A DNA stretch of 64,000 nt. It comes from Acidobacteriota bacterium (GTDB lineage: Bacteria; Acidobacteriota; Terriglobia; Terriglobales; Acidobacteriaceae). A model generated the notes under the pieces. That model saw nothing but the letters and a program-made list of their open reading frames with translations. It was not told the DNA's origin and did no database searches. A program made the translations under genes and the position numbers. How positions within the stretch are numbered: the first letter of the stretch is position 1; every line of letters begins with the position of its first letter. Location: NCBI GenBank assembly GCA_013289685.1, contig JABCZL010000007.1, positions 62,001 through 126,000 of the forward strand, in the 5' to 3' direction. This document shows positions 1 through 64,000 of this stretch, in pieces.

Positions 1-1217
1 CCGAGAACCCGAATGTCCAGATTAGCTATCGCGTGTTGCGACCCGATGGTTCGGTTTTATGGTTGGAGAAAAGCGCGCGAGCTCTTTTTGACGAGCACGG
101 CAGGATGTTTAGGGTGATCGGGATGGCGGTGGATATCACGGAGCGCAAACGGGCGGATGAGGAGCTACGTCGGAAAGATATGGAACTTTCCGACGCCCAG
201 CGTGTAGCCGGAATCGGGAGCTGGCAGTGGGATATTCAGAACGATGTAGCGATCTGGTCGGAAGAGCTTTACCGGATCGCCGGCCGTGATCCTATGCTGC
301 CAGCGCCTAACTACAAGGAGTGCCCTGGCCTCCTCAGTGCTGAAAGTTGGGAGCGACTGCAACGCGCCGCCGAAGCGACTCTGCGAGACGGAAGACCATA
401 CGAACTCGACCTGGAGATGATCCGACCGGATGGCGCCACAAGATGGGTCACGGCCCGCGCCGAAGCAGTGCGCGATACCACAGGCCGCATCGTCCGGTTA
501 CGTGGCACAACTCAAGATATAACCGAGCGCAAACTGGCGGAAGCGGCCATCTCAAACGTGAGCCGCAGGTTGATTGAGGCCCAGGAGCAGGAGCGCACCC
601 GGATTGCCCGAGAGCTTCACGACGACATTGGTCAACGCCTCGCACTGCTGGCCGTCGAGTTAGAACAACTCCGCCAAGACCCAGAGGATTTGCCTGAAGT
701 CCGCAGCCGTATTGGCGACCTACACAGACAGACCGCCGAGATAGCAACCGACATCCAATCGTTGTCGCACGAGTTGCACTCGGCAAAACTGGAGTATCTG
801 GGCATAGTGGCCGCCATGAGAGGCTTCTGCCAGGAGTTTGGGCAGCAGACGAAGGTGAAGATCGACTTCAAGAGCCACGATTTGCCCGGCCCTTTGCCCC
901 CGGACATTTCTCTTTGTCTCTTCCGAGTTCTGCAAGAGGCCCTGCACAATTCGGCAAAACACAGTGGGGTCCGGCACGTCGAGGTGGCATTGTGGGGGAC
1001 GCCGGATGAGATTCATCTCGCGGTCAGCGATTCAGGCGCGGGTTTTGACAGCAAAGCGGCCAAGGAGAGCCGAGGGCTTGGTCTCACCAGCATGGAAGAG
1101 CGGTTGAAACTGCTGAATGGAACTCTTTCCATCGAATCACAACCCAAGCGCGGTACAACGGTTCACGCTCGCGTGCCCCTCGGCTCAAGAAGCGACTCCA
1201 TGCGTGCGGCTGGGTGA
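1..1217 (+). CDS. PAS-PAS-HisKA_3 sensor histidine kinase, 5' truncated by window edge
   Basis: The reading frame is open to the window edge (in frame from base 3), so the N-terminus lies outside. The visible part holds the end of a PAS/PAC domain (ending DITERK), a complete PAS_3-type domain (nt about 190-525, again ending DITERK), a HisKA_3 dimerisation domain with phospho-acceptor His at nt 618 in RELHDDIGQ, and a HATPase_c domain (N-box around LFRVLQEALHNSAKHS, then DSGAGFD and GLGLTSMEER). This is the NarX/UhpB-type kinase architecture that normally phosphorylates a NarL-family response regulator. No regulator follows directly; the next gene is a paralogous kinase ending in a near-identical tail (SDSMRAAG). 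The signal sensed is unknown and no membrane segment is visible in this part. Confidence 0.93.
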   Translation, partial: ENPNVQISYRVLRPDGSVLWLEKSARALFDEHGRMFRVIGMAVDITERKRADEELRRKDMELSDAQRVAGIGSWQWDIQNDVAIWSEELYRIAGRDPMLPAPNYKECPGLLSAESWERLQRAAEATLRDGRPYELDLEMIRPDGATRWVTARAEAVRDTTGRIVRLRGTTQDITERKLAEAAISNVSRRLIEAQEQERTRIARELHDDIGQRLALLAVELEQLRQDPEDLPEVRSRIGDLHRQTAEIATDIQSLSHELHSAKLEYLGIVAAMRGFCQEFGQQTKVKIDFKSHDLPGPLPPDISLCLFRVLQEALHNSAKHSGVRHVEVALWGTPDEIHLAVSDSGAGFDSKAAKESRGLGLTSMEERLKLLNGTLSIESQPKRGTTVHARVPLGSRSDSMRAAG

Positions 1218-1286
1218 CGGACGTAGTAGTTATATCGTGGGGCGGCTCGGCACAGAGTGCGGTCGTATTTGGTTCTGGCAGGAATC

Positions 1287-3365
1287 ATGAGGAAACGATC
1301 CTCGTCGAATCTCGGAATGTGGCTAAGATATTTTTCTTGGCCGATGGCGCTAATCGGAATCGTAATCATCAAAAGCGTCCTTGCAATCGCCGTAAAGCCG
1401 GGCTCGTTCCTGGTTTCGTACAGCGGGATTAGTTATTTCCTGCTCCTGCTTTTGGCGACCAGTTTCGCCGTTCGCAACGGAATACAGAATACGCTGGGAA
1501 GCCGGCCGTTCTGGACATTCCTGGCAATCGGCTACGGCCTCTGGGCGCTGGACCAATGGATTTTTCTGTACTACGAACTTGGTCTGCACATCGAAGTGCC
1601 CGAAAATTCGATTGCCGATCCGGTGCTGTTCCTCCACATCGCACCGTTCATGGCAGCAGTAGCGATTCTGCCACACCGGAATGTATCGGAGCGCAGAATC
1701 TACCGGACGATCTTGAACTCTCTTTCCTTATTGTTCTTTTGGGGCTTCCTTTATGGGTATACGGTCTTTCCTTACCAGTACCTGTTCTCAAGCGCCAGGT
1801 CGCCCAGTTACGCCTTCCGCTTTGACATTCTCTACCTGTTGGAGAATTTAGCACTGGTTTTGGTGGTAGGTATTTTGAGCCTTCGTGTGGAAGCTCCCTG
1901 GAAGTCAATCTATCTTCATCTGTTAGGAGCAACTTCGCTGTACACCTTAAGTTCTGCAGCCACCAATCTTGCAATTGACTCGGGAGGTTATGTCAACGGC
2001 AAGCTGTATGGTCTGGGTCTGACCGCCTCTGTCTGCTGGTTTGTGTGGATCCCCCTACGCGCACGGCAGGTACCGGGAGCTGTAGTAAAAGCAACCCGTT
2101 CTGACGGTAGCCGAGGCTCGCACGCGTCGGCTTGGGCGATGCTTGCGGTTTTGATGATCTCCATCCCTATGGTGGGGGAGTTGTTCCAGCGGAATGAGAA
2201 CACCGGTATGAGGACGCTGCGCTTGCTGGTCGCAACCGTTGCGATCGTTGGTCTGGCGAGTGCCGCTTATATAAAGGAATTTCTTGCCAGACGCGGGCTG
2301 GCTTCCCGCGTCGGTGTGGCCAACGATAGGCTCCGTCTGGCTATGGACTCGGCCAGATCAGTGGCCTGGGATTGGGACGTGAGAAGCGGACGAGATCAAT
2401 GGTTCGGCGACTTGAAAACGATCTTCGGAATCCCGTCCGATACTTACGTCGGGCACGTTGAGGATTTCCGTCGGCGCGTACACCCGGACGATCAAAGTCA
2501 GGTCTGGAAAGCGGTGAGTAATGCCATGCACGGCCACCAGCCGTATGCCGCGGAATTCAGGATCCTGTGGGCGGACGGGACTGTACGCTGGGTCGACGCT
2601 AAAGGAAAATTCTATTACTCGCGAGATGGTCGCCCCGAGCGCATGTTGGGCATGGCGGTGGACATTACCGAGCGCAAACAGGCGGAAGAAGCCCTATCCC
2701 GTGCAACCCGCAGAGCAATTGAGGCAGAAGAACGCGAACATAACCGGATCGCGAGAGACCTTCACGAGGACATCGGTCAGCGCCTTGCTTTGTCGGCGAT
2801 TGAGATCGACAAACTCAAAACAGACTTTCCCAACCAGACTCAAGAAATTCGCAGCCGCATGGACGCGGTGTGGCAGCAGACCTTGGAGATATTGTCCGAT
2901 GTCAAAGCTTCGGCCCACGAATTGCACTCTCCAAGACTGGAATATCTTGGCATCGCAGAGGTCATGAGATGCTTTTGCAAAGAGTTCGGCGACCGGAAGA
3001 AAGTAGCGATTGACTTCACGAGCCGCGGTCTACCCAGCCTCGTACCGCCGGACGTTTCCATATGCCTCTTCCGCGTTCTGCAGGAAGCGCTGCACAACGG
3101 AGTGGAGCACAGTGGCGTGCGAGACTTTGAAGTGCAGTTGTGGGGGATATCGGATGAGATTCATCTTATGGTTCGCGATGCCGGCGCAGGCTTTGACCTC
3201 GAAGCGGCAAGGAAGGGCCAGGGGCTCGGTCTCATCAGAATGGAGGAGCGACTGAAACTGGTGAAGGGAACGTTTTCGATCGAATCACAACCCAAGAGCG
3301 GAACCACCGTCCAGGCTCGCGTGTCTCTCAGTTCGGGAAGCGACTCCATGCGCGCGGCGGGGTAG
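1287..3365 (+). CDS. Membrane-bound PAS/HisKA_3 sensor histidine kinase
   Basis: About 692 aa. The first 350 residues hold roughly eight or nine hydrophobic segments, an integral-membrane sensor of no family I recognise. A PAS_3 domain follows (ending DITERKQAEEAL), then HisKA_3 with His493 in RDLHEDIGQRLAL, and a HATPase_c domain (VLQEALHNGVEHS, DAGAGFD, GLGLIRMEERL). The cytoplasmic half is strongly similar to the kinase just upstream, including the shared C-terminal SDSMRAAG, so the pair probably arose by tandem duplication with exchange of the sensor. I prefer ATG 1287, which has an AGGA close by; GTG 1257 would add ten residues. The partner is probably one of the NarL-type regulators in this window, but that is inference. 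Confidence 0.93.
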   Translation: MRKRSSSNLGMWLRYFSWPMALIGIVIIKSVLAIAVKPGSFLVSYSGISYFLLLLLATSFAVRNGIQNTLGSRPFWTFLAIGYGLWALDQWIFLYYELGLHIEVPENSIADPVLFLHIAPFMAAVAILPHRNVSERRIYRTILNSLSLLFFWGFLYGYTVFPYQYLFSSARSPSYAFRFDILYLLENLALVLVVGILSLRVEAPWKSIYLHLLGATSLYTLSSAATNLAIDSGGYVNGKLYGLGLTASVCWFVWIPLRARQVPGAVVKATRSDGSRGSHASAWAMLAVLMISIPMVGELFQRNENTGMRTLRLLVATVAIVGLASAAYIKEFLARRGLASRVGVANDRLRLAMDSARSVAWDWDVRSGRDQWFGDLKTIFGIPSDTYVGHVEDFRRRVHPDDQSQVWKAVSNAMHGHQPYAAEFRILWADGTVRWVDAKGKFYYSRDGRPERMLGMAVDITERKQAEEALSRATRRAIEAEEREHNRIARDLHEDIGQRLALSAIEIDKLKTDFPNQTQEIRSRMDAVWQQTLEILSDVKASAHELHSPRLEYLGIAEVMRCFCKEFGDRKKVAIDFTSRGLPSLVPPDVSICLFRVLQEALHNGVEHSGVRDFEVQLWGISDEIHLMVRDAGAGFDLEAARKGQGLGLIRMEERLKLVKGTFSIESQPKSGTTVQARVSLSSGSDSMRAAG

Positions 3366-3420
3366 GAACACTGAAGTCGTGCAGCCAACTACTGCTGGTC
3401 CCGGAACTTGGCAGCGTAAG

Positions 3421-3454
3421 TCGGAACACACCTATCGGAACACACCTGGGTGTG
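3421..3454. repeat. 14-bp tandem repeat running into a palindrome
   Basis: TCGGAACACACCTA at 3421-3434 is repeated, minus its last base, at 3435-3447. The second copy runs into the palindrome CACACC-TG-GGTGTG at 3441-3454. It lies 174 bases upstream of the small CxxC protein gene and could be an operator, but nothing else supports this. Confidence 0.5.
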
Positions 3455-3627
3455 AGGGAAAGCACGTTTTACGGTGCTCCCCGTCACCGCTGGATCAACA
3501 TCAAATCCCCGAGACTTAGATTGATTGGATCCCCGTTTGGAGGCCTGCACGCGTTTCAACAGGGGGCCACGGTTGCTGAGGAAATCACAGAAATGAGGCC
3601 CGGCTCTGAAGCGCGGGGAAGACAGTT

Positions 3628-3828
3628 ATGTCGTGTAAATCGTGTGCGTCAGAAAACCAGACGGAGCTTGGCGCTGAGATTAACATTCATTTTCCCGGCC
3701 GGAAAGGTCTGGACAAGCCCGCCCTGATGATATTCCCAAAGCTCTTGGTTTGCTTAGATTGCGGCTTTACGCAGTTTCCGTTTCCAGAAGCCGAGTTGCG
3801 CGCTGTAGAGCGGGATGTCGCGGCGTAG
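3628..3828 (+). CDS. Small CxxC (zinc-ribbon-like) protein, copy A
   Basis: A 66-residue protein with two cysteine pairs, MSCKSC at the N-terminus and CLDCGF near residue 43, spaced as in a small zinc ribbon. Between them is a conserved stretch ending FPKLLVCLDCG. Two paralogs occur in this window (23208-23472 and 33579-33845) with the same layout: CxxC, a variable strand-rich part, FPKLLVCLDCG or a variant, and a C-terminal helix with an E-L pair. All three sit beside a response-regulator gene. Here the neighbour is the receiver-MEDS gene on the opposite strand, convergent and 23 nt away. The start ATG 3628 places CxxC at residues 3-6, as in the paralogs. Function unknown; metal binding is inferred from the cysteines alone. 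Confidence 0.75.
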   Translation: MSCKSCASENQTELGAEINIHFPGRKGLDKPALMIFPKLLVCLDCGFTQFPFPEAELRAVERDVAA

Positions 3829-3851
3829 TTTTTCGGGCTGTCTGATGACCT

Positions 3852-4871
3852 TCAGCGGGAACAAACGACGGAGTGTTCTGCGCAGATTCTCTCGTAGATG
3901 TGGTTCTCCTGTTCGCGCTGAAGCGGTTTCAACACATATCCGCAGAGAATATCAATATTGCAGGTCCTAGCCATCTCGTCCCAGAGATGTTCCAGTTGAA
4001 CTGCCGCATCCGCGTTCCCCTGAGCCCAGAGTGTAGGTGCGCATTCGCCACAGGCGGAAACCCGGGGAAGCTCACCTTTCGCCGATTTAGACGCGACGGT
4101 GATTAGATCGCTCGCGACTTTCACGAATCGAACCGGGTCGGGCAGATCGTTCGCCATGAAGGTCGAGAGCGTCTCGGCAACGTCCAACGGGATGTACTTC
4201 CCCTGTTCGACGGCGGCACCGATATTCACACCCTGGGCCTGCAATGTCTGAAACAGATGGTTCCGGTGCGACTCGGTCGCGACCACGATGACCGCTTCTC
4301 CGGCGTTGAGGGCTGTTGCGATGAAGCGAGCAAATCCAACGAGAAAGGCTTCATCATCGGGGTAGAATTGAACCGCATGGCTGCGCGTGAGTTCACCTTT
4401 TACTGGTGCAGGCGATGGGAAGGTCTCCTCGCGGTCGAGGTCGGGAAGGTCCGCAGCGTCGGTGGAATCTTGACCCCGTATTCCCCTGCTGACAAACTTC
4501 CTGCCCTGACAAACCGCTTCCACGGCGGCTAACAATTCGCTTCCGGCATGTGCTTTAACAACGTAGCCCTGTACCCCCAAGCTGAAAACTTCTTGAACCA
4601 CAGCGGCAGATGACTCCTGGGTCAGAACGAGTATCTTGGTGGCGGGGGAGAGCTTGCTGATTCGTCGAGCGGCTTCGATACCATTCAGTGTTGGCAGCCC
4701 AATATCGAGGACAATCAAATCGGGTCGCAGTTCTTCAGCTTTCTGCACCGCTTCCAGCCCGTCTGAAGCCTCGCCGACGACCTGGAATTCCACTCTTTTC
4801 CCCAGGGTCGAACATACGAATCGCCGAAACGGTTCGTAATCATCGACCACCAGAACCCGAACCGACGACAT
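3852..4871 (-). CDS. Response regulator: receiver fused to a MEDS domain
   Basis: About 339 aa. Residues 1-120 form a receiver with the acidic pair DD (10-11), phospho-acceptor Asp56 (VLDIGLP) and Lys in YVVKAH. It belongs to the FRRFVCSTL-type receivers found twice more here (24239-24652, 35739-36137). After a linker comes a MEDS-type domain (HAVQFYPDDEAFLVGFARFI onward, about 165-335), the domain of DcmR-like sensors and of some anti-sigma-type regulators. There is no DNA-binding domain, so output is probably by protein interaction. I start at ATG 4871 because the paralogs begin identically (MSSxR); an upstream in-frame ATG at 4976 would add 35 residues without similarity. It is convergent with the small CxxC gene. 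Confidence 0.88.
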   Translation of the reverse strand: MSSVRVLVVDDYEPFRRFVCSTLGKRVEFQVVGEASDGLEAVQKAEELRPDLIVLDIGLPTLNGIEAARRISKLSPATKILVLTQESSAAVVQEVFSLGVQGYVVKAHAGSELLAAVEAVCQGRKFVSRGIRGQDSTDAADLPDLDREETFPSPAPVKGELTRSHAVQFYPDDEAFLVGFARFIATALNAGEAVIVVATESHRNHLFQTLQAQGVNIGAAVEQGKYIPLDVAETLSTFMANDLPDPVRFVKVASDLITVASKSAKGELPRVSACGECAPTLWAQGNADAAVQLEHLWDEMARTCNIDILCGYVLKPLQREQENHIYERICAEHSVVCSR

Positions 4872-5082
4872 GCTTCGCTCACCGTCAGCTGATGGCGTTT
4901 TTTGAGGGGGCATTGCAGTCCAGTACCAAACCGCACACTTCTCCGCTTCGGGGAAGAATGATACCTCAAACCCCACTCGCGGGAATGTTCAATTTTGAGC
5001 AGTGATGGGATTGCTGTGGAAAAATCCGAGTCCGCCTCGCACGACCTGGACCTTATTCCTTACTCCTATTGAAAGGCTCCGG

Positions 5083-5793
5083 TCACTGCGTTGACTTCCG
5101 GTATCCGGAGTTGGTTACGTTAACCGAAAGATTCTTCGCTTTGGCAATGAGAACCTCGGTGGCCGGGTATCCCGTACCGTCCTGCAGGGACGAGAAGCGA
5201 ACATTCAGGCTGACTGCGTCTTTGGCGTCGTTCAGGTAGGTGGCCACGGTCAGTCCAACCAGCCGGTTGCTGGCGGGGTCGACTTCCACGGACAGCAGGT
5301 CGCCAGGCTTGTCATAGCCGCTCAGGTTCAAGCGCGCCCCTCTACCCGCCCCCGGCAGGTCGAGGCTGATCTTGCCCGCGTCCTTCACGGCCTGGATTCT
5401 CGCAGGGTCGGGGGGAACGTAGACCTTCACCAGCGCCACCGCCTGCTTCATGTAGTCCGTCAGCTCTTCCTTTTTGTTCTCGATGATGCGGCCCCTCAGC
5501 CCACGCTTCTTTTCCGGGGGCGGCGACGCTGACACCGGGACTTTCTGTAACGAGCCCTCAGCGCCGTAATAACATTGCTTCTGCTGCCGCGATTTTTCCT
5601 CGCCCTTGAGGCTGATCACCGTGGTCTCGATCCATTCATACTGCCGGATGCTCTGCTGGTCGCGGGCCACGGTTTGCTTGAGCGCAACCACCCGTTGCTG
5701 AACCTCGGGCGACTGGGACCTCACACTCGCGGGCGCCAGCACCAAGGTGATGCCGCAGGCGGCCCACGCGAGGTTGGATCTCGATCTTGTCAT
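5083..5793 (-). CDS. Secreted protein, paralog of the gene upstream
   Basis: 236 aa with an N-terminal signal peptide (basic MTRSRSN, hydrophobic core, cleavage near SVRSQ). The mature part matches the next gene upstream (5837-6556) throughout: Q(Y/Q)EW or YTW, then ISLKGEEK, a proline-rich bend, RGR or GRLKQ, KKEE, YVPPD, and an SL-DGT-Y motif near the C-terminus. The two genes are head to tail, 43 bp apart, and probably one transcript. This family of periplasmic proteins recurs in Acidobacteria as conserved hypotheticals. The beta-rich pattern suggests a LolA-like or other lipid-binding fold, but I cannot show that. Confidence 0.8.
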   Translation of the reverse strand: MTRSRSNLAWAACGITLVLAPASVRSQSPEVQQRVVALKQTVARDQQSIRQYEWIETTVISLKGEEKSRQQKQCYYGAEGSLQKVPVSASPPPEKKRGLRGRIIENKKEELTDYMKQAVALVKVYVPPDPARIQAVKDAGKISLDLPGAGRGARLNLSGYDKPGDLLSVEVDPASNRLVGLTVATYLNDAKDAVSLNVRFSSLQDGTGYPATEVLIAKAKNLSVNVTNSGYRKSTQ

Positions 5794-5836
5794 GCGGTGT
5801 CTCCCTTGCGCCGCGTACTACCGGGTGAACCAAAGC

Positions 5837-6556
5837 TCAGACATGCTGATAGTTCGCGTTCTGAATCGCAATGTTCAATTGCTTGCTGACTCCGTCGATT
5901 ACCAGATTGGCGACGTGGTTTGTTCCATCCGGCAGGCTGCTGAACTGGACCGTCAGGTTCATCGCGTCCTTTGGGTCGTCCATGTAGGAGGAAATCTGAA
6001 CTCGGAGAAGCGCTTTCTTGGTCTTATCAAAAACCAGGGCCATCGAATCTTGAGGCTTCAAGTAGTTGTGAATGACCAGTTGAAGCTCACTGGGAGCGCC
6101 AGCCGGGCCGATCGAGATGTTCCCCTTCGCAAAAGCCTGCTGCAGCAGATCTTTGTCTGGTGGCACATACTGCTGCGCCAACGCCCTCATCTGGTTCGCG
6201 TAGTCTTTGTACTCTTCTGTCTTCTTTGCAACAACGTGCTGCTTCAGACGTCCCCCAGAAGGAGGAGGAGGGGGCGGGTCAAGCGAAGTCTTTTGGGGCT
6301 TAAAATCTGGACCGAGGCGCACTTGGAAGTGCTCCTGCTTTTTCTCTTCACCTTTCAGACTGATCGTGACCTGTTCGTTCCAGGTGTACTGCGCGAGGGA
6401 CTGCTTGTTCTTTGCCATGGACTGTTGAATATCCGCGACATACTGCTGCAGTTCCGGATTTTGTGCGGTCGCGAAGGGGATTAATACCGGGCCGGTCAAG
6501 AGAACAAACAGGGCTGGTAGGGTGGTACCGCGAATGTGCCTGGCTACGTTTTTCAT
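5837..6556 (-). CDS. Secreted protein of the same paralogous family
   Basis: About 239 aa starting at ATG 6556 (MKNVARHIRG), which gives a normal signal peptide ending near ATAQN; the frame is open for 35 more codons upstream but those residues do not look like a leader. The mature protein has an N-terminal helix (ELQQYVADIQQSMAKNKQSL), an ISLKGEEKK strand, a run of prolines (DPPPPPPSG), KKTEEYKDY and a C-terminal LPDGTNHVANL strand pair. It is the first gene of a two-gene unit with its paralog. A TGTC-N6-TACA dyad 100 bp upstream (6656-6669) may be its operator. Function unknown. Confidence 0.8.
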   Translation of the reverse strand: MKNVARHIRGTTLPALFVLLTGPVLIPFATAQNPELQQYVADIQQSMAKNKQSLAQYTWNEQVTISLKGEEKKQEHFQVRLGPDFKPQKTSLDPPPPPPSGGRLKQHVVAKKTEEYKDYANQMRALAQQYVPPDKDLLQQAFAKGNISIGPAGAPSELQLVIHNYLKPQDSMALVFDKTKKALLRVQISSYMDDPKDAMNLTVQFSSLPDGTNHVANLVIDGVSKQLNIAIQNANYQHV

Positions 6557-6655
6557 GTGTCCTCGAGATGAAATTCGCACATAGCTTGGCTGGGCGAGCT
6601 GAGCCGAAGCTATTTCTAATTCGTTAGTCGACTCTGCGTACGCCTGCTCGGCAAC

Positions 6656-6669
6656 TGTCACTTGTTACA
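6656..6669. promoter_or_regulatory. TGTC-N6-TACA dyad upstream of the secreted pair
   Basis: TGTC-ACTTGT-TACA, an imperfect copy of the TGTC-N6-GACA operator found repeatedly here. Read towards the minus-strand genes, the hexamer 24 nt downstream is TCGACT, a poor match to TAnnnT. It lies 100 bp before ATG 6556. Weak candidate. Confidence 0.35.
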
Positions 6670-6728
6670 GGGCATGCAAAATCTGGGAATGCGCAAGGCT
6701 CGCGCTGCAAAGAAGATAGCCCGCATTG

Positions 6729-7940
6729 TCAGAATGCCTCGCCAACGCCCATGCTCCAGGTCCAGCTGTCCCTTCCCCGGGCGAAGTCAGTGCGAAGATT
6801 GACGTGATACTTTTTACTCAGTTCAAATCTTGGACCTCCGCCCACGTCAGGCAGGAAGTGATCGCTCTTGAAGAGTATTTGACTCGAACCAGGGATCACT
6901 TCGCCAACGCCCCCGAATGCAGCCAGGCCAAACCCTTTCGGTAGTGTCAGGCGATACTCCACCTGGGTAGTGGACATGTAACGGTCGAGGTACTTGCCGG
7001 GCGTATATCCCCGCAGTTCGTTTTTCGTTCCATAGACGCAATTCCCGTAGAAAGGGGGCTGCCCGGCGGTGGCACAGGCAAAGAAATCGAAGGCCAGAAC
7101 CTGATTCTTGCTTAGACTGTGGTACTTGTTGAAGGTGAGCCTGTACGCTTGAAACGAGAATTTGCTGCCGAGCGATTGCATGAAGAAGTCGGATGTGAAT
7201 TCCAGCTTTTCTCCAGCGACCGGGTAGAACTGATTTGGGCGTGTGTCGCGGATCAGCCGCAGGCCCAAAGCTCGCAGCGTGGTGTGGACTCCGAGGTTCG
7301 ACGGCAGAGGAGGAAGTTGACTGTTGGTTGGGGTCACCGAAACAAACGACTGCCCTGTCCAAAATCGCGGCCCAATGAAGACTTTCCACCAGAGCCTGCG
7401 CAAGATTTCAGCACGGAAAACGTGACCGGTTTGCGTCAACGGCAGCTTCAGCCCGGCGGCGATGCCGCTGCCGTAGAGGTCGTAGTTCACGTTACCGTGA
7501 GCATAGAGAGACGTGATTTCATAGGTGTTCTCCTTCATATAGAGGTCTGCGCCGACGCCGAAACCGCGACTCCCGTTGTTGGTGAAAAGACCTGCCGCGC
7601 CTATGGTCGATGGGGGAGAAATCTTGTCGTGCGTGCTGAAGGGAAAGATGTAGCCCAGACCGGGGACGATCCCGACACCGACGGTCGGGCTCGAAATTGG
7701 AAGAGGAGCGGGAACAAGCGCGCCGCGATGGGTGGTGCTCTTTTTCTTAGTTTTTTCCGGTTCCGACTTAATCGCTGCTGCTGGTGGCTTATCAACCTCT
7801 GCCTGTTCTTGGGGATTCGATGATTTGATGTCCGAGATTTGAGCAGGCGGGGATTGCGCATGAAGGTTCAAGGCCCAGAGTGAAGGAAACATCGCACAAG
7901 CGAGGCAGGCTAGAACTGCCCCGTGACAAGAACTGCCCAA
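6729..7940 (-). CDS. BamA/TamA-family (Omp85) outer-membrane beta-barrel
   Basis: About 400 aa. A signal peptide ends near NLHAQS, followed by a short charged, Pro/Lys-rich segment (TKKKSTTHRG) and then a beta-barrel. The barrel carries the Omp85 signature ELRGY with the following GKYLDR, an FGLAAFGGVGEV strand, a penultimate VNLRTDFA strand and a C-terminal Phe (GVGEAF), all typical of bacterial surface antigen D15. No POTRA domains are present, so this is a barrel-only member. The start is uncertain: TTG 7940 gives a plausible signal peptide, while ATG 7892 would cut into it. It is the third gene after the FGE-like and barrel genes, 53 bp from the previous stop, so probably the same operon. 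Confidence 0.82.
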   Translation of the reverse strand: MGSSCHGAVLACLACAMFPSLWALNLHAQSPPAQISDIKSSNPQEQAEVDKPPAAAIKSEPEKTKKKSTTHRGALVPAPLPISSPTVGVGIVPGLGYIFPFSTHDKISPPSTIGAAGLFTNNGSRGFGVGADLYMKENTYEITSLYAHGNVNYDLYGSGIAAGLKLPLTQTGHVFRAEILRRLWWKVFIGPRFWTGQSFVSVTPTNSQLPPLPSNLGVHTTLRALGLRLIRDTRPNQFYPVAGEKLEFTSDFFMQSLGSKFSFQAYRLTFNKYHSLSKNQVLAFDFFACATAGQPPFYGNCVYGTKNELRGYTPGKYLDRYMSTTQVEYRLTLPKGFGLAAFGGVGEVIPGSSQILFKSDHFLPDVGGGPRFELSKKYHVNLRTDFARGRDSWTWSMGVGEAF

Positions 7941-7993
7941 TCGAACGAGATGCAGCGCCTCCCTGACCCAGCCAGAGTCGTGATGAGCTTGTG

Positions 7994-9298
7994 TCAATTG
8001 AGATTCAGTGTGACGCCAAGCACGACGCCAGACATGGCGGTAGTGAGAACGGCACCCGCTTGACCGCTTCGTTGGTAATCGAAGTATAGATAACGGTATC
8101 CGCCCTGCAGCGTCATGTTCCGTTTCACCTTGTAGCCTAGAAGGCCCGCCACTTGATATTCCAGTTGGGAGCCGGTTCCCCATCCGCCGACGTCACCCGC
8201 GAGAGTGAACACGGTCTTGCGTGAAAGGCCCATTTCAATTCTTCCTCCCACCAGGGGATCAACCCAATTCTGAGATTTTGAAAAGTTCAGGAACGGTACG
8301 AAAGGAGTAAACTGCAGGCTTTCTCCGAAGTACCAGTAGCGAATGCCGGTTAGGAAATCGGCCTTGAGCTTTTTCGCATTGATCAAGCGGATGCCAACTT
8401 TTGGAGTAAGAAGGAATATTTTTGCTGTAAGGTTCGCGGTTGTTTCCTCGAGGCCCGGAAACGGGACCGCTCTGTCATCGCCGAGCCTCATAAACATCAT
8501 GTCGAGCGACGTCAATATCCGGCCGTGGCGAGCTTCGACGAACCCCAGCAATCCAAATTTGAAATGCGAGAGCAGATCGCTCGGGCTCGCTCTAAAGCTT
8601 GCGTCCTTGCCAGCTACGCCCACCGTTCCGTGCACACCCGGAAGCCAGAGATAGGGACTCACCGCGATATGCCATCCGCCGTCGTCGTCAGAGCTTAGCG
8701 GCTGCGGCAAAGGCGCCGCCGATTGGTTTTGGCCCCTTGGATCGGCTGGCGGCTCGGCAATCGCCGGCGACGTGCTGCTCGCGCTGTATCCGGGACCCAC
8801 ATTGTTGGTCATTTCCGCAGTGAACTGGTCCTCAGATCTATCAAAGCTGAATCCGGCGTAAGCATCGGTTCTCTTCAGAGGCCAAACCAGGTTCCAGGTC
8901 TTAAAATTCTGAAAATATGGATGTTCAACCTTTGATTCGCCGCTGGTTTCGGCTATCGCTGCCACCGTGAAACTGTTGGCAACGCTTCCCAGAATAAAAG
9001 GTGCGAAACTATCACCATCGAGAACCTGATCCTTCGGACCGAAAAAGAGGACGTTGCCTCCCGTGTTGATCGAGTACGGCTTGGTAGGCCTTGGAAGTTG
9101 GTTTTCCTTGGTTACATTCAGGTGTCCGACGGAGTAATAAAGAGCGCGGCTGTCATCAGTGAATACGGAATGAGGTAACACAGTCGCATTGAGACTGAAT
9201 TGCGCCGGCAAATATTCGCCGCTCTGTTGGCCACACAGCCGCGAGGCGAGCCCTGCCGCGACGCATGCCAGAACTAAAATTGCATTTCTGATCTTCAT
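7994..9298 (-). CDS. Outer-membrane beta-barrel protein
   Basis: 434 aa with a signal peptide (MKIRNAILVLACVAAGLASRLCGQ). The first 170 residues are a region of no family I know. After a Pro/Ala-rich linker with DDDGG, residues 205-434 alternate as amphipathic beta-strands (SPYLWLPGVHG, GIRYWYFG, GGYRYLYFDY) and end VVLGVTLNLN, the look of an 8-12-strand barrel. Its ATG overlaps the stop of the upstream FGE-like gene by the 4-bp ATGA, so the two are translationally coupled. The barrel may export or anchor a product modified by that enzyme, but this is inference. Confidence 0.82.
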   Translation of the reverse strand: MKIRNAILVLACVAAGLASRLCGQQSGEYLPAQFSLNATVLPHSVFTDDSRALYYSVGHLNVTKENQLPRPTKPYSINTGGNVLFFGPKDQVLDGDSFAPFILGSVANSFTVAAIAETSGESKVEHPYFQNFKTWNLVWPLKRTDAYAGFSFDRSEDQFTAEMTNNVGPGYSASSTSPAIAEPPADPRGQNQSAAPLPQPLSSDDDGGWHIAVSPYLWLPGVHGTVGVAGKDASFRASPSDLLSHFKFGLLGFVEARHGRILTSLDMMFMRLGDDRAVPFPGLEETTANLTAKIFLLTPKVGIRLINAKKLKADFLTGIRYWYFGESLQFTPFVPFLNFSKSQNWVDPLVGGRIEMGLSRKTVFTLAGDVGGWGTGSQLEYQVAGLLGYKVKRNMTLQGGYRYLYFDYQRSGQAGAVLTTAMSGVVLGVTLNLN

Positions 9299-10536
9299 TT
9301 ACTTACGCTCCCGTTGCTTGCTGACCAGCTTCGGTTCTTTGCAGTCATGTCTCTCTGGGCTTCCGGCACCGGCTTTACACAGCGAAAACCTAGATGATTA
9401 GTGCCGGTGCTGACTTCGCCTTTGCCTCGTGTGCCCACCATGAAACGCGAGCAATACTGGTGGCTGCACAGAAACGATCCGCCGCGGTGGACTCTTTTAT
9501 GTTCGGCTGGTTCGACGGGATCGTAGGATGAGTCCGGTCCCTGCGGATTTCTCGTAACGCCACCTGCTGCAGCCAATTCTCGGTAGTAGTCGGGGCGATA
9601 CCAGTCGCTGGTCCACTGCCACACATTGCCCGCCATGTCGTACAGGCCATAGCCATTCGGCGGAAACTGCGCGACTGGAGCAATCCCCGCGTATCCATCG
9701 TCTCCGGTATCGCTGTAGGGGAACTGTCCCTGGTGGGTGTTTGCCATCCACTTTCCGCCGGGGTTAAATTGGTCGCCCCATGCGTAGAGCTTCCCGGCGA
9801 GACCTCCACGCGCCGCGAATTCCCACTCGGCCTCGGTGGGCAAACGCTTGCCGGCCCACTTCGCGTAGGCCACCGCGTCTCGGTACGCGACATGAACGAC
9901 CGGGTAATTCTCGCGTCCCTTGAGGTTGCTCGCAGGCCCCTCGGGGTGGCGCCAACTCGCTCCTTTTATGTACGACCACCATTCGTAATGGTTGTTCAAC
10001 GATACGGTGTGGTTGGGTGCTGAAAAAACGACTGAACCGGCGACCAGATTTTCGGGGGGAGCGTCGGGAAACTCCTCCGCGGTCGGCTTGCGCTCTGCCA
10101 CCGTCACATAACCTGTCGCCCGGACGAACCTGGCAAACTCTTGGTTGGTCACATCCGTCGCATCCATCCAGAAGCCGTCAACATAGACGCGGTGGATGGG
10201 CCGTGCGTCAGCGGCTGCATGCATGCCGACTTCATCGGCGGGCGGCGGATCCATTGCGCCCATGGCAAATTCACCGCCTGAAATCCAGACCATCCCTTGT
10301 GGCGTCGGTGTGGGGATTGGATTGGAGTTGGGAATGGTTCGACCGAAAGCCGCGGCCTCAGCGGCTTCGGTCATGGGAGGTCCCGCCTCCACAATGGGAG
10401 GCGAGAGAGGCCACGGGCGGAACGCGGCGGCCACCACCGCCGCGGAAGCAGTAAGGGCGATCAAGATCCACACCGAGCGCCTCAATGTCGAATGCGTCAG
10501 TGCGGCCTGTGCGGTGGTTACCTTTCTTGCCTTCAT
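9295..10536 (-). CDS. Formylglycine-generating-enzyme (SUMF1) family protein, membrane anchored
   Basis: 413 aa. An N-terminal hydrophobic segment (residues about 20-45) is followed by an Ala/Pro-rich linker and a full FGE-sulfatase domain (about 80-395): MVWISGGEFAMG, the ATDVTNQEFARFV helix, RLPTEAEWEFAARGG, NVWQWTSDWY and LGFRCVKP. Unlike many SUMF1-domain proteins it keeps both active-site cysteines, Cys357 and Cys362, in GGSFLCSHQYCSRF, matching the copper-binding pair of true FGE that oxidises a sulfatase Cys to formylglycine. The anchor would place the domain outside the cytoplasm. It is the first gene of an operon with two outer-membrane barrels (ATGA overlap with the second). No sulfatase lies in the window. 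A composite TGTC-N6-GACA promoter starts 62 bp upstream. Confidence 0.9.
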   Translation of the reverse strand: MKARKVTTAQAALTHSTLRRSVWILIALTASAAVVAAAFRPWPLSPPIVEAGPPMTEAAEAAAFGRTIPNSNPIPTPTPQGMVWISGGEFAMGAMDPPPADEVGMHAAADARPIHRVYVDGFWMDATDVTNQEFARFVRATGYVTVAERKPTAEEFPDAPPENLVAGSVVFSAPNHTVSLNNHYEWWSYIKGASWRHPEGPASNLKGRENYPVVHVAYRDAVAYAKWAGKRLPTEAEWEFAARGGLAGKLYAWGDQFNPGGKWMANTHQGQFPYSDTGDDGYAGIAPVAQFPPNGYGLYDMAGNVWQWTSDWYRPDYYRELAAAGGVTRNPQGPDSSYDPVEPAEHKRVHRGGSFLCSHQYCSRFMVGTRGKGEVSTGTNHLGFRCVKPVPEAQRDMTAKNRSWSASNGSVSK

Positions 10537-10867
10537 GCGTGCACTCGCCTTTGCGCTCGATAGTGGCAGGCTCGAATCAGTTGCGGTCTTTTCGAAGTCA
10601 GGCTAGCGGGTGGGTTGCAAGGTGGGAACTGTCAAAAGCGACAGTCGCGCCGGTCCCTTCTATTTCCTTGTCCATTGCCCCGAAGAGTTGTGGTCGGACT
10701 GTTTCTTCTGACAGTAGTAGGACCGGCAATTCAAAGCTTAACTAGCGGCGATGGCGAGCGGGGCCGAATCATTCGTGCCGACGATTGCGAAGCACCGGGG
10801 TCACGTTGACCGCGACAGCCAAGGATATTCTGCAGCGCGCTGCACCTATGCCATAACGGCCTGAGTT
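10537..10867. other. Divergent intergenic region with two operator dyads
   Basis: This 331-bp region between the minus-strand FGE operon and the plus-strand membrane-protein gene holds the composite promoter at 10600-10643 and a second dyad TGTT-TCTTCT-GACA at 10700-10713. The second dyad has TTAACT 24 nt downstream on the plus strand, a weak hexamer, 125 bp before ATG 10868. I see no gene in it. Confidence 0.6.
10600..10643 (-). promoter_or_regulatory. Composite promoter: TGTC-N6-GACA dyad + 24 nt + TAGCCT
   Basis: On the minus strand, TGTC-GCTTTT-GACA (10643-10630) is followed after exactly 24 nt by TAGCCT (10605-10600), about 63 nt before the ATG of the FGE-like operon. Dyad sequence, spacing and hexamer match the other composite sites in this window. 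TAGCCT keeps the T, A and T of a -10 element, and the dyad centre would fall near -42. Confidence 0.75.
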
Positions 10868-11305
10868 ATGAAACATTTTTTCGATCACACGTTCCGGCCT
10901 TTCTTTATTGTTACGGGCATTGGAACTGCATTAGGCGGACTTGCCGCCCTTTGGCCCCGGTGGACAGCAGAGAAGGTCGTACTAATCCCGTATGACCAGG
11001 ACTACACCCTCATCCTGCAGCACTGGGGATTCATGCTCGGACTGATGGGTGTGTTCATGATCGTCGCCGCCTTTTGGACACCCTGGCGGAAACCGATTCT
11101 CAGCTTCGGCGTTTTTGAGAAAGCCTTCCTCGTTTACCTGGTCTTGACGAACGTAAGCCGCCCCTATGCGCGGGGGTTGTGGTTCGGTGCCGGGATGGAT
11201 GCCACGGTCGTTCTCTACACCGTAGTTTACTTCGGAGTGTGCGGTTTCAGGACTTCCTCCTTGCGATCCGACCGGGTTTTACACCAGGCAAAGAAGGCGG
11301 CGTGA
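10868..11305 (+). CDS. Small integral membrane protein
   Basis: 145 aa with four hydrophobic segments (around residues 12-30, 50-70, 78-97 and 108-125) and a basic C-terminal tail (DRVLHQAKKAA). I do not recognise the family; the pattern resembles small DoxX/DUF4345-like four-helix membrane proteins. It stands alone: the upstream neighbour is divergent and the next plus gene starts 124 bp later. Start ATG 10868 is the first in frame and gives a tail-less N-terminus (MKHFFDH). A degenerate operator dyad lies 155 bp upstream. Confidence 0.7.
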   Translation: MKHFFDHTFRPFFIVTGIGTALGGLAALWPRWTAEKVVLIPYDQDYTLILQHWGFMLGLMGVFMIVAAFWTPWRKPILSFGVFEKAFLVYLVLTNVSRPYARGLWFGAGMDATVVLYTVVYFGVCGFRTSSLRSDRVLHQAKKAA

Positions 11306-11428
11306 GGCAGGACATTTTGTCATAGCGCACTAAGGGTGATGGCAGTTTGTTGATTTGCTGACAGCCCACAGACGTTGAAATCAAAGTTGGGTATCGCGAG
11401 AAGAGAAGAGAGAAGAAGGAGGGCGATT

Positions 11429-11938
11429 ATGAAAACAAAGTTAGCGTGGTGCGCGATGCTGGTGTGCATCGCCACCACGATTGCCGTCGCGCAACAGGTT
11501 TCCGTCAACTACAACCACAGCCAGAGTTTTTCACAGTTTCATACCTACGCCTGGGGTTCCAACAACGCCAACAAGATCCAGAATTCGATACTGGCACAGG
11601 TAGCGGTGCAAGACATCGACTCGGCACTCCAAGGCAAGGGACTGCAAAAGGTGGAAGAAGGCCAGAATCCCGACCTCATCGTCACTGCCAACGGCGGGTT
11701 GAAAGAGCAGACCTCCTATAGCGCGTGGGGCATGCGGGGAATCGGCGGCGGCATGGGCGGCATTACTCCGGAGCAAAACGTTATCGGAACAATGATCGTG
11801 GACCTGTATGACGCGAAGAATCAAAGTCTGGTATGGCGTGGGATGGCCCAAAACAGCCTGAATAACAACGGAAGTAAGAATCAGCAGCTGGTCCAGAAAG
11901 CGGTCGTGAAAATGTTCAAACAATGGCCAGCGATGTAA
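11429..11938 (+). CDS. Secreted DUF4136-family protein
   Basis: About 169 aa. ATG 11429 is preceded by a strong AGGAGGG and gives a clear signal peptide (MKTKLAWCAMLVCIATTIAVAQQ). The mature part opens VSVNYNHSQSFSQFHTYAWG, the usual DUF4136 start, then has a Gly-rich loop (GIGGGMGGI), a GTMIVDLYDAKNQSLVWRG strand pair and a C-terminal helix. Such proteins are exported, often as lipoproteins, but this one has no lipobox Cys. Function unknown. It is followed by another small secreted protein. Confidence 0.85.
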   Translation: MKTKLAWCAMLVCIATTIAVAQQVSVNYNHSQSFSQFHTYAWGSNNANKIQNSILAQVAVQDIDSALQGKGLQKVEEGQNPDLIVTANGGLKEQTSYSAWGMRGIGGGMGGITPEQNVIGTMIVDLYDAKNQSLVWRGMAQNSLNNNGSKNQQLVQKAVVKMFKQWPAM

Positions 11939-12052
11939 GGCCATGCGGAGGTGGGATGCTCGGCGCCGGTGTCGTTGCCTGAACATCCTCCCTCCGAGAT
12001 CTGCAAAACGAGGCCGGTTTGCGTGTCTCGAACTGGAGCTGAGGAGAAAATC

Positions 12053-12343
12053 ATGATTAAGCGTTCCTACCTGTTCGCACTGGCGATTACGTTGCTTTAC
12101 GTAACTGTCGCGGTTGCTCAACATCCGGTGCTCGACGCCGTCGCCAACAAAGTCGTCCAGAAGTACCAGACGTCTACGTGCCAGCAGTTGATGCAGGCGA
12201 AGGCCCAGAACAAGCCTCCGTCAGCAGGAGAGCAGAAAGCCATGGAGATGTTGCGCACCGATCCGGCTATGCGGCATGAATTCGTCGGCATCGTCGCCGA
12301 TCAGGTCGTCGACAAGCTGATCCAATGCGGCATGATCCCATGA
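12053..12343 (+). CDS. Small secreted protein
   Basis: 96 aa. ATG 12053 follows a good GAGGAG ribosome site and gives a signal peptide (MIKRSYLFALAITLLYVTVAVAQ). The mature helical protein has two cysteines that could pair (TSTCQQLM and the C-terminal IQCGMIP), and a motif EQKAMEMLRTDPAMRHEFV. Similar small exported proteins recur in Acidobacteria, to my recollection, without known function. Upstream in-frame residues up to 11951 do not look like a leader. Confidence 0.75.
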   Translation: MIKRSYLFALAITLLYVTVAVAQHPVLDAVANKVVQKYQTSTCQQLMQAKAQNKPPSAGEQKAMEMLRTDPAMRHEFVGIVADQVVDKLIQCGMIP

Positions 12344-12424
12344 GGGAAGCGGCAGACGATCCCAAAACTCGCAGGAAAAATGTGAGACATCGCTCGTTCC
12401 ATGCCGTGTCAATGGAGCCAGCAA

Positions 12425-12625
12425 ATGATCCCGGAAACAAAACCAGACGAGTGGCCCGATCTACAAATGGATCAGCAGGCGTTGCAGAAAGCACGATCTG
12501 AATTCCCGGATGCTCCGTTGTCCGTTGTAGCGGCGCGAGCCCAGGAGATTAAAGAGGCCGCTGCGCGCGGAGCACCGTCCGGGCACGGTAGCACCGACCT
12601 GGCTAGTGACGACAAGGGTCCATAA
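12425..12625 (+). CDS. Small hydrophilic protein
   Basis: About 66 aa from ATG 12425, which has GGAG at a suitable distance (ATG 12401 would add eight residues). Acidic and helical, with AARAQEIKEAAARGAPSG near the end and no signal peptide or cysteine. I do not recognise a family. Its stop codon lies inside the first unit of a 15-bp tandem duplication (12617-12646), so the C-terminus may have been altered by a rearrangement. Confidence 0.5.
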   Translation: MIPETKPDEWPDLQMDQQALQKARSEFPDAPLSVVAARAQEIKEAAARGAPSGHGSTDLASDDKGP

Positions 12626-12646
12626 ACATAAGGTCCATAAACATAA
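12617..12646 (+). repeat. Perfect 15-bp tandem duplication
   Basis: GGTCCATAAACATAA occurs twice back to back with no mismatch (12617-12631, 12632-12646). The first copy supplies the stop of the small hydrophilic gene; the second ends where the PsiE-like remnant frame opens. Confidence 0.85.
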
Positions 12647-12862
12647 GGATCAGGCGAGAGACAGACGCTGCAGTGGAAGGACGTTATTTTCGTCCGCGTT
12701 GTGCTGGAAGTTGCGCTGATTGCGATGGCGCGGAAAGTGATTATTGAAGAACCGAACACCGTGTCAAGCCTGACCTTGCTGGGGATCGCAGCTCTAATTC
12801 TCGCGCTGGCCATTGCGTTTTTCTTCGAGCGGCAGGCGAAGAGGGAACCGACCCACGCGTGA
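12647..12862 (+). pseudogene. C-terminal remnant of a PsiE-like membrane protein
   Basis: The frame ending TGA 12860-12862 encodes about 70 residues with VVLEVALIAMARKVI and then SSLTLLGIAALILALAIAF, followed by a basic end. This matches my recollection of the last two membrane segments of the phosphate-starvation-inducible PsiE family (VALIAIARKVI, LTLLGIAALILALA). The first two helices are absent, and no ATG/GTG with a ribosome site precedes it in frame. The frame opens at the end of a 15-bp tandem duplication, which may mark the deletion junction. A short functional two-helix protein from a rare start is possible but less likely. Confidence 0.6.
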
Positions 12863-12934
12863 CTCGGACGGTAGAGACGAAACGAATCGGTTCCGACCGG
12901 ATCTCGACATCTGAAGCCATGTTGGAGAAATAAG

Positions 12935-14308
12935 ATGACGACAAAACAACTGGCGATGATGGCTGCAGGGCTTGAGGTGACGGCCGGATCTGCGCTAATC
13001 GCTAACCCCGATTTTGTCGTCCAGTTGCTCATAGACGCCAGCCTTTCCAGTGGCGGCATTGCGGTGGGCCGCGTGGGCGGGTTCGGGCTTTTGTCTCTAG
13101 GGCTGGCATGCTGGCCAACCAGGGACGTCGTAACTGCCCAGGCCACTTCGGGCCTGTTTATCTATTATCTGCTTGCAACTCTTTACATCGGCTATCTCGG
13201 TGCAGTCGGAGGGTTCGTCGGCTATCTGCTATGGCCGGCATTTGTTCTTCATGGTTTGCTGGCGCTCTTGCTTGCGGCGCCGGCATATGGGGCAGTTCGG
13301 CGGGAATGGCACTTTCCCAAGATCACAGTGCAGATTGCCAGTGAGATCGTTCTAAGTCCGAAAGAAAAGGCTGGAACAGCCACGAAGGCGACACAACGGA
13401 ACTCGCTATGGCTTCACAACACTAGAAAATATTTAGCGAAAGGAAACTACGTTATGAGCCAGAACCACTTTACCCTCAGCTTTCCCTTGAAGACGCCGGC
13501 GGAGGCAAAGGCACTGGCGGAACAGCTTCCACCGCTGATGCCGGCAATATTTCAAGCGCAAGACGCGATCGGCACGATTCACTACTCGCGATTCACGGTT
13601 CTGAGCGAAAAGACTTTGCTGTTTCTTGGAGACTTCGACGGAGAGTTCAGTCAACTGATGGCCCAACTCGCCCAGCGCGCAGGACCGGTATTCGATGCGA
13701 TCCTCCAGCATGTGGTCGATCCGCCGCTCACTCCGGTCGCTGATCACACAGATGCGTTCGTCGAATGGACCGCGGACCATCTTCTCCATGCGCTCAATCT
13801 TTACACCGCGTACCCGGAGGTCACCGCGAAGGAGGTTAAGGCTCTGGCAGCCGCTGCAAACATCGTTGGTGCCGGTGAACTGCATCCCTTCCTGGTGATC
13901 CTGCCCATGAAATCAAAACTTGCGTTCATCGAAGTGGAACTGATCCTGCGCGCGAGGGGACATGGGACCACTAAGGACCTGGACAAGGTCGGCACTCCCC
14001 ATTTCGCACAGTTCGTTCCCCTTGAGGACTATCAGGTTGGTTTCTTCACGGTGTATGACGGCTCCTTTGACAAGTACATCGCCGATTTCACCAAGAATAT
14101 CGGCCAGGTCTTCGACCTTCTATTCAAGTTCACGAAGGGCGCACCGCCCTCTCCCTGCAGGAAATATCTGCAAGAGTTCATTGACTTCGCGGCGGGAGCG
14201 AATCGCACTCCGATCGGCTTTTACCAGGCGTATCCCGGCTTGAGTGTCCAGGACATCCACGCCCTCATCGCCGATAGCGTGTCACAACCAGGCTCGTCGG
14301 CTGCGTAA
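12935..14308 (+). CDS. Membrane module joined in frame to a duplicated alpha/beta-barrel-like protein
   Basis: 457 aa. Residues 1-123 form a four-helix membrane protein that looks complete by itself, ending in a basic VRREW. Residues 124-173 are low in order and look like translated spacer. From residue 174 (ATG 13454, with AAAGGA upstream) comes a soluble protein with two similar halves: TIHYSRFTVLSEKTLLFLGDFDGEF near 210-235 and PHFAQFVPLEDYQVGFFTVYDGSF near 355-380, each followed by a helix. These fit dimeric alpha/beta-barrel (ferredoxin-like) repeats as in DyP peroxidases. Either one fused protein is made or the second module is started separately at 13454. It opens a run with a small acidic protein, a DyP peroxidase and a catalase-like protein, so a role with peroxides is plausible but unproven. 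Confidence 0.75.
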   Translation: MTTKQLAMMAAGLEVTAGSALIANPDFVVQLLIDASLSSGGIAVGRVGGFGLLSLGLACWPTRDVVTAQATSGLFIYYLLATLYIGYLGAVGGFVGYLLWPAFVLHGLLALLLAAPAYGAVRREWHFPKITVQIASEIVLSPKEKAGTATKATQRNSLWLHNTRKYLAKGNYVMSQNHFTLSFPLKTPAEAKALAEQLPPLMPAIFQAQDAIGTIHYSRFTVLSEKTLLFLGDFDGEFSQLMAQLAQRAGPVFDAILQHVVDPPLTPVADHTDAFVEWTADHLLHALNLYTAYPEVTAKEVKALAAAANIVGAGELHPFLVILPMKSKLAFIEVELILRARGHGTTKDLDKVGTPHFAQFVPLEDYQVGFFTVYDGSFDKYIADFTKNIGQVFDLLFKFTKGAPPSPCRKYLQEFIDFAAGANRTPIGFYQAYPGLSVQDIHALIADSVSQPGSSAA

Positions 14309-14322
14309 ATTGGAGCACGACT

Positions 14323-14523
14323 ATGGCTGCAAATTCGATGAGTGGCAACTTCTTCCCAACCGCGGTCGTTCAAGCCATGACGTTGCTGGACGAATGCGCC
14401 GACGACCTGGAAACGGCTCAGATGTTTGTTCGAATTCGATTGCGCGGAGACGATCTGGACGAAGTCGCTTGGTGGGGAGAAGTCCTGGAAGCTTTGAGAG
14501 TGAATCAGAGAAATCAGGCGTGA
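14323..14523 (+). CDS. Small acidic protein in the peroxidase cluster
   Basis: 66 aa starting 14 bp after the duplicated-domain gene; GGAG precedes ATG 14323. The protein is helical and acidic (LLDECADDLETAQ, GDDLDEVAWWGEVLEALRV) with a WW pair and one Cys. No family recognised and no signal peptide. The spacing and shared direction place it in the same transcript as the DyP and catalase-like genes, where it could be an accessory or cargo-like partner; that is inference from position only. Confidence 0.65.
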   Translation: MAANSMSGNFFPTAVVQAMTLLDECADDLETAQMFVRIRLRGDDLDEVAWWGEVLEALRVNQRNQA

Positions 14524-14631
14524 GAGATGCAATCCAATTGATAGCAAGTCCCGGTCATCCGCAATCGCGTGGCTGGACGAAGTAATCGGCTGAAAGGGAA
14601 ACATGCAGTGGCCGGGGAAAACAAAGTACTG

Positions 14632-16176
14632 ATGCCGGAGACAAAAGAAAGAGAGAGCTTCTTCCACCGCTTGTTTATCGGGCATGGGACCTCTGGGTCA
14701 AATCTTCATTCTGGGGGAACTACGCCTTCCGCGCTGGACCTCGGTGATATTCAGGGATTCATCCTCCGCGGGTACAGAATGCCGCTGGTGCGGCACTTCT
14801 TGCTTACGGTGAGCATCCCCACGGAAGCACGCAAGCTGCTCGGCCGACTCGTCAGTGGAGATGAGTCGGACGCGCCGCAGATCACGACCGCTGAAGACTG
14901 GCATGTGGGGTTCGCGCCCGGACCCGGAGATAATCCTGCCGATGTGCCCCGCCACAAGCCCGACTACTGCCTCAACGTAGGCATCACCTGGCCCGGACTA
15001 GTCGCCTTGGAAGTGAAGGATCGCGTCCCGACGCTTTCGTTCAAGTCGTTCGGGGCGTTTATTGCTGGCGCCGCCGAACGTGCGGAACTAGTAAACGACA
15101 CGGGACCCAGCGCGCCTGAGAACTGGATAGGAGGCTTTGGCCGGGGAAGCGACCACGTCATGGTGACGTTGCACGCCATTAGCCCGGAGGCGATGACGAC
15201 TTACACCGACCGGCTAGCGGCGTCATTCGCAGAAGGGAATGCCTTTCGAGAAATCTGGCGGATCGACGGGATGGCATGGACGGATACAGTAGATGGCAAG
15301 CCCACTTTCTGTTGCAAGGTTCCCTTCGGTTACACCGACGGCATCAGCATGACGACCATCCGTGGCGGTCCGGAACGATATACGGCAGATCATCAGCAGC
15401 CCTGCGAACCTTGGCTGTTTGTATTGCGAGACGAAGCTGAGAATTACTTTGTGCCGGAACCTCGAGAACTCGGTCTGAACGGAAGCTTTGCTGTCTTCAA
15501 GATGATCAAAACGGACGTTGTTGGATTCGAGAATTTCCTGCAATCGAACAAGGGCAAGATAGATCCCGAATTGCTGGCCGCCAAGATCTGCGGGCGTTGG
15601 CGCAACGGTGTTCCTCTGGCGTTGTCGCCAGAAACGGATATTCCCGCCGGCGGGATTCCACCCGCACAACTAAACGACTTCGAATACGTGAACCCTGATG
15701 GGTCAGGCGATCCGAGGGGACTGCGTTGTCCGGTGGGCGCGCACATGCGCCGTATAAACCCACGCGGTCAGCCAGTTACAGGCCAGGGTATTCCCGGGGG
15801 CAGCAATAATACTCACCGGCTCGTCCGTCGTGGCATGCCCTACGGACCAACTTATGATCCGACTCAACCCTACGACGGCATCGAACGCGGGCTTCTCGGG
15901 TATTTCATCAATTCCAGCATCGAGAATCAATACGAGTTCGTGCTTGGCCACTGGGTAAACGACAGCGAATTCGCCGGCGCAGTCCGGCTGAACCCCAAGT
16001 CGAAGGATCCCATGATTGGTACTCAAGACCCGGTGGAAAGCATCTTCGTGATTCCACAGGCGAACGGCGCGCTCCCAATCAAGGTAACCGGGTTCTCAAC
16101 CTTCGTCACGACGAGAGCAGCTGCCTACTGCTTCCTCCCGAGCATCACCGCAGTCAAATTTATTTCGCAACTGTGA
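14632..16176 (+). CDS. DyP-type heme peroxidase
   Basis: About 514 aa. The family motif GxxDG appears as GYTDG with Asp236 (catalytic distal acid), and the proximal heme ligand is His371 in CPVGAHMRRINPR, close to the CPFAAHIRKTxPR of fungal and cyanobacterial DyP. The length and the DIQGFIL opening fit the long class C/D DyPs. There is no signal peptide, so it probably acts in the cytoplasm or a compartment. ATG 14632 is my choice; it overlaps the stop of a nine-codon reading frame at 14603 (TGATG), while GTG 14569 is an alternative. It is followed 24 bp later by the catalase-like gene. DyPs oxidise dyes and phenols with H2O2; the substrate here is unknown. Confidence 0.9.
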   Translation: MPETKERESFFHRLFIGHGTSGSNLHSGGTTPSALDLGDIQGFILRGYRMPLVRHFLLTVSIPTEARKLLGRLVSGDESDAPQITTAEDWHVGFAPGPGDNPADVPRHKPDYCLNVGITWPGLVALEVKDRVPTLSFKSFGAFIAGAAERAELVNDTGPSAPENWIGGFGRGSDHVMVTLHAISPEAMTTYTDRLAASFAEGNAFREIWRIDGMAWTDTVDGKPTFCCKVPFGYTDGISMTTIRGGPERYTADHQQPCEPWLFVLRDEAENYFVPEPRELGLNGSFAVFKMIKTDVVGFENFLQSNKGKIDPELLAAKICGRWRNGVPLALSPETDIPAGGIPPAQLNDFEYVNPDGSGDPRGLRCPVGAHMRRINPRGQPVTGQGIPGGSNNTHRLVRRGMPYGPTYDPTQPYDGIERGLLGYFINSSIENQYEFVLGHWVNDSEFAGAVRLNPKSKDPMIGTQDPVESIFVIPQANGALPIKVTGFSTFVTTRAAAYCFLPSITAVKFISQL

Positions 16177-16200
16177 CGGGTTGCAGGAGGGCTTACCCCT

Positions 16201-17313
16201 ATGCTGTTTCTAACCAGATGGTTCGGAGTGACCGGTAGCGACGCCGACCGTGATCCCGTCCGGGAAAAGGCTGAGATCGAGGAGATCATCGATCGAAGTC
16301 TTTTATTGCAGGCGAAGTCTGCAGCGAAACAGCACCGGCCTCTCGAACGTGGAACTCACGTAAAGGGTGTGAGTGCCCGCGCGTTATTCGAAGTTCTAGA
16401 CGTCACCGTCGGACGTGACGAAGGGTTGGCAGCGCGGCTCGCGAAAGGAATGTTTGCCAAGCCTGGCGTTTATGCTGCCATAGTGCGGTTTGGGAACGCG
16501 GATCCACGAAAAAATTCTGACTTCAAGGCTGACGTCCGTTCACTGTCTTTTTCGGTGGACCTCACCCGGGCGGGCACGGCTGTTTCTGACGAACACTCTG
16601 GCCGGCAGGATTTCTCGCTGCAGAATACGAAGACTCTTCCCATCAACGACGCAAGCGGATTCCTGGCACTCTCCAAGCTACTGACGGCATCGAATCCAGC
16701 CGGCGCTATGTGGTCTCTGCCGTTCAAGGACAAGCTGAGAGTGCTGAGAACCCTGACCTTGGTGCAACCTCAGATGCACCAGGCTATCAAGCCTTATCAG
16801 CAATTGCGTTATGAGAGCAACGTACCGTTTCGTTATGGACCGATTGATGTCGTGAAGCATTCGGCTACTCCGTCGCCGGACAACCCGGCTGATCCTCTGC
16901 AAAGGCGAAACCCAAACGGCCTGCAGGACGAACTGATCCGACACCTCAACGAAGATAGCAAAATGAGCAGCTTCGACTTCGGAGTTCAGTTTCTCGACAC
17001 CGACAGGATGACCTACTGGGGTAAGCGTCGGGACGCCAATTTCTGGATCGAAAATGCGAGCGTCAAATGGAACGAAGCGGAAGCACCTTTCCATACCGTG
17101 GCACGGCTCACGTTGCTGCCGAAGTCGCATCTTCAGCCGGATGCTGCCGAAGCCACCTATATCGACGTCACTGGGAACTCGACCCCTGACAGCACTCCGC
17201 TAGGAAGCATTAATCGCGCCCGGTGGCCGGCGGAAGTTGCCAGCAGAAAGGCTCGCATGCGAGCGGCCGGCACTCGAGAGCCTGCCCGGCCGACTTACGC
17301 GCGGTCGGCCTGA
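16201..17313 (+). CDS. Catalase-like heme protein
   Basis: 370 aa, shorter than true catalases. It has the catalase-type distal motif RGTHVKGVSARALFEV (His in THVKG), then PGVYAAIVRFGNADP and DVRSLSFSV, equivalent to the RFS and DxRG strand region, and a late WIENASVKWNEAEAPFHTVARLTL segment seen in the small catalase-family proteins related to allene-oxide synthase. I cannot place the proximal Tyr with confidence. No signal peptide. The gene sits 24 bp after the DyP gene; the pairing suggests linked handling of organic peroxides or lipid hydroperoxides, which is inference. Confidence 0.82.
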   Translation: MLFLTRWFGVTGSDADRDPVREKAEIEEIIDRSLLLQAKSAAKQHRPLERGTHVKGVSARALFEVLDVTVGRDEGLAARLAKGMFAKPGVYAAIVRFGNADPRKNSDFKADVRSLSFSVDLTRAGTAVSDEHSGRQDFSLQNTKTLPINDASGFLALSKLLTASNPAGAMWSLPFKDKLRVLRTLTLVQPQMHQAIKPYQQLRYESNVPFRYGPIDVVKHSATPSPDNPADPLQRRNPNGLQDELIRHLNEDSKMSSFDFGVQFLDTDRMTYWGKRRDANFWIENASVKWNEAEAPFHTVARLTLLPKSHLQPDAAEATYIDVTGNSTPDSTPLGSINRARWPAEVASRKARMRAAGTREPARPTYARSA

Positions 17314-17584
17314 AGCATGGGGGAGAACGCGAAGGTTGGCGAAGGCGGTCGAGTTGTTTTCGCGAGCAAGCCCTGTCCCCACATCCAGTTTGGCGGATGC
17401 TACCAAAACGTCTCGGCAGCTTGGCAGCATTCCTGGTTGGGTAGACCGAAATAAACCAGGCGACAAGGCGGAGAGCCTGTCTCTTTTGACAGTTTTCGGC
17501 CCCCGTGTCGACCGATAGCCTGATGGAACGGCGTCGTAACTCGGCGTCTGGTGCCGGGTGTGCGAGAGATCGCAAGGAGGATGT
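17314..17584. other. Intergenic region with the PLD promoter
   Basis: 271 bp between the catalase-like and PLD-like genes. It holds the composite promoter at 17478-17521; I found no other gene or hairpin. Confidence 0.5.
17478..17521 (+). promoter_or_regulatory. Composite promoter: TGTC-N6-GACA dyad + 24 nt + TAGCCT
   Basis: TGTC-TCTTTT-GACA (17478-17491), 24 nt, TAGCCT (17516-17521), 63 nt before ATG 17585 of the PLD-like gene. This is an exact match to the consensus shared with the sites at 10600, 34656, 45546 and 47065. Confidence 0.78.
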
Positions 17585-18592
17585 ATGTCACGTTCCTTAA
17601 TCGTGATGCCCGACGATTCCGCCAAGCCGATACTTGATGCCATAAACCGCTCGACAAAGTCTCTGCGCGTCAAGATGTTCCTCTTCTCAGATCCATCGCT
17701 TTTGAAAGCTGTAATTGCGGCCAAGCAGCGCGGCTTGAAAGTACGGGTCATGCTGAATCCCGCCCGCCGCGACGGCGAATCGGAGAACCGCGAGTCCCGC
17801 AAGCAACTCGAGGCCGGGGGCGTCGAGGTCATCGACAGCAATCCCGAGTATGACGTGACTCACGAGAAGTCGATGGTGGTGGACGATACGACGGCGTTCG
17901 TAAAGTCGCTGAACTGGGAAACGAAAAACCTGACCGAAACCCGCGATTACGCCATCGTTACTTCTCATGCTCACGAAGTGGCTGAAATCGTCGAATGCTT
18001 CGAGGCGGACTGGGCTCGTAAGTCCTTCAAGGGGGACGCGCATTCTCACTTGATCTGGTGCTGCGGCAACGGCCGCGACCGCATCGCGCAGTTTATTGAC
18101 GATGCGAAGGACTCCATCTTTCTGCAGAATGAGCGTTACCAGGACCCAGTGATTATCGAGCGGCTGGTGCGGGCTGCGCGCCGCGGAGTGAAAATCCACG
18201 TCATGGCCCGTCCTCCTCATAAGCTCAAGAAGGACAAGCTTGTGGAAGCTGTGGGAGGCATGCGCATCATGCAAGACGTCGGCGTCAAGATTCACAAACT
18301 TAAACATCTCAAACTTCACGCCAAGATGCTTCTTGCAGATCATGCCCGCGCAATAGTTGGCTCTATCAATCTGGCGCCGGGGAGCTTTGATAGCCGCAGA
18401 GAATTGGCCATCGAGGTGCGAGACGCGGACGTGATCGAGCGCCTGACGAAAATTGCGCATCATGACTGGGAGAATTCACACCCTCTCGATTTGACGGACG
18501 AAGGACTGCTGGCGGAGTTCGAAGATCACAAGGTGAAGGGAACAGATGAATTAGCCCTTCACGACGATCAGGGCAAGCATAAGGTGGCATAG
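17585..18592 (+). CDS. Phospholipase-D-like (two HKD motifs) protein
   Basis: About 335 aa; ATG 17585 follows AAGGAGG. Two HxKx4D motifs are complete: His93/Lys95/Asp100 (HEKSMVVDD) and His245/Lys247/Asp252 (HAKMLLADH), each followed by the Gly/Ser-Asn strand (KSLNW, VGSINLAPGSFDSRREL). This is the two-domain layout of cardiolipin synthases and PLD-type hydrolases or transferases. There is no membrane helix or signal peptide, so it is probably soluble. It is immediately followed (2 bp) by a membrane-protein gene, probably translationally linked, and is preceded by a composite promoter. Confidence 0.9.
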   Translation: MSRSLIVMPDDSAKPILDAINRSTKSLRVKMFLFSDPSLLKAVIAAKQRGLKVRVMLNPARRDGESENRESRKQLEAGGVEVIDSNPEYDVTHEKSMVVDDTTAFVKSLNWETKNLTETRDYAIVTSHAHEVAEIVECFEADWARKSFKGDAHSHLIWCCGNGRDRIAQFIDDAKDSIFLQNERYQDPVIIERLVRAARRGVKIHVMARPPHKLKKDKLVEAVGGMRIMQDVGVKIHKLKHLKLHAKMLLADHARAIVGSINLAPGSFDSRRELAIEVRDADVIERLTKIAHHDWENSHPLDLTDEGLLAEFEDHKVKGTDELALHDDQGKHKVA

Positions 18593-18594
18593 GA

Positions 18595-19320
18595 ATGTCG
18601 AAAGCTTCGAAGGTTAGACCAACCATCGGAAGCAATGGACGTGCGCTCCCAGTTCTCCCGCCGGAGCGCGACGAGCGAGTTTGGGCGAAACTGGTGCGCG
18701 TGCTTTTCTACACCCCCGGCTTTCTGGCCATGCTGCTGTTCAAGACGGGCGAACCGGAGGCCTTCGGCATCTCGGTGGAATTGCTGATGCTCTCTAGTAT
18801 TGCAGCCATCGTCGGTGGAATCTTCATCGGCTCGCAATCATCCGGTGCTGGCGCCGATCGTTCGTCGCAGATCGGCGCCTGGAGCGGTGCACTGGTGCTC
18901 GAGTTGCTCGCCGTGGTGCCGTTGTTGTGTGCGGTTCCCTCGTTGTTCCATGAACTGGCGCACAGTCGGTTGCTGCATGCTGTGGCTCCTGGCACTATCG
19001 ATACAAAGTTGGGTGCATCCGAACTGCTGCCGATGGTAGCCATCCTGCCATTCATGCTTTACCAATTGGCAGGCTTCGGCACCTTGCACTTCGTCGTCTC
19101 GAGGCAGGTGAATTGGGCCATCAATATCGGCATTCTGGGCTTGATCATCGCCAGCTATGTTGCCAACCGCGAAGGGGACTTCACCGCGGAAAGAGGGTTG
19201 GTCATGGTGTTGGTCGTTGCCATGGCGATCACCGTGTTCTACGGCGTGCTGAAACTGAGGGAGATGCAGGCGATCTACGACGCGCAATGCCCGCAGAAAG
19301 CTCCTAAGCTGGCGGCCTGA
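18595..19320 (+). CDS. Integral membrane protein downstream of the PLD-like gene
   Basis: 241 aa with about six hydrophobic segments (around residues 38-50, 60-85, 100-123, 148-165, 178-195, 205-222), a basic N-terminus (MSKASKVRPT) and a hydrophilic C-terminal tail. It contains PSLFHELAHSRLLHA in a membrane-adjacent loop; HELAH resembles a HExxH zinc motif but lacks the exact spacing, so I do not call it a protease. It begins 2 bp after the PLD stop and so shares that transcript. Family not recognised. Confidence 0.78.
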   Translation: MSKASKVRPTIGSNGRALPVLPPERDERVWAKLVRVLFYTPGFLAMLLFKTGEPEAFGISVELLMLSSIAAIVGGIFIGSQSSGAGADRSSQIGAWSGALVLELLAVVPLLCAVPSLFHELAHSRLLHAVAPGTIDTKLGASELLPMVAILPFMLYQLAGFGTLHFVVSRQVNWAINIGILGLIIASYVANREGDFTAERGLVMVLVVAMAITVFYGVLKLREMQAIYDAQCPQKAPKLAA

Positions 19321-19453
19321 AGCGCTCCTGCGCCAACGCGAAGACGCAGCCTGTTTCACTCAAGGGAACGGATGTCACCCTTCCGTCCCCGCTGGTACTT
19401 TCGCCAGTTCCCGATCCACGCACCGGCACGCTAGCCTACATCGGGTTGCTCTG

Positions 19454-19996
19454 ATGAAAACATTTTCGCTTCTTTCCGTTGTGCTACTGCTGGCTTCCAG
19501 TATTGCCGGCGCCCAAACCTTGCCCGCGGGTACAGAAATTGTCGTACGGCTGATTGATGGCATCGACTCTACGAAGACGGGTCCGGGTGAGCGTTTCCGC
19601 GCGAGTGTCGACGATCCGGTCATCCTGGGCGACCGCGTGGTGATACCCCGTGACGCAGATGCGACGGTTCAAATCGTTAAAGCGGAAACGAGCGGCGAGC
19701 TTTCGATCAAGCTGTATGACATTACCGTCAATGGCAGGAGCCTCGACGTAGTAAGCAACTACGCGCAGGTCAAGGCGCCGGGAAAAGGGTCGAAGTATGC
19801 CAAACGCTCAGTCGGTTTAGGAGCGTTAGGAGCGGTGATCGGTGGAATAGCCGGCGGCGGCAAAGGCGCCGCGATCGGAGTTGTTTCCGGCGCAGGGCTG
19901 GGTGCGGCGACGGTGGCCGCGAGCGGTTCCAAGGTTCAATTGCCAACGGAAACGCGCCTCAGTTTTGAGTTGCGAGCGCCTCTCCGCCTGAATTGA
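19454..19996 (+). CDS. Secreted glycine-zipper protein
   Basis: 180 aa with signal peptide (MKTFSLLSVVLLLASSIAGAQ). The mature N-terminal half is beta-rich (PAGTEIVVRLIDGID, RASVDDPVILGDRVVIP), like the TrbI-type or SH3-like folds of some cell-envelope proteins. Residues about 115-155 form a Gly/Ala zipper (GLGALGAVIGGIAGGGKGA, GVVSGAGLGAA) able to insert in or pack at membranes. The C-terminus is TRLSFELRAPLRLN. A sequence TGGT-N6-GCCA followed by TAGCCT with 25 nt between lies just upstream (19393-19437), a weak relative of the composite promoters. Function unknown. Confidence 0.78.
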   Translation: MKTFSLLSVVLLLASSIAGAQTLPAGTEIVVRLIDGIDSTKTGPGERFRASVDDPVILGDRVVIPRDADATVQIVKAETSGELSIKLYDITVNGRSLDVVSNYAQVKAPGKGSKYAKRSVGLGALGAVIGGIAGGGKGAAIGVVSGAGLGAATVAASGSKVQLPTETRLSFELRAPLRLN

Positions 19997-20048
19997 GTTT
20001 CTAAAACAAACGTAAAGGATCACCAAAAGAGAAATGGGAGCGAAATTT

Positions 20049-20543
20049 ATGATCTCAAGAATTGCGATGTTGTTCAGCTTGATCCTGATACTCGCTCCGG
20101 TTTTGCCCGCTCAGCGAACCGCCCAATCGGATGACCAGCAAAGCAATATTCAGGCCTATATCGATCTCATCAGGGCCGATGTCAAGGCGGAGAAGGTCGA
20201 GATTCTAGGCGCGATGATGCAATTCACGCCTGATGAGGCTTCTACGTTCTGGCCTATCTACAAGAGCTACGACGCGGACCTGACGAAGCTGGGAGATCAA
20301 AAGCTCGCCTTGATCAAAGAGTATGCCGACAACTACGACTCCATGACGGATGAAAAGGCGGACGAACTCGTACAGAAAAGCTTCGCCCTGGTGTCTGATC
20401 GGAACGCTCTCTTGAAGAATTGCTACGAGCAGGTCAAGAACAAGATGGGAGCGAAGACCGCTGCCAGGTTCATGCAGGTCGAACATCAACTGGTGATGAT
20501 TATCGACCTACAAATCGCCTCCCAGCTTCCGGCCGTCAAGTAG
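20049..20543 (+). CDS. Secreted helical protein (CpxP/Spy-like in style)
   Basis: About 164 aa from ATG 20049 (GGGAG 8 bp upstream); ATG 20034 is possible. A signal peptide ends near LPAQ. The mature protein is almost wholly helical, with AYIDLIRADVKAEKVEILGAMMQFTPDEASTFWPIYKSYD, KADELVQKSFALVSDRN and a C-terminal QVEHQLVMIIDLQIASQLP. The helical hairpin pattern and periplasmic location recall CpxP/Spy chaperones, but the LTxxQ motif is absent, so this is only a structural analogy. It lies between two other envelope genes. Confidence 0.75.
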   Translation: MISRIAMLFSLILILAPVLPAQRTAQSDDQQSNIQAYIDLIRADVKAEKVEILGAMMQFTPDEASTFWPIYKSYDADLTKLGDQKLALIKEYADNYDSMTDEKADELVQKSFALVSDRNALLKNCYEQVKNKMGAKTAARFMQVEHQLVMIIDLQIASQLPAVK

Positions 20544-20699
20544 CGCGGCGGCCGTTGCCCGATATGGAGCTTGTACCGCAGCTTTGCCCCTGGTCGTGCT
20601 TTGACGCAGGGAAATGAGGTCGCTCGGGTTCCCGAAAGCAAAGAACAGAACTCGCAGGCTTTGGCGCTACAAAACGAGCGGATTGAGAGGAACTAATCT

Positions 20700-21626
20700 A
20701 TGGGCAATCGAAACGTCTTGATGCTGGTGGCACCTCTCCTGTTCACGGTCATGCTGGCAGCGCAAGATACGCCGATTGGCACGCCGGGAATTGAGGCCGC
20801 AACGGAGGAAACGCCGGCGGCCGCAGCCAGTACGGACGCTTTAAGAAAAGCGGCGCAGAATCCCGTGGCTAGTCTCATCAGCGTTCCTATCCAGGAGAAC
20901 TGGAACTTCGGCGTCGGGCCGAGCGACCGAATCCAGAATGTTCTGAACATTCAGCCTGTGATTCCGCTCACCGTCGGGAAGGACTGGAACCTCATCATCC
21001 GCTGGATCACGCCGGTCATCTTCCAACCTGCTGGTGCTCAATCCGGGTTCTACGGCTTCGGAGACATGCAACCCGCATTTTTCTTATCCCCGAAGAAGGG
21101 CAAGTTGATCTGGGGCGTCGGGCCGCAATTGCTTTTGCCCACGGCGACTAAGACGGGCATCCTTGGGCAGGGAAAATTCGGTTTGGGCCCAACGGCCGTC
21201 GTCCTCGTACAGCCGGGCAAGTGGACTCTTGGGGCTCTTGTGAATAACGTCTGGTCCGTAGCAGGTCATTCCGACCTTCCCGCCGTGAACCAGTTCCTGT
21301 TGCAATACTTCGTCAACTACAACTTACAGAAGGGTTGGTATCTGACCTGGCAGCCCACGCTCACGGCCAACTGGGAGGCCACAAATGGCGGTCGATGGGT
21401 GGTGCCGTTTGGTGGAGGCATCGGAAGAATCATGAGAATCGGATTCCAGCCAGTCAATGTCGGACTTCAGTTCTATGGCAACGCCGTCCATCCCCCCGGA
21501 GCTTCACCTTGGGCCATGCGATTGCAAATTGCCTTCCTGTTTCCGAAGTTAACCAAGCAGCAGCAGAAGATGATGATGGAGCAAAAACTCAAGCAGTTGG
21601 AACAAGAGCAGACGCAGAAGAAGTGA
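20700..21626 (+). CDS. Outer-membrane transporter-like beta-barrel
   Basis: 308 aa with a signal peptide (MGNRNVLMLVAPLLFTVMLAAQ). The mature protein starts with an Ala/Thr-rich part, then alternates as beta-strands (NWNFGVGPSDR, LIWGVGPQLLLPTAT, WTLGALVNNVWSVAG, FVNYNLQKGWYLTWQPTLTANW). It is of the type often named neuromedin U or MetA-like porins in annotations. The C-terminal 25 residues are a charged, Gln/Lys-rich tail (QQQKMMMEQKLKQLEQEQ), unusual after a barrel and probably periplasmic. The gene is followed 39 bp later by a small membrane protein. Confidence 0.78.
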   Translation: MGNRNVLMLVAPLLFTVMLAAQDTPIGTPGIEAATEETPAAAASTDALRKAAQNPVASLISVPIQENWNFGVGPSDRIQNVLNIQPVIPLTVGKDWNLIIRWITPVIFQPAGAQSGFYGFGDMQPAFFLSPKKGKLIWGVGPQLLLPTATKTGILGQGKFGLGPTAVVLVQPGKWTLGALVNNVWSVAGHSDLPAVNQFLLQYFVNYNLQKGWYLTWQPTLTANWEATNGGRWVVPFGGGIGRIMRIGFQPVNVGLQFYGNAVHPPGASPWAMRLQIAFLFPKLTKQQQKMMMEQKLKQLEQEQTQKK

Positions 21627-21665
21627 AGCGAGCGGCCCGGACTGGGCTGCTGTCGGGAACTCTCC

Positions 21666-22157
21666 ATGACGATGGCCCACAGCGCTCTGAGCTTCTACGT
21701 TGTCGGTCCGTTGTTATGGCGCGCCGACTGGGCTTGGGGAGTTCCAATCATCATACTGACCGTAGTCATCCATGTGTTCAGTCTCGGGCTGATAAACCAG
21801 AGAGGCGTTCGGCGTCTGCGCAGCATGACGGCGCGCCGCTATCCGATGCTCGGGTTCGCGCAGGTCATGGGCACGACAACCTTCCTTGCGATTATCCTGC
21901 ACGCGGTAGAAGCCAGCATCTGGGCTCTCTCCTACCAATTTCTCGGTGCTCTCCCCGACTACCAGTCCGCGATGCTTTATTCACTGAATGCGATAACCAG
22001 TTACGGGCACGAGAACCTGACTCTCGATTCCCACTGGCAGCTGATGGGAGCGATCGAAGCGCTGAATGGATGGTTACTGTTCGGGCTGACCACTGCTTTC
22101 CTGTTCGGCATGATTCAAAACGTCTGGATGCTGGGCAGAAACGGGCGAGACACTTGA
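21666..22157 (+). CDS. Two-pore-helix-like ion-channel-type membrane protein
   Basis: 163 aa with hydrophobic segments near 8-22, 24-45, 65-90 and 125-150. Between the last two lies AMLYSLNAITSYGH, placed like the pore helix and selectivity filter of K+ channels (S-x-x-T-x-T-x-x-G-Y-G-D), followed by an outward loop and a final helix with GWLLFGLTTAFLFGM. The filter here reads TSYGH, so the Gly-Tyr-Gly-Asp of potassium channels is not kept. I read it as an Ion_trans_2-like protein of uncertain ion specificity. Start ATG 21666; ATG 21672 is equally plausible. Confidence 0.68.
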   Translation: MTMAHSALSFYVVGPLLWRADWAWGVPIIILTVVIHVFSLGLINQRGVRRLRSMTARRYPMLGFAQVMGTTTFLAIILHAVEASIWALSYQFLGALPDYQSAMLYSLNAITSYGHENLTLDSHWQLMGAIEALNGWLLFGLTTAFLFGMIQNVWMLGRNGRDT

Positions 22158-22229
22158 GGTGTGAATAACCTGATCAGCAATCACTGCGCGCAATATTTTC
22201 TTCCGATTTGACGCTGGGAGGTACACCTG

Positions 22230-22919
22230 ATGCCCGAAGCAACCTCGAACGTCGAGTTCGCCCACAAGATTCAAGAGCACGGCCACCATCATCCATCAGC
22301 AGCCGACAGCCGCTCGAAGTGGGTCGAAATCGTGGAGGCGATGGTGCTGGCGATTGTCGCCGTCACCACTGCGTGGAGCGGCTACCAGGCGGCGAAGTGG
22401 GACGCCCTTTCGAACCAGCATTACAATCTTGCGTCTCGTACCACTGTGATGTCGCAAGAGAAGGCGACGCTGGGGGGACAAGACCGCCTTTATGACATAA
22501 CTACTTTCAACGGTTGGGTTGGAGCGAAGGTAGCTGGCAAAGACAAGCTGGCCGCTTTCTACGAGCGGCGATTCCGGCCCGAGTATGCCAAAGCGTTTGC
22601 GGCCTGGTGGAAACTTGACCCAGTCAACAATCCCTCAGCGCCGGCCGGCCCCATCTTTATGGCGGAGTATGCGAACGCAAACAGCCAGCAGTCTGCGAAG
22701 CTTGCGGAGGACGCGGAAGGTCACTTCGAAAAGGGCGTGAGCGCGCGGGAGAATGGCGACAAGTACGTGAAGGTCACCGTCGTCCTGGCTACGGTGCTGC
22801 TGCTGACCGCCCTCAGCCAACGCTTCGAGATCTTTGGGCCACGCTTCGCAGTAGTGTCGGTCGCATTCGTGCTGCTCGTCATGAGTACATATTGGATATT
22901 GACCCTCCCGCGAGCGTAG
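22230..22919 (+). CDS. DUF4337-like membrane protein
   Basis: 229 aa. A His-rich N-terminus (KIQEHGHHHPS) precedes the first membrane helix (about 33-50, EAMVLAIVAVTTAWSGYQAAKWDAL), then a long soluble helical part (60-180) and two closing membrane helices (about 185-200 and 208-226). The layout and the TTAWSGYQAAKWD motif fit the DUF4337-type family. GGGAGG lies before ATG 22230. It is close behind the channel-like gene (72 bp) and may share its transcript. Function unknown. Confidence 0.75.
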   Translation: MPEATSNVEFAHKIQEHGHHHPSAADSRSKWVEIVEAMVLAIVAVTTAWSGYQAAKWDALSNQHYNLASRTTVMSQEKATLGGQDRLYDITTFNGWVGAKVAGKDKLAAFYERRFRPEYAKAFAAWWKLDPVNNPSAPAGPIFMAEYANANSQQSAKLAEDAEGHFEKGVSARENGDKYVKVTVVLATVLLLTALSQRFEIFGPRFAVVSVAFVLLVMSTYWILTLPRA

Positions 22920-23207
22920 ACCAACGGATCTGTTGAGGTCGAGGATGAGCCCGACACTTACCTGTTCTGCGTGTCTCGTGCCGAGGAACCACCTTGGTCG
23001 TTTCGGAGCGCCTCGATTGAGACTGTAAGTTGTCAACGGGCTGGCGACGGTCTAAGTGGGATTGACCTCTGTTCGGAGGGGGATGACGTTACACAGAAGC
23101 GCCTCTTGATTGGGCCATTGAGCCGCTCTAGTTTTTGCTGGTGGGGAGTGTGCAATTGTGAACGACGGGCCTGCGCCGGTAGTTTAAGATTCGCCCAAAG
23201 GTGTGTC

Positions 23208-23472
23208 ATGTTGTGTACTTCGTGTGCATCGGGCCATCAAGCGGAATTTACGGCTGAAGTAAATCTCCATTCCGGCGGCCCCAAGTACATCGACGAACCT
23301 GGCGTATTGATGTTCCCCAAGCTTTTGGTCTGCCTCGATTGCGGCTTCGCGCGTTTCGTCGCCGAAAAAGACGGAATTGGAGCGCCTTGCAAGCAGTACA
23401 TCGGCAACGGCGACTTCGACACGGAACGGAACGCCAGCGAGGCCTCAGTCTGCCGCGGGAGAGTGTGCTTAA
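23208..23472 (+). CDS. Small CxxC (zinc-ribbon-like) protein, copy B, with apparent frameshift
   Basis: ATG 23208 (AAAGGTG upstream) starts MLCTSC, parallel to copies A and C, followed by VLMFPKLLVCLDCGFARF. After Phe (23355-23357) the direct frame continues to 23585 with a Cys-rich tail unlike the paralogs. Dropping one base near 23358 gives SPKKTELERLASS and a stop at 23470-23472, which lines up with PFPEAELRAVE (copy A) and TVPEAELALLA (copy C). I therefore read a one-base insertion, or a sequencing error, at this point; coordinates follow the corrected frame. The cassette with the NarL-type gene 125 bp downstream is repeated at 33579-34623. Function unknown. Confidence 0.6.
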
Positions 23473-23597
23473 GTCGCGGACACCAGCGAACAGATTCGCT
23501 CAGCATCAGAGATGGAAACGTGATAAAATCACGCCAATCGGTGAGCCAACTCACCATGCACGATACTTGTTTGCATCTTCTGTAAAGGGGTACGAAA

Positions 23598-24242
23598 ATG
23601 ACCAGCCGCCCCCGCATTTTGATTGCTGACGACCACACTCTAGTTGCCGAGTTGTGCAAAAGATTGCTTGAGACGGATTTTGAGATCGTCGGGGTGGTCG
23701 GCGATGGCCGCGCCCTGGTGCACGCTGCCGCCAAATTGAAACCGGAAGTAGTCGTGCTCGATGTCGCGATGCCGATCCTGAATGGTTTGGATGCTGGGCG
23801 GCAGGTGAAAGAAATGTTGCCGGCCGTCAAGCTGGTCTATCTCACCATGAATCCCGACGCAGACGTGGCTGCCGAAGCCTTTGCGCGCGGAGCCTCCGGC
23901 TACCTGCTTAAAACCTGTGCCGCTGCTGAAATGGTGCTTGCGGTTCGCGAAGTGTTACGCGGCAAAACGTATGTATCTCGAGCTTTGTCGCAAGACGCGA
24001 TCGATTGTTTACGCTGGCAACACAAGAAGTTGGTCCAGGAAGATGAACGCCTCACCGTGAGGCAACGTGAAGTGCTGCAGTTGTTGGCCGAAGGGAAAGT
24101 GATGAAGGAGGTTGGCGCCATCCTGAACATGTCGACCCGCACGGTTGCGTATCACAAATACAGGATGATGGAAGTGCTTGGCGCCAAGAGCAGCGCCGAA
24201 CTGGTCAAGTACGCGGTCAGGACCCACATGGTAGCTGCTTAG
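23598..24242 (+). CDS. NarL-type response regulator, copy 1
   Basis: 214 aa. Receiver residues 5-120 with acidic pair Asp11-Asp12, phospho-acceptor Asp55 (VLDVAMPILNG) and Lys105 (YLLKT); LuxR-type HTH at about 148-205 (LTVRQREVLQLLAEGKVMKEVGAILNMSTRTVAYHKYRMMEVLG). It should be a DNA-binding partner of a HisKA_3 kinase such as those at the start of the window. A second copy at 33979-34623 is near-identical over the whole length. It is preceded by a small CxxC gene and overlaps by 4 bp at its 3' end with a convergent receiver-only gene. Confidence 0.95.
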   Translation: MTSRPRILIADDHTLVAELCKRLLETDFEIVGVVGDGRALVHAAAKLKPEVVVLDVAMPILNGLDAGRQVKEMLPAVKLVYLTMNPDADVAAEAFARGASGYLLKTCAAAEMVLAVREVLRGKTYVSRALSQDAIDCLRWQHKKLVQEDERLTVRQREVLQLLAEGKVMKEVGAILNMSTRTVAYHKYRMMEVLGAKSSAELVKYAVRTHMVAA

Positions 24243-24652
24243 GCGGGAATACTGGTTAACAAACCGCTACTGACAAACCGCCGGCCCTCAAGAACCGCTT
24301 CTAAGGCGGCTAGCAGATCGTTTCCGGCGCTGGTCTTCCTAACATAGCCGCGCGCCCCTAACCGGAGCGCTTCTTGCACCACGTCAGGGGCAGACTCCTG
24401 GGTCACAAAGATTATTTTGGAATCCGGGGAGAGTTCGCAAATCTGTCGAGCGGCCGCAAATCCACTCAGCTTGGGCAGTCCGATATCAAGGAAAATCAAT
24501 TCCGGCTTCAATTCTTGCGCTTTCTGAACTGCTTCCATTCCGTCGGCTGCTTCGCAGATGACCTTCAAGCGCTGCCTCTTTTCCAGGGTTGAGCAGACAA
24601 ATCGCCGGAAAGGCGCGAAATCCTCGACAACTAGAACGCGGATTGATGACAT
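24239..24652 (-). CDS. Stand-alone receiver, FRRFVCSTL type
   Basis: 137 aa, receiver only. ATG 24652 gives MSSIRVLVVEDFAPFRRFVCSTL, the same start as the receiver of 3852-4871 and near that of 35739-36137. Phospho-acceptor Asp56 (FLDIGLP) and Lys (YVRKTS) are present; the first acidic position is ED. With no output domain it would act like CheY or Spo0F or as a phosphate sink. The last 4 bp overlap the 3' end of the NarL-type gene on the other strand. Divergent from the VWA gene. Confidence 0.9.
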   Translation of the reverse strand: MSSIRVLVVEDFAPFRRFVCSTLEKRQRLKVICEAADGMEAVQKAQELKPELIFLDIGLPKLSGFAAARQICELSPDSKIIFVTQESAPDVVQEALRLGARGYVRKTSAGNDLLAALEAVLEGRRFVSSGLLTSIPA

Positions 24653-24952
24653 TCCGCACCGACCTTTCCGAGATCGAACGGGAATTTCCCCATTCCCTGC
24701 GCAAGGGCGAGAGAACGTTTTCTTCCAACAATCATCCTCCTTATCTCCAGGTTGTCAATGACTCGAAGGTGGGGCTTGGCCGAATGCGTTCCAGAATGGA
24801 ACGTGGCCGATAGGCTGATTTTAATGGATTGCTCGTCTTTCGATGCAGAGTGCAGGTCCGAGGTTGGTCGCAGTTTTTCGGGAAAATGTCCTTTGCTCCA
24901 ACCGTCGATTTCGATTGACAATGCTGTTTCTTTATTGGAACATGCATACGCT

Positions 24953-25972
24953 GTGGGCCCCTTTCTCCGTTGCAAGCTACGCATTATCGCTCTGAGTCGA
25001 AGAGCCTTCTCCCCTCTCTTTCTTGCCTGTTTGGCGGTCTTCGTTTTCACTTCGCCGTATGCGCGGGCGCAGTCCCTGGATGACGTGCACGTGGAACCTC
25101 GTCAAAAGCCAGGGGTTCCCACTCTAGAGGCCCGTACCAAACCATTTCGAGTTTCTGTCGACCTGGTTCTGGTCCCCGTGACCGTGACCGACGCCATGAA
25201 CCACCCGGTCACGGCTCTGCAGAAACAAGACTTTGCGCTCTACGAAGAAGAGAAACCTCAGCAAATCCAGTACTTTTTCGAGGATGAGGAGCCTCTTTCC
25301 GTGGCCGTGCTTCTCGATGTCAGCTCGAGCATGCGCGACAAAATCGATACCGAACGGGATGCGCTGGAGAGTTTCTTCAGGAATGCCAACCCGCAAGACG
25401 AATACTTTGCGATTACTTTCTCGGACCGTCCACGACTCTTGGCTAGCGCGACCAGTTCGATCGACGAGATGCAGCGGCAGTTTGCGCTAGCGGAACCTCG
25501 CGGGCCGACTGCCATGCTGGATGCGATCTACTTGGCCGAGGACCAGTTGCACGCGGCAAAGTACAAGCGCAGGGCGATCGTCATCTTTTCCGACGGTGGC
25601 GATAACGTGAGCCACCACAGCTACAGGGAAATAAAAGGCTTAGTGAAGGAAAGAGACGTTGAGGTGTATGCCATCGGGCTGTTTGATACCCCTGTCTTCG
25701 GCCCGGTCGAAGAAAAGCTGGGCAAGCAGTGGTTGAGCGGGATCACCGATTGCACGGGAGGCCGAACCATTGCCCTGCAGAATCGAACAAAAGTTTCCGA
25801 TGCCGCTGCCGAACTGAGTCGGGAAATGCGCAGTCAATATGTACTCGGGTATCATCCCGCCGTGAGTCGAGACGGAAAATGGCGAAGGATAAGTGTGCGC
25901 GTGGCATCGGCAACTAAACCCCAACGGCTGCACGCTTTTTACAAGAAAGGGTACATCTCACTAGACAAATAG
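24953..25972 (+). CDS. Secreted VWA-domain protein (VWFA-related)
   Basis: About 340 aa with an N-terminal hydrophobic export signal (SPLFLACLAVFVFTSPYARAQS). A beta-domain (FRVSVDLVLVPVTVTDAMNHPVTALQKQDFALYEE) precedes a full VWA domain with all MIDAS parts: DVSSSM, Thr in PRGPTAMLDA, and Asp in IFSDGGDN. This is the VWFA-related domain family common in Acidobacteria, thought to work in protein adhesion or assembly outside the cytoplasm. The start is uncertain: GTG 24953 gives a normal signal peptide, while the frame is open to ATG 24752. It ends 67 bp before a convergent barrel gene. Confidence 0.85.
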   Translation: MGPFLRCKLRIIALSRRAFSPLFLACLAVFVFTSPYARAQSLDDVHVEPRQKPGVPTLEARTKPFRVSVDLVLVPVTVTDAMNHPVTALQKQDFALYEEEKPQQIQYFFEDEEPLSVAVLLDVSSSMRDKIDTERDALESFFRNANPQDEYFAITFSDRPRLLASATSSIDEMQRQFALAEPRGPTAMLDAIYLAEDQLHAAKYKRRAIVIFSDGGDNVSHHSYREIKGLVKERDVEVYAIGLFDTPVFGPVEEKLGKQWLSGITDCTGGRTIALQNRTKVSDAAAELSREMRSQYVLGYHPAVSRDGKWRRISVRVASATKPQRLHAFYKKGYISLDK

Positions 25973-25994
25973 CGGGCAAGAAATGCCCTCTCGC

Positions 25995-26029
25995 GACCTT
26001 GGCCACCTCGTGGAGAGGAGGCCAAGGTC
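25995..26029. terminator. Hairpin between convergent genes
   Basis: GACCTTGGCC (25995-26004) and GGCCAAGGTC (26020-26029) form a perfect 10-bp stem with a 15-nt loop between the ends of the VWA gene and the convergent barrel gene. There is no T-run, so it would be a weak or factor-dependent bidirectional terminator. Confidence 0.55.
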
Positions 26030-26039
26030 AACGGAGTCG

Positions 26040-26720
26040 CTACTTGGAGGCGCTCCCCCCCCAGCCAATCACGATTCCACTCTTTAAACGAAAGCTGTTC
26101 TGATTGTTGTTGTTGTTGCAGACAGAAAGAGCACAGCTGTTGCCAAAGCGGGTGTAGAGATACTCAGCCTGGACGGGCCGTATGGAGAATTTCTTGTTAA
26201 CTTTGATGTCAAACCCTCCTCCCACCGTCATAGCGAAAGCGTTCTTGGAGTAAGTGCCGCTGCCAACGGCTGTCAGGCAAGTATTCGCACCGCTCTTGCA
26301 ACTGGCCGAGAGCCGGTCCCCTCCGAAGTTGAGCTCGAAAAATGGTTGGAAGGCGCTGGCGCTTCGAATGGTAATCCGCGGCCCGAACAAATAGGTAAAC
26401 TGATTCCCGGTAATTGTATTGCCCAAGCCGATTGTGTTACCGAAAAATCTGCAGCCGCCCAGATCCGCTGCGATGCCGAGCAAGCTGGTTAAGTTCAAGG
26501 CGATCGTGCCCCCACCGCCGGCACAGTTAAAGCTATTTCCGCCGGTTACCTGCACTGGTGGGCCACCGCCCGGTGGTACGATGAAGAACGAATGGTCGAG
26601 ATTGGGGCTGCTGCGGATGAACATGAAGGCCGGTGATGTTTCGACCTTCGGAAACTCTTGAGACAGCGCCACGCCTGCTGTGAGCAACATCAAACCCACC
26701 ACAACACAATATTTACGCAT
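26040..26720 (-). CDS. Secreted outer-membrane-like beta-barrel protein
   Basis: About 226 aa. ATG 26720 follows GAGGAGAAG and gives a signal peptide (MRKYCVVVGLMLLTAGVALSQ). Mature strands include EVETSPAFMFIRS, GIAADLGGCRFFG, FTYLFGPRITIRS, PFFELNFGGD and a last GIVIGWGG. The pattern fits a small OmpA-like or porin-family beta-barrel. Four cysteines lie in loops and may pair. Upstream in-frame codons do not resemble a leader. No family beyond outer-membrane beta-barrel is recognised. Confidence 0.78.
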   Translation of the reverse strand: MRKYCVVVGLMLLTAGVALSQEFPKVETSPAFMFIRSSPNLDHSFFIVPPGGGPPVQVTGGNSFNCAGGGGTIALNLTSLLGIAADLGGCRFFGNTIGLGNTITGNQFTYLFGPRITIRSASAFQPFFELNFGGDRLSASCKSGANTCLTAVGSGTYSKNAFAMTVGGGFDIKVNKKFSIRPVQAEYLYTRFGNSCALSVCNNNNNQNSFRLKSGIVIGWGGSASK

Positions 26721-27219
26721 TTCTCTTCTCCTCTCGAATTGAGAACTAAGTTCGAAAATCAACGGAACGTTCCTTGATCGCCCGCAATCTGTCCCGAGTG
26801 CACAAAAATGCGGAGCAGGTTACGTTGCTTTGTGAGAGCGTCCGTTTTGACGCTCTTCGCGTGCGCTCCGGAGAGCAACTCACAAAGGAAATGGTAGGAG
26901 ACCTTCTCGTCAGCGAATACTGGCAAAAGTAACAGTTAGGATTTGGGAGGAAGAATTAGCCTTGCGGCCAGCACCGCAGGATGGCGCCGGAGGCGCTGTA
27001 GGCACGGGTTCCCGGGAGATCGCTCGCCAGGTCTGACATGGGCTTTCCCGCGAGCTGTAACTTCTACTAGTGTGCGGCCATCAGCGCACCTTTTAAGCTT
27101 TTGTAACCATCGAATTGCTCAAGATTGGCGAAAACGATTCTGCACCGTCACGAGGAAACTCTTGTTGGACTAAATGGCTCGCCAAATTGTTTTCGTAGCG
27201 AGACCTCAGTGGTGTCAAA
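26721..27219. other. Intergenic region with a candidate operator
   Basis: 499 bp between divergent genes. TGGC-AAAAGT-AACA at 26921-26934 is a weak dyad, and TAGCCT occurs at 26957-26962, 22 nt after it, facing the pseudo-receiver gene. An inverted GAGAGCGTCC/GACGCTCTTC-type repeat lies around 26834-26860. I see no convincing gene. Confidence 0.4.
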
Positions 27220-28140
27220 ATGAGTGCCCTTCCCAGCATCGAAATGCGTCCGTTCCCGATCCGCACCGCCCTGGTGGTCGGTGGAGATTCTGAGATTCAA
27301 GCGCGGCTGCGGCAAGTCCTCGAACCCAACGTATGGGCGATCCAGCACACAACCGACAACGCGTCTGCCCTTGCCCTGGCTCAAAGGAAAGGCTTCGATC
27401 TGATCCTGACCAGCGAGAAGACCTCGGGCAAAGAGGATATCGAACTGCTTCGCAAGATCCGGCGCATCCGTCCCCATACGCGCCTGATCATTCTGGCGGA
27501 CGAAAGCACGCCAGCAGATGTAATCACGTCGATGCGCGAGCGGGCGTTCAGCTATTTTTCCAAACCATTTTCCTTGGACGCCCTCGCCATCATGGTGCAA
27601 CATGCGATCGAACAACCCTGCTGGGATGACGGGATCGATGTAGTGTCGGCTACGCCCGAATGGATCCGCATACGCGCTCGCTGCGACATGAAAACCGCGG
27701 AACGTGTGTTGCAATTCTTCGATGAGATCGCCGAATTGCCTGATCCGGAAAAAGGTGAGGTCGGCATGGCTTTCCGTGAGATGCTCACAAACGCCATCGA
27801 ACACGGCGGGCGCCTCGACCCCAGCCAGCAAGTCGAGATTTCCTACTTGCGCGCCAGGCACATGGTCATCTGCCGCATCAGTGATCCCGGCGAAGGCTTT
27901 ACGCTGGACGAGATTCCCCACGCCGCCATCGCAAACCCAGAGGATGATGCGTTGCGCCACGTCGCGTATCGAGAGGCATCCGGCATGCGGCCTGGCGGCT
28001 TTGGCGTTCTTCTTGCCCAGCGGTTCGTCGATCAGCTCGTCTACAGCGAAAAAGGAAATGAGGTGCTACTCATCAAATACCTCGACTTGGCGCCGCGAGC
28101 GAAGAAAGAAGAAATAAAACCAAATAACGCTCCCGGGTAG
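27220..28140 (+). CDS. Pseudo-receiver fused to an RsbW-type ATPase domain
   Basis: 306 aa. Residues 15-130 have the receiver fold, but the phospho-acceptor position is Ser65 (LILTSEKT in place of LILxD) and the acidic pair is GD, so it cannot be phosphorylated in the usual way; Lys115 (SKPFS) remains. Residues about 145-295 are a HATPase_c_2 domain of the anti-sigma/serine-kinase type: Glu187 and Asn191 in FREMLTNAIEHGG, DPGEGF at 222-227, and GGFGVLLAQRFVDQL. It is likely an anti-sigma-like or protein kinase module whose receiver half is a fixed or ligand-binding switch. No STAS partner is next to it. A weak operator lies 260 bp upstream. Confidence 0.87.
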   Translation: MSALPSIEMRPFPIRTALVVGGDSEIQARLRQVLEPNVWAIQHTTDNASALALAQRKGFDLILTSEKTSGKEDIELLRKIRRIRPHTRLIILADESTPADVITSMRERAFSYFSKPFSLDALAIMVQHAIEQPCWDDGIDVVSATPEWIRIRARCDMKTAERVLQFFDEIAELPDPEKGEVGMAFREMLTNAIEHGGRLDPSQQVEISYLRARHMVICRISDPGEGFTLDEIPHAAIANPEDDALRHVAYREASGMRPGGFGVLLAQRFVDQLVYSEKGNEVLLIKYLDLAPRAKKEEIKPNNAPG

Positions 28141-28198
28141 CGTATATGCATCCGTCGCCTGTCCTTTCTGCATACTCTTCTCAAAGCGCGTGTTCGGC

Positions 28199-31100
28199 TT
28201 AGAAGATCAGTTTGACGGTGAACTGTGCCGAGCGCGGACCACCCAGTCCGTAGAGTGGGCTCTGTCCGCCAACGGTTCCGCCGCCGCCCAGCGCCTCGTT
28301 TGTTGTGGTGTCTACCTTGCCAAAGGCCACAAACCCCGGTAACCCGCTGTATGGTTCGGCGGCCCCTGGAGCTCCGAACATCGGATGGTTAAACACGTTG
28401 AAGTATTCGGCGCGCACGTCAAGCTTGATTCGTTCCGTCACGTTGAAACGGCGCCGCAGGGCGAGATCGGTCTGGTCGATCCCGTATGGACTGCGCAGAC
28501 TGTTCCGGGGGTAATCTCCCTGCACTCCCGGGGGTGGTAACGAAAAGGCAGCCGGATTCAGCGCCCTGCCAGCCGGTTGCGTCGGATCGGGGATCCATGA
28601 AGGTTGACCGGGCACCACATTGGCCAGAGTCAAGTAGTAGCCGACGGAGCCGGTTTGATTGGAAACAGTTACATTGAGTGGCGGGGGAGAACTCGCGCGC
28701 ACCAGCCCGTCCACGGCCCAGCCTTTCAGGATTGCGTTGCTGGCCCGGCCCCACGCAGGCGCCGGCACCTCGTAGGACACCGCCCCAGCAATAGACTGCC
28801 TGATGTCGAAGTCGGAGGGCGACATCGCTGGCAGCACGATCTGGCTCACGCTCGGCGCCACAGAGCCGGTCGCATCGCTGGAAGAAACATCGCTCGATTT
28901 CGCTAAAGTGTAGGACACCAGTGCCTGCAGGCTGCGCGACATGCGACGCTGGAACTGTAACTGTAAAGCCTCGTAGTGAGCATACCCGCCATTCCATATA
29001 GCTTGGTTAGACGGGCCATTGAATAATCCTTGCGGAGCAATCGTGTCTTCGCGCAGAAGTCGCCGGGCATCCGCCCCAACATAGGTTGCTGTTAATCGCT
29101 GGTTCGCTCCAAGTTCCCACTCAATGGCCGCATTCCACTCCAGGGTGACCGGCACTTGTAGATTCCGATCGGCACCGATGAGCCCGCCTTGGTTCACCTT
29201 GACTGTCGTTGAAAACGGAATAGGTTGGAATGCCGAGCTGTTCAGATTGAAAGCCGTTCCAGGTGGCTGGGGATTGAATGCGATGCGAAAGTACGGATAG
29301 CCGCCTGCGGCATCGCCGACATTCCCGTAGCCCAGATCGTAGAAGAGGCCAAAGCCTCCGCGCACCACTGTTTCGGGGGTGAGCTGCCAGGCAGCGCCGA
29401 TGCGTGGAGCGAAATTGCTGAACCTTGTCCGCCAGGGCGCTTCCCGCACGAGGGCAAGCGGATTCGAATCGAAAATTCCGTGCACCGCGTAGAGCGGCTC
29501 CCCGGATGATGCCGACTCCGGCGCAGGATTGATCTCCCACCTCAACCCGTAGGTCAGCGTCAGGCGATTCGTCATCCTCCAGGTGTCCTGGGCAAACAGC
29601 GAGTAATTATTGATGTTCACCGAAAGAGGATACTTATCGCCCAGCATGATGCCGCCCACATCTCCCAGCACCAAGTTCTGGAACCCAGCCGAACCCAGAC
29701 CAGCAACATAATTCGTACTCTCCCCGCCGGTGGGGTTGAGGCGGCGATAATCGACGCCGAACTTCAACTGGTGCACACCGATGATCCAGGAGAACGTGTC
29801 CACGAAATTGAGTTGCCGTTGGATGTTGTCGTATAGCGTGCCGTCGAAGACGCCAGCGATAACGGCTTGGCTGTGACTGAAGCTATAGGGAGAACCCGGC
29901 GGGAAGAAAGCTGACGCGGGCGGCGGCACGGCGCCGTCAAAGTCGGTCAGGACGTTAATGCTGGTGCCCGTGCTTCGGCTCCAGTTGGCGCGGAAATCGT
30001 TCAACTTGGTGGGAGTGAAGGTGATGGTTGCACCCGCGGTCAACGTGTCCGTGTTGACGTGGTCATACTCTACTTGTTCCCAGGCTCGAAAAGTGTCATA
30101 CGATGGCGCGTGGTTGTAGCGCGCAAGCAGGCTGATTTTGCTGTTTACGCTGTGGTCGATGCGAATGCTGGTGGCGTTGATGTTGGAAGGATCGGAAAAA
30201 TCTGCGGAGAGATTCGCCATGCATGGATTTGTGATGTTGTCGCAGGGGGCGATGGGCGGTCCGGTCGGAAGCGGAAGGGCGTCGATGATCGGCTGGTAGA
30301 CCGGTGCAACAGCTGCCCTTGCGGACTCCGTATAAAAAGCGCCTTGGGCCGTCTCAGGTTGTGTCAGCCGCAGCCCTTCATAAGAAAAGAAAAAGAAAGT
30401 CTTGTTTTTTATGATGGGACCGCCCAGCACCCCGCCAAAGTCATTCTGGCGTAGCGGAGGCTTGATCTGCGGCGGCACGTCAAAATAATTTCGGGCATCG
30501 AAAAAGTCATTTCGGAGATAGTCGAACGCGGTGCCGTGGAATTGATTGACACCGGATTTCGTGACAATCGAGATTTGCGCCCCAGGAGTGCGCCCGAATT
30601 CCGGCGCATACGACGAAGTCTGGATGCGGAACTCCTGCACGGCATCCACGGATACCAGCCCGTTGGTGCCGCCTCCCGAAGTCCATCCCGGAATGGCACC
30701 ACCCAGACTCTGACTCAGGCAACACTGTGGCGCAGAACTAAAGTTCGCACTCACACCATCCACCGTGAAATGGTTCGCGTCGCTGCGCTGGCCGTTCACG
30801 CTGAACTGGCCAGCACCCTCTACACTTGAGGATGTGAACACTATGCCCGGCACCACCGCGATCAGCGACTGGAAGCTGCGCCCGTTCAGCGGCATGTTCT
30901 GCACGAACTGGTCGTCCACCACGGTACTGACAGACGCGGAGTCGGTTTGTAACCCGAAATTCACGACGGTTATGCTTTCTGACGTGGGGCCGATCGCGAG
31001 CGTGAAATTTTCGTTGACCGCATCCTGCACGTAAAGTTGCAGGCTGGGCTGGACGACTGTGCGGAAACCTTCCTTCTGAATAGTCAGCCGGTACGTGGCC

Positions 31101-31315
31101 GGGCGCAGGTCGGGTATGACGTAAATCCCGTCCTGGTTGGTAGTAGTGGAAGTCGAGACGTTAGTCTCGATGTTGGTGATCTCGCACCCGGCGCCGACGA
31201 TCACAGCGCCGCTCAGGTCCGCCACCCTGCCGGAAATCCGGGCACTTTCTGTTTGTGCAAGGCCCACCACTGTCGTCAGAAGAAAAATCAGGACGAGCAC
31301 AGGGCACTTCATCAC
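28199..31315 (-). CDS. TonB-dependent receptor, Oar-like, with carboxypeptidase-regulatory domain
   Basis: 1038 aa with signal peptide (MMKCPVLVLIFLLTTVVGLAQ). Residues 25-110 are a carboxypeptidase-regulatory-like beta-sandwich (ISGRVADLSGAVIVGAGCEI, GIYVIPDLRPATYRL), then a plug (VVDDQFVQNMPLNGRSFQSL) and a large outer-membrane barrel ending PRSAQFTVKLIF with the usual terminal Phe. This is the Oar-like TonB receptor family expanded in Acidobacteria, thought to take up large substrates such as glycans or peptides; no ligand can be inferred. It follows an ECF sigma and anti-sigma pair on the same strand. A perfect operator dyad lies 128 bp upstream (31443-31456). Confidence 0.93.
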   Translation of the reverse strand: MMKCPVLVLIFLLTTVVGLAQTESARISGRVADLSGAVIVGAGCEITNIETNVSTSTTTNQDGIYVIPDLRPATYRLTIQKEGFRTVVQPSLQLYVQDAVNENFTLAIGPTSESITVVNFGLQTDSASVSTVVDDQFVQNMPLNGRSFQSLIAVVPGIVFTSSSVEGAGQFSVNGQRSDANHFTVDGVSANFSSAPQCCLSQSLGGAIPGWTSGGGTNGLVSVDAVQEFRIQTSSYAPEFGRTPGAQISIVTKSGVNQFHGTAFDYLRNDFFDARNYFDVPPQIKPPLRQNDFGGVLGGPIIKNKTFFFFSYEGLRLTQPETAQGAFYTESARAAVAPVYQPIIDALPLPTGPPIAPCDNITNPCMANLSADFSDPSNINATSIRIDHSVNSKISLLARYNHAPSYDTFRAWEQVEYDHVNTDTLTAGATITFTPTKLNDFRANWSRSTGTSINVLTDFDGAVPPPASAFFPPGSPYSFSHSQAVIAGVFDGTLYDNIQRQLNFVDTFSWIIGVHQLKFGVDYRRLNPTGGESTNYVAGLGSAGFQNLVLGDVGGIMLGDKYPLSVNINNYSLFAQDTWRMTNRLTLTYGLRWEINPAPESASSGEPLYAVHGIFDSNPLALVREAPWRTRFSNFAPRIGAAWQLTPETVVRGGFGLFYDLGYGNVGDAAGGYPYFRIAFNPQPPGTAFNLNSSAFQPIPFSTTVKVNQGGLIGADRNLQVPVTLEWNAAIEWELGANQRLTATYVGADARRLLREDTIAPQGLFNGPSNQAIWNGGYAHYEALQLQFQRRMSRSLQALVSYTLAKSSDVSSSDATGSVAPSVSQIVLPAMSPSDFDIRQSIAGAVSYEVPAPAWGRASNAILKGWAVDGLVRASSPPPLNVTVSNQTGSVGYYLTLANVVPGQPSWIPDPTQPAGRALNPAAFSLPPPGVQGDYPRNSLRSPYGIDQTDLALRRRFNVTERIKLDVRAEYFNVFNHPMFGAPGAAEPYSGLPGFVAFGKVDTTTNEALGGGGTVGGQSPLYGLGGPRSAQFTVKLIF

Positions 31316-31442
31316 AACTCTCCGCTAGTGCGTGACGGAGCGCAACTAGTTCCGCTCCTTGCTCTGGAGCAAAGAAGAATATCCTTGTGTGTGAGTCTGA
31401 TTCAAGCCGCCAATAACGAGGCTGGAAGTTCCTGGGATCCAC

Positions 31443-31456
31443 TGTCAGAAATGACA
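31443..31456. promoter_or_regulatory. Perfect TGTC-N6-GACA dyad upstream of the TonB receptor
   Basis: ACTGTCA-GAAA-TGACAGT, a perfect 7-bp inverted repeat whose core is TGTC-AGAAAT-GACA. It sits between the anti-sigma gene and the receptor gene. Read towards the receptor, the hexamer 24 nt on is CGTTAT, not a good -10, so it may act as an operator with different geometry. Confidence 0.6.
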
Positions 31457-31528
31457 GTAGACAAGGATTCGAATCACGAGAGGAACTTTTAGGTCTCGGA
31501 TTCTCGCACAAGAGAAGCGAGTTGTCCG

Positions 31529-32764
31529 CTACGGGTGATTGGCCTCACCCATGTAGGCATAGAGCATCTTCTGTCCGGTGGGTTGCTTACCGCCGGCCGA
31601 GGGCTCGACCGTAACAAACACTGAACTGATTTCCTTCACGAGCTCCGGGTTCTCCACTTTCAACACCCAACGCCCGTGTGCTTTCGCATCCACGTGCAGC
31701 AAACCCAAGCTGCGCGGCGAGTTCTTTTCTGCCTCCGGCACTGCCCAGACCTGGAAGTTACGCTTTGCATTCAACGCCCTGTCTTCATTCAAATCGAAGG
31801 CGTAAAAGGTGAGCGATTTGCCTTCGGTCAGAAAAACGCGTCCAAAGGCCGGGCTGAGGTTACCATTCGGGTCAGTGTCGCGGACATCGATGACATGCAA
31901 CTGGCGCGACGCCATCAGTTCGCGGACATCCTTACCAGCCGCTGCGAGCTGCCGTTCCTGATCGAGAGTAGCACTCGCGATTCGCAACTTGTTCGTCAGT
32001 TCCGTGATACGAGTCTGCTGCTCCACTAGGGAGGCTTCGTCGTTGATGCGCAATTGGCTGCTACGCGCCGCTTCGTCTCTGGCTTCTGCCAGCAGTTTCT
32101 CCTGGTTCCGGGGTTCCTCCAATAATTGCGCGTCATGACTGGAGGATCGCACGGCCTCTCCTGCCTGTTCGCTATGGCGTAGCAGGTTATCGGCGCCTAA
32201 TTGGGAGCGCAAATTCTTAATCTCTCGCTGGCTTGCCACGACCGACTCGTTCAACCGAGACAGGCTCGCGGTAAGCGCGGAGTTCTCCCGTGCAAGCTCG
32301 GCGATCTGCTGTGCGTGAGCGGCATCCTTCGTCCGCGCCGTGTCCGGCGTCGCACGGAAATGGTAAACCGTGAGGCAGACCGCAACCACCACTACGGCCG
32401 CAATCGGGGCCAGCATTGTGGCGGGACCAAAGTACCACGGACCCGATCGAGAGGAAGTCTCAATTTCGCGTGAGAAAACCACGCCCTCGGCTCGCGCCCG
32501 ACGAAGGAAGCGCTGCCGCGAATAAGGCAACGGTCTCGCCCTCATCTCCCGCAGTTTCTGCCGGAAAGTTCCCTGGGCTTGCGGTAACTCCCTGGTGACG
32601 AGACTGGACACCGCCTGGTACTCGGAGCGGCATTCGCCGCATTCCTTCATATGGGCCTGGAACTCAACAAGCTCCGCGCCCTCCAGGAGTCCGCCGGCGG
32701 CAAGCGCACAAAGCGCTTCAAACTGCTCGTGCTCGGGCAATCCCCTCCGCTCCGGCTCAGGCAC
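31529..32764 (-). CDS. Anti-sigma factor: zinc-finger, membrane helix, coiled coil, RskA-like domain
   Basis: 411 aa. The N-terminal cytoplasmic part has the ZAS motif H-x3-C-x2-C (AHMKECGECRSEY, residues about 33-45). A membrane helix (about 117-137, MLAPIAAVVVVAVCLTVYHF) leads to a periplasmic coiled coil (about 145-265: LARENSALTASLSRLN, NLRSQLGADN) and a C-terminal RskA-type anti-sigma-K domain (ending SVFVTVEPSAGGKQPTGQKML). The gene overlaps the ECF sigma gene by 8 bp, so the two are co-made. Regulated proteolysis or release of the sigma factor is expected for the family. The long coiled coil is longer than usual. Confidence 0.9.
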   Translation of the reverse strand: MPEPERRGLPEHEQFEALCALAAGGLLEGAELVEFQAHMKECGECRSEYQAVSSLVTRELPQAQGTFRQKLREMRARPLPYSRQRFLRRARAEGVVFSREIETSSRSGPWYFGPATMLAPIAAVVVVAVCLTVYHFRATPDTARTKDAAHAQQIAELARENSALTASLSRLNESVVASQREIKNLRSQLGADNLLRHSEQAGEAVRSSSHDAQLLEEPRNQEKLLAEARDEAARSSQLRINDEASLVEQQTRITELTNKLRIASATLDQERQLAAAGKDVRELMASRQLHVIDVRDTDPNGNLSPAFGRVFLTEGKSLTFYAFDLNEDRALNAKRNFQVWAVPEAEKNSPRSLGLLHVDAKAHGRWVLKVENPELVKEISSVFVTVEPSAGGKQPTGQKMLYAYMGEANHP

Positions 32765-33368
32765 ACTTTCCTCTCTGTGTACTCGATTTCTCGTCGGTTC
32801 CGCCCGATATCAAAGAACGCAACTTCTGCAGCCCGCGATAATAGTGATGGCGAACGTTGACGAATGAGTCTCCTGTCCGCTCCGCGATTTCCCGCATGGA
32901 AAGGCCTTCGTAGCAGGCCATTTCGATCACCGACTTCTGCGCGTCTGATAGAGCGGCCATACTCTGCCGAACCAGTTCTTTCGTTTCTGGTGAACTTAGG
33001 CCAAAGGTTGCGTGAGCTTCCACAGGCCGAGTCCCTAGTTCTTCTTCGTGCAGTTCCGTGTTTTTATAAAATTCTCGACCCTGAAGCTGTTGTCGGCGGT
33101 TGATGGCGCGGTGGTACGCATACTGCATCAACCACACCTTAGTATTGCCTTTACGGGGGTCGAATTGTGCCACGGCCCGATAGATATCCAGGAAAACGGT
33201 CTGGGTAACGTCTTCTGCCTCACCGGGGTCGCGCACAATTTTCAGCGCAATGCTCAGGACTAGCCTCTGATAACGGTCGAACAGGACGGCGAGAGCGTCG
33301 CGCTGCCCTTGCTGGAGGCAGGCCATAAGCTGTTCATCGGATAGGCGCTCCAGCTGCGCCAACGACAA
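32757..33368 (-). CDS. ECF-type RNA polymerase sigma factor
   Basis: 203 aa. Region 2 (about 22-95: LFDRYQRLVLSIALKIVRDPGEAEDVTQTVFLDIYRAVAQFDP) and region 4 (about 130-190: LSDAQKSVIEMACYEGLSMREIAERTGDSFVNVRHHYYRGLQKLR) are complete. It overlaps the anti-sigma gene by 8 bp and the receptor gene follows, a classic ECF/anti-sigma/TonB-receptor order. The target promoters are unknown. I found no copy of the composite TGTC-N6-GACA site in front of it, so it is probably not the source of that motif. Confidence 0.95.
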   Translation of the reverse strand: MSLAQLERLSDEQLMACLQQGQRDALAVLFDRYQRLVLSIALKIVRDPGEAEDVTQTVFLDIYRAVAQFDPRKGNTKVWLMQYAYHRAINRRQQLQGREFYKNTELHEEELGTRPVEAHATFGLSSPETKELVRQSMAALSDAQKSVIEMACYEGLSMREIAERTGDSFVNVRHHYYRGLQKLRSLISGGTDEKSSTQRGKCA

Positions 33369-33578
33369 CAGTTCGGCATGCGGAACTCTTGGAGTGATGG
33401 AATCCAGGCCAGCGCTCTCCGTGGCTCACAAGCCCGCGTGAGTCATGGCAAGTTTACAACCAACAGCCCTGAAATGTATTTTCATCGAGGCTGGCACAAA
33501 ATCTGTCTCAGGGTTGCATACACCCATACAGACGTTTCCCGAACGCAAAACCGCAAGAACGCAAGTGGGGTTCCTTGT

Positions 33579-33845
33579 ATGCGTTGCGCAGTATGTCAGT
33601 CAGCCAATCAGGTGGAATTTACTACTGAGATGATGATCCATTTCAGCGGCCTCCAGAACATCGATGATCGCGGCATTCCAGTATCCCCGCAGGTTCTCGT
33701 CTACATAGATTGCGGCGCTTCACGGTTTACCGTCCCGGAAGCTGAATTGGCGCTGTTGGCAAGGCGTAGTGCTACAAGCAACCGCCAACCCCCTCCTGGT
33801 GAGGAATTTCGCACCGCGCCTGGGCTGACGGATAAGGATGACTGA
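33579..33845 (+). CDS. Small CxxC (zinc-ribbon-like) protein, copy C
   Basis: 88 aa from ATG 33579 (GGGG upstream), starting MRCAVC. The second pair is degenerate: VLVYIDCGASRF keeps one Cys where copies A and B read VCLDCG. A longer C-terminal tail (ALLARRSATSNRQ and on) replaces the short ones. The gene lies just upstream of a NarL-type regulator, as copy B does, so this is a second copy of the cassette. Loss of one cysteine suggests weaker or no metal binding. Residues upstream of 33579 in frame do not align with the paralogs. Confidence 0.75.
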   Translation: MRCAVCQSANQVEFTTEMMIHFSGLQNIDDRGIPVSPQVLVYIDCGASRFTVPEAELALLARRSATSNRQPPPGEEFRTAPGLTDKDD

Positions 33846-33978
33846 CAAGGATGACTGATTAAGTTGACCGAATACCCAGGCACTAACGGATTTGCTCCTC
33901 AAGTGGGAGCTTGAACGGGGAAATCCGCAGCACCTACCCCACGGCAAAGGTGGGCGTGTACTGAGGAGGCTAAAAAAC

Positions 33979-34623
33979 GTGTCCAACCGCTCACGCATTT
34001 TGATTGCCGACGACCATACGCTGATTGCGGAGCTGTGCAAGAAACTTCTCGAAACCGACTTTGATGTGATCGGAATCGTGAGCGATGGCCGCGCCCTGCT
34101 CCGTGCTGCCCGCGAATTGAAGCCGGATGTGATCGTGGTAGACGTTGCCATGCCCATCCTCAACGGGTTGGACGCGGGGCAGCAGGTGAAAGAAATGTTG
34201 CCTGCTGTAAGGCTCGTCTATCTCACCATGAATCCCGACGCAGACGTGGCCGCCGAAGCCTTTGCGCGCGGTGCGTCCGGCTATCTGCTTAAGACTTGTG
34301 CCGCGGCTGAGATGGTGCTTGCGGTTCGCGAGGTGTTACGGGGCAAATCGTACGTATCCCGGGGCCTGTCGCGAGACACGATCGATGTTGTCCGCTGGAG
34401 CCATAAGAAGTTGATCAATGCAGATGAACGCCTGACCCCGAGGCAGCGTGAAGTACTGCAGTTGCTAGCCGAAGGAAAGGTGATGAAGGAAGTTGGCGGC
34501 ATCCTGAACATGTCGACCAGGACCGTGGCCTACCACAAGTATCGGATGATGGAAGTGCTTGGCGCCAAAAGCAGCGCGGAGTTGGTCAAGTACGCTGTCA
34601 GAAACCACATGGTAGCCGCTTAG
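33979..34623 (+). CDS. NarL-type response regulator, copy 2
   Basis: About 214 aa from GTG 33979, placed 9 nt after GAGGAGG and aligned to the start of copy 1. The receiver keeps DD, phospho-acceptor Asp (VVDVAMPILNG) and Lys (YLLKT); the LuxR HTH (LTPRQREVLQLLAEGKVMKEVGGILNMSTRTVAYHKY) differs from copy 1 at few positions, so the two probably bind the same or overlapping DNA sites. Upstream in-frame codons to 33892 are probably not translated. The Crp/Fnr gene follows 189 bp later with its own composite promoter. Confidence 0.94.
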   Translation: MSNRSRILIADDHTLIAELCKKLLETDFDVIGIVSDGRALLRAARELKPDVIVVDVAMPILNGLDAGQQVKEMLPAVRLVYLTMNPDADVAAEAFARGASGYLLKTCAAAEMVLAVREVLRGKSYVSRGLSRDTIDVVRWSHKKLINADERLTPRQREVLQLLAEGKVMKEVGGILNMSTRTVAYHKYRMMEVLGAKSSAELVKYAVRNHMVAA

Positions 34624-34655
34624 CCGAGGCCAGTGCCTGGGTGGACGACGATGCC

Positions 34656-34699
34656 TGTCAATACAGACAGTTGCATCCCTTGTTGTCCCAAGGTAGCCT
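34656..34699 (+). promoter_or_regulatory. Composite promoter in front of the Crp/Fnr-type gene
   Basis: TGTC-AATACA-GACA (34656-34669), 24 nt, TAGCCT (34694-34699), 114 nt before ATG 34813. The match to the other composite sites is exact in both elements and in spacing. If the Crp/Fnr protein binds this dyad, its gene is self-activated. Confidence 0.75.
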
Positions 34700-34812
34700 G
34701 CTTCTCGAAACGCAATCCGCAAATCCTCCGGCTTGGAAGTTGATACGAGTTCTCCTCTCTTTGAAGTGATCACTTAGGGCCCGCGGTTCACCCAACCCGG
34801 GGATCATACAAG

Positions 34813-35496
34813 ATGATCAATCCTCGATCAGCATCGAAGGCTGCCAGAACCTCCAGCTTCTTGACCGGTCTTGAGCAACCTGCGATGCGGGCCATTCTTG
34901 CCGCAGCCAAAATCCGGCGGGTTTCTGCCAAGCACAACATCACCTCCATGGGTCATCGGGCTACTCATTTCTTCCTTATTCAAAGCGGCCGAGTACGCTT
35001 TTACCACCTCACCAAACAGGGCCAGTTAGTTCTGCTGGCATGGCTGGTGCCGGGGGACGTCGTCGGGTTGGTGGCCCTGCTGACGAGTCCGTTCGCCTAT
35101 ATGGCATCCGCAGAAGCCACCTCCGACTGTGAACTCCTGGTCTGGAACCGCTCCGTCATACGGAAGTTGACGGCCCGCTATCCCCTGCTCGGTGAAAATG
35201 GTCTGCACATAGCTCTTCGCTACTTGCGAGACTACATTGACCGTCATGTCGGTCTGGTTACCAAGACTGCTGAGGAGAGGCTGGCAGCAGCTCTACTCAA
35301 TCTCGGGGACCAATCCAACGAGGTTCATCCCGGCGGAATCGAAATCCGCGCTACCAACGATCAACTCGGAGCCTTGGCTGATATCAGCCCGTTTACCGTC
35401 ACCCGCGTGCTAAGAAAGTGGGTTCGTGCCGGAATTCTCTCCAAAGGACGCGGCCGAGTCCTTCTCCATGCTCCCGAAGCGCTCATGATTGATTAA
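34813..35496 (+). CDS. Crp/Fnr-family transcription regulator
   Basis: 227 aa. Residues about 20-140 are a cNMP-binding beta-roll (FFLIQSGRVRFYHLTKQGQLVLLAWLVPGDVVGLVALL), then the long dimer helix (about 135-165) and a Crp-type winged helix (about 175-220: TNDQLGALADISPFTVTRVLRKWVRAGIL). There is one Cys only, so no FNR-type iron-sulfur cluster. In the recognition helix, SPFTVTR aligns with SRETVGR of CRP: the Arg is kept but the Glu that both CRP and FNR use is Phe, which predicts a non-CRP half-site. Its own upstream region carries a TGTC-N6-GACA composite promoter. Ligand unknown. Confidence 0.92.
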   Translation: MINPRSASKAARTSSFLTGLEQPAMRAILAAAKIRRVSAKHNITSMGHRATHFFLIQSGRVRFYHLTKQGQLVLLAWLVPGDVVGLVALLTSPFAYMASAEATSDCELLVWNRSVIRKLTARYPLLGENGLHIALRYLRDYIDRHVGLVTKTAEERLAAALLNLGDQSNEVHPGGIEIRATNDQLGALADISPFTVTRVLRKWVRAGILSKGRGRVLLHAPEALMID

Positions 35497-35638
35497 AGTC
35501 AGGCGTCTCAGCCTTACCTTCGCTTCTAGGAACTATTTTCTCTTACTTGCTCTGGAGCAACGACAGAGTTCCGCTTCATCCCTACACTATTGCCGGCCTT
35601 CCCCCAGAGGGCTTGTTGTTTCAGCCGCCGGATGCTGG

Positions 35639-35668
35639 CCGGATCTCGACATGTTCGTCGAGATCCGG
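35639..35668. promoter_or_regulatory. Perfect 12-bp inverted repeat
   Basis: CCGGATCTCGAC (35639-35650) and GTCGAGATCCGG (35657-35668) with a 6-nt loop, between the Crp/Fnr and receiver genes. No T-run follows, so it is either an operator or an RNA hairpin in the leader of the receiver gene rather than a standard terminator. Confidence 0.65.
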
Positions 35669-35688
35669 TGTATGTTGTTGCGAGGATG

Positions 35689-35732
35689 TGAAGCGGTGCA
35701 GTGTCGCGCAAATGAAGCGGTGCAGTATCGCG
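35689..35732 (+). repeat. 20-bp direct repeat before the receiver gene
   Basis: TGAAGCGGTGCAGTGTCGCG (35689-35708) recurs at 35713-35732 with one mismatch, a 24-bp period. The second copy ends 6 bp before ATG 35739, covering the place where a ribosome site should be. Confidence 0.65.
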
Positions 35733-35738
35733 TGCATA

Positions 35739-36137
35739 ATGTCCTCATCAACAATCCGGATTCTCGTGGTCGATGATTACGAACCGTTCCGGCGGTTTGT
35801 ATGTTCCACGCTAGGAGAGAGACCCGGGTTCCAGATCGTCGGCGAGGCCTCGGACGGATTAGCAGGGATTCGTCAAGCGGAAGAGTTGCAACCGGATTTG
35901 ATTCTCCTGGATATCGGACTTCCGACATTGAATGGAATGGAGGCCGCTCGACGAATTCGCAAGCTTGCCCCGGACGCCAAGATAATCATCGTGAGTCAGG
36001 AATCCTCTGCTGACGTGGTGCAGGAAGCTCTTAGCTTGGGTGCATCGGGCTACGTTGTGAAGACAAGAGCCGCAACAGAACTATTAGCTGCCGTGGAAGC
36101 CGTTCTCATGGGAAAGCATTTTGTCAGTGGTCTCTAG
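35739..36137 (+). CDS. Stand-alone receiver, FRRFVCSTL type
   Basis: 132 aa, receiver only, with DD (12-13), phospho-acceptor Asp58 (LLDIGLPTLNG) and Lys (YVVKTR). Closest relatives in the window are the receiver half of 3852-4871 (shares VVDDYEPFRRFVCSTLG and LDIGLPTLNG) and 24239-24652. ATG 35739 aligns with the MSSxR starts of the paralogs; the frame stays open upstream but without similarity. No good ribosome site is seen; a direct repeat and a perfect inverted repeat fill the leader. It probably acts by protein contact, as it has no output domain. Confidence 0.88.
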   Translation: MSSSTIRILVVDDYEPFRRFVCSTLGERPGFQIVGEASDGLAGIRQAEELQPDLILLDIGLPTLNGMEAARRIRKLAPDAKIIIVSQESSADVVQEALSLGASGYVVKTRAATELLAAVEAVLMGKHFVSGL

Positions 36138-36837
36138 GCGAACAATCATTCCGCCCTTACGCTCGAACCGCGCTCAAACGACCAGTGCAACCTCGCGAAC
36201 AATCTCCCTTTCAGTTTAGGCTTCGCTTATCGGGGAACAACAGCGCCAATTCGCGTTCGCACTAGCAAACCGCGAAAAGCCGCACTCTAGACAGACTAGA
36301 AGGTTTAGGAATAGCAGAGGGCCGGGACAATCAATATTTCTAGGACTCCGGCAACGGATGTTTATCTCAGCATTGGATTCCGCCTGAGCCTCCTACCCGC
36401 AAGATGCACAAGACATAATCAGCCTGGTAGGGTCAGCAGTTTGTGTAACCCCAGAACGTCTGTCTGTTCAAAATTGTGACCTCCGAAGGCGCTCGTAACG
36501 CATAGCCGCCTTGGATCTGACCTTAGCTCCCAAAATGGTCCACTGGAGTTTCTACGCCCCGAAGCGGAAACGAACAGTGAAAGGGCACACGTCACGAGAA
36601 AGAGGGTCATGACGATCGCCTGCTCGGGGTAACTTGCTGACACCTGTTAAAAGTAACAGCTCCCAAACGGCCGCAGTAGTGGTGAACTGGTTGAGTTATT
36701 GATATCAAGTCGGGGCAGATGTGCCAATTCAGCATCGAGGAAATGCTCCCCCGGAGCGTTAGCTACGAAGTGGTCACAGGATCATCCTCTTTGCTCGATC
36801 GCACCTAGTCCCCGGATCCCGAGATAAGGAGTTCGCC
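36138..36837. other. 700-bp intergenic region with one operator-like dyad
   Basis: No convincing gene. CTGTTA-AAAG-TAACAG (core TGTT-AAAAGT-AACA, 36645-36658) is a perfect 6-bp inverted repeat with the same N6 core as the TGTC-N6-GACA sites, 180 bp before the OmpA-family gene; the hexamer at +24 nt is TGAACT, poor. A 63-codon minus-strand frame from ATG 36610 starts with a hydrophobic stretch but has no ribosome site. Confidence 0.45.
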
Positions 36838-38583
36838 ATGAAAGTTTACTCCCAGGTATCCCGTTTCTTTCTATCCGTCGCTCTATTAATGTTGACGGGT
36901 GGAATCTCAAGTCTTGCCCAGAACGGCAAACTCGTCTTTAAGATTACTCCCCAGCAGGCCTTTGTCTTCGCGGATGGTCGCGCCATCAGCGAATCCAGCA
37001 AAATCTACGTCCTGAAGCTCAGCGCGGGCGAGCACAAGATTGAGCTGGTCAACTACGGCTATGCGCCATTGACCCAGACGGTCACCATCACGGCGGGCAA
37101 AACCGCCTTGCTCAGGGCTTCCCTCACGCCGGTCACGGGAACGGTCTCGGGTCCCTTCGGCGCTATGACGATCGAGGGTGCGGACCACAAGGCGATTCTG
37201 CTGAACGGGAAGACCCCCGCCTTTTTCGTCGGACACGGCGACGAATTTGATAACGAGGGGAAGTTTTTGCAGGAACTCGTTGTTCCTCCCGGCACCTACC
37301 AGCTAACGGTGCTGTCCGGAGACAAGGAGGTTTGGTCGGGTCCCGTCGAGGTTCCAGCGAACCAGCGCGTACTCATCGATATCCCGAAGGGTGTGCGCAA
37401 GACCGTTCCCTGGTCGCGCGGAGAGAAGCTCACCTCCATACCCCGCTTCACCGTCGGCAGTGCTAGTGCGCTCGTTGCTGTCGTCAAGCCCACCGCGGAG
37501 TTATCGGCGACGGTAGCGCAACTCAACTGCGGAGATGCCTCGCAACTGAAATGGACATCCACCGACGCACCTCGCGTTGAGATCACCCCCGTTGGGGCGG
37601 TCGCAGATTCGGGTCAACAATCTATCCAACCCATGCAGACGACCACCTATGACCTGACCGCGGTTGGGCCCGGTGGCACCGCGACTGCGACCGCCACCGT
37701 CAATGTCAACAAGGCCATCCAGGCCAATCTGGACCTTTCGACGCCGGAAGTCCACTACAAGCGCGTCGGCGATAAGGTCGTGGTCGATGACAGCACGGCC
37801 TTGAACTGGACAGCTTCGAACGCGTCGACGGTTTCAATTGAACCGTTGGGCACGGTGAGTCCCACCGGCAGCCGGACTTTGCAGATTGCCCCCAAGAAGA
37901 CCGATCCCGGGCCAATCGACGAAACCGTTACCTACACGCTCAACGCCAGCAATGGTTGCGGCGGAGCTGACACCAAAACCGCTACCCTGCACATCGTGGG
38001 CTCGATCGAGCAACCCGAGATCAAACTCTCACGCAGCGTTTATTTCCAGACCGACCGGCCGCGATCGCTCAAGTCGGAAGATGCTCTCCTCGAAAGCGAA
38101 AAGGAGACGCTGAAGGCTATTGCGGCATCCTTCACTCAATACCTTGCGGACCAACCCGATGCTCGCCTGGTTCTCTCGGGACACGCCGATAAGCGCGGAC
38201 TGGAGTCCTACAACCAGCCTCTCTCCGCAAGGCGTGCCGCGCTCGCCAAACGGTTCCTGGTGGAACAGGGGATTTCCGAAGACAAAATTGAGACTCAGTC
38301 TTATGGCGCCGAGCAGAACCTGAGTGCCGACCAAGTGAAGCAACTTGTCGAACAGGATCCCGGCCTGAGCCCAGAAGACCGGCAGAATGCTTTACAGAAA
38401 ATACAGACAATTGTGTACGCCTACAACCGCCGGGTAGACATAACCTCGAAGCCAAGCGGGCAAGAATCAGCTCGCGAGTACCCGTTCAAGGCGCAAGACT
38501 TCGCCACCCTGATCGACCGTAACGGTCCAGCAAAATCCAACGGAGTTGAACTCGCGGCGGAAAAGGAAAAGGTCAGCCAGTAG
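36838..38583 (+). CDS. OmpA-family protein with PEGA-like and Ig-like repeats
   Basis: 581 aa with signal peptide (ending SSLAQN) and AAGGAG before ATG 36838. Residues 30-100 look like a PEGA-type surface domain (FVFADGRAISESSKIYVLKLSAGEHKIELVNYGY), followed by two Ig-like repeats that share TWTSTDAPRVEI / NWTASNASTVSIEPLGTVSPTGS-type strands (about 220-400). The OmpA peptidoglycan-binding domain follows (about 405-545: VYFQTDRP, LVLSGHADKRGLESYNQPLSARRAALAKRFL, YNRRVDI). It would tie the outer surface to the cell wall. A rho-independent terminator follows (38616-38646). Confidence 0.9.
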   Translation: MKVYSQVSRFFLSVALLMLTGGISSLAQNGKLVFKITPQQAFVFADGRAISESSKIYVLKLSAGEHKIELVNYGYAPLTQTVTITAGKTALLRASLTPVTGTVSGPFGAMTIEGADHKAILLNGKTPAFFVGHGDEFDNEGKFLQELVVPPGTYQLTVLSGDKEVWSGPVEVPANQRVLIDIPKGVRKTVPWSRGEKLTSIPRFTVGSASALVAVVKPTAELSATVAQLNCGDASQLKWTSTDAPRVEITPVGAVADSGQQSIQPMQTTTYDLTAVGPGGTATATATVNVNKAIQANLDLSTPEVHYKRVGDKVVVDDSTALNWTASNASTVSIEPLGTVSPTGSRTLQIAPKKTDPGPIDETVTYTLNASNGCGGADTKTATLHIVGSIEQPEIKLSRSVYFQTDRPRSLKSEDALLESEKETLKAIAASFTQYLADQPDARLVLSGHADKRGLESYNQPLSARRAALAKRFLVEQGISEDKIETQSYGAEQNLSADQVKQLVEQDPGLSPEDRQNALQKIQTIVYAYNRRVDITSKPSGQESAREYPFKAQDFATLIDRNGPAKSNGVELAAEKEKVSQ

Positions 38584-38615
38584 AAGCTGTTTGAAAGAGC
38601 GTCGAGAGATGAGAT

Positions 38616-38646
38616 TGGGCGGCTGTCCACGGGCCGCCCAGTTTTC
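38616..38646 (+). terminator. Rho-independent terminator after the OmpA-family gene
   Basis: TGGGCGGC (38616-38623) pairs with GCCGCCCA (38633-38640) around a 9-nt loop and is followed by GTTTTC. It lies 33 bp after the OmpA-family stop. Confidence 0.8.
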
Positions 38647-38875
38647 TATGCGGCAAGTAGTGTTTTGTCGGCGGCGGCACAGCCCTCGCCCTGGGTCGGA
38701 TGGTCAAGCTACAACGTAACCCGAATCCAGCTCCAACGTAACCCAAATAAAGAGTGGTTCCAGAGGCATCCCAGAAGTTGCGAGTTCTTCCAAGGGATTC
38801 GCGCGGTCGGACCCAATCAAGACACCGCTTACATGGCTGCAGTGCACTCGCCAAGCGGTAGAAGTATTAAAGTCT

Positions 38876-39718
38876 TCAGGGTTGTTTTGCGTTCCGGGGT
38901 GCACTCACTGAAAAGAAGAAATAAACCGCAAGACCAACATACTGTTCCTGCTTGTTACCTTTCGTGCTGCCGGTGTCGTTCTCATGCTCATAGTAGGGAT
39001 TGAATTGCACATGCTTTCCTACAGGCAGAAGGCAACCCACATATTCGGTGGTAGTGCTCCATTTAGCGTACTGGCTTTCGTAGTAGGGCTCGAAGGCGAC
39101 ATAGGGTATCGGATGATAGGAGTGAATCGAGAACGTTCTTTCAAGCGTAAATTTATTGCGATAGCGCCAGTTGAACGGCGTGCCGCTTTTCCAGTCGAGG
39201 TCCGCGCGGTTTCTGTCGCTGATCAGAAATCCGAACGTCATGGGAAAGCGAAACGTTACCGCGGTCGTGAAGCGACTCTCGAAAGGCTCATTCGGAGCGG
39301 TTATATACCGATATCCGGCTTCCAGCACCAGGGGCCTCGGCTTTGAATCGTCCAGATCGAATGCGGTGATCTTCTTCAACTTCAGGAGTGGCTTAAGGTA
39401 CAACTGGAGGCTTGGCCCACTTGTAATCTGGGTTGAGTCGCCTCCATCCCGATCGTCTTTGGTCTGGTTATAAACCCGAAACATTGGGCTGAGCGTCAGG
39501 TAAGTGTCAACCTCCGGCAGGAACTGGACCGTCTGCGCACTCACCGAAACACAATATAAAAAAACGGAGAGCGCCACCTTGAGCCAGTGGCTCCATGCTC
39601 TCGACAGAATTGCTGTGTAGCGCGCCTCGATCTGCGGCAAGCGCTGGCGGGAGCCAAGAGAAGGTGCACGCAACGAAAGTGCCAGGCGACAGCACGCGGT
39701 CGGTACAAGCGCTTTCAT
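38876..39718 (-). CDS. DUF2490-like outer-membrane beta-barrel protein
   Basis: About 280 aa from ATG 39718, giving a long N-terminus with the hydrophobic export segment around residues 45-62 (WLKVALSVFLYCVSVSAQ); a shorter start within this region is possible. The mature part has strands of the DUF2490 type: GPSLQLYLKPLLKL, LEAGYRYITAPNEPFESR, NRADLDWKSGTPFNWRYRNK, PYVAFEPYYESQY, HVQFNPYYEHEND. The C-terminus YVGLAVYFFFS is followed by a short tail (APRNAKQP). Function unknown; family members are outer-membrane proteins. Confidence 0.8.
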   Translation of the reverse strand: MKALVPTACCRLALSLRAPSLGSRQRLPQIEARYTAILSRAWSHWLKVALSVFLYCVSVSAQTVQFLPEVDTYLTLSPMFRVYNQTKDDRDGGDSTQITSGPSLQLYLKPLLKLKKITAFDLDDSKPRPLVLEAGYRYITAPNEPFESRFTTAVTFRFPMTFGFLISDRNRADLDWKSGTPFNWRYRNKFTLERTFSIHSYHPIPYVAFEPYYESQYAKWSTTTEYVGCLLPVGKHVQFNPYYEHENDTGSTKGNKQEQYVGLAVYFFFSVSAPRNAKQP

Positions 39719-40093
39719 GCGATTGCTCTTAGCATTCGAGTCTACGTGCCTGTCGTTGGTCTGCAACCGTTAGTTCTGACAGGTGTGGGCTGGAAAAGCG
39801 CCTCGTAGTTTGTTTGTAAGGTGAGTTCAAGAAATGGACCGAGGCAGGTTTCGGGTCGCATGAATGGGTGAATTACGGCCAGTACGGGAAGGCGATACGC
39901 CAAACAGCAAAACCGCACGCAATACGACTTTCAGTCGAATACGATCTTCCAGCGGCCCGCGGCGGTTCAGAAGTTCGGGGAGAAAAGAGGGTCAGCTTGA
40001 CCTTGGCAAAACTGACAGTTGCCAGGATCAATCCTCGCGACCAGCATAAGACCGAGCGACATTCCTCTGCATTTAAATCAGGAGGGCTAGAAA
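39719..40093. other. Intergenic region with two promoter-like sites
   Basis: 375 bp between divergent genes. CGTT-AGTTCT-GACA (39768-39781) has TAGTTT exactly 24 nt downstream (39806-39811), pointing into the region, and TGGC-AAAACT-GACA (40004-40017) has CAGCAT at the same spacing before the gene at 40094. No protein gene is evident; a short transcript from 39806 is possible. Confidence 0.45.
40004..40047 (+). promoter_or_regulatory. Degenerate composite promoter
   Basis: TGGC-AAAACT-GACA, 24 nt, CAGCAT, 47 nt before ATG 40094. One half-site and the hexamer each differ from consensus (TGTC, TAGCCT), but spacing and distance to the gene match the strong sites. Confidence 0.5.
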
Positions 40094-40702
40094 ATGCACA
40101 TCGAAGCGATGAAGACTCGCCAGATTGTCATAGGCCGGCTTTTGCCCATTGGGCTACTGGTGCTCGCAGGAACCTTCGCATTCTCCCGCGGGCCGAAGAC
40201 CGAGACGATCGAAGCGAGTGCTATGGGTACCGGTACACAGCTGGGGCAGGTGATTGGCGTAACTTTGGATATTTACGAGTGGTCCACTCCAGAGGACCGT
40301 CAGATCCTGATCGACGCTTTCACCAAGGGACAGAATCAGGGTCTAGTCAATGCGCTCTCCAAAATGAAGGCGGTGGGCCACTGCTCGATCACTGGAACCC
40401 TCGGCTATGACGTCAGCTATATCCGCATGGTTCCCACACCAACCGGAAGAAAAATCGTGTTTGTGACCAACCGTCAGATCAGATTCGGGGAAGCCTTCTT
40501 CGACACCCAGTCCCAGTCCTATAACCTGACGGCTGGCGAATTCAACTTGGACGCCGCCGACAAGAGTAAGAGCACGGGCGTTGTGTATCCCGCAACTCAA
40601 CTGATTATCGATAAGCAAGGCCAATTGCAGTTTGATCTCGCGCAGAACCCTTGGAAGCTCGTGGATGTTCTCGACTGGCAAGGTACGCCAGGCGTGAACT
40701 AG
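40094..40702 (+). CDS. Secreted conserved protein
   Basis: 202 aa; AGGAGGG precedes ATG 40094 at 7 nt. The signal peptide ends near AFSRG. The mature part has IGVTLDIYEWSTPEDRQILIDAF, AVGHCSITGTLGYDVSYIRMVPT, RQIRFGEAFFDTQSQSYNL and AGEFNLDAADKSKSTG. It is of a family of exported proteins I recall from Acidobacteria, without known role; the single Cys is in the CSITG strand. It begins a plus-strand run of secreted proteins reaching 43769. A degenerate composite promoter lies 47 bp upstream. Confidence 0.8.
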   Translation: MHIEAMKTRQIVIGRLLPIGLLVLAGTFAFSRGPKTETIEASAMGTGTQLGQVIGVTLDIYEWSTPEDRQILIDAFTKGQNQGLVNALSKMKAVGHCSITGTLGYDVSYIRMVPTPTGRKIVFVTNRQIRFGEAFFDTQSQSYNLTAGEFNLDAADKSKSTGVVYPATQLIIDKQGQLQFDLAQNPWKLVDVLDWQGTPGVN

Positions 40703-40711
40703 GCGGTAGGC

Positions 40712-41224
40712 ATGCTTATGAAAACAAAACCAGTCTCTGCGATCCAGCATCTTGCGGCGCTGGCCGTGGTTATGTTGTTGTCCTCTCTCACCGTGGCGCA
40801 GGAGCAGCAGCGCGGCAGCGAAAAATATCTCTGCTCGGAGCCAAACCCGCAGGCCATATGCACCGCCGAGAACACTTGTGGATCTGCGTCTGCCCCGTGC
40901 GCGGTGGAGATCAAGCGCACTGCTTCTTCCGCTTCCGCGACTCCGATGATTCCAAAGGCGAAAGGTAACCAGCCTTTCTGCGTGAAGGCCGGCACCACGG
41001 TCATCTGGAAAAGCGGGTCCAAGAACACGGGTTTTGTTTTGGACTTTGGCCCCGACTTACCTTTTGGCTCAGAAGCGATCATTGGCGGTTCCGATCGCTC
41101 CTCTTCGACTGTAGCGAACAAAAAGGGCTGCTACAAGTATTCCGTAGGCGCCTGTGTCTCCGGAGCCATCTACGGAATGTGCGATTCCGCGGAAGCGGAA
41201 CTCGTGATTACTGCACCCCAATAA
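40712..41224 (+). CDS. Secreted cysteine-rich protein, cupredoxin-like in pattern
   Basis: 170 aa with signal peptide (basic MLMKTK, ending TVAQE). It begins 9 bp after the previous stop, so the two are probably co-transcribed; ATG 40718 is an equally good start. The mature part has eight cysteines (YLCSEP, AICTAENTCGSASAPC, FCVKAG, GCYKYSVGACVSG, GMCDS), probably paired. The strand order FCVKAGTTVIWKSGSKNTGFVLDFG and GCYKYSV resembles a cupredoxin sandwich, but the His/Cys/Met copper ligands are not evident. Function unknown. Confidence 0.72.
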   Translation: MLMKTKPVSAIQHLAALAVVMLLSSLTVAQEQQRGSEKYLCSEPNPQAICTAENTCGSASAPCAVEIKRTASSASATPMIPKAKGNQPFCVKAGTTVIWKSGSKNTGFVLDFGPDLPFGSEAIIGGSDRSSSTVANKKGCYKYSVGACVSGAIYGMCDSAEAELVITAPQ

Positions 41225-41257
41225 ACAAAAAAGCGACGCTGGCATGGAGAAACAATA

Positions 41258-42751
41258 ATGATCAGGACATTTGCGAAACAGCTTACGTCAATGACGCTGT
41301 CCTTGCTGTTGGTCATCGGCACGGCGCCTTTGGGAACTGCTCAAGAATCCGGTTCGACGGGATATTCGGGACAAGGTGTGCCGTTGACTGCGGAAGAGTT
41401 ACAGCAACTGGTAGCTCCAATCGCGCTTTACCCGGACTCCCTGGTAGCGCAGATTCTTGGAGCTGCAACCTTTCCGGACCAGGTTGCCGCCGCTGCCAGC
41501 TGGCTGCAGCAGAACAGCAATCTCACCGGCCCGACCCTGATGGAGACGGTTAATACTCAATCGTGGGACCCGAGTGTGAAAGCTCTCACGCAATTTCCCT
41601 CGGTGCTCGCCAACCTGGCGACCAACCTTAGTTGGACCTCTGCCTTAGGAGAGGCCTATCACACCCAAGCCGCAGATATCATGTCCGCGGTTCAGTTTTT
41701 GCGTGCGAAAGCATTAGCAGCAGGCAACCTGAAGTCGGGTTCACAGCTCACGGTTGTGCAACAGTCACCGCAAGTCATCGTGATTCAACCGACGAATCCA
41801 CAGGTCGTGTACGTCCCGATGTACAACCCGGCAGTGGTCTACGGCTATCCTTATGTGACGCCAGGTTACAGCACGGCTGCTGTGGCAACGACTGCCGTTC
41901 TTGCTTTTGGAGTTGGCATCGCAGTGGGCGCGATGATGAGCAACGGTTGTTGCGCCTGGGGATATAGCAGCTGGAATTGCGGCTGGCACGGCACCACCAC
42001 GGTGGTGTATCGCGGAGGAGCGTACTACGGAAACAGCGCCTGGCATGGCGGCTATTACGGTGCAGGCCCACCACGCGTCGCGCACTATGGCACCAGCTAC
42101 AATCCATCAACCGGGGCCTATGCCAGGGGTGGCACCGTCTCGAACGGCTATGGCAGTGCGAGCGCCGCTAAGGGATACAACCCTTCGACTGGCACTTACG
42201 CCCGTGGCGCCACCGTCTCGAACGGTTACGGTAGTCAGAGCGCCGGTCAAGCCTACAACCCAAGGACCGGGGCCTACGGTCAGACTCAACAAGGTTCCAA
42301 TGCCAATGGAAGCTGGGGGAGTTCGACGGTTTCGAAGAACGGCAACACGGCCTACAGTCAGCATCAAACGACTTCCCAGGGAACTACCGGGTCCGTGAAA
42401 ACTTCAAACGGTGGCTCGGCCTATGGCGCGTCGGGTAAATACAACAGTGGCGCTGTTGCTCAGACCGCAAACGGCAACAAATACGCGTCAGTGAATGGAA
42501 ACAAGTACAGCAATACAGGGAGCGGTTGGAGCGGCAATTCCAACAACACTCAGAAATACGGCTCCAGTTACTCAGGCCAAAGCGCATATAAGAGCAACCC
42601 GTCTTCCAGCGGCTGGGGATCGCAGGAGAAGAGTGGCGGATCATCGGCCTTCAGCAGCGGCAGCGGAGGTTGGGGATCCAGGTCGGAGAGTGCTCGCGGC
42701 TCGGCAAGCAGGGGTGGGGGCGGAGGTTGGGGTGGCGGCGGCCGCAGGTGA
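41258..42751 (+). CDS. DUF3300 protein with Gly/Ser/Tyr-rich repeat tail
   Basis: 497 aa. A signal peptide ends near GTAQE; residues about 40-200 match DUF3300 (LTAEELQQLVAPIALYPDSLVAQILGAATFPDQV, FPSVLANLATNLSWTSALGEAY, QPTNPQVVYVPMYNPAVVYG). A hydrophobic stretch (about 208-230) and a Cys-rich turn (NGCCAWGYSSWNCGWHG) lead into a disordered C-terminal half with imperfect repeats YNPSTGAYARGGTVSNGYGS, three copies at about 284-350, then a Gly/Ser/Asn-rich tail ending GGGGGWGGGGRR. The tail could be adhesive. The DUF2950 gene follows 76 bp later, a common pairing. Confidence 0.9.
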   Translation: MIRTFAKQLTSMTLSLLLVIGTAPLGTAQESGSTGYSGQGVPLTAEELQQLVAPIALYPDSLVAQILGAATFPDQVAAAASWLQQNSNLTGPTLMETVNTQSWDPSVKALTQFPSVLANLATNLSWTSALGEAYHTQAADIMSAVQFLRAKALAAGNLKSGSQLTVVQQSPQVIVIQPTNPQVVYVPMYNPAVVYGYPYVTPGYSTAAVATTAVLAFGVGIAVGAMMSNGCCAWGYSSWNCGWHGTTTVVYRGGAYYGNSAWHGGYYGAGPPRVAHYGTSYNPSTGAYARGGTVSNGYGSASAAKGYNPSTGTYARGATVSNGYGSQSAGQAYNPRTGAYGQTQQGSNANGSWGSSTVSKNGNTAYSQHQTTSQGTTGSVKTSNGGSAYGASGKYNSGAVAQTANGNKYASVNGNKYSNTGSGWSGNSNNTQKYGSSYSGQSAYKSNPSSSGWGSQEKSGGSSAFSSGSGGWGSRSESARGSASRGGGGGWGGGGRR

Positions 42752-42827
42752 AAACTACGTGTAGACGCACCCTAGCTGGATCTCGGTTTGTGAAATGTCG
42801 AACGGTCGGAAACCTTGGAGGATAGGT

Positions 42828-43769
42828 ATGTCGCGCGCAACCCACAAAATCATTGCAACGATGCGGTTCCTGGTGTTTTCCCTTATCGTCACCCTGGCGG
42901 CCTGCGACAAGTCCGACAAACCTTCGTACAAAGTTTTTGCTTCGCCCGATGACGCCGGGAATGGACTGCTGGATGCCGCAAAGTCAGGAGATCTAAACGC
43001 AGTGCTGGGAATTTTTGGCCCCGAATCGAAGGGCATAATCTTCTCTGGCGATGCGGTGCAGGACAAAGCCACAGTCGACGCATTTGTGGCAGCGTACGGA
43101 GTGATGCATCGCTGGCGCAAAATGCCTGACGACGCCCGAGTGTTACTAATCGGAGCCGATAATTTTGCTTTTCCGATTCCGCTGAAGAAGACTGCTAGCG
43201 GCCAGTGGTTTTTCGACGTGGCGGCGGGGAAGGATGAGATCTTGGCCCGCCGTATCGGCCGGAATGAACTGGCTGTGATCGACGTTTGTGGAGCGCTGGC
43301 CGACGCTCAGGCCGAGTACTACTCGCAACGACACGCGGACGGAAGCACGCCACAATTCGCGCTGAAGTTTATTAGTGACACTGGCAAGCAGAACGGTTTG
43401 TACTGGGAATCAGCAGAAGGTCAGCCGAAAAGCCCGCTCGGACCGCTGGTTGCATTCGCGACCACTGAAGGATACAGCGCAAAGCCGAATTCGCACCTGC
43501 CCTTTCATGGCTACTACTTCCATATGCTGAACCGGCAAGGCAGTCACGCACCGGGCGGTGCAAAGGACTATGTTGTCGATGGGAAAATGGCCGGTGGGTT
43601 CGCCTTTGTTGCCTATCCGGCTGAATACGGCAACTCGGGAGTAATGACATTCATCATCAACCAGGATGGGGTGCTGCTGCAAAAAGACTTGGGGAAGACC
43701 ACAACAGAAACAGCAACCGCAATGACTGAGTTTGACCCGGATGACAGTTGGAGCCAGGTCGTGGAATGA
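42828..43769 (+). CDS. DUF2950 lipoprotein
   Basis: About 313 aa from ATG 42828, preceded by GGAGGATAGG. A lipobox (VTLAAC, Cys near residue 25) marks a lipoprotein. The DUF2950 core follows: FASPDDAGNGLLDAAKSGDLNAVLGIFGP, DNFAFPIPLKKTASGQWFFD, NELAVIDVCGALADAQAEYY, HGYYFHMLNRQG and a C-terminal AYPAEYGNSGVMTFIINQDGVLLQKDLG. These are the usual family landmarks. It pairs with the DUF3300 gene just upstream and probably works at the same site in the envelope. Function unknown. Confidence 0.88.
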   Translation: MSRATHKIIATMRFLVFSLIVTLAACDKSDKPSYKVFASPDDAGNGLLDAAKSGDLNAVLGIFGPESKGIIFSGDAVQDKATVDAFVAAYGVMHRWRKMPDDARVLLIGADNFAFPIPLKKTASGQWFFDVAAGKDEILARRIGRNELAVIDVCGALADAQAEYYSQRHADGSTPQFALKFISDTGKQNGLYWESAEGQPKSPLGPLVAFATTEGYSAKPNSHLPFHGYYFHMLNRQGSHAPGGAKDYVVDGKMAGGFAFVAYPAEYGNSGVMTFIINQDGVLLQKDLGKTTTETATAMTEFDPDDSWSQVVE

Positions 43770-43926
43770 CGCGTTTCTTTGCCGCGTTTCGCCTGCGCTC
43801 CGCCACATCACTTTCTGCCGGTGCGGCTCTCGATAACGTCTCCAGTTCCGTCATTAGCCCCAGCTCTGTATTCGCGCAATCCCCAACTACCATGCCGCAA
43901 GAACGGTTCGAGGCCAGCGATACCGG

Positions 43927-44685
43927 ATGAAGAGCATCGTAGATTTTCCGCTCCTCGTTTTTGTTTTCTCGTTCGTTGCGTTGTGTCTTTCCGCCCTGGT
44001 CGGTGTGTTTTTGCAGAAGAAGCTGCGCCCGATGAACGACGTCGATCGGGAAGACTTCGGCGTTGTCCAAGGCGCTGTTCTGACCCTGCTGAGCCTCCTG
44101 ATCGGATTCGTTTTCTCGATGGCCATCAACCGGTATGAACAACGCAAAAACTACGAAGAGGCGGAGGCTAACGCGATCGGCACCGAGTACGTCCGCGCCG
44201 ACATGCTGCCTGCCGCGGATGCCGCAAGAGTGCGTGAACTGCTGCTGACGTATCTCGATCAGCGCGTGCTCTTCTACACCACGCAAGATAGGTGGCAGCT
44301 TCGGCAGATCGACGCCGATACTGTTCAACTGCAGAGCGAGTTGTGGTCAGCCGTAGAGATTCCTGCCGCGGCGCAGCCGACGCCTATGTCCGCCCTGACC
44401 GCTTCAGGCATGAACGATGTGTTGAACGCGCAGGGGTATACACAGGCTGCTTGGTGGAACCGTATCCCCCTTGAGTCCTGGTTTTTGTTGGCAGCGATCG
44501 CCACTGGCTGCAACTTGTTGTTCGGTTATGGAGCGCATCGAACCAGCGGCCTGTTTATCGTCTTGCCTCTCGCTGTGTCTGTCTCCTTCTTCCTCATCGC
44601 CGATATTGATAGTCCTCGCGGAGGCGTGATTCGCGTGCAGCCGCAAAACCTGGTAAGTCTCTCTCAAGCGCTACATGCACACTAA
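43927..44685 (+). CDS. DUF4239-like membrane protein
   Basis: 252 aa. Two membrane helices at the N-terminus (about 8-28 and 47-67), a soluble helical part (70-175, with RYEQRKNYEEAEANAIGTEYVRADML), then helices near 187-205 and 208-228. The N-terminal FGVVQGAVLTLLSLLIGFVFSMAINRYEQR and EAxAIGTxY motifs resemble the DUF4239 family of bestrophin-like membrane proteins. No ribosome site is obvious before ATG 43927, which lies 157 bp after the DUF2950 gene. Function unknown. Confidence 0.75.
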   Translation: MKSIVDFPLLVFVFSFVALCLSALVGVFLQKKLRPMNDVDREDFGVVQGAVLTLLSLLIGFVFSMAINRYEQRKNYEEAEANAIGTEYVRADMLPAADAARVRELLLTYLDQRVLFYTTQDRWQLRQIDADTVQLQSELWSAVEIPAAAQPTPMSALTASGMNDVLNAQGYTQAAWWNRIPLESWFLLAAIATGCNLLFGYGAHRTSGLFIVLPLAVSVSFFLIADIDSPRGGVIRVQPQNLVSLSQALHAH

Positions 44686-44835
44686 AATCGAGTGGAAATT
44701 CCTGTAGCATATTTCGGCTCCCGTACCTTATTCGAAACAATTTCGGAACATAGGCCAGGCCAGCTTCACGAGGAGAACCTGTCACTCGGCCGGTATTCAG
44801 AAAGACCGCCCTGCCGAGACCTTATGAGCAGGAAC

Positions 44836-44879
44836 TGTTTGTTTTGACAGTTATCCGTTCCGGTGGTGTCCACTATGCT
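44836..44879 (+). promoter_or_regulatory. Composite promoter: TGTT-N6-GACA + 24 nt + TATGCT
   Basis: TGTT-TGTTTT-GACA (44836-44849), 24 nt, TATGCT (44874-44879), 53 nt before ATG 44933. It keeps the exact spacing; one half-site base and two hexamer bases differ from the commonest form. Confidence 0.7.
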
Positions 44880-44932
44880 GGGCTCGTTGAATATGTGCTT
44901 CGATCTCACATCGCAGGGTAAGTAGGCACCAA

Positions 44933-45364
44933 ATGCTCAGAGTAATGTTGGCGGTCTTCGTTCTCGTTTCGGCGGGTCTGGCGCAATCCTCCTCAGACGG
45001 ATCATTCTCAGTGCACCATTCCAAGAATGCGAAGTTTACCCTCAGCAAGTCCCAGATGCATGACGCGGAGAGTCTCTACCAGAGCGCGTGCGCAGCGGTT
45101 CGGCAGAACTTTCACAGTACTACTGAATTGCATCCGCACTTCACAGTAGTCATCGGAGCTGACCGAAATGAAGTCCACTCAGGCGGTATGAAGGTGGACG
45201 GCGGCTTGGAGATTTGGATGACGAAGTGGAACCCAACGACATTTGCGCAGGGCGTCGTGGTTCTCGCGTTCCAACAGTTGCTTACCCGAGATGCGATCAC
45301 GCAATTGGGCGACCGGGCCATCCGCTCCACCAACGCTACGGTCGATGTCGCCGAACTCAAGTGA
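44933..45364 (+). CDS. Small secreted protein, paralog 1
   Basis: 143 aa with signal peptide (MLRVMLAVFVLVSAGLAQS). The mature part SSSDGSFSVHHSKNAKFTLSKSQMHDAESLYQSAC, then HPHFTVVIGADRNEVHSGG, EIWMTKWN and a C-terminal TNATVDVAELK align with paralog 2 along the whole length, with about two thirds of residues the same by eye. The fold mixes strands and helices and has one Cys. Each paralog has its own copy of the composite promoter, so they are separately but similarly controlled. Family not recognised. Confidence 0.82.
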   Translation: MLRVMLAVFVLVSAGLAQSSSDGSFSVHHSKNAKFTLSKSQMHDAESLYQSACAAVRQNFHSTTELHPHFTVVIGADRNEVHSGGMKVDGGLEIWMTKWNPTTFAQGVVVLAFQQLLTRDAITQLGDRAIRSTNATVDVAELK

Positions 45365-45545
45365 GCTCCAGGCACGGCCTCCGCGCGGTCGCCGTTCACA
45401 TGATTGTACCGGTGTGTCCTACCCTGCAACCCTTGCAAGCTTGAGAAAAAAGCGTGCAACTGCCAACAACAATCGCGCGTCTCACGAGAGCCCCGTGGTG
45501 CGCGGGCCAAGTGCAGGAGCCGAGTGCAAGAGTAAGATGACACAC

Positions 45546-45589
45546 TGTCTGTCTTGACAGTTGTCAACACCGCTATCGCTGACTAGCCT
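45546..45589 (+). promoter_or_regulatory. Composite promoter: TGTC-N6-GACA + 24 nt + TAGCCT
   Basis: TGTC-TGTCTT-GACA (45546-45559), 24 nt, TAGCCT (45584-45589), 51 nt before ATG 45641. Exact consensus. The right half also starts the palindrome TTGACAGTTGTCAA. Confidence 0.78.
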
Positions 45590-45640
45590 GTGCTTGAATG
45601 CGTGGAACGATTACGTGGCACGCAGAAAAGCAGGGTCCAA

Positions 45641-46075
45641 ATGTGGCGAATAACATTGACACTTCTTGTGCTCGCTTCGGCAGCTCTGGCGCAGTCCTCC
45701 TCAGACGGATCGTTTTCGGTGCGCCATTCCAAAAAAGCGAGCTTCTCCCTCAGCCCGGCGCAGATGCGTGAGGCAGAGAATCTCTACCGAAGCGCGTGCG
45801 CGGTGGTAGAACACGATTTTCACAGTGGCGCCGGCCAATTGCATCCGCGCTTAACGGTTGTCATCGGTGCCACCCGCAACGAAGTTCACGCGGAGAACAC
45901 TGAAGTCCATGTCGGAAACGAGATCTGGATGAAGAAGTGGGAGCCAACGCTGTTTGCTCAAGGAGTCGTCGTTCTCGCGTTCGGCCAGATGCTAACGGTC
46001 GATGTGATCAAGCAATTGGGCAACCGCGCCGTCCGCTACAGCAACGCTACCGTGGATGTCGCTGAACTGAAGTAG
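45641..46075 (+). CDS. Small secreted protein, paralog 2
   Basis: About 144 aa from ATG 45641, which gives the signal peptide MWRITLTLLVLASAALAQS aligned with paralog 1; an ATG-less extension to 45590 would fall on the promoter. Shared blocks are SSSDGSFSVRHSKKASFSLSPAQM, HPRLTVVIGATRNEVHAE, EIWMKKWEPT, FAQGVVVLAF and SNATVDVAELK. The conserved VVIGAxRNEVH segment suggests a common ligand or partner, but the role is unknown. Tandem duplication included the promoter. Confidence 0.82.
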   Translation: MWRITLTLLVLASAALAQSSSDGSFSVRHSKKASFSLSPAQMREAENLYRSACAVVEHDFHSGAGQLHPRLTVVIGATRNEVHAENTEVHVGNEIWMKKWEPTLFAQGVVVLAFGQMLTVDVIKQLGNRAVRYSNATVDVAELK

Positions 46076-46272
46076 GGTCTACGATCACCCACGGCGCGTG
46101 GTGTCCACCGAGCCCGCGCTGCCGCCGTTCACACCCGGCGATCTGTGCTCAACCGATCGGAAGCGAATGGATGTCGTCCCGCGAAAATAGTCGGATCGAA
46201 TTCCATACAGGCTTCCAGAACACTGGAGCTGATCTCTTGCTTTTGAACGAGGTCGGATCCTCAAGTGGTCAT

Positions 46273-46842
46273 TCAACTACCGTAAATCGGGGGCTGCCTT
46301 CTAATCTTCGCCATCGCAGGAGTGATGCCCGCGAACTGCCACAGTGCATAGGTTCGCGCCTCACGTACATCTCGTGGCGTGCGGCCAAGCAGAAGAGCGC
46401 ATTCATGCTCGGAGTATCCTTCTAAGACAGAGATCACAAAAACGAATCGCTGAAGCGGCGGGGCCAATCTGGCCACGGCATCGATGACAGGATGTACTCG
46501 TGATTCGACACCGAGTTCGCGCCCGGCGTCTCGTTTTCCACCGCTTGGGGTTGACGCCAGAAACACACGACGAATGGCGTTGATGATCAAGCACCGTTTA
46601 TTCCAGGAGCGCTCCCACCCCTTAAAAACCCCATTCGCTGTTATGGCGTCATCAACAGTCGCAACGAAACATTGCTCCGCCTCGGCGTAACTGCCGGTCA
46701 GCAAAAAAGCAAGCAGGTATAAAGGTTGCAGGTCCTCCACAAAGTTTTCGCAAAGGTCGGAGGATGTAGCGTATCCGGCCCGGACTTGTGCGCTTTGTCT
46801 GGATCGAATGCTATACATGGTGACCTCACTTTCGCGGGTCAC
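46273..46842 (-). CDS. ECF-sigma-like protein with shortened region 2
   Basis: 189 aa (or 181 from ATG 46818). A weak region 2 (LQPLYLLAFLLTGSYAEAEQCFVATVDDAI) is followed by WNKRCLIINAIRRVF and a region-4-like helix set (VIDAVARLAPPLQRFVFVISVLEGYSEHECALLLGRTPRDVREARTYALW). The arrangement fits the sigma-70 ECF family, but region 2.4 and the HTH recognition helix (TPRDVREARTY) are divergent, so it may have lost promoter recognition. It is divergent from a VWA gene; a perfect 18-bp palindrome upstream gives a minus-strand composite promoter (46996-47039). Confidence 0.68.
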   Translation of the reverse strand: MTRESEVTMYSIRSRQSAQVRAGYATSSDLCENFVEDLQPLYLLAFLLTGSYAEAEQCFVATVDDAITANGVFKGWERSWNKRCLIINAIRRVFLASTPSGGKRDAGRELGVESRVHPVIDAVARLAPPLQRFVFVISVLEGYSEHECALLLGRTPRDVREARTYALWQFAGITPAMAKIRRQPPIYGS

Positions 46843-46995
46843 GGTAGAGTAAGAATCGTCTCATCAGCTTCCTCCTAAGATCTCTGCGCGATCATCGCCG
46901 TCACAGTTCACCAGAAATTCGCGGCAGCACGAAACCCGCAGTACTCAGTGCGATGTTTCAGAGAGAGTCGGGAGTCCGACTTTGAATACCTTTCG

Positions 46996-47039
46996 ACACT
47001 ATCCGAAGGATGCCGCGGGGATACCTGTCATTAATGACA
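46996..47039 (-). promoter_or_regulatory. Composite promoter towards the sigma-like gene
   Basis: TGTC-ATTAAT-GACA (47039-47026 on the minus strand), inside a perfect 18-bp palindrome, then 24 nt and TAGTGT (47001-46996). Spacing is identical to the plus-strand sites; the hexamer keeps TAnnnT. Confidence 0.7.
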
Positions 47040-47064
47040 GGAAGTGCTTTACCCAGCGTTAGGC

Positions 47065-47108
47065 TGGCACTTTTGACAGTCGTCAGTCGCTGATTCGATT
47101 GCTAGCCT
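47065..47108 (+). promoter_or_regulatory. Composite promoter towards the VWA gene
   Basis: TGGC-ACTTTT-GACA (47065-47078), 24 nt, TAGCCT (47103-47108), 203 nt before ATG 47312 and 114 nt before the small reading frame at 47223. Left half-site has one mismatch. Confidence 0.7.
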
Positions 47109-47222
47109 GAAATCGCAAGTGTTGGGTCGCGTCCGCACCTTCTAGGTGTTGTTCGGCTGTAATCTTCCTTCGTATGGACAGCGACAACGACAACGACCGG
47201 GACGACGGCTTATCTTTAACCC

Positions 47223-47315
47223 ATGCTGAAGCAAACTACATCGATGTTTCTAGTCTGTGCCTTATTGATTGCGACGTGTCCCTCGAGGCCTGATTCGGAT
47301 AGGAGAAATGAATGA
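47223..47315 (+). CDS. 30-residue lipoprotein-like peptide overlapping the VWA gene
   Basis: ATG 47223 opens a 30-codon frame (MLKQTTSMFLVCALLIATC, then a polar tail to RRNE) whose TGA overlaps the ATG of the VWA gene as ATGA. It has a basic start, hydrophobic core and a lipobox-like LIATC, so it could be a tiny lipoprotein or a translation-coupling leader for the VWA gene. No clear ribosome site is seen, so it may be chance. The overlap is the main support. Confidence 0.4.
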   Translation: MLKQTTSMFLVCALLIATCPSRPDSDRRNE

Positions 47316-48325
47316 ATAAGTGCAAAGTTGCCCTCGGCTTGTTCGCTATCCTGTGCGCGCTGGGTCTGACGGTACAGACTCTGCAGTCACAAGAGAAGAC
47401 AGCTCCGCGCACGGTTCAGGTTCACATGGTAATTACAGAACAAGCGCTCCGTGAGGACAGCGACGTTTCGCCACTCAAGACGGAAGATGTGAAGGTGCTA
47501 CAAGGCAAGAATTTCCGCAATCTAACTCAATTGATTCCTGCCCGAGGAGACAACGCCGGGCTGCAACTGTTCATCTTGATCGACGACACCCTCGACTCGC
47601 GAATCGGAAATAACCTTAACGATGTTCGCGACTTCATCAACGCTCAGCCGGCATCAACAACGATCGGCGTAGGATATATGTCCAACGCAGCGGTCAACCT
47701 CGCCCAGAATTTCACCGCCGATCACGCTCTCGCTGCCAAGGCAGTACGTCTGCCCATGGGCAGGTACTCAACCATGGATAGTCCGTATCTTTCGCTTATC
47801 AGCCTGGTGAAGAGCTGGCCTCAGCAGAATATCCGGCGCGAGGTGTTGATGGTGACAGACGGAATCGACCGACTGCGTGGCGCACAGCCCACGAGTCCTC
47901 GATTATTAGGACCCAACTTCGGGTCCGTCTATCACAGTATGCCTACCATGAGCCCCGACGTGAACTCTGCGAGCGAGATCAGCCAGCGCTACAACGTGAT
48001 TGTTCACTCGCTCTACGCCGTCGGCGTCGGTCGAGCTGCGCGAAACTCCTGGGACCTGCAGATTGGCCTTTCTGGCCTCTCCAAGCTCGCCGATGAGACC
48101 GGTGGCGACTGCTTTTCCCTCGGAACCTCAAATCTGATCAGCTTTAAGCCGTACCTGGATCGTTTGCAGAAAATCTTCGACAATCAGTACTACGCCGTGT
48201 TCCAGCTGATCCCGGGGAAGAAAGCGGGGCTGCAGCGGGTAAATTTCACAACGGAACTGCCGAACAGCGAGATAGCCGCTGCCGATAACGTCTGGGTTCC
48301 GACGGCAACGGTACCCGCTAAGTGA
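47312..48325 (+). CDS. Secreted VWA-like protein with altered metal site
   Basis: 337 aa with signal peptide (MNKCKVALGLFAILCALGLTVQTLQSQ). A beta-domain (VQVHMVITEQALREDS) precedes a VWA-like core: LFILIDDTLDSRIGNNLNDV in place of the DxSxS motif, TTIGVGYMSNAAVN, and EVLMVTDGIDRLRG. The MIDAS serines are missing, so metal-dependent ligand binding is doubtful. The gene is divergent from the sigma-like gene and sits under a composite promoter, a layout that suggests joint control. AGGAGAA precedes ATG 47312. Confidence 0.82.
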   Translation: MNKCKVALGLFAILCALGLTVQTLQSQEKTAPRTVQVHMVITEQALREDSDVSPLKTEDVKVLQGKNFRNLTQLIPARGDNAGLQLFILIDDTLDSRIGNNLNDVRDFINAQPASTTIGVGYMSNAAVNLAQNFTADHALAAKAVRLPMGRYSTMDSPYLSLISLVKSWPQQNIRREVLMVTDGIDRLRGAQPTSPRLLGPNFGSVYHSMPTMSPDVNSASEISQRYNVIVHSLYAVGVGRAARNSWDLQIGLSGLSKLADETGGDCFSLGTSNLISFKPYLDRLQKIFDNQYYAVFQLIPGKKAGLQRVNFTTELPNSEIAAADNVWVPTATVPAK

Positions 48326-48611
48326 AAGAGCTCCTTGTGCTGACACTCATGAACGGCAATCCTGCGTATGCCTCCCAGCTAACTATCCGCATTATCGGGG
48401 TGTCTCTTAGTGTCGATTGGTGGGTGAGCAGATGTGCCATGTCAGACCAGCAATTGTGACAGTTAAGTAAGTAGTTGCAGTACGTGGCTTCTGTCTCCTG
48501 ACATAAGCGCCAAAGGTTCGCAAGGATTATCGAAACGAAAGTGTACTTAGTACGTCGACAACGCGAAATCTGCGATGGCGTGGCGCCGGGATTGCCACAT
48601 TCCGGCTCGCG

Positions 48612-51572
48612 GTGGTCTGCGTCGTTTGTTTCTGCATAGCACCGCTGGGTACGGCTCAGAAGTCTGTTCCTGCTCCCCGCCACACACGCCAGCAGGTCCA
48701 GGTGCTTTTCCTTTCTTCCGCAGATCCGGACTTGCCCGACGTCGCCGCTTTGATCGAGCAGGCCGAGAGCCACATTATCGAGGGCGTCTCCACTCCGGTT
48801 CACTTTGACCTTGAGTACCTTGAGTTTTCCTCGGCGCTCTCAGACCCAACCCGCAAAAAGGCTACGGCTTCTTATCTTCTCGAGAAGTATCGTGGCCAGA
48901 CCTTCGACCTGCTCATTGCTATCAACGAAGAAACGGTGGCTCTGGCGGAACAGATGCGCGCAAAGCTGTTTCCTGATGGCGTCCTGTTGTTCTTTGTTGT
49001 CGATCCCCAACAGACTTCGAGCGGGCTGAACCAAAAAGCGGGTAGGACGGGTGTCATCCGGAGGGTGAATTTCTTACCCACCCTACAGCTGGCTTTGCGA
49101 CAAAATCCTGGCACTTCCAGCGTGATCGTGGTTGCGGGCTCGTCGGACGCCGAGAAGCTTGATGTCAAGCTAGCCCGCGAACAGTTTCGTGAGTACGAAC
49201 CGAATCTAAAAGTCCAATACGTGACGGATCTTCAACTCTCGGATCTGGGACCTCGACTGGCGCAGGCGCCGCCCGACAGTGTCATCCTATTCCTCGATTT
49301 CATCATGGACTCTTCTGGTGAGCAATTCATCCCTGCACGCATTCTGCCGGCTATCGCCAAAACGGCTAACCGGCCGATCTACGGGACGTTCTCCTCCGTC
49401 GTGGGCGGGGGAGTGGTTGGAGGGAGCGTAGCCGATCTGGGCGAAGTGGGGCGCATCCTGGGGAATGATGGACAGCGTGTTTTGAAGGGAGAGAAGCCGG
49501 AAAATATCCCGGTTGTCTCGGGCGATTTTCAGCACAACGTGGTCGACTGGCGTCAACTGCACCGCTGGGGATTTTCTCAAGACCAGCTTCCCAAGGAAAC
49601 CGAGGTTCGCTACTGGGAATACTCCCCATGGGAGCTCTACCGCTGGAAAATCTTGGGCCTCTTCGCACTTCTGTTCAGCGAAACACTTCTGATCGTCTTG
49701 CTTCTGCGCAATATCGCCAAACGCAGGCGCGCTGAGAAAGCACTGCGTCGCAAGGAGATTGAACTTGCGGAAGCGCAGCGCCTCGCGCGGATGGGCAACT
49801 GGTGGTGGGACGCAAAGAAAGACACCCTTAGGTGGTCGGAAGAGCTTTATCGCATCCACGGACTTGATCCCGGATTTCCCCTTCCAGAGTACAAGAACCT
49901 CGCGCAGCTCTTCACCCCCGAGAGTTGGGATCGACTCAGCGCCACAATAACGCAGGGGTTGCAGACGGGTTCGATTCAGGATCTCGATTTGGAAATAGTG
50001 CGGCCGGACAACAGCCGAAGGTTGGTCACCGCCCGTGGTGAGGCTGTGCGCGATGCCACGGGCCAGGTAACCTGCCTTCGCGGCACAGTTCTGGATATTA
50101 CCGAGCGTAGGCAATCGGAGGAGGCTCGATTCAGGCTCGCTTCCATTGTGGAATCCTCGGACGACGCGATCATCTCCAAGGACCTCGATGGCATCATTCG
50201 GAGTTGGAACCTGGGTGCGCAGCATATCTTCGGATTCCGTGAAGAGGAGGCGGTCGGACAACACATCACTATTCTTGTTCCCCCCGAGCTGCAGGAGGAA
50301 GAGGAAGTGATTCTGCAAAGTACAAGACTAGGCAAAAAGGTTGAACATTACGAAACGGTAAGACTGACGAAAGAGGGGAGAAGGATCTCCGTTTCGATGA
50401 CCATATCCCCCCTGAGAGATGCGATGGGCAGGATCGTGGGCGCTTCCAAAATTGCACGCGACATCACAGACCGAAAACGAGCGGAAGAGGAACTGAAGAA
50501 ATCCGAGAAGCGGTTCCGTCTGATGGCAGATTCGGCACCTATGCTGATTTGGCTGTCCGGGCCCGATACGCTCGCCACCGACTTCAACAAAACGTGGTTG
50601 GAATTCACGGGCCGAACCATACAACAGGAGCTGGGGGAGGGCTGGGTGAGCAACTTACATCCCGACGACTTGCATCGACACCTTAAGACTTACGCCGATG
50701 CCTTTGACAAGAAGCAAAAATTCACCAGCGAGTACCGTTTGCGGCGGCACGATGGCCAGTACCGCTGGATGCTCGATCAGAGTGTACCCCGATTCCTGGA
50801 GGACGGGGCGTTTGCCGGATACGTGGGCTATTGCCTTGACATCAGCGACCAGAAGGAAACAAGAGCTGCCCGACTCGAACTCAGCGGCAGGCTCATCCAT
50901 GCCCAGGAGGCGGAGCGAGAGCGCGTTGCGCGCGAGTTGCATGACAACATCAACCAGAGGCTGGCGCTGCTGGCGAACGGAATCCAGGAATGCGAGCAGG
51001 CCACATCCGCGAATGGGGATCCGTCCAAGAAGAAACAACTGCAGGAGCTCTGGCAACTGACCAATGACGTTGCGACCGACATTCAGCTTATGTCTCATCA
51101 GCTGCATCCCTCCAAGCTGCACTTCCTCGGACTGGCAGCCGCCGTACGGGATCTTTGCCACGAGTTGGCCCGCCAGCACAAGATTGAGATCGAATGCACG
51201 GTTCGGGATTTACCGCAGGATCTCGAAGAAAACGTCTCGCTTAGTTTGTTCCGCACGGTGCAGGAATCACTGAACAATGTGGTCAAACATAGCCATGCTC
51301 GTCACGCAAAAGTGGAATTGACCCGTGAAACGACTGTGATCCAGTTGCGCGTTTCCGACGACGGGATTGGATTCAATCCAGAGCAATCGCGTAATAGGCA
51401 TGGCCTTGGACTGGTCAGCATGCGGGAGCGTCTGCGCTCCGTGGGCGGCGAGTTCTCCATCTGGTCAAAGCCCTCGCTGGGCTCCCAGGTAAAGGGAACG
51501 GTTCCAGCCACCAGGAAGGTTGTCCGGTTAGAAGAGCCTGCACCGGATGAGAAGGTTCGACGCCAAGCATAG
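48612..51572 (+). CDS. Hybrid sensor kinase: ABC-type binding domain, three PAS, HisKA_3
   Basis: 986 aa. Residues 1-15 are the end of a signal peptide. Residues about 25-345 form a periplasmic binding-protein-like domain of the ABC_sub_bind type (VQVLFLSSADPDLPDVAALIEQ, DLLIAINEETVALAEQM, SSVIVVAGSSDAEKLDVK, FLDFIMDSSGEQFIPARI). A membrane helix follows (about 348-368), then three PAS domains (about 375-500, 505-625, 630-755), HisKA_3 with His777 (RELHDNINQRL) and HATPase_c. The receiver gene follows. The start is uncertain: GTG 48612 gives a short leader, and a CTG at 48570 would complete a normal one. Confidence 0.9.
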   Translation: MVCVVCFCIAPLGTAQKSVPAPRHTRQQVQVLFLSSADPDLPDVAALIEQAESHIIEGVSTPVHFDLEYLEFSSALSDPTRKKATASYLLEKYRGQTFDLLIAINEETVALAEQMRAKLFPDGVLLFFVVDPQQTSSGLNQKAGRTGVIRRVNFLPTLQLALRQNPGTSSVIVVAGSSDAEKLDVKLAREQFREYEPNLKVQYVTDLQLSDLGPRLAQAPPDSVILFLDFIMDSSGEQFIPARILPAIAKTANRPIYGTFSSVVGGGVVGGSVADLGEVGRILGNDGQRVLKGEKPENIPVVSGDFQHNVVDWRQLHRWGFSQDQLPKETEVRYWEYSPWELYRWKILGLFALLFSETLLIVLLLRNIAKRRRAEKALRRKEIELAEAQRLARMGNWWWDAKKDTLRWSEELYRIHGLDPGFPLPEYKNLAQLFTPESWDRLSATITQGLQTGSIQDLDLEIVRPDNSRRLVTARGEAVRDATGQVTCLRGTVLDITERRQSEEARFRLASIVESSDDAIISKDLDGIIRSWNLGAQHIFGFREEEAVGQHITILVPPELQEEEEVILQSTRLGKKVEHYETVRLTKEGRRISVSMTISPLRDAMGRIVGASKIARDITDRKRAEEELKKSEKRFRLMADSAPMLIWLSGPDTLATDFNKTWLEFTGRTIQQELGEGWVSNLHPDDLHRHLKTYADAFDKKQKFTSEYRLRRHDGQYRWMLDQSVPRFLEDGAFAGYVGYCLDISDQKETRAARLELSGRLIHAQEAERERVARELHDNINQRLALLANGIQECEQATSANGDPSKKKQLQELWQLTNDVATDIQLMSHQLHPSKLHFLGLAAAVRDLCHELARQHKIEIECTVRDLPQDLEENVSLSLFRTVQESLNNVVKHSHARHAKVELTRETTVIQLRVSDDGIGFNPEQSRNRHGLGLVSMRERLRSVGGEFSIWSKPSLGSQVKGTVPATRKVVRLEEPAPDEKVRRQA

Positions 51573-51724
51573 GTGTCCGTCAATTCTGACAGTGGCGGAG
51601 GCCGCTGGAAGCCCACTACCATCCGTGGGAAGGTCTCTCCGTGGAGCCAATAGATCGGCGGCGGCTGGCGCATCAGGGCCGAGACAGAAATAGTCCCGCA
51701 GTGCTGGCGGTCGAAGAAGGGCTT

Positions 51725-52126
51725 GTGCAAAATACGACCATACTTCTTAGCGACGACAATTCTGCCGTTCTCGAACACGTCGGCAAAATGCTGGAAAAGG
51801 AAAAAAAATTCAAGGTCGTCGGCGCCATATCTGACGGGACAGTTGTGGTCCGTGAATACCTGCGGCTCAGGCCGGACGTCATCATCCTCGACATTTCTAT
51901 GGGGGACGTGAGCGGGATCGATATCGCGCAAGACTTGCGGGATTCGGGATGCCGCGCCAAGATTATTTTTCTTACGGTTCACGAAGACTCTGATTTTCTA
52001 AACGCCGGCATCGGCGCCGGCGGCTCGGCTTATGTTGTGAAATCTCGCTTGAACCAGGACTTGTTTTCCGCCATCAACGCGGTGCTTTCGAACAAGCTGT
52101 TTGTCTCGCCGAACTTGTTGTACTAA
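51725..52126 (+). CDS. Stand-alone receiver downstream of the hybrid kinase
   Basis: About 133 aa from GTG 51725; the frame is open to ATG 51641 but the extra residues are unlike a receiver. It has the acidic pair (SDD), phospho-acceptor Asp56 (ILDISMGDVSGIDIA) and Lys in YVVKSR, with no output domain. It starts about 150 bp after the kinase and is its probable partner. A weak dyad CGTC-AATTCT-GACA lies at 51578-51591 with TACCAT 25 nt further on. Confidence 0.85.
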   Translation: MQNTTILLSDDNSAVLEHVGKMLEKEKKFKVVGAISDGTVVVREYLRLRPDVIILDISMGDVSGIDIAQDLRDSGCRAKIIFLTVHEDSDFLNAGIGAGGSAYVVKSRLNQDLFSAINAVLSNKLFVSPNLLY

Positions 52127-52481
52127 GGGCAGGTGAGCCCCCGCCTTAACGCGTGAAATGCGCCGCGAGGATGCCCACGAGTCTTCCGTTAAGCAGGAAG
52201 CCGGAACAGTGGTAATCATGCGGAAAGGCGTCGCGCCATCGGCGGCTCTGGCGGCATTTCTGGCTGCGAACCTGCAATTCGCGGCCAGAAGGTCATGCTA
52301 GCCCACCAAGGGTATGGTTGTATATGAGCGGCGAGCGGCCGTCTGTCGTCATTGATGTTCCGCCTGCAAGGGGCCGCAGGTCGTAATCCTCACAGAGGCC
52401 TGATCGTCACGCCCAACCCACGGCAGAAGTCCCTCTGAATTCGTTAGTCCAAGTTGCTGGTCCGCAAATCCCAGTCTAGCC
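52127..52481. other. Intergenic region
   Basis: 355 bp between the receiver gene and the convergent stress-protein gene. A 47-codon plus-strand frame at 52158-52301 is the only candidate and lacks a good ribosome site or similarity. Nothing else is seen. Confidence 0.4.
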
Positions 52482-53009
52482 TTAGGCGGCCGTGTCAGAC
52501 TCCTGACGAGGGTTCAGAGCCGCCGATTCCCGCGCTCCGATCCGCTGAAACATTTCCTCAGCCCAGGTTGCCTGCGCCGCCTCAGAGCATGCCACATAGA
52601 CCAGAACCCCGGCCTCGCATAGCTGATCCTCCAGTCGCCCGGCATCCTCTTCGGAGAAACCCAGATCCATGAGCATTTCGGAGTTGCCGCAGAGATCGGG
52701 AGCCTCTCGGGTCGTCACCAACGCGTGGAGAAACATCTGCGAACGAATGAAGAAGCCGAACGTCCGAATCACGACGGCGCCAAATTCGGACAGCCACTCA
52801 ATCAGTCCCGCAGCCACCGCTGAGGCTTCTCGATCTGCGTTGCGAAAGGAAGCCTCCCGCACGATCATGGAAATCGGGTGGCTGCGGGCTAGCATCAGAC
52901 AGATATCCTCATTGTCAAACCCCGCATCGTTGAGTGCGTGCACGACATCCGTGACCGGCACGTCCTCTGTGTAGACTCCGTAGGCCGCGTTCGTGCTCTC
53001 GATTGTCAT
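52482..53009 (-). CDS. YflT/general-stress-protein-17M-like protein
   Basis: About 175 aa from ATG 53009, with AGGAG seven nt upstream; codons further upstream do not look translated. The N-terminal YTEDVPVTDVVHALNDAGFDNEDICLMLARSHP resembles the start of the heat/stress-induced YflT (17M) domain, and the last third (DLGFSEEDAGRLEDQLCEAGVLVYVACSEAAQATWAEEM) resembles the GIPEExAxxYExxLxxGGxLV block that recurs in such proteins. It is cytoplasmic and contains a hydrophobic helix around 75-95 that may associate with membranes. Function unknown; stress link is by family only. Confidence 0.65.
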   Translation of the reverse strand: MTIESTNAAYGVYTEDVPVTDVVHALNDAGFDNEDICLMLARSHPISMIVREASFRNADREASAVAAGLIEWLSEFGAVVIRTFGFFIRSQMFLHALVTTREAPDLCGNSEMLMDLGFSEEDAGRLEDQLCEAGVLVYVACSEAAQATWAEEMFQRIGARESAALNPRQESDTAA

Positions 53010-53506
53010 CACACACTCCTGAAGCGCTTGTCGCATGCAAGCGGGAATGGCCCTCTGCCAGCCTTCACTGCGGCGCGATCGTCCGAGGGTTTTGCCGGAT
53101 ATGTAGAACGGGTTCAGCCGCACCCAAATTAGGGCAGTGGCGGTTCGGCGCATACTGGCATTTGTGCCAGTCGTGGTCGCGCGCTCAAACTGGGGATGAT
53201 GGGCCGGTTTCAGGACAATCAGCCATAAGCCTCTCGGCAATAGCATCAGGAGATGTTGGATCCACTGCTCCTGAAGTCCCCGAATTCAGGGCCCCCTATG
53301 GGTGGCATTCTTTTTCGTCTCAGCCGCCCGCTTTTATTCGTCGGACTGCTAATTCTGCCAGTTGTGCCGCCCCGCTGTTTCTACTACTAGTTGGGTGTCG
53401 AAGGATACCTTCTTGAATAGAGTTGTCGTCGCGACAAGGCAGTAACGCGCAAGTCACCCTTTGCTCCGGGCAGCCTTCGCACAACCGATGGAAAGGAAAA
53501 ACCGTT
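53010..53506. other. Intergenic region, divergent genes
   Basis: 497 bp between the stress-protein gene (minus) and the OmpA-family gene (plus). Two GTGCCAGT/CTGCCAGT sequences (53166, 53355) are possible remnants of the dyad, but no matching hexamer is found. No gene is convincing. Confidence 0.4.
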
Positions 53507-54448
53507 ATGAAGCAGACTTGGAAACCCATAGTGGCGTATACGGTGTTGGTGTGCTGTTTATTGATCGGAGTAGGTTATGGCGGATCTAACGACAAGGTCA
53601 AACTCAAGGGACTGATCACTACCCGAACCGGAGAGACTCTGACCATAAAAACCGCTGCCGCTGGGAACGTCGTCGTGGTTCTCGACGACGCCACCAAAGT
53701 GCAACAGCCAAAGGGGCTCGGCCTCCGCAAGAAGCAGATGTCAGCGGCGGTACTCATTCCCGGGCTGAAGATCTCTGTCGAGGGAACCGGCGATGCGCAA
53801 AGCCGGGTGACGGCCAACACCATCACCTTCGACTCAGACGATCTGCAGTTGGCCGAAACCATTCAAGCTGGTTTGACACCCACGCGGCACGCAGTTCAGA
53901 CCAATCAGCAGAATGTTGCCTCCAACAAACAGAACATCCAAAGCAATCAGCGGGATATTGCGGCCAACCAAGTACAAACTGCCGCCAACAAAGAGCAGAT
54001 CACAGCCAATCGAGAGGATATTGGAGCCAACCAGCAGGAGATTGAGGCAGCCAACAAGCGTTTTTCCGAGCTCAGCGAGTATGAGACCAAAGCCGACATC
54101 ACGGTCAATTTCGCGGTCGGGAAATCAGTGATCTCGGCAAGCGATAAGGCCGCCCTTTCGGCGCTGGCGCACAATGCCGTGAATCTCACTGGCTACATCA
54201 TCCAGGTGAAGGGCTTTGCCGACTCCTCGGGCAACGCCGCCATGAATCAGCAGTTGAGCATGGACCGCGCACAGAGCGTTATTGCTTACTTGATCCAGGA
54301 CTGCAACGTGCCCGTGCGGCATGTCGTAGCCCCAGGCGCAATGGGCACCGCGGATCCCACCGCGACCAACGAGTCGGCACAGGGGCGAGCTGAAAACCGG
54401 CGCGTAGAAGTCAAGGTCCTGGTGAACAAGGGCGTGGCCGGACAATAG
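53507..54448 (+). CDS. OmpA-family protein with a heptad-repeat stalk
   Basis: About 313 aa from ATG 53507 (AAAGGAAAA upstream). A short signal peptide or anchor (residues 8-28) leads to a DUF5666-like beta-domain (KVKLKGLITTRTGETLTIKTAAAGNVVVVLDD). Residues about 138-190 are seven-residue repeats (QNVASNK-QNIQSNQ-RDIAANQ-VQTAANK-EQITANR-EDIGANQ-QEIEAAN), a regular coiled-coil stalk. An OmpA domain follows (about 200-310: ITVNFAVGKSVISASDKAALSALA, IIQVKGFADSSGNAAMNQQLSMDRAQSV, GRAENRRVEVKVL). The protein should be a wall-linked envelope stalk. Confidence 0.88.
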   Translation: MKQTWKPIVAYTVLVCCLLIGVGYGGSNDKVKLKGLITTRTGETLTIKTAAAGNVVVVLDDATKVQQPKGLGLRKKQMSAAVLIPGLKISVEGTGDAQSRVTANTITFDSDDLQLAETIQAGLTPTRHAVQTNQQNVASNKQNIQSNQRDIAANQVQTAANKEQITANREDIGANQQEIEAANKRFSELSEYETKADITVNFAVGKSVISASDKAALSALAHNAVNLTGYIIQVKGFADSSGNAAMNQQLSMDRAQSVIAYLIQDCNVPVRHVVAPGAMGTADPTATNESAQGRAENRRVEVKVLVNKGVAGQ

Positions 54449-54638
54449 GAACCTTTCGGTCCGTAAACAATCGATGACTTTCTGCGTGGCGGGCACCGCA
54501 GCCGGCACAACGGAGATCGTTGTTGGAAACGTACTGACGCCGGGTGCACCATTCCTTGCGCCATTGCGAGAAAGCCTGCCCTGAGCTGAGTTTATGGGTG
54601 GGGCTTGCCTCGGCCCTGCAGATCGACACTTCACGTTT

Positions 54639-56240
54639 CTAGTGCGTCGTCGCCTTCTCCGCCCCCAGTCCCGTGTTCGACCGGACCAGCAGTTCGTTAA
54701 ACTTATCCTGCGAAGCCGGTTCATGAGTCACGAGCGTTCCGAGAATCGCTCCAACGAATCCCAGCGGAATGCTGATGATGCCGGGATGATCCAGCGGGAA
54801 CCAGGCCTTGGCCTGAATCAGGTGCCGCGCCGCGCCGGTCACGGTTGGCGGATCGATCCCCATCACGCTCGGACTGATCAGGATCAGACCGATTGAGGCC
54901 AGCAAACCTACCGCGAGTCCCGACACCGCGCCCACCGTATTGAATCGCCGCCAGAAAATCGACAGCACAATCACGGGCAGGTTCGCGGACGCCGCCACCG
55001 CAAACGCCAGTGCCACCAGGAATGCCACATTCCACGTCTGCAAAACAATGGCCAGGGCGATCGCCACCGCGCCCACGACAAACGCCGAGATGCGCGCAAC
55101 CGTCACTTCTTCACCCGGTTTCCGCTCGACCCCGTTATGAATCACGTTGGTCCAGAAATCGTGCGAGAACGAAGTCGTCGCGCTGATCGTCAGCCCGGCC
55201 ACCACCGCAAGAATCGTGGCAAACGCGATGGCTGAAATAAACGCGAAGAAGATGGACCCGCCCAAAGCGTTGGCCAGCAGCGGCGCGCTCATGTTCGTCC
55301 CGCCGTGGCCCTTGATGTAGTCGGGCCCTACGATGGTCGCCGCCCCGAATCCCAGGAATGTCGTCATGATGTAGAAGCTGCCAATCAGCACCATCGCCCA
55401 CACCACGCTGTGCCGCGCCGTCTTGGCGTCGGGCACGGTATAGAACCGGACCAAAATGTGCGGCAATCCCGCCGTGCCAAAAATCAACGCCAGCCCTAGC
55501 GAGATCAGATTCAGCGGCCCGTACGGCGCCTTATAGAGAAGCCCAGGCTGCAGAAAGTCTTTTACCACCACCGCGCCCTTCGCGTCGCGATAGGTGACCT
55601 GCGAGATCGCCGCGAAAAATTGACTGAAGCTGAAGTGGAAGTGAGCCAACACCAGGATGCTCAGCAGGAATGTCCCTGACATCAGCAGGATCGCCTTGAT
55701 AATCTGCACCCACGTGGTCGCCAGCATGCCGCCGAATACCACGTAGACGATCATCAGGATTCCGACCCCGATCACCGCCTGATTGTAAGTAACCATTCCT
55801 CCCAGCAGCAGTTTCACCAGCGTCCCCGCCCCGATCATCTGCGCGATCATGTAAATCGCACTCACCACCAGCGTGCTCAGCGACGCCGTGGCCCGCACCG
55901 GACGCGGTTTCAGCCGGTACGCCAGCACGTCCGCCATCGTGTACTTGCCGGCATTGCGCAGTGGTTCGGCAATCACCAGCAGCACCGTGAGGTAGGCAAC
56001 CAGCCAGCCCACCGAATACATAAACCCGTCATACCCATAGAATGCGATCAGGCCCGCAATCCCCAGAAACGACGCCGCGCTCATATAATCGCCGGCCACC
56101 GCAACCCCGTTCTGCCAGCCCTTGATCTGGCGGCTCGCCGCAAAGTACGCGCTCGCTCCCGCCGACCGCCTCGAGGCCCAGTAAGTAATACCCAGCGTGA
56201 TGGCGATGAACACCAGAAACATCGTCAGCGGAATATTCAT
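54639..56240 (-). CDS. actP: Cation/acetate symporter (solute:sodium symporter family)
   Basis: 533 aa, about 13-14 membrane helices. The N-terminal [44 protein letters not shown], then [10 protein letters not shown] and [22 protein letters not shown] are the landmarks of ActP-type SSS transporters. It follows a DUF485 gene (3 bp between stop and start), the usual actP partner (yjcH-like). It should import acetate or short carboxylates with Na+ or H+. No acetyl-CoA synthetase gene lies in the window. Confidence 0.93.
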
Positions 56241-56243
56241 GAC

Positions 56244-56606
56244 CTACTTGCCTCCCTTGGCATCCTCGGCCTTGTTGAGAATGTCTTCCGCCAGACGGTC
56301 AAAGTTGTTGGCAGCTCTGACGTACAACCCTGCGATAATCCACGCCACAAAAAATTGCGACAGGGCAAACAAGTAGGCCAGGTTCAAATACCCAACCTTG
56401 ATCGACATGAATTGCGGTGCGTAGCCCACCAGCACTGGCAAGGCGAAGTAGTAAACCACGAAGAAGATGAACGCCGGCACGATGAAGGTTTTTTTCGTCG
56501 CCATCAAATCCTTAAATTCCTTGCTCTCGGCGATCTTGTCCCAGGTCAACTGCGATGCCTGATACTGTGGTTGAGCGGCTTCCAAATTTCTTCCGGCATT
56601 TCCCAT
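56244..56606 (-). CDS. DUF485 small membrane protein (YjcH-like)
   Basis: 120 aa with two membrane helices (about 42-65 and 75-100). The motif SKEFKDLMATKKTFIVPAFIFFVVYYFALPVLVGYAP is typical of DUF485, where the small protein is an accessory to the ActP-type symporter. The N-terminal 20 residues (MGNAGRNLEAAQPQY) are a soluble extension. It is transcribed just ahead of actP. ATG 56606 is the first in frame. Confidence 0.92.
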   Translation of the reverse strand: MGNAGRNLEAAQPQYQASQLTWDKIAESKEFKDLMATKKTFIVPAFIFFVVYYFALPVLVGYAPQFMSIKVGYLNLAYLFALSQFFVAWIIAGLYVRAANNFDRLAEDILNKAEDAKGGK

Positions 56607-56797
56607 AGGGAATTCCCTTCAATTTTTGTGATTGGCGTTCGAACGTGTCACGTTCCCGGCAGATCCCTGCCCGCGGCGGCCACAGGGCCGGGGACAGCTT
56701 ACTCCCGTTTCCACGTTTTGGGAATAAGCTCATCCCCGATGAAAGGCTAAAGAAAAACAAGTAGGGAAGACAGGTTAGCCACCTCGGCTCATGTGGC

Positions 56798-56816
56798 GAC
56801 GGCCGCCTCGGCCGTC
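56798..56816. repeat. REP-like hairpin
   Basis: GACGGCCG (56798-56805) and CGGCCGTC (56809-56816), 8-bp arms and a 3-nt loop, in the gene-free region downstream of the signal-less binding protein. Confidence 0.6.
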
Positions 56817-56976
56817 CCGCGATGCCGAAGGCGAGCGGCCCGTGCACAAACGCAAAACGGACGCAGGTGCCCATCCTAAACGTCGCGTTTTTTGTGACGT
56901 TAGAGCTTACCGAAGGGATGTGAATTTTGACCCTAAACGCGAAGACTTTGTACGCCGTAGGCGCACCCGAAAATAG

Positions 56977-56997
56977 CCCGGCGTTTCCAACGCCGGG
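56977..56997. repeat. REP-like hairpin
   Basis: CCCGGCGTT (56977-56985) and AACGCCGGG (56989-56997), perfect 9-bp arms and a 3-nt loop. Confidence 0.65.
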
Positions 56998-57008
56998 TTA
57001 CCGCGATC

Positions 57009-57038
57009 AAAAAAGAAAGGCGTCCCGTAGGGACGCCT
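57009..57038 (-). terminator. Rho-independent terminator of the binding-protein gene
   Basis: On the minus strand, AGGCGTCCC-TAC-GGGACGCCT (57038-57018) is followed by TTCTTTTTT (57017-57009), 26 bp after the stop at 57065. Perfect 9-bp stem with a T-run. Confidence 0.88.
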
Positions 57039-57064
57039 GAAACCTCACTCTCACCTCGGATCGC

Positions 57065-57988
57065 TCAAACCCCAGCAGAGCGATGCATCTTCCCCGACCT
57101 TGCCAGATCCGCCAGCGCCGGCACCGACTCCGGTTCCGTAATCTTGCGCTCCGGCAACGCAGCTCCCTTAAACGCCTCGACCAGCATCTCAATCGCCAGA
57201 TCGGTATTCGGACGAATGAAGATCGTCGCCGCTAGCGTCCCATTGCGCACCCACGTCTGGCCCGTCTTGGGCATTCCATCGCAGCCCGTGATCGGGATCT
57301 TCATCCACCGCGCCCGCTCACTCTCCGGAATCTCGCTGAACGCTTTTCTCGCCCCCATCGCCATGCTGTCGTCCTGCGCCCCCACCAGATCGATGTGACT
57401 TTCCTGCGAAGTCCGCAAGCGCAGCCACGAACTCACCGTCTTATACGAACTCTCTTCCGTCCAATTCGCGCGCATGGTCTTGATTTGAATGTTCGACGGC
57501 CTGGTCAGATTCATCCCCGCGGTTCGTTCTTTCGCCGCGGAACTGTTCGCCGGGCCCTCGATATACAGTATCGATCCGCCATTCGGCAGCAGCGCCGCAA
57601 ATTGCTTTCCCTGAATTTTTCCCACTTCTTGATGATCGGAGGTGATAGTAAACACCGGAACCTTAAATTTCCGCCGCAGCTCCAGAATGTAGTCGACCTC
57701 GTGGTTCAGTACGACCCACCCAATTCCCGCCGCCGCCGCCGCCCGCGCCACCTGCGGAAATGCCGTACCGCCCGCAGGTTCAAACACGATGGCGTCGGGA
57801 CGCACCACCGAAGAATCCTGCACGTAATGCAGCAACTGCTGGCTTTGCGCCAGCGCATCGTTGTTGGCGTGAATGATCTTCACGTCCACGCCGAGACGCC
57901 GCCCGGCTTTTTCCGCCACCGCAGCCTGCTCCTGCTGGTAGTCGTTGTCGTCGTTCGTGAGTGAAACCAGAAAGCTGAGTCTCTTCAT
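57065..57988 (-). CDS. Sugar-type periplasmic-binding-protein fold without a signal peptide
   Basis: 307 aa. The fold matches type-1 binding proteins of ribose/galactose ABC uptake (VKIIHANNDALAQSQQLLHYV, DAIVFEPAGGTAFPQVARAAAAAGIGWVVLNHEVD, TITSDHQEVGKIQGKQF, DLVGAQDDSMAMGARKAF, PITGCDGM). The chain starts MKRLSFLVSLTNDDNDYQQEQ directly in the first strand, so there is no signal peptide and no lipobox. No ABC ATPase or permease gene is near. It may be a cytoplasmic sugar-sensing protein, or its leader may be lost. A T-rich terminator follows. Confidence 0.85.
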   Translation of the reverse strand: MKRLSFLVSLTNDDNDYQQEQAAVAEKAGRRLGVDVKIIHANNDALAQSQQLLHYVQDSSVVRPDAIVFEPAGGTAFPQVARAAAAAGIGWVVLNHEVDYILELRRKFKVPVFTITSDHQEVGKIQGKQFAALLPNGGSILYIEGPANSSAAKERTAGMNLTRPSNIQIKTMRANWTEESSYKTVSSWLRLRTSQESHIDLVGAQDDSMAMGARKAFSEIPESERARWMKIPITGCDGMPKTGQTWVRNGTLAATIFIRPNTDLAIEMLVEAFKGAALPERKITEPESVPALADLARSGKMHRSAGV

Positions 57989-58299
57989 GACATGATTCCT
58001 GTCTTCGGATCATAGCTCTTCCGTCCCCGTCCCCAAGGTAACCAGAGTAACCATGCGGCCGTGGACGACGTTTCAACGCAGGCGGGAGACTAAAGAGTGA
58101 GGCGTTGGGTGGCGCAGCGCTTCAAGCGCTGCGAAAAAGTCTTTCACCGCGATGGTTCGAAAACGACCCGAAATCCAGCTGCGAAGCGGCGGCATGTGAA
58201 AGCCCGGCACGGAAGTGCCGGGTGAGAGTGGATAAGACACGCGAGTCCCGGAGGGGCGACACCGGTTCTCAGGCACACTCATTAGCCCCCGAGGTAGGT
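57989..58299. other. Intergenic region with a REP-like hairpin
   Basis: 311 bp, no gene. It contains CCCGGCAC-GGAA-GTGCCGGG (58203-58222), an 8-bp hairpin of the same class as those near 56.8-57 kb. Confidence 0.55.
58203..58222. repeat. REP-like hairpin
   Basis: CCCGGCAC (58203-58210) and GTGCCGGG (58215-58222), perfect 8-bp arms and a GGAA loop. Confidence 0.65.
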
Positions 58300-58701
58300 T
58301 CAGGATCCGGCCGCGGCGTTCTTCGCCGCATCGCCCAGAAACGACTTCAAGTTCGCATCCAGACTTTCCCGATCGGCATCGGACAGGGTTACGAAGCGGA
58401 ACGGCTGCATCCACCCCTGCGTTGCCCACATGGGAAACAGCATCTGCGCCTTGCCCCGAATGGTCGTCTTGTGCAGGTGAAAAATCAACTCGACTTCCAG
58501 CTTCTCGTCCAGCGGCTTCTCCAGATGAATCACTCCGCCCGAAGTCGAAAGCTGATGGAGCGCGCCTCTCAACGACCGGCGATTCGGCAACCGCACCAGC
58601 ACCAGCACCGAGCCCCGCAGCTTCACGCGGAACGGACGGTCGCTCACTTGATTCCTGTTGCCCGGCACAACCGGCTCTGTCGAATTGAGCTCTTCGGACA
58701 T
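58300..58701 (-). CDS. PilZ-domain protein
   Basis: 133 aa. A PilZ-type beta-barrel (about 25-115) with VLVRLPNRRSLRGALHQLSTSGGVIHL: a basic cluster and an S-x-S-G-G turn in place of the typical RxxxR and D/NxSxxG. Such domains bind cyclic di-GMP; with the Arg pattern imperfect, binding is possible but not assured. The C-terminal helix (SDADRESLDANLKSFLGDAA) follows. A second PilZ-like gene lies 148 bp upstream on the same strand. Confidence 0.75.
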   Translation of the reverse strand: MSEELNSTEPVVPGNRNQVSDRPFRVKLRGSVLVLVRLPNRRSLRGALHQLSTSGGVIHLEKPLDEKLEVELIFHLHKTTIRGKAQMLFPMWATQGWMQPFRFVTLSDADRESLDANLKSFLGDAAKNAAAGS

Positions 58702-58849
58702 ATGCTTACCCAGAGTATGGCAGCGTATAAGGAGTTGGCGAGGTTACGAAAGAACAAGACCGACCTGTTTTGCCCTCTAGAGACGCAGCTTGCCGCGTCT
58801 TGCGAGCATCTGCATATTGAAATCGGCGGTGTGACTTATTGCGCCTGAC

Positions 58850-59320
58850 TTACTTGCGCCCGGGATGGACTTCGGCGCCCTCGGAGAAAAGGTTGTACGG
58901 CCAGACTTTCTTGTTCACAGTCAGCTGCGGAGCCTCCGCTGGATGGCTGGTCGCTGGCGGCGGAGCGGGATTGTCCTGCGCGGCGTCCTTCCAGTCGGCC
59001 GGAGGATTGGCAATCCCCCAACAATTCCCGTGTGTATACAACGAGGCCCCAATCAGAAAATAGTTGCCGTCGTTCCCCAGCGGCACACAGTTCACCACCC
59101 GCGCCGTGACGCTGCCTCCGCCAGGCAGACCGCTCAGCATGATGGGCGTCCCGATCTGCAGCGCCTCGGAACTGCGAAAGCCGCATCCCTGCGCGCTGAC
59201 AATCAGCACCACACACCGGTCCCCGAACGGCTTGGTCCGGTCAAGACTGATCACGCTGACCGGAATCTCCACCCGAACTCGCGTGCTGCGTCGCGTCGCA
59301 TTGGCCGTGGTCACTTCCAT
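58850..59320 (-). CDS. PilZ-like domain protein with Pro-rich tail
   Basis: About 156 aa from ATG 59320; GTG 59365 would add 15 residues. RRSTRVRVEIPVSVISLD (the PilZ RRxxR-type start) and VLIVSAQGCGFRSSEAL (the xSxxG turn) support a PilZ domain. After about residue 100 comes a Pro/Ala-rich segment (NPAPPPATSHPAEAPQ) and a basic end (GAEVHPGRK). Two cysteines (CVVL, GCGF) and an internal GNCWG are extra. Regulation by c-di-GMP is by family only. Confidence 0.72.
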   Translation of the reverse strand: MEVTTANATRRSTRVRVEIPVSVISLDRTKPFGDRCVVLIVSAQGCGFRSSEALQIGTPIMLSGLPGGGSVTARVVNCVPLGNDGNYFLIGASLYTHGNCWGIANPPADWKDAAQDNPAPPPATSHPAEAPQLTVNKKVWPYNLFSEGAEVHPGRK

Positions 59321-59440
59321 CGGAGTTGTTGCCCGCAGGCTCGCCAGTCCGGGCACTCGTTGCACCGTGAGTTATTGTGGCAGACCGCGCCCCACCTCGA
59401 CGGTAACCAAAGTAACCGCAAATGAATCGCCCGCGCAGAA

Positions 59441-60253
59441 TCACCGCCTGGCATTCAGCCGCGCCCGCTTCACACCCGCTCGAATCCCCTTCTCCACCAC
59501 TCGCGCATACCCCGACGCATCCATCGCCGACATAGTCGCCGCCGCAATCCCGCCCGGCGTAGCCGCTTCGCGCAGCAACTCTTCCAGACTCTGACCGCTT
59601 TCTCGCCAGTAGAAGATCCCATCGCTCAAAGCGTGAGCCGCAGCTGTCAAGGCAGTCGCGCGGTCCAGCCCCGCAGCCTGCGCAGCCTTCGTCAAAGCAG
59701 CCAGCGCATGATAGCCGTGGGTCGGCGAGTGCACTGCGGTAATCGCATCCAGCTGGCGTTCCGGCAGATCCATCACCGGCCCGACGTGCGCAAAAAACCG
59801 CCGCACCCGCGCCCGCTCACTCTTCGTAACGCTCCGCTCAAAACTCACCGGAGTCAGCCCTCTGGCAATGCGGCACACCGGACTCGGCATCGCCCGCGCC
59901 CACCGCACCGGAGGTCCCATCCACGCCCGCAAATTCCGCAGTGGAATCCCCGCCGCCAGACTCACACACAACCGTGGCGGTGTCACACCGCAAGCCGCCA
60001 CTTCCCTTAGCATCTCCCGCACCGATCCCGGGCGCACCGCAATCACCAGCATCCCCGCCCGCAGCGCCTCTGCTCGAAGCATCGCCGACTTCAAGTCGCG
60101 CGCCGCCTCCACTCGCGATTCCCGCCGCAGCGCCCGCACCTTCTCCGGATGCCGGTCATACACGACAATCTCCCCCGCATATCCCGCCAGCCGCAGCCCC
60201 GCCGCCATCGCGCCCGTGATGTGCCCGCCGCCAAGAAACACAGTTGCCTTCAT
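59441..60253 (-). CDS. proC: Pyrroline-5-carboxylate reductase
   Basis: About 270 aa from ATG 60253; the open frame to 60484 is opposite-strand shadow. The NAD(P) motif (VFLGGGHITGAMAAGLRLAGY) opens the chain; AVRPGSVREMLREV and VSLAAGIPLRNLRAWMG are the family's second domain, MPSPVCRIARGLTPV the active-site loop (family consensus MPNTPA...G), and SPTHGYHALAALTKAAQAAGLDRATA with LREAATPGGI the C-terminal domain. It catalyses the last step of proline synthesis. It lies 5 bp after the SDR gene. Confidence 0.9.
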   Translation of the reverse strand: MKATVFLGGGHITGAMAAGLRLAGYAGEIVVYDRHPEKVRALRRESRVEAARDLKSAMLRAEALRAGMLVIAVRPGSVREMLREVAACGVTPPRLCVSLAAGIPLRNLRAWMGPPVRWARAMPSPVCRIARGLTPVSFERSVTKSERARVRRFFAHVGPVMDLPERQLDAITAVHSPTHGYHALAALTKAAQAAGLDRATALTAAAHALSDGIFYWRESGQSLEELLREAATPGGIAAATMSAMDASGYARVVEKGIRAGVKRARLNARR

Positions 60254-60258
60254 CTCTC

Positions 60259-61026
60259 TCACCGGCTCGCCAACCCTCCCGCCGTCTCTCCACCATCCAT
60301 CGTGAACACCTGCCCCGTGGCAAACGCCGCATCGTCCGACGCCAGATACGCAAACAGCCCCGCAATCTCCTCCGGCTTCGCATGTCGCCCCAGCGGAATC
60401 TTCTGATTCACCTCCGCCAGCATCGCGTCCGAATATTCCGCCCGCTGCATCGGCGTCAGCACGTATCCCGGAGCCACGGCGCACACCCGCACCTTCGGCG
60501 CCAGTTCCAGCGCCATCGACCGCGTCAGCTCAATCACTCCCGCCTTGGACGCGTTGTAGTCCGCGTAATACGGATATCCCATCACCCCATTGGTCGACGC
60601 CGTCTGCAGAATCACGCCGCTGCCTCGCTCTGCCGAAAAATTTTCCCACATGTGCCGCGCCGCCGTCTGCGCCACGTAGAACACGCCCGTCAAGTTCACC
60701 GCGATCACCCGCTCCCACTCTTCCGGAGTGATGTCGAGAAACTTGTGGCGAATGCTGATGCCCGCATTGTTGATCAGCACGTCGACGCCATCCATCAGCC
60801 GGATCGCCTCGGCAAACGCCGCCTCCACCTGCATCAGGTCGGTGACGTCGGCAATAATCGCCTCGCCCAACAAAGGCAGCTCGTGCTTGATGTGCCCGCA
60901 AGCCGTCGCATCGCGATCAAGCACGCACACCCGCGATCCCTCCTCCAGAAACCGCGCCGCCGTCGCCGCCCCAATCCCGCTCGCCCCGCCCGTAATCAGA
61001 ACGCGCTTGTCCTTGAGTCCTCGCAT
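60259..61026 (-). CDS. Short-chain dehydrogenase/reductase (FabG-like)
   Basis: 255 aa. TGGASGIG (cofactor loop), NNAG in VLINNAGIS, catalytic Ser (QTASTNG), Tyr and Lys (YNASKAG) and the PGYVLTPM loop are all in place. Asp in VCVLDRD after strand two favours NAD(H). It is co-transcribed with proC (5 bp between). The substrate cannot be read from the sequence; FabG-like ketoreductases and sugar or polyol dehydrogenases share this form. Confidence 0.93.
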   Translation of the reverse strand: MRGLKDKRVLITGGASGIGAATAARFLEEGSRVCVLDRDATACGHIKHELPLLGEAIIADVTDLMQVEAAFAEAIRLMDGVDVLINNAGISIRHKFLDITPEEWERVIAVNLTGVFYVAQTAARHMWENFSAERGSGVILQTASTNGVMGYPYYADYNASKAGVIELTRSMALELAPKVRVCAVAPGYVLTPMQRAEYSDAMLAEVNQKIPLGRHAKPEEIAGLFAYLASDDAAFATGQVFTMDGGETAGGLASR

Positions 61027-61453
61027 GCCGTCTCCCTTCTGATGAGGGACAGTGTATCTCGTGGCGGAAGTTGCTCGCGTAGGGACGGGCGCATACGTCC
61101 GTCCAGGCGGCCCAGAAGTATCGGGCCGCAGTCTTTATTTTGGCTGGGACTTTCGCTTTGGGACGCGGCTGGTCTGAGGGGTACCCCCCCCCTCCCCCCG
61201 GCCTATTGGAATCATCAACTTAGCGGGAAAACGCGAAAAAATCTAAGGGCCACAACAACTTAGGGGCAAAATCTTCAAAACTAAGGGCTTAGCCGCCTTT
61301 TCAAGGATCTGACGAACGATAATTCAAGCATAGGTCTGGGGGCGGGTGGCCCAGGCTTTTGATCTCGCTGGCGTCACCAACGCGGTGGGTGCCCCGTTCT
61401 TCGCGCAGTTTGCGAAGGGCGGGAGTTGGAAACCTTTGCGCGATGTGGCCCGA
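61027..61453. other. Intergenic region with a poly-C tract
   Basis: 427 bp with no gene. It contains a C-tract (nine C at 61184-61192, T, six C) and an imperfect GGACGG/CCGTCC hairpin near 61083-61104. It lies next to the RAYT remnant. Confidence 0.5.
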
Positions 61454-61594
61454 CTACGCTGCCGGCGCTCGAAATGAAATCTTCCCCCAGCCCTCATTCA
61501 CTCGCACCGGTCCAGCCTCGTCGAGCAAATAGAAACGATAACTGCTCAAGCGCCATTGCTCCGGCAATTCCACCAGGCCCCGCTTCACCGGATT
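61454..61594 (-). pseudogene. C-terminal fragment of a REP-associated tyrosine transposase (RAYT)
   Basis: About 46 codons, NPVKRGLVELPEQWRLSSYR, then FYLLDEAGPVRVNEGWG and a stop at 61454. NPVKRGLV-x-P-x-W-x-SSYR is the C-terminal signature of the Y1-type REP-associated transposases. The HUH and Tyr catalytic parts are absent; upstream residues in the frame are unrelated and repeat-derived. It fits with the REP-like hairpins nearby. Confidence 0.75.
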
Positions 61595-61728
61595 GCCAGC
61601 AGCCATGCTACAAGCAGCATCGTACCCGCCCCTTGCACAGAACGCAAGGACGGGGCACCCAGAGTTCCGTAACGGGAAGGAAAAACGGGCGAGCAAGGCC
61701 GGGTCACACCGCCGTGCCTCCGGCGAAC

Positions 61729-63474
61729 TTATTTGGGTAACTTGAAGTTGATCGTGATCTGCGTCTGGATCTCGACCGGCTCGCCATTCAGCAGGTACGG
61801 TTTGTACTTCCATTGCTTGACCGCATCCGTGGCCGCCCGGGTGAGCTGCTGATCTCCACTGAGCACTTTCACGTGGGTAATGTCGCCGGTCTTTGAGATC
61901 GTCGCCAGCAACTCGACGGCGCCCTCAAGTCGCAAGGCCAGGGCGTTGGTCGGATAGGCAGGCTGGACTTTCTTAATCAACAACCCGCGCGACACGCCTT
62001 GTGAAATATTCATCGTCTGCAGGATCGGTTTGGGCGCGCTTCCTGTGCTGCTGACCAGGTCCGGCGGTGGCGCGCCTGCGCCCGTGGTTGCGATTCCCTC
62101 CATGCTGGGAGCTGGAGCGTCCGCTGCGGCTGCCGCTTTCTTTGCTCCAGTCCTGCCTCCTTTGACGATAAGGGGCGCTGGAGCGGCAGCTTCAGTCTTG
62201 TCTGCCGCGGACGAACCGGAACTCGGCGCGGAGGACGTAGTGTCGTCCGAAGCGGAATCGGTGTTGTCCACTGCGTTATTCTTCGGGGTCGCGGCGGGCT
62301 GTAAACTCGGCGAGGATGCAGCTGTCGTCGGCTTCGGTGCAGGGGCCGTTGGCAAAGCGGGCAGAGCACCGCTCGGCTTCTTCGCTGCGGCCGGTGCTAC
62401 CGGAGCCGAGGCTACCGGCGTCGGCACACTGGCTGGCTCACTCGTGCGTCCCTTGAACTGGGTCAAACCGACATACAGGGCTGCGGCGACAATCGCTGCT
62501 GCAGCCAATCCCAATAGAATTTTCTTGCTCGCGCCACTCGATTTTTCCGGAAGATTGGATCCGCCAAACGTGAAAGTTGGCTCGGACCCGATCGCGCCGG
62601 CGGGCCCGGCATGGGCTGCCTCCGCTGGCTTTTCGAATAAAGCATCTGCGGTAGTGCTCGTGGCCGGTTTTTCTGCGACGTGAGAATCCTGCGCCTCACG
62701 CGCTGGAGCGGGCGCGCTGGCGGCTCCGCTGCCGTGCAATCCGGTTACGCCGGGATGGAAAGCTGACCTGACGTCGGCGCCGGTTGTAAGTGCCGGATTG
62801 GCCCCGTGGCTCGCCGGCAAAACGTTCGCAGGCAATATCGGAGCGGCTACTGCAGGCGCCGCAACGGAATCATCGCCAATATCGAGCAGGTCGTCATCTT
62901 GCGCGGCGGGTACTGATTTCGCCGCTGCCGCTGCCGGTGTCGGCCATGCGGCTTTTACCTCGGGTTTTACGACAGCAGGTGCTGCCGGACGCGGCGCCGT
63001 GGCGGCTGCCAGTGTGGCCGGAACTGCGGGTTTTGCAGGTGCAACGGGTTTGGCCGCGACAGGTTTCGCCGGCGCCGCCGCGGCCACGGCTGGTTTTCCC
63101 GGCTCACCCTTACGCAGCAGTCCGCGCGCCACACGCAGCGTTCCCTTGGCCTGTTCAATGTTGATGGGTTTGGTCAGGACGAGGTTGGCGCCAATACGGA
63201 ACGCCTTCGCGACCCCGGCCTGACCTTCCACTACGGCTACGGCAAGCGACGCCTGGTTGGACGTCGAGTTGCGCGCGCTCTTGAATAACAATGTGGCATT
63301 CTGCTCGTTATCGCAGTCGACCACGACAGCGTCGAAGTGTTGGCCCATCAGCTTCTTGACTGCAGCGAAAGGTTCCATGCAGGCCTCGACGCTGAATTCC
63401 AGCTCGCTCAGGACCTGGGTCACCGTGCGAGCGGTTTTTTCGTCGGGACAGAAGAGAAGAGCTTCGTAACCCAT
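61729..63474 (-). CDS. Receiver-like domain fused through a membrane helix to a TonB C-terminal domain
   Basis: 581 aa. Residues 1-121 are a receiver-type domain (MGYEALLFCPDEKTARTV) with a possible phospho-acceptor Asp53 (VVVDCDN) and Lys102 (LTKPIN). Residues about 122-318 are an Ala/Pro/Lys-rich linker, 319-338 a single membrane helix (ILLGLAAAAIVAAALYVGL), 340-490 a second low-complexity linker, and about 500-581 a TonB C-terminal domain (LLIKKVQPAYPTNALALRLEG, KVLSGDQQLTRAATDAVKQWKYKPY). The topology would put the receiver inside and the TonB domain in the periplasm, so intracellular signals could control TonB coupling. Confidence 0.88.
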   Translation of the reverse strand: MGYEALLFCPDEKTARTVTQVLSELEFSVEACMEPFAAVKKLMGQHFDAVVVDCDNEQNATLLFKSARNSTSNQASLAVAVVEGQAGVAKAFRIGANLVLTKPINIEQAKGTLRVARGLLRKGEPGKPAVAAAAPAKPVAAKPVAPAKPAVPATLAAATAPRPAAPAVVKPEVKAAWPTPAAAAAKSVPAAQDDDLLDIGDDSVAAPAVAAPILPANVLPASHGANPALTTGADVRSAFHPGVTGLHGSGAASAPAPAREAQDSHVAEKPATSTTADALFEKPAEAAHAGPAGAIGSEPTFTFGGSNLPEKSSGASKKILLGLAAAAIVAAALYVGLTQFKGRTSEPASVPTPVASAPVAPAAAKKPSGALPALPTAPAPKPTTAASSPSLQPAATPKNNAVDNTDSASDDTTSSAPSSGSSAADKTEAAAPAPLIVKGGRTGAKKAAAAADAPAPSMEGIATTGAGAPPPDLVSSTGSAPKPILQTMNISQGVSRGLLIKKVQPAYPTNALALRLEGAVELLATISKTGDITHVKVLSGDQQLTRAATDAVKQWKYKPYLLNGEPVEIQTQITINFKLPK

Positions 63475-63733
63475 ACCAAGGTCATCCTAGGTACACCCGT
63501 AAGCTCCGGCAAGTTACGCAGGTAATTCGTATTCCTCGGATTTGTATGGTGTTTCGGTCCGCTCATGGGAGCACTGGATGGAAATGGGTGCCGCATTTCT
63601 CGCGCGTTCTTTGCGCGAGAAGTGGGGATTTTCGACAGAGCGCAGTCGAAGGGTGGGGATTTTGGGCAACCCCTACGACCGGCCATGGACGCGGGAAACA
63701 AGCGCCGCGCTGGTTCGCATACAATATCGGGCC

Positions 63734-64000
63734 ATGCGCCTGCCGCTATGGCTGAAGATCGCCTGGACCGTGTGGCTGATCGTCTGGGCGCCCCTGTACT
63801 GGCGGCAGTACGGCCTGCAGAATTTTCTCTTCTTCTGTGACCTGGGAAATATTCTGATCGGAATTGCGTTGTGGCTGGAGAGCCCGCTGCTCTTCTCCTG
63901 GGTGGCGTCGGGATTGCTTCTGTTCCAGACGCTCTACACCGTCGATTTCGTCGGAGCCTTGCTCACCTCACACCACCTCATCGGCGGCACGGAATACATG
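63734..64000 (+). CDS. Membrane protein, 3' end beyond the window
   Basis: 89 codons from ATG 63734 to the window edge. The chain starts MRLPLWLKIAWTVWLIVWAPLYWR, with three hydrophobic segments (about 6-20, 28-50, 52-75). The pattern WLES-PLLFSWxASGLLLFQTLY resembles a conserved family of small membrane proteins I recall from Acidobacteria and other phyla. Function unknown; the C-terminus is missing. Confidence 0.7.
   Translation, partial: MRLPLWLKIAWTVWLIVWAPLYWRQYGLQNFLFFCDLGNILIGIALWLESPLLFSWVASGLLLFQTLYTVDFVGALLTSHHLIGGTEYM

Follow-up and report, generated by a model that had tools for sequence, protein, structure and literature searches.

In a window of 64,000 nucleotides from the chromosome of a soil acidobacterium (the whole stretch of DNA analysed here), about a dozen genes appear to be preceded by the same putative switch, an inverted repeat followed at a fixed distance by a hexamer. 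We propose that this composite is probably the promoter of a two-component regulon, in which a NarL/LuxR-type response regulator (RR) would activate envelope-protein genes and, in some genomes, also the gene of a Crp/Fnr-type regulator (Crp). The original prediction had assigned the sites to one Crp/Fnr-type activator: a regulon shared under a single activator remains the natural reading of an operator that recurs at a fixed distance, but the assignment to Crp is not supported so far, given that the sites are dense around RR homologs and near background around most Crp homologs with no RR in their neighbourhood. The Crp/Fnr gene at 34813 is more plausibly a target itself. Below, C7 stands for the window's own contig, G plus a number for a genome, and L plus a number for a locus, i.e., a genome stretch compared.

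Computation shows the sites themselves, the constant spacing, the location between genes, and the link to the RR and to its recognition helix. Six exact TGTC-N6-GACA dyads occur where they had been predicted (10630, 17478, 31443, 34656, 45546 and 47026), all outside the script-called genes, and the expectation of about one by chance was borne out (100 shuffles: mean 0.81, maximum 4, never six). The seven predicted composites are likewise present in position and strand, five of them with the hexamer TAGCCT: 10600..10643 (−), ahead of the FGE-like operon (9295-10536, −); 17478..17521 (+), ahead of the PLD-like gene 17558-18592; 34656..34699 (+), ahead of the Crp/Fnr gene; 45546..45589 (+), ahead of the small gene 45590-46075; and 47065..47108 (+), with one dyad mismatch (TGGC), ahead of 47312-48325. 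The remaining two carry TATGCT (44836..44879, +, one dyad mismatch, TGTT; ahead of the small gene 44933-45364) and TAGTGT (46996..47039, −; ahead of the sigma-like ORF 46273-46842).

A weight matrix trained solely on relatives, at loci originally found via Crp, points to further sites on the minus strand: 26891..26934 (TGTTACTTTTGCCAGT ... TACCAT; score 25.4), with the outer-membrane beta-barrel gene 26040-26762 (Pfam) downstream; 6626..6669 (a good dyad with hexamer TCGACT; 23.2), preceding 5837-6556; and 53126..53169 (two dyad mismatches, hexamer TAATTT; 21.8), preceding 52482-53009. The exact dyad at 31413..31456 (−; 16.4), upstream of the TonB-dependent-receptor-like gene 28199-31312 (Pfam), has CGTTAT at the hexamer position. 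A weak site at 27056+ (14.6) lies ahead of a gene for a receiver and HATPase_c_2 protein (27220..28140, +; Pfam), whose family has a site upstream in other genomes. The putative targets are rich in outer-membrane genes and genes of unknown function (DUF3300, DUF4136); for the window's DUF3300 gene (41258..42751, +), whose family recurs in 6 of 35 RR neighbourhoods, the matrix scan found no full site directly upstream.

The operator can be refined to CTGTCA-N4-TGACAG(T), a 6-N4-6 palindrome with its centre 31.5 nt ahead of the hexamer, which would place the dyad centre at about −43.5 were the hexamer to span −12 to −7. In the stretches from other genomes, TANNNT stands at offset 24 in 24 of 112 oriented dyads, while each other offset from 2 to 49 accounts for at most four. 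A genome-wide scan, which the original prediction had proposed as its check, confirmed the enrichment. In the own genome the operator is concentrated in one block of C7, with 7.2 oriented hits per 10 kb over ~75 kb (about C7:40-116 kb) against 0.37-0.40 elsewhere. In the counts that follow, hits are oriented matrix matches scoring at least 9, so that a palindrome can be counted on both strands. With the relatives-trained matrix, 204 kb of C7 gave 28 such hits, some being the two strands of one dyad; 27 fall between 40 and 116 kb, as against 3 in 400 kb of control stretches. The exact pattern TGTCN6GACAGT is present at 13 places of the 6.85 Mb genome (17 matches with the strands counted separately), six of the places being within one 67-kb stretch of C7; TANNNT follows at the fixed distance in five of these six and in one of the seven others (C8:204923-). 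On the same contig, 15-22 kb upstream of the window, are four more composites (C7:40374+, 43178+, 44180+ and 47218+), of which one is exact and the other three have a single mismatch in the 10-base core. Over all loci there are 217 full sites counting both L124 and L287, or 215 without L287, and of the latter 209 are intergenic and 176 have a gene downstream; as distinct dyads, 187 of 192 fall outside predicted genes, though the loci are 80% coding.

Comparison across relatives separates the two candidate regulators. In the 20 RR loci without Crp (392.7 kb in total) there are 198 hits, or 116 distinct dyads; the 14 Crp loci without RR (259.3 kb) have 25 hits (21 distinct), and the 20 own-genome control loci (400 kb) have 15 (13 distinct). 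Every locus entered these sums once, there being identical records (L118/L098, L119/L099, L120/L100-L101) and overlapping loci (L123/L286, L124/L287, L128/L289). The comparison further covers G285 and, from G423, a second stretch; L298 of G423 has both genes and is thus irrelevant to it. The loci L255-L265 come from genomes with at least two motifs, so that their site density is partly selected, which is not so for L266-L274. In 10 of 10 genomes in which the two genes are on separate contigs or distant from each other, hits are denser in the RR stretch than, on average, in the Crp-only stretches, by a small margin in G301, G337, G341, G350 and G423; the RR contigs of G010, G021 and G006 are site-rich although these genomes lack a close Crp.

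The same picture emerges from 399 genomes of the same class (RR at E<=1e-50, Crp at E<=1e-25; raw counts that ignore kinship), 25 of which have at least two exact CTGTCAN4TGACAG: an RR is found in 22 of the 25 and Crp in 12. Among genomes without Crp, at least two exact motifs occur in 10 of 62 with an RR versus 3 of 318 without, again ignoring kinship. Conversely, 58 of the 80 RR-positive genomes fall short of two exact motifs (32 of the 58 belong to family f6, whose RRs are 42-50% identical); and nine motifs occur in G252, where no RR reaches the cut-off although two other members of the genus have one. The motif accompanies RRs with the recognition helix RT[VI]A[FYA]HKY: loci of at least 4.8 kb with this helix have 2.4-18.5 hits per 10 kb, and the four in which every RR is a TVEF, TVMF or TVET variant have 0.6-1.9. 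Exceptions to this rule are L235 (TAEFHKY; two hits in 3.6 kb) and L256 (TVRFHKY; dense), and the helix PGTVAFQKY of L291 and L292 keeps A, F and Y with zero hits.

The candidate regulator in the window (33979..34623, +), singled out by Pfam and this association, combines Response_reg (PF00072, 79.4 bits) and GerE (PF00196, 57.6 bits), both above cut-off; its helix is STRTVAYHKYRM, its receiver has the expected Asp (VDVAMP), and its best solved relative is NarL. A second copy, 85% identical and with the same recognition helix, lies at 23598..24242 (+). No site lies in the 400 bp upstream of either own copy; across the loci as a whole, 18 of the 34 RRs with the main type of helix are preceded by one, versus 185 of 634 other genes. 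Pfam and conserved neighbourhood nominate as candidate partner a histidine kinase at 48612..51572 (+), 14 kb from the RR, which carries PAS domains and HisKA_3 (PF07730, 38.8 bits). Its homologs are present in 19 of 34 RR loci, as against none of 14 Crp loci and none of 20 control loci; in four of the nine cases in which the kinase directly precedes an RR, that RR is of another helix type (L255, L256, L268, L272).

Briefly, we infer the following signal, phosphorylation, binding and activation steps for the RR system. The PAS/HisKA_3 sensor kinase would phosphorylate the NarL/FixJ-type RR, whose dimer would bind CTGTCA-N4-TGACAG through its LuxR-type (GerE) helix-turn-helix. From there, 24 nt before the TANNNT −10, it might contact RNA polymerase from a place that substitutes for the −35, and so activate the genes with envelope, outer-membrane or stress functions that cluster around the RR gene, and in some genomes probably crp as well.

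It is unlikely that the dyad is instead the binding site of the Crp/Fnr protein encoded at 34813..35496 (+; its cNMP_binding and HTH_Crp_2 domains score above cut-off), or of the paralog at C7:55801, acting as a class II activator. Class II promoters do resemble these sites in having a dyad upstream of the −10 and in not requiring a −35; their dyad is centred near −41.5. The island includes a crp gene, and a dyad ~31.5 nt before the −10 would suit a class II activator, the distance here being about 2 nt longer than in E. coli. Moreover, crp is downstream of such a site in four loci of four genomes (C7, L099, L130, L131), Crp homologs occur in 12 of the 25 motif-rich genomes and keep the recognition helix P/L-FT[VA][ST]R, and some Crp loci (L124/L287, L125, L132, L119; most being short or cut contigs) are dense with no full-length RR in the stretch examined. 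However, Crp loci without RR are as a group near background (25 hits in 259 kb, eight of them from L287, where crp itself bears the site), and L122, L126 and L129 have the same Crp helix with zero hits. This Crp is missing from 13 of the 25 motif-rich genomes, among them RR-bearing G429, a single 6.27-Mb contig. G306, the sole genome of the 399 with Crp and no RR, lacks the motif; in G285, the Crp contig L296, which is dense, starts with the truncated GerE end of an RR, whereas L297, a Crp contig lacking an RR, shows zero hits. Since the operators do not track the Crp gene across genomes, we reject Crp as the binder. A palindrome of the Crp clade's own, sought upstream of 20 crp genes (a set counting the one locus of L123 and L286 twice, and including L128, with an RR 9 kb away), did not recur beyond that doubled locus. 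Taking the closest transcription-factor gene for the culprit was thus probably wrong, and cross-genome co-occurrence is able to separate two neighbouring regulators.

Nor is it at all likely that another DNA-binding protein of the neighbourhood reads the site, be it a sigma-like factor, an anti-sigma system or an unlisted regulator. The sigma-like ORF with its upstream site, an RskA/zf-HC2 gene (31529-32764) and receiver-only proteins do sit in the islands, but the receiver/RR family alone is common to all 35 RR neighbourhoods examined, which were selected for it, and the next most widespread family reaches 8 of 35. Having a separate −10 in addition to a 6-N4-6 palindrome also sets the layout apart from an ECF-type promoter. 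It is scarcely credible that a mobile repeat family, or an artefact of composition, accounts for the sites: they are concentrated in a block of GC 0.56-0.58 against 0.59-0.61 in its flanks, but this lies inside the range of control stretches, the repeats are intergenic and oriented towards genes, little beyond palindrome and hexamer is conserved across relatives, and the spaced pattern is found again in genomes of at least two families.

The proposed RR operator shares the palindrome frame CT-N12-AG with the lux box. LuxR-type quorum-sensing activators also have the GerE domain and, as predicted here, a position over the −35, the lux box being reported as centred at −42.5 (PMC3376562); unlike them, the RR has a receiver in place of the autoinducer domain. 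The StyR/TodT/TutB/TmoT group is alike in its receiver and GerE helix-turn-helix and, as proposed here, in its PAS-containing kinase partner and 6-N4-6 palindromic operator, reported for StyR/TodT-type regulators of the same family as ATAAACN4GTTTAT (PMC5874301). Here, in contrast, the half-site is CTGTCA and serves tens of promoters rather than one catabolic operon, in Acidobacteriota; the RR recognition helix was compared with NarL only. DevR/DosR of Mycobacterium tuberculosis, a NarL-family protein, is described as having a multi-promoter regulon and a start-proximal site overlapping the −35 (PMC3029386), whereas here a different operator stands mostly as a single palindrome at a fixed distance. 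A nanoxia transcriptome of Acidobacterium capsulatum is reported to show a sensor kinase induced 84-fold (PMC11636273), for which no link to the RR system was found. In open-licence papers, the motif searched as text occurs in the matches listed only as ACTGTCA, with none of these on the subject, and a search on Acidobacteria regulators gave no title on the regulon among the matches listed.

To our knowledge, the Acidobacteriota, abundant in soil, have few mapped regulons; the operator, spacing rule, candidate RR with its helix signature, candidate kinase and targets offer a sequence-level entry to their regulation. More tentatively, the two-component system might travel between Acidobacteriota as a genomic island that also brings the kinases and at least a dozen operator-bearing promoters, a portable regulon that we consider possible but doubtful. 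As system, kinases and promoters would move together, the whole envelope-remodelling programme would then arrive with its wiring complete, and operators would be scarce in the rest of the chromosome. No attachment repeats of at least 15 bp were found between C7:37.5-41 kb and 105-126 kb.

As for the gene labels of the original prediction, Pfam agrees with FGE, PLD and Crp, and the small genes at 44933-45364 and 45590-46075 are indeed paralogs. The sigma-like label holds in part, the region-4 match being sub-threshold (20.5 bits against a cut-off of 25.7) in an ORF absent from the script's gene calls. The VWA label does not suit 47312-48325, because this gene has no Pfam domain at E<=0.01; a VWA gene is located at 25031-25969.

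The six exact TGTC-N6-GACA dyads and seven composite sites (dyad, 24 nt and a -10-like TANNNT hexamer) of the original prediction all lie where they were placed, and pattern matching reveals four further composites on the same contig (C7), 15–22 kb upstream of the window and all on the + strand (C7:40374, 43178, 44180 and 47218). On this contig the window spans positions 62001–126000. Across the genome (6.85 Mb in 48 contigs), the exact TGTCN6GACAGT occurs at 13 places, six of them inside 67 kb of C7; TANNNT follows at the fixed distance in five of these six versus one of the remaining seven. A lone composite outside this block, TGTCAGCTCTGACAGT with the hexamer TAACCT, lies on another contig (C8:204923, locus L013). 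A weight matrix trained on 19 composites, all from relatives and none from this genome, gave 28 matches scoring at least 9 in 204 kb of C7, 27 of them within the stretch from 40 to 116 kb, and with some matches being the two strands of a single dyad; the same matrix gave three in 400 kb of control sequence (20 stretches of 20 kb, three farther right in C7). For the dyad part alone, oriented hits reach 7.2 per 10 kb in C7:38–116 kb as against 0.40 for the other part of C7 that was covered and 0.37 for the control; counted as distinct dyads, there are 33 in the 78 kb of the block versus 13 in the 400 kb of control.

Two plausible kinds of regulator are encoded in the window: a Crp/Fnr-type protein (34813–35496), to which control of these sites had been ascribed, and a GerE-domain response regulator (RR; 33979–34623) with an 85% identical copy (23598–24242). 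Doubt about Crp first arose because the RR contigs of three relatives are site-rich although their genomes lack a close Crp (G010 and G021, whose completeness of 72% and 76% means that its absence could be chance, and G006, at 91%), and because three Crp loci (L122, L126 and L129) have no sites despite sharing the Crp helix. Among 399 genomes of the class, 80 encode the RR (E ≤ 1e-50), 19 encode Crp (E ≤ 1e-25) and 52 contain at least one exact CTGTCAN4TGACAG; the pattern read backwards, as a control, occurs 0–2 times per strand in any genome. With kinship ignored, at least two exact motifs are found in 25 genomes, 22 with the RR and 12 with Crp; by group, these are 12 of 18 genomes with both, 10 of 62 with the RR only, 0 of 1 with Crp only and 3 of 318 with neither. 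One genome, G252, has nine exact motifs and no RR at the cut-off, perhaps through an assembly gap; two genomes of its genus have the RR.

Stretches of up to 20 kb around RR genes (L255–L274) contain 198 hits in 392.7 kb, as against 25 in 259.3 kb around Crp genes without an RR (L275–L288), eight of them supplied by L287 alone (rank test, p = 2.6e-5); the genomes of L255–L265 were picked for at least two motifs, so that the density of these loci is partly selected. L266–L274 come from nine genomes with RR and Crp apart, picked regardless of motif count, and in each of them density is higher around the RR than averaged over the Crp stretches: in hits per 10 kb, 5.0 versus 0.5–1.0 (G289), 10.0 versus 0.5 (G383), 6.0 versus 0 (G313), 3.0 versus 2.0 (G337), 4.0 versus 2.6, the latter being one hit in 3.9 kb (G423), 2.0 versus 0.5 (G353), 1.0 versus 0.5 (G301), 2.4 versus 1.5 (G341) and 7.0 versus 5.2 (G350). 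In a tenth genome (G285), the RR contig (L295) has 8.0, one Crp contig (L296), which opens with a truncated RR reduced to its GerE end (62–63% identical over 60 residues), has 7.6, and a Crp contig without an RR (L297) has 0. L289 and L290 carry both regulators, and four RR loci from genomes without the exact motif (L291–L294) have 0–2 hits each. Across relatives the sites follow the RR more than Crp, and the Crp/Fnr protein is considered unlikely to be the activator reading these sites.

Refinement gives the palindrome CTGTCA-N4-TGACAG, most often with a T after it, and its centre lies 31.5 nt ahead of the hexamer, at about -43.5. StyR/TodT-type regulators, of the same family as the RR, are said to recognise ATAAACN4GTTTAT, which has the same 6-N4-6 layout (PMC5874301), and for LuxR, which shares this kind of DNA-binding domain, the lux box has its centre at -42.5 (PMC3376562). 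Given this layout and lux-box-like position, we class the regulator among the NarL/FixJ-type response regulators and take the palindrome as probably its operator. As predicted from sequence, the phosphorylated RR would bind the palindrome and activate the promoters in answer to a signal.

At offset 24, TANNNT follows 11 of 30 dyads (at most one mismatch) in the block, 11 of 61 when G015 and G034 are taken together, and 8 of 40 for the named loci, which also have five cases at offset 25; in 20 stretches outside the training set it does so for 24 of 112 dyads, versus at most four at any other offset from 2 to 49. The bases preceding the hexamer are little conserved among relatives. With 80% of the sequence predicted as coding by a simple codon-score script (gene borders are approximate), the dyad centre lies outside predicted genes in 211 of 217 full sites (score at least 14) from 51 loci, some of which also served to train the matrix, and a same-strand gene start lies within -60 to 450 bp downstream for 178 of the 217. 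After removal of one doubled locus, and with the two strands of a dyad counted once, 192 distinct dyads remain, of which 187 lie between genes.

Loci of at least 4.8 kb with the main type of RR recognition helix, RT[VI]A[FYA]HKY, contain between 2.4 and 18.5 hits per 10 kb, and loci having only TVEFHKY, TVEFHKH, TVMFHKY or TVETHRS (L202, L289/L128, L272, L208) contain 0.6 to 1.9; by alignment with NarL and its DNA contacts, the varying residues would fall at DNA-contacting positions. The PGTVAFHKY/PGTVAFQKY type gives mixed values, from 0 to 8.3; L256 (TVRFHKY), whose genome also has the main type, is dense (7.5), and the short L235 (TAEFHKY) has two hits in 3.6 kb. A candidate partner is the kinase with PAS and HisKA_3 (Pfam) domains at 48612–51572, homologs of which (E ≤ 1e-20, some matches partial) occur in 19 of 34 RR loci and in none of 14 Crp or 20 control loci. 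In nine loci the kinase match ends within about 100 bases ahead of a same-strand RR, which is of the main helix type in five (L257, L258, L265, L269 and L274) and of another in four (L255, L256, L268 and L272); in the present genome 14 kb separate the two.

The block is patchy in the genus, with RR homologs (E ≤ 1e-50) in five of 36 relatives (G006, G010, G015, G021 and G034), and a tRNA-Met gene (C7:38631–38706; L032:19131–19206) lies upstream of the window, with the block's first site roughly 1.6 kb beyond it. Between the tRNA-Met side and the other edge, no direct flanking repeat of at least 15 bp was found. The GC content of the block (0.558–0.579 in 12-kb steps, versus 0.59–0.61 in the flanks) is ordinary for the genome, since it falls within the range of control stretches from other contigs (0.541–0.605, mean 0.582). 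Horizontal transfer of the block is possible; that a two-component system, kinases and operator-bearing promoters move together among Acidobacteriota as an island, a portable regulon, we hold to be doubtful, and slightly more so as the GC control lends it no support. At the left edge lies a gene for a PAS/HATPase histidine-kinase-like protein (C7:39055–40158; L033:58–1158), preceded by a minus-strand site at C7:40344 (score 20.5, hexamer CAGCAT).

Genes behind sites in this island encode a sulfatase, a radical-SAM/SPASM enzyme, FGE-like, PLD-like, DUF1622 and DUF1232 proteins, an outer-membrane barrel and a TonB-dependent-receptor-like protein; in other loci, full sites precede the RR itself, DUF3300, DUF4136, sortase, MscS-like channel and HlyD-like genes, and in L131 YceI, carbonic anhydrase and ion-channel genes follow dyads whose hexamer deviates from TANNNT. 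Crp genes lie downstream of sites in four loci. In G015 (L118:166–9215), Crp is last in an operon, a fermentation-type cluster, that also encodes serine dehydratase, a transporter, acetate kinase and a glycyl-radical (pyruvate-formate-lyase-like) enzyme. Crp may thus relay the signal onward to anaerobic metabolism. Two sulfatase genes, the radical-SAM/SPASM enzyme, presumably of the anaerobic sulfatase-maturase type, and the FGE-like protein lie in one block (C7:44298–51118 and window 9295–10536), with a composite site ahead of three of the four genes.
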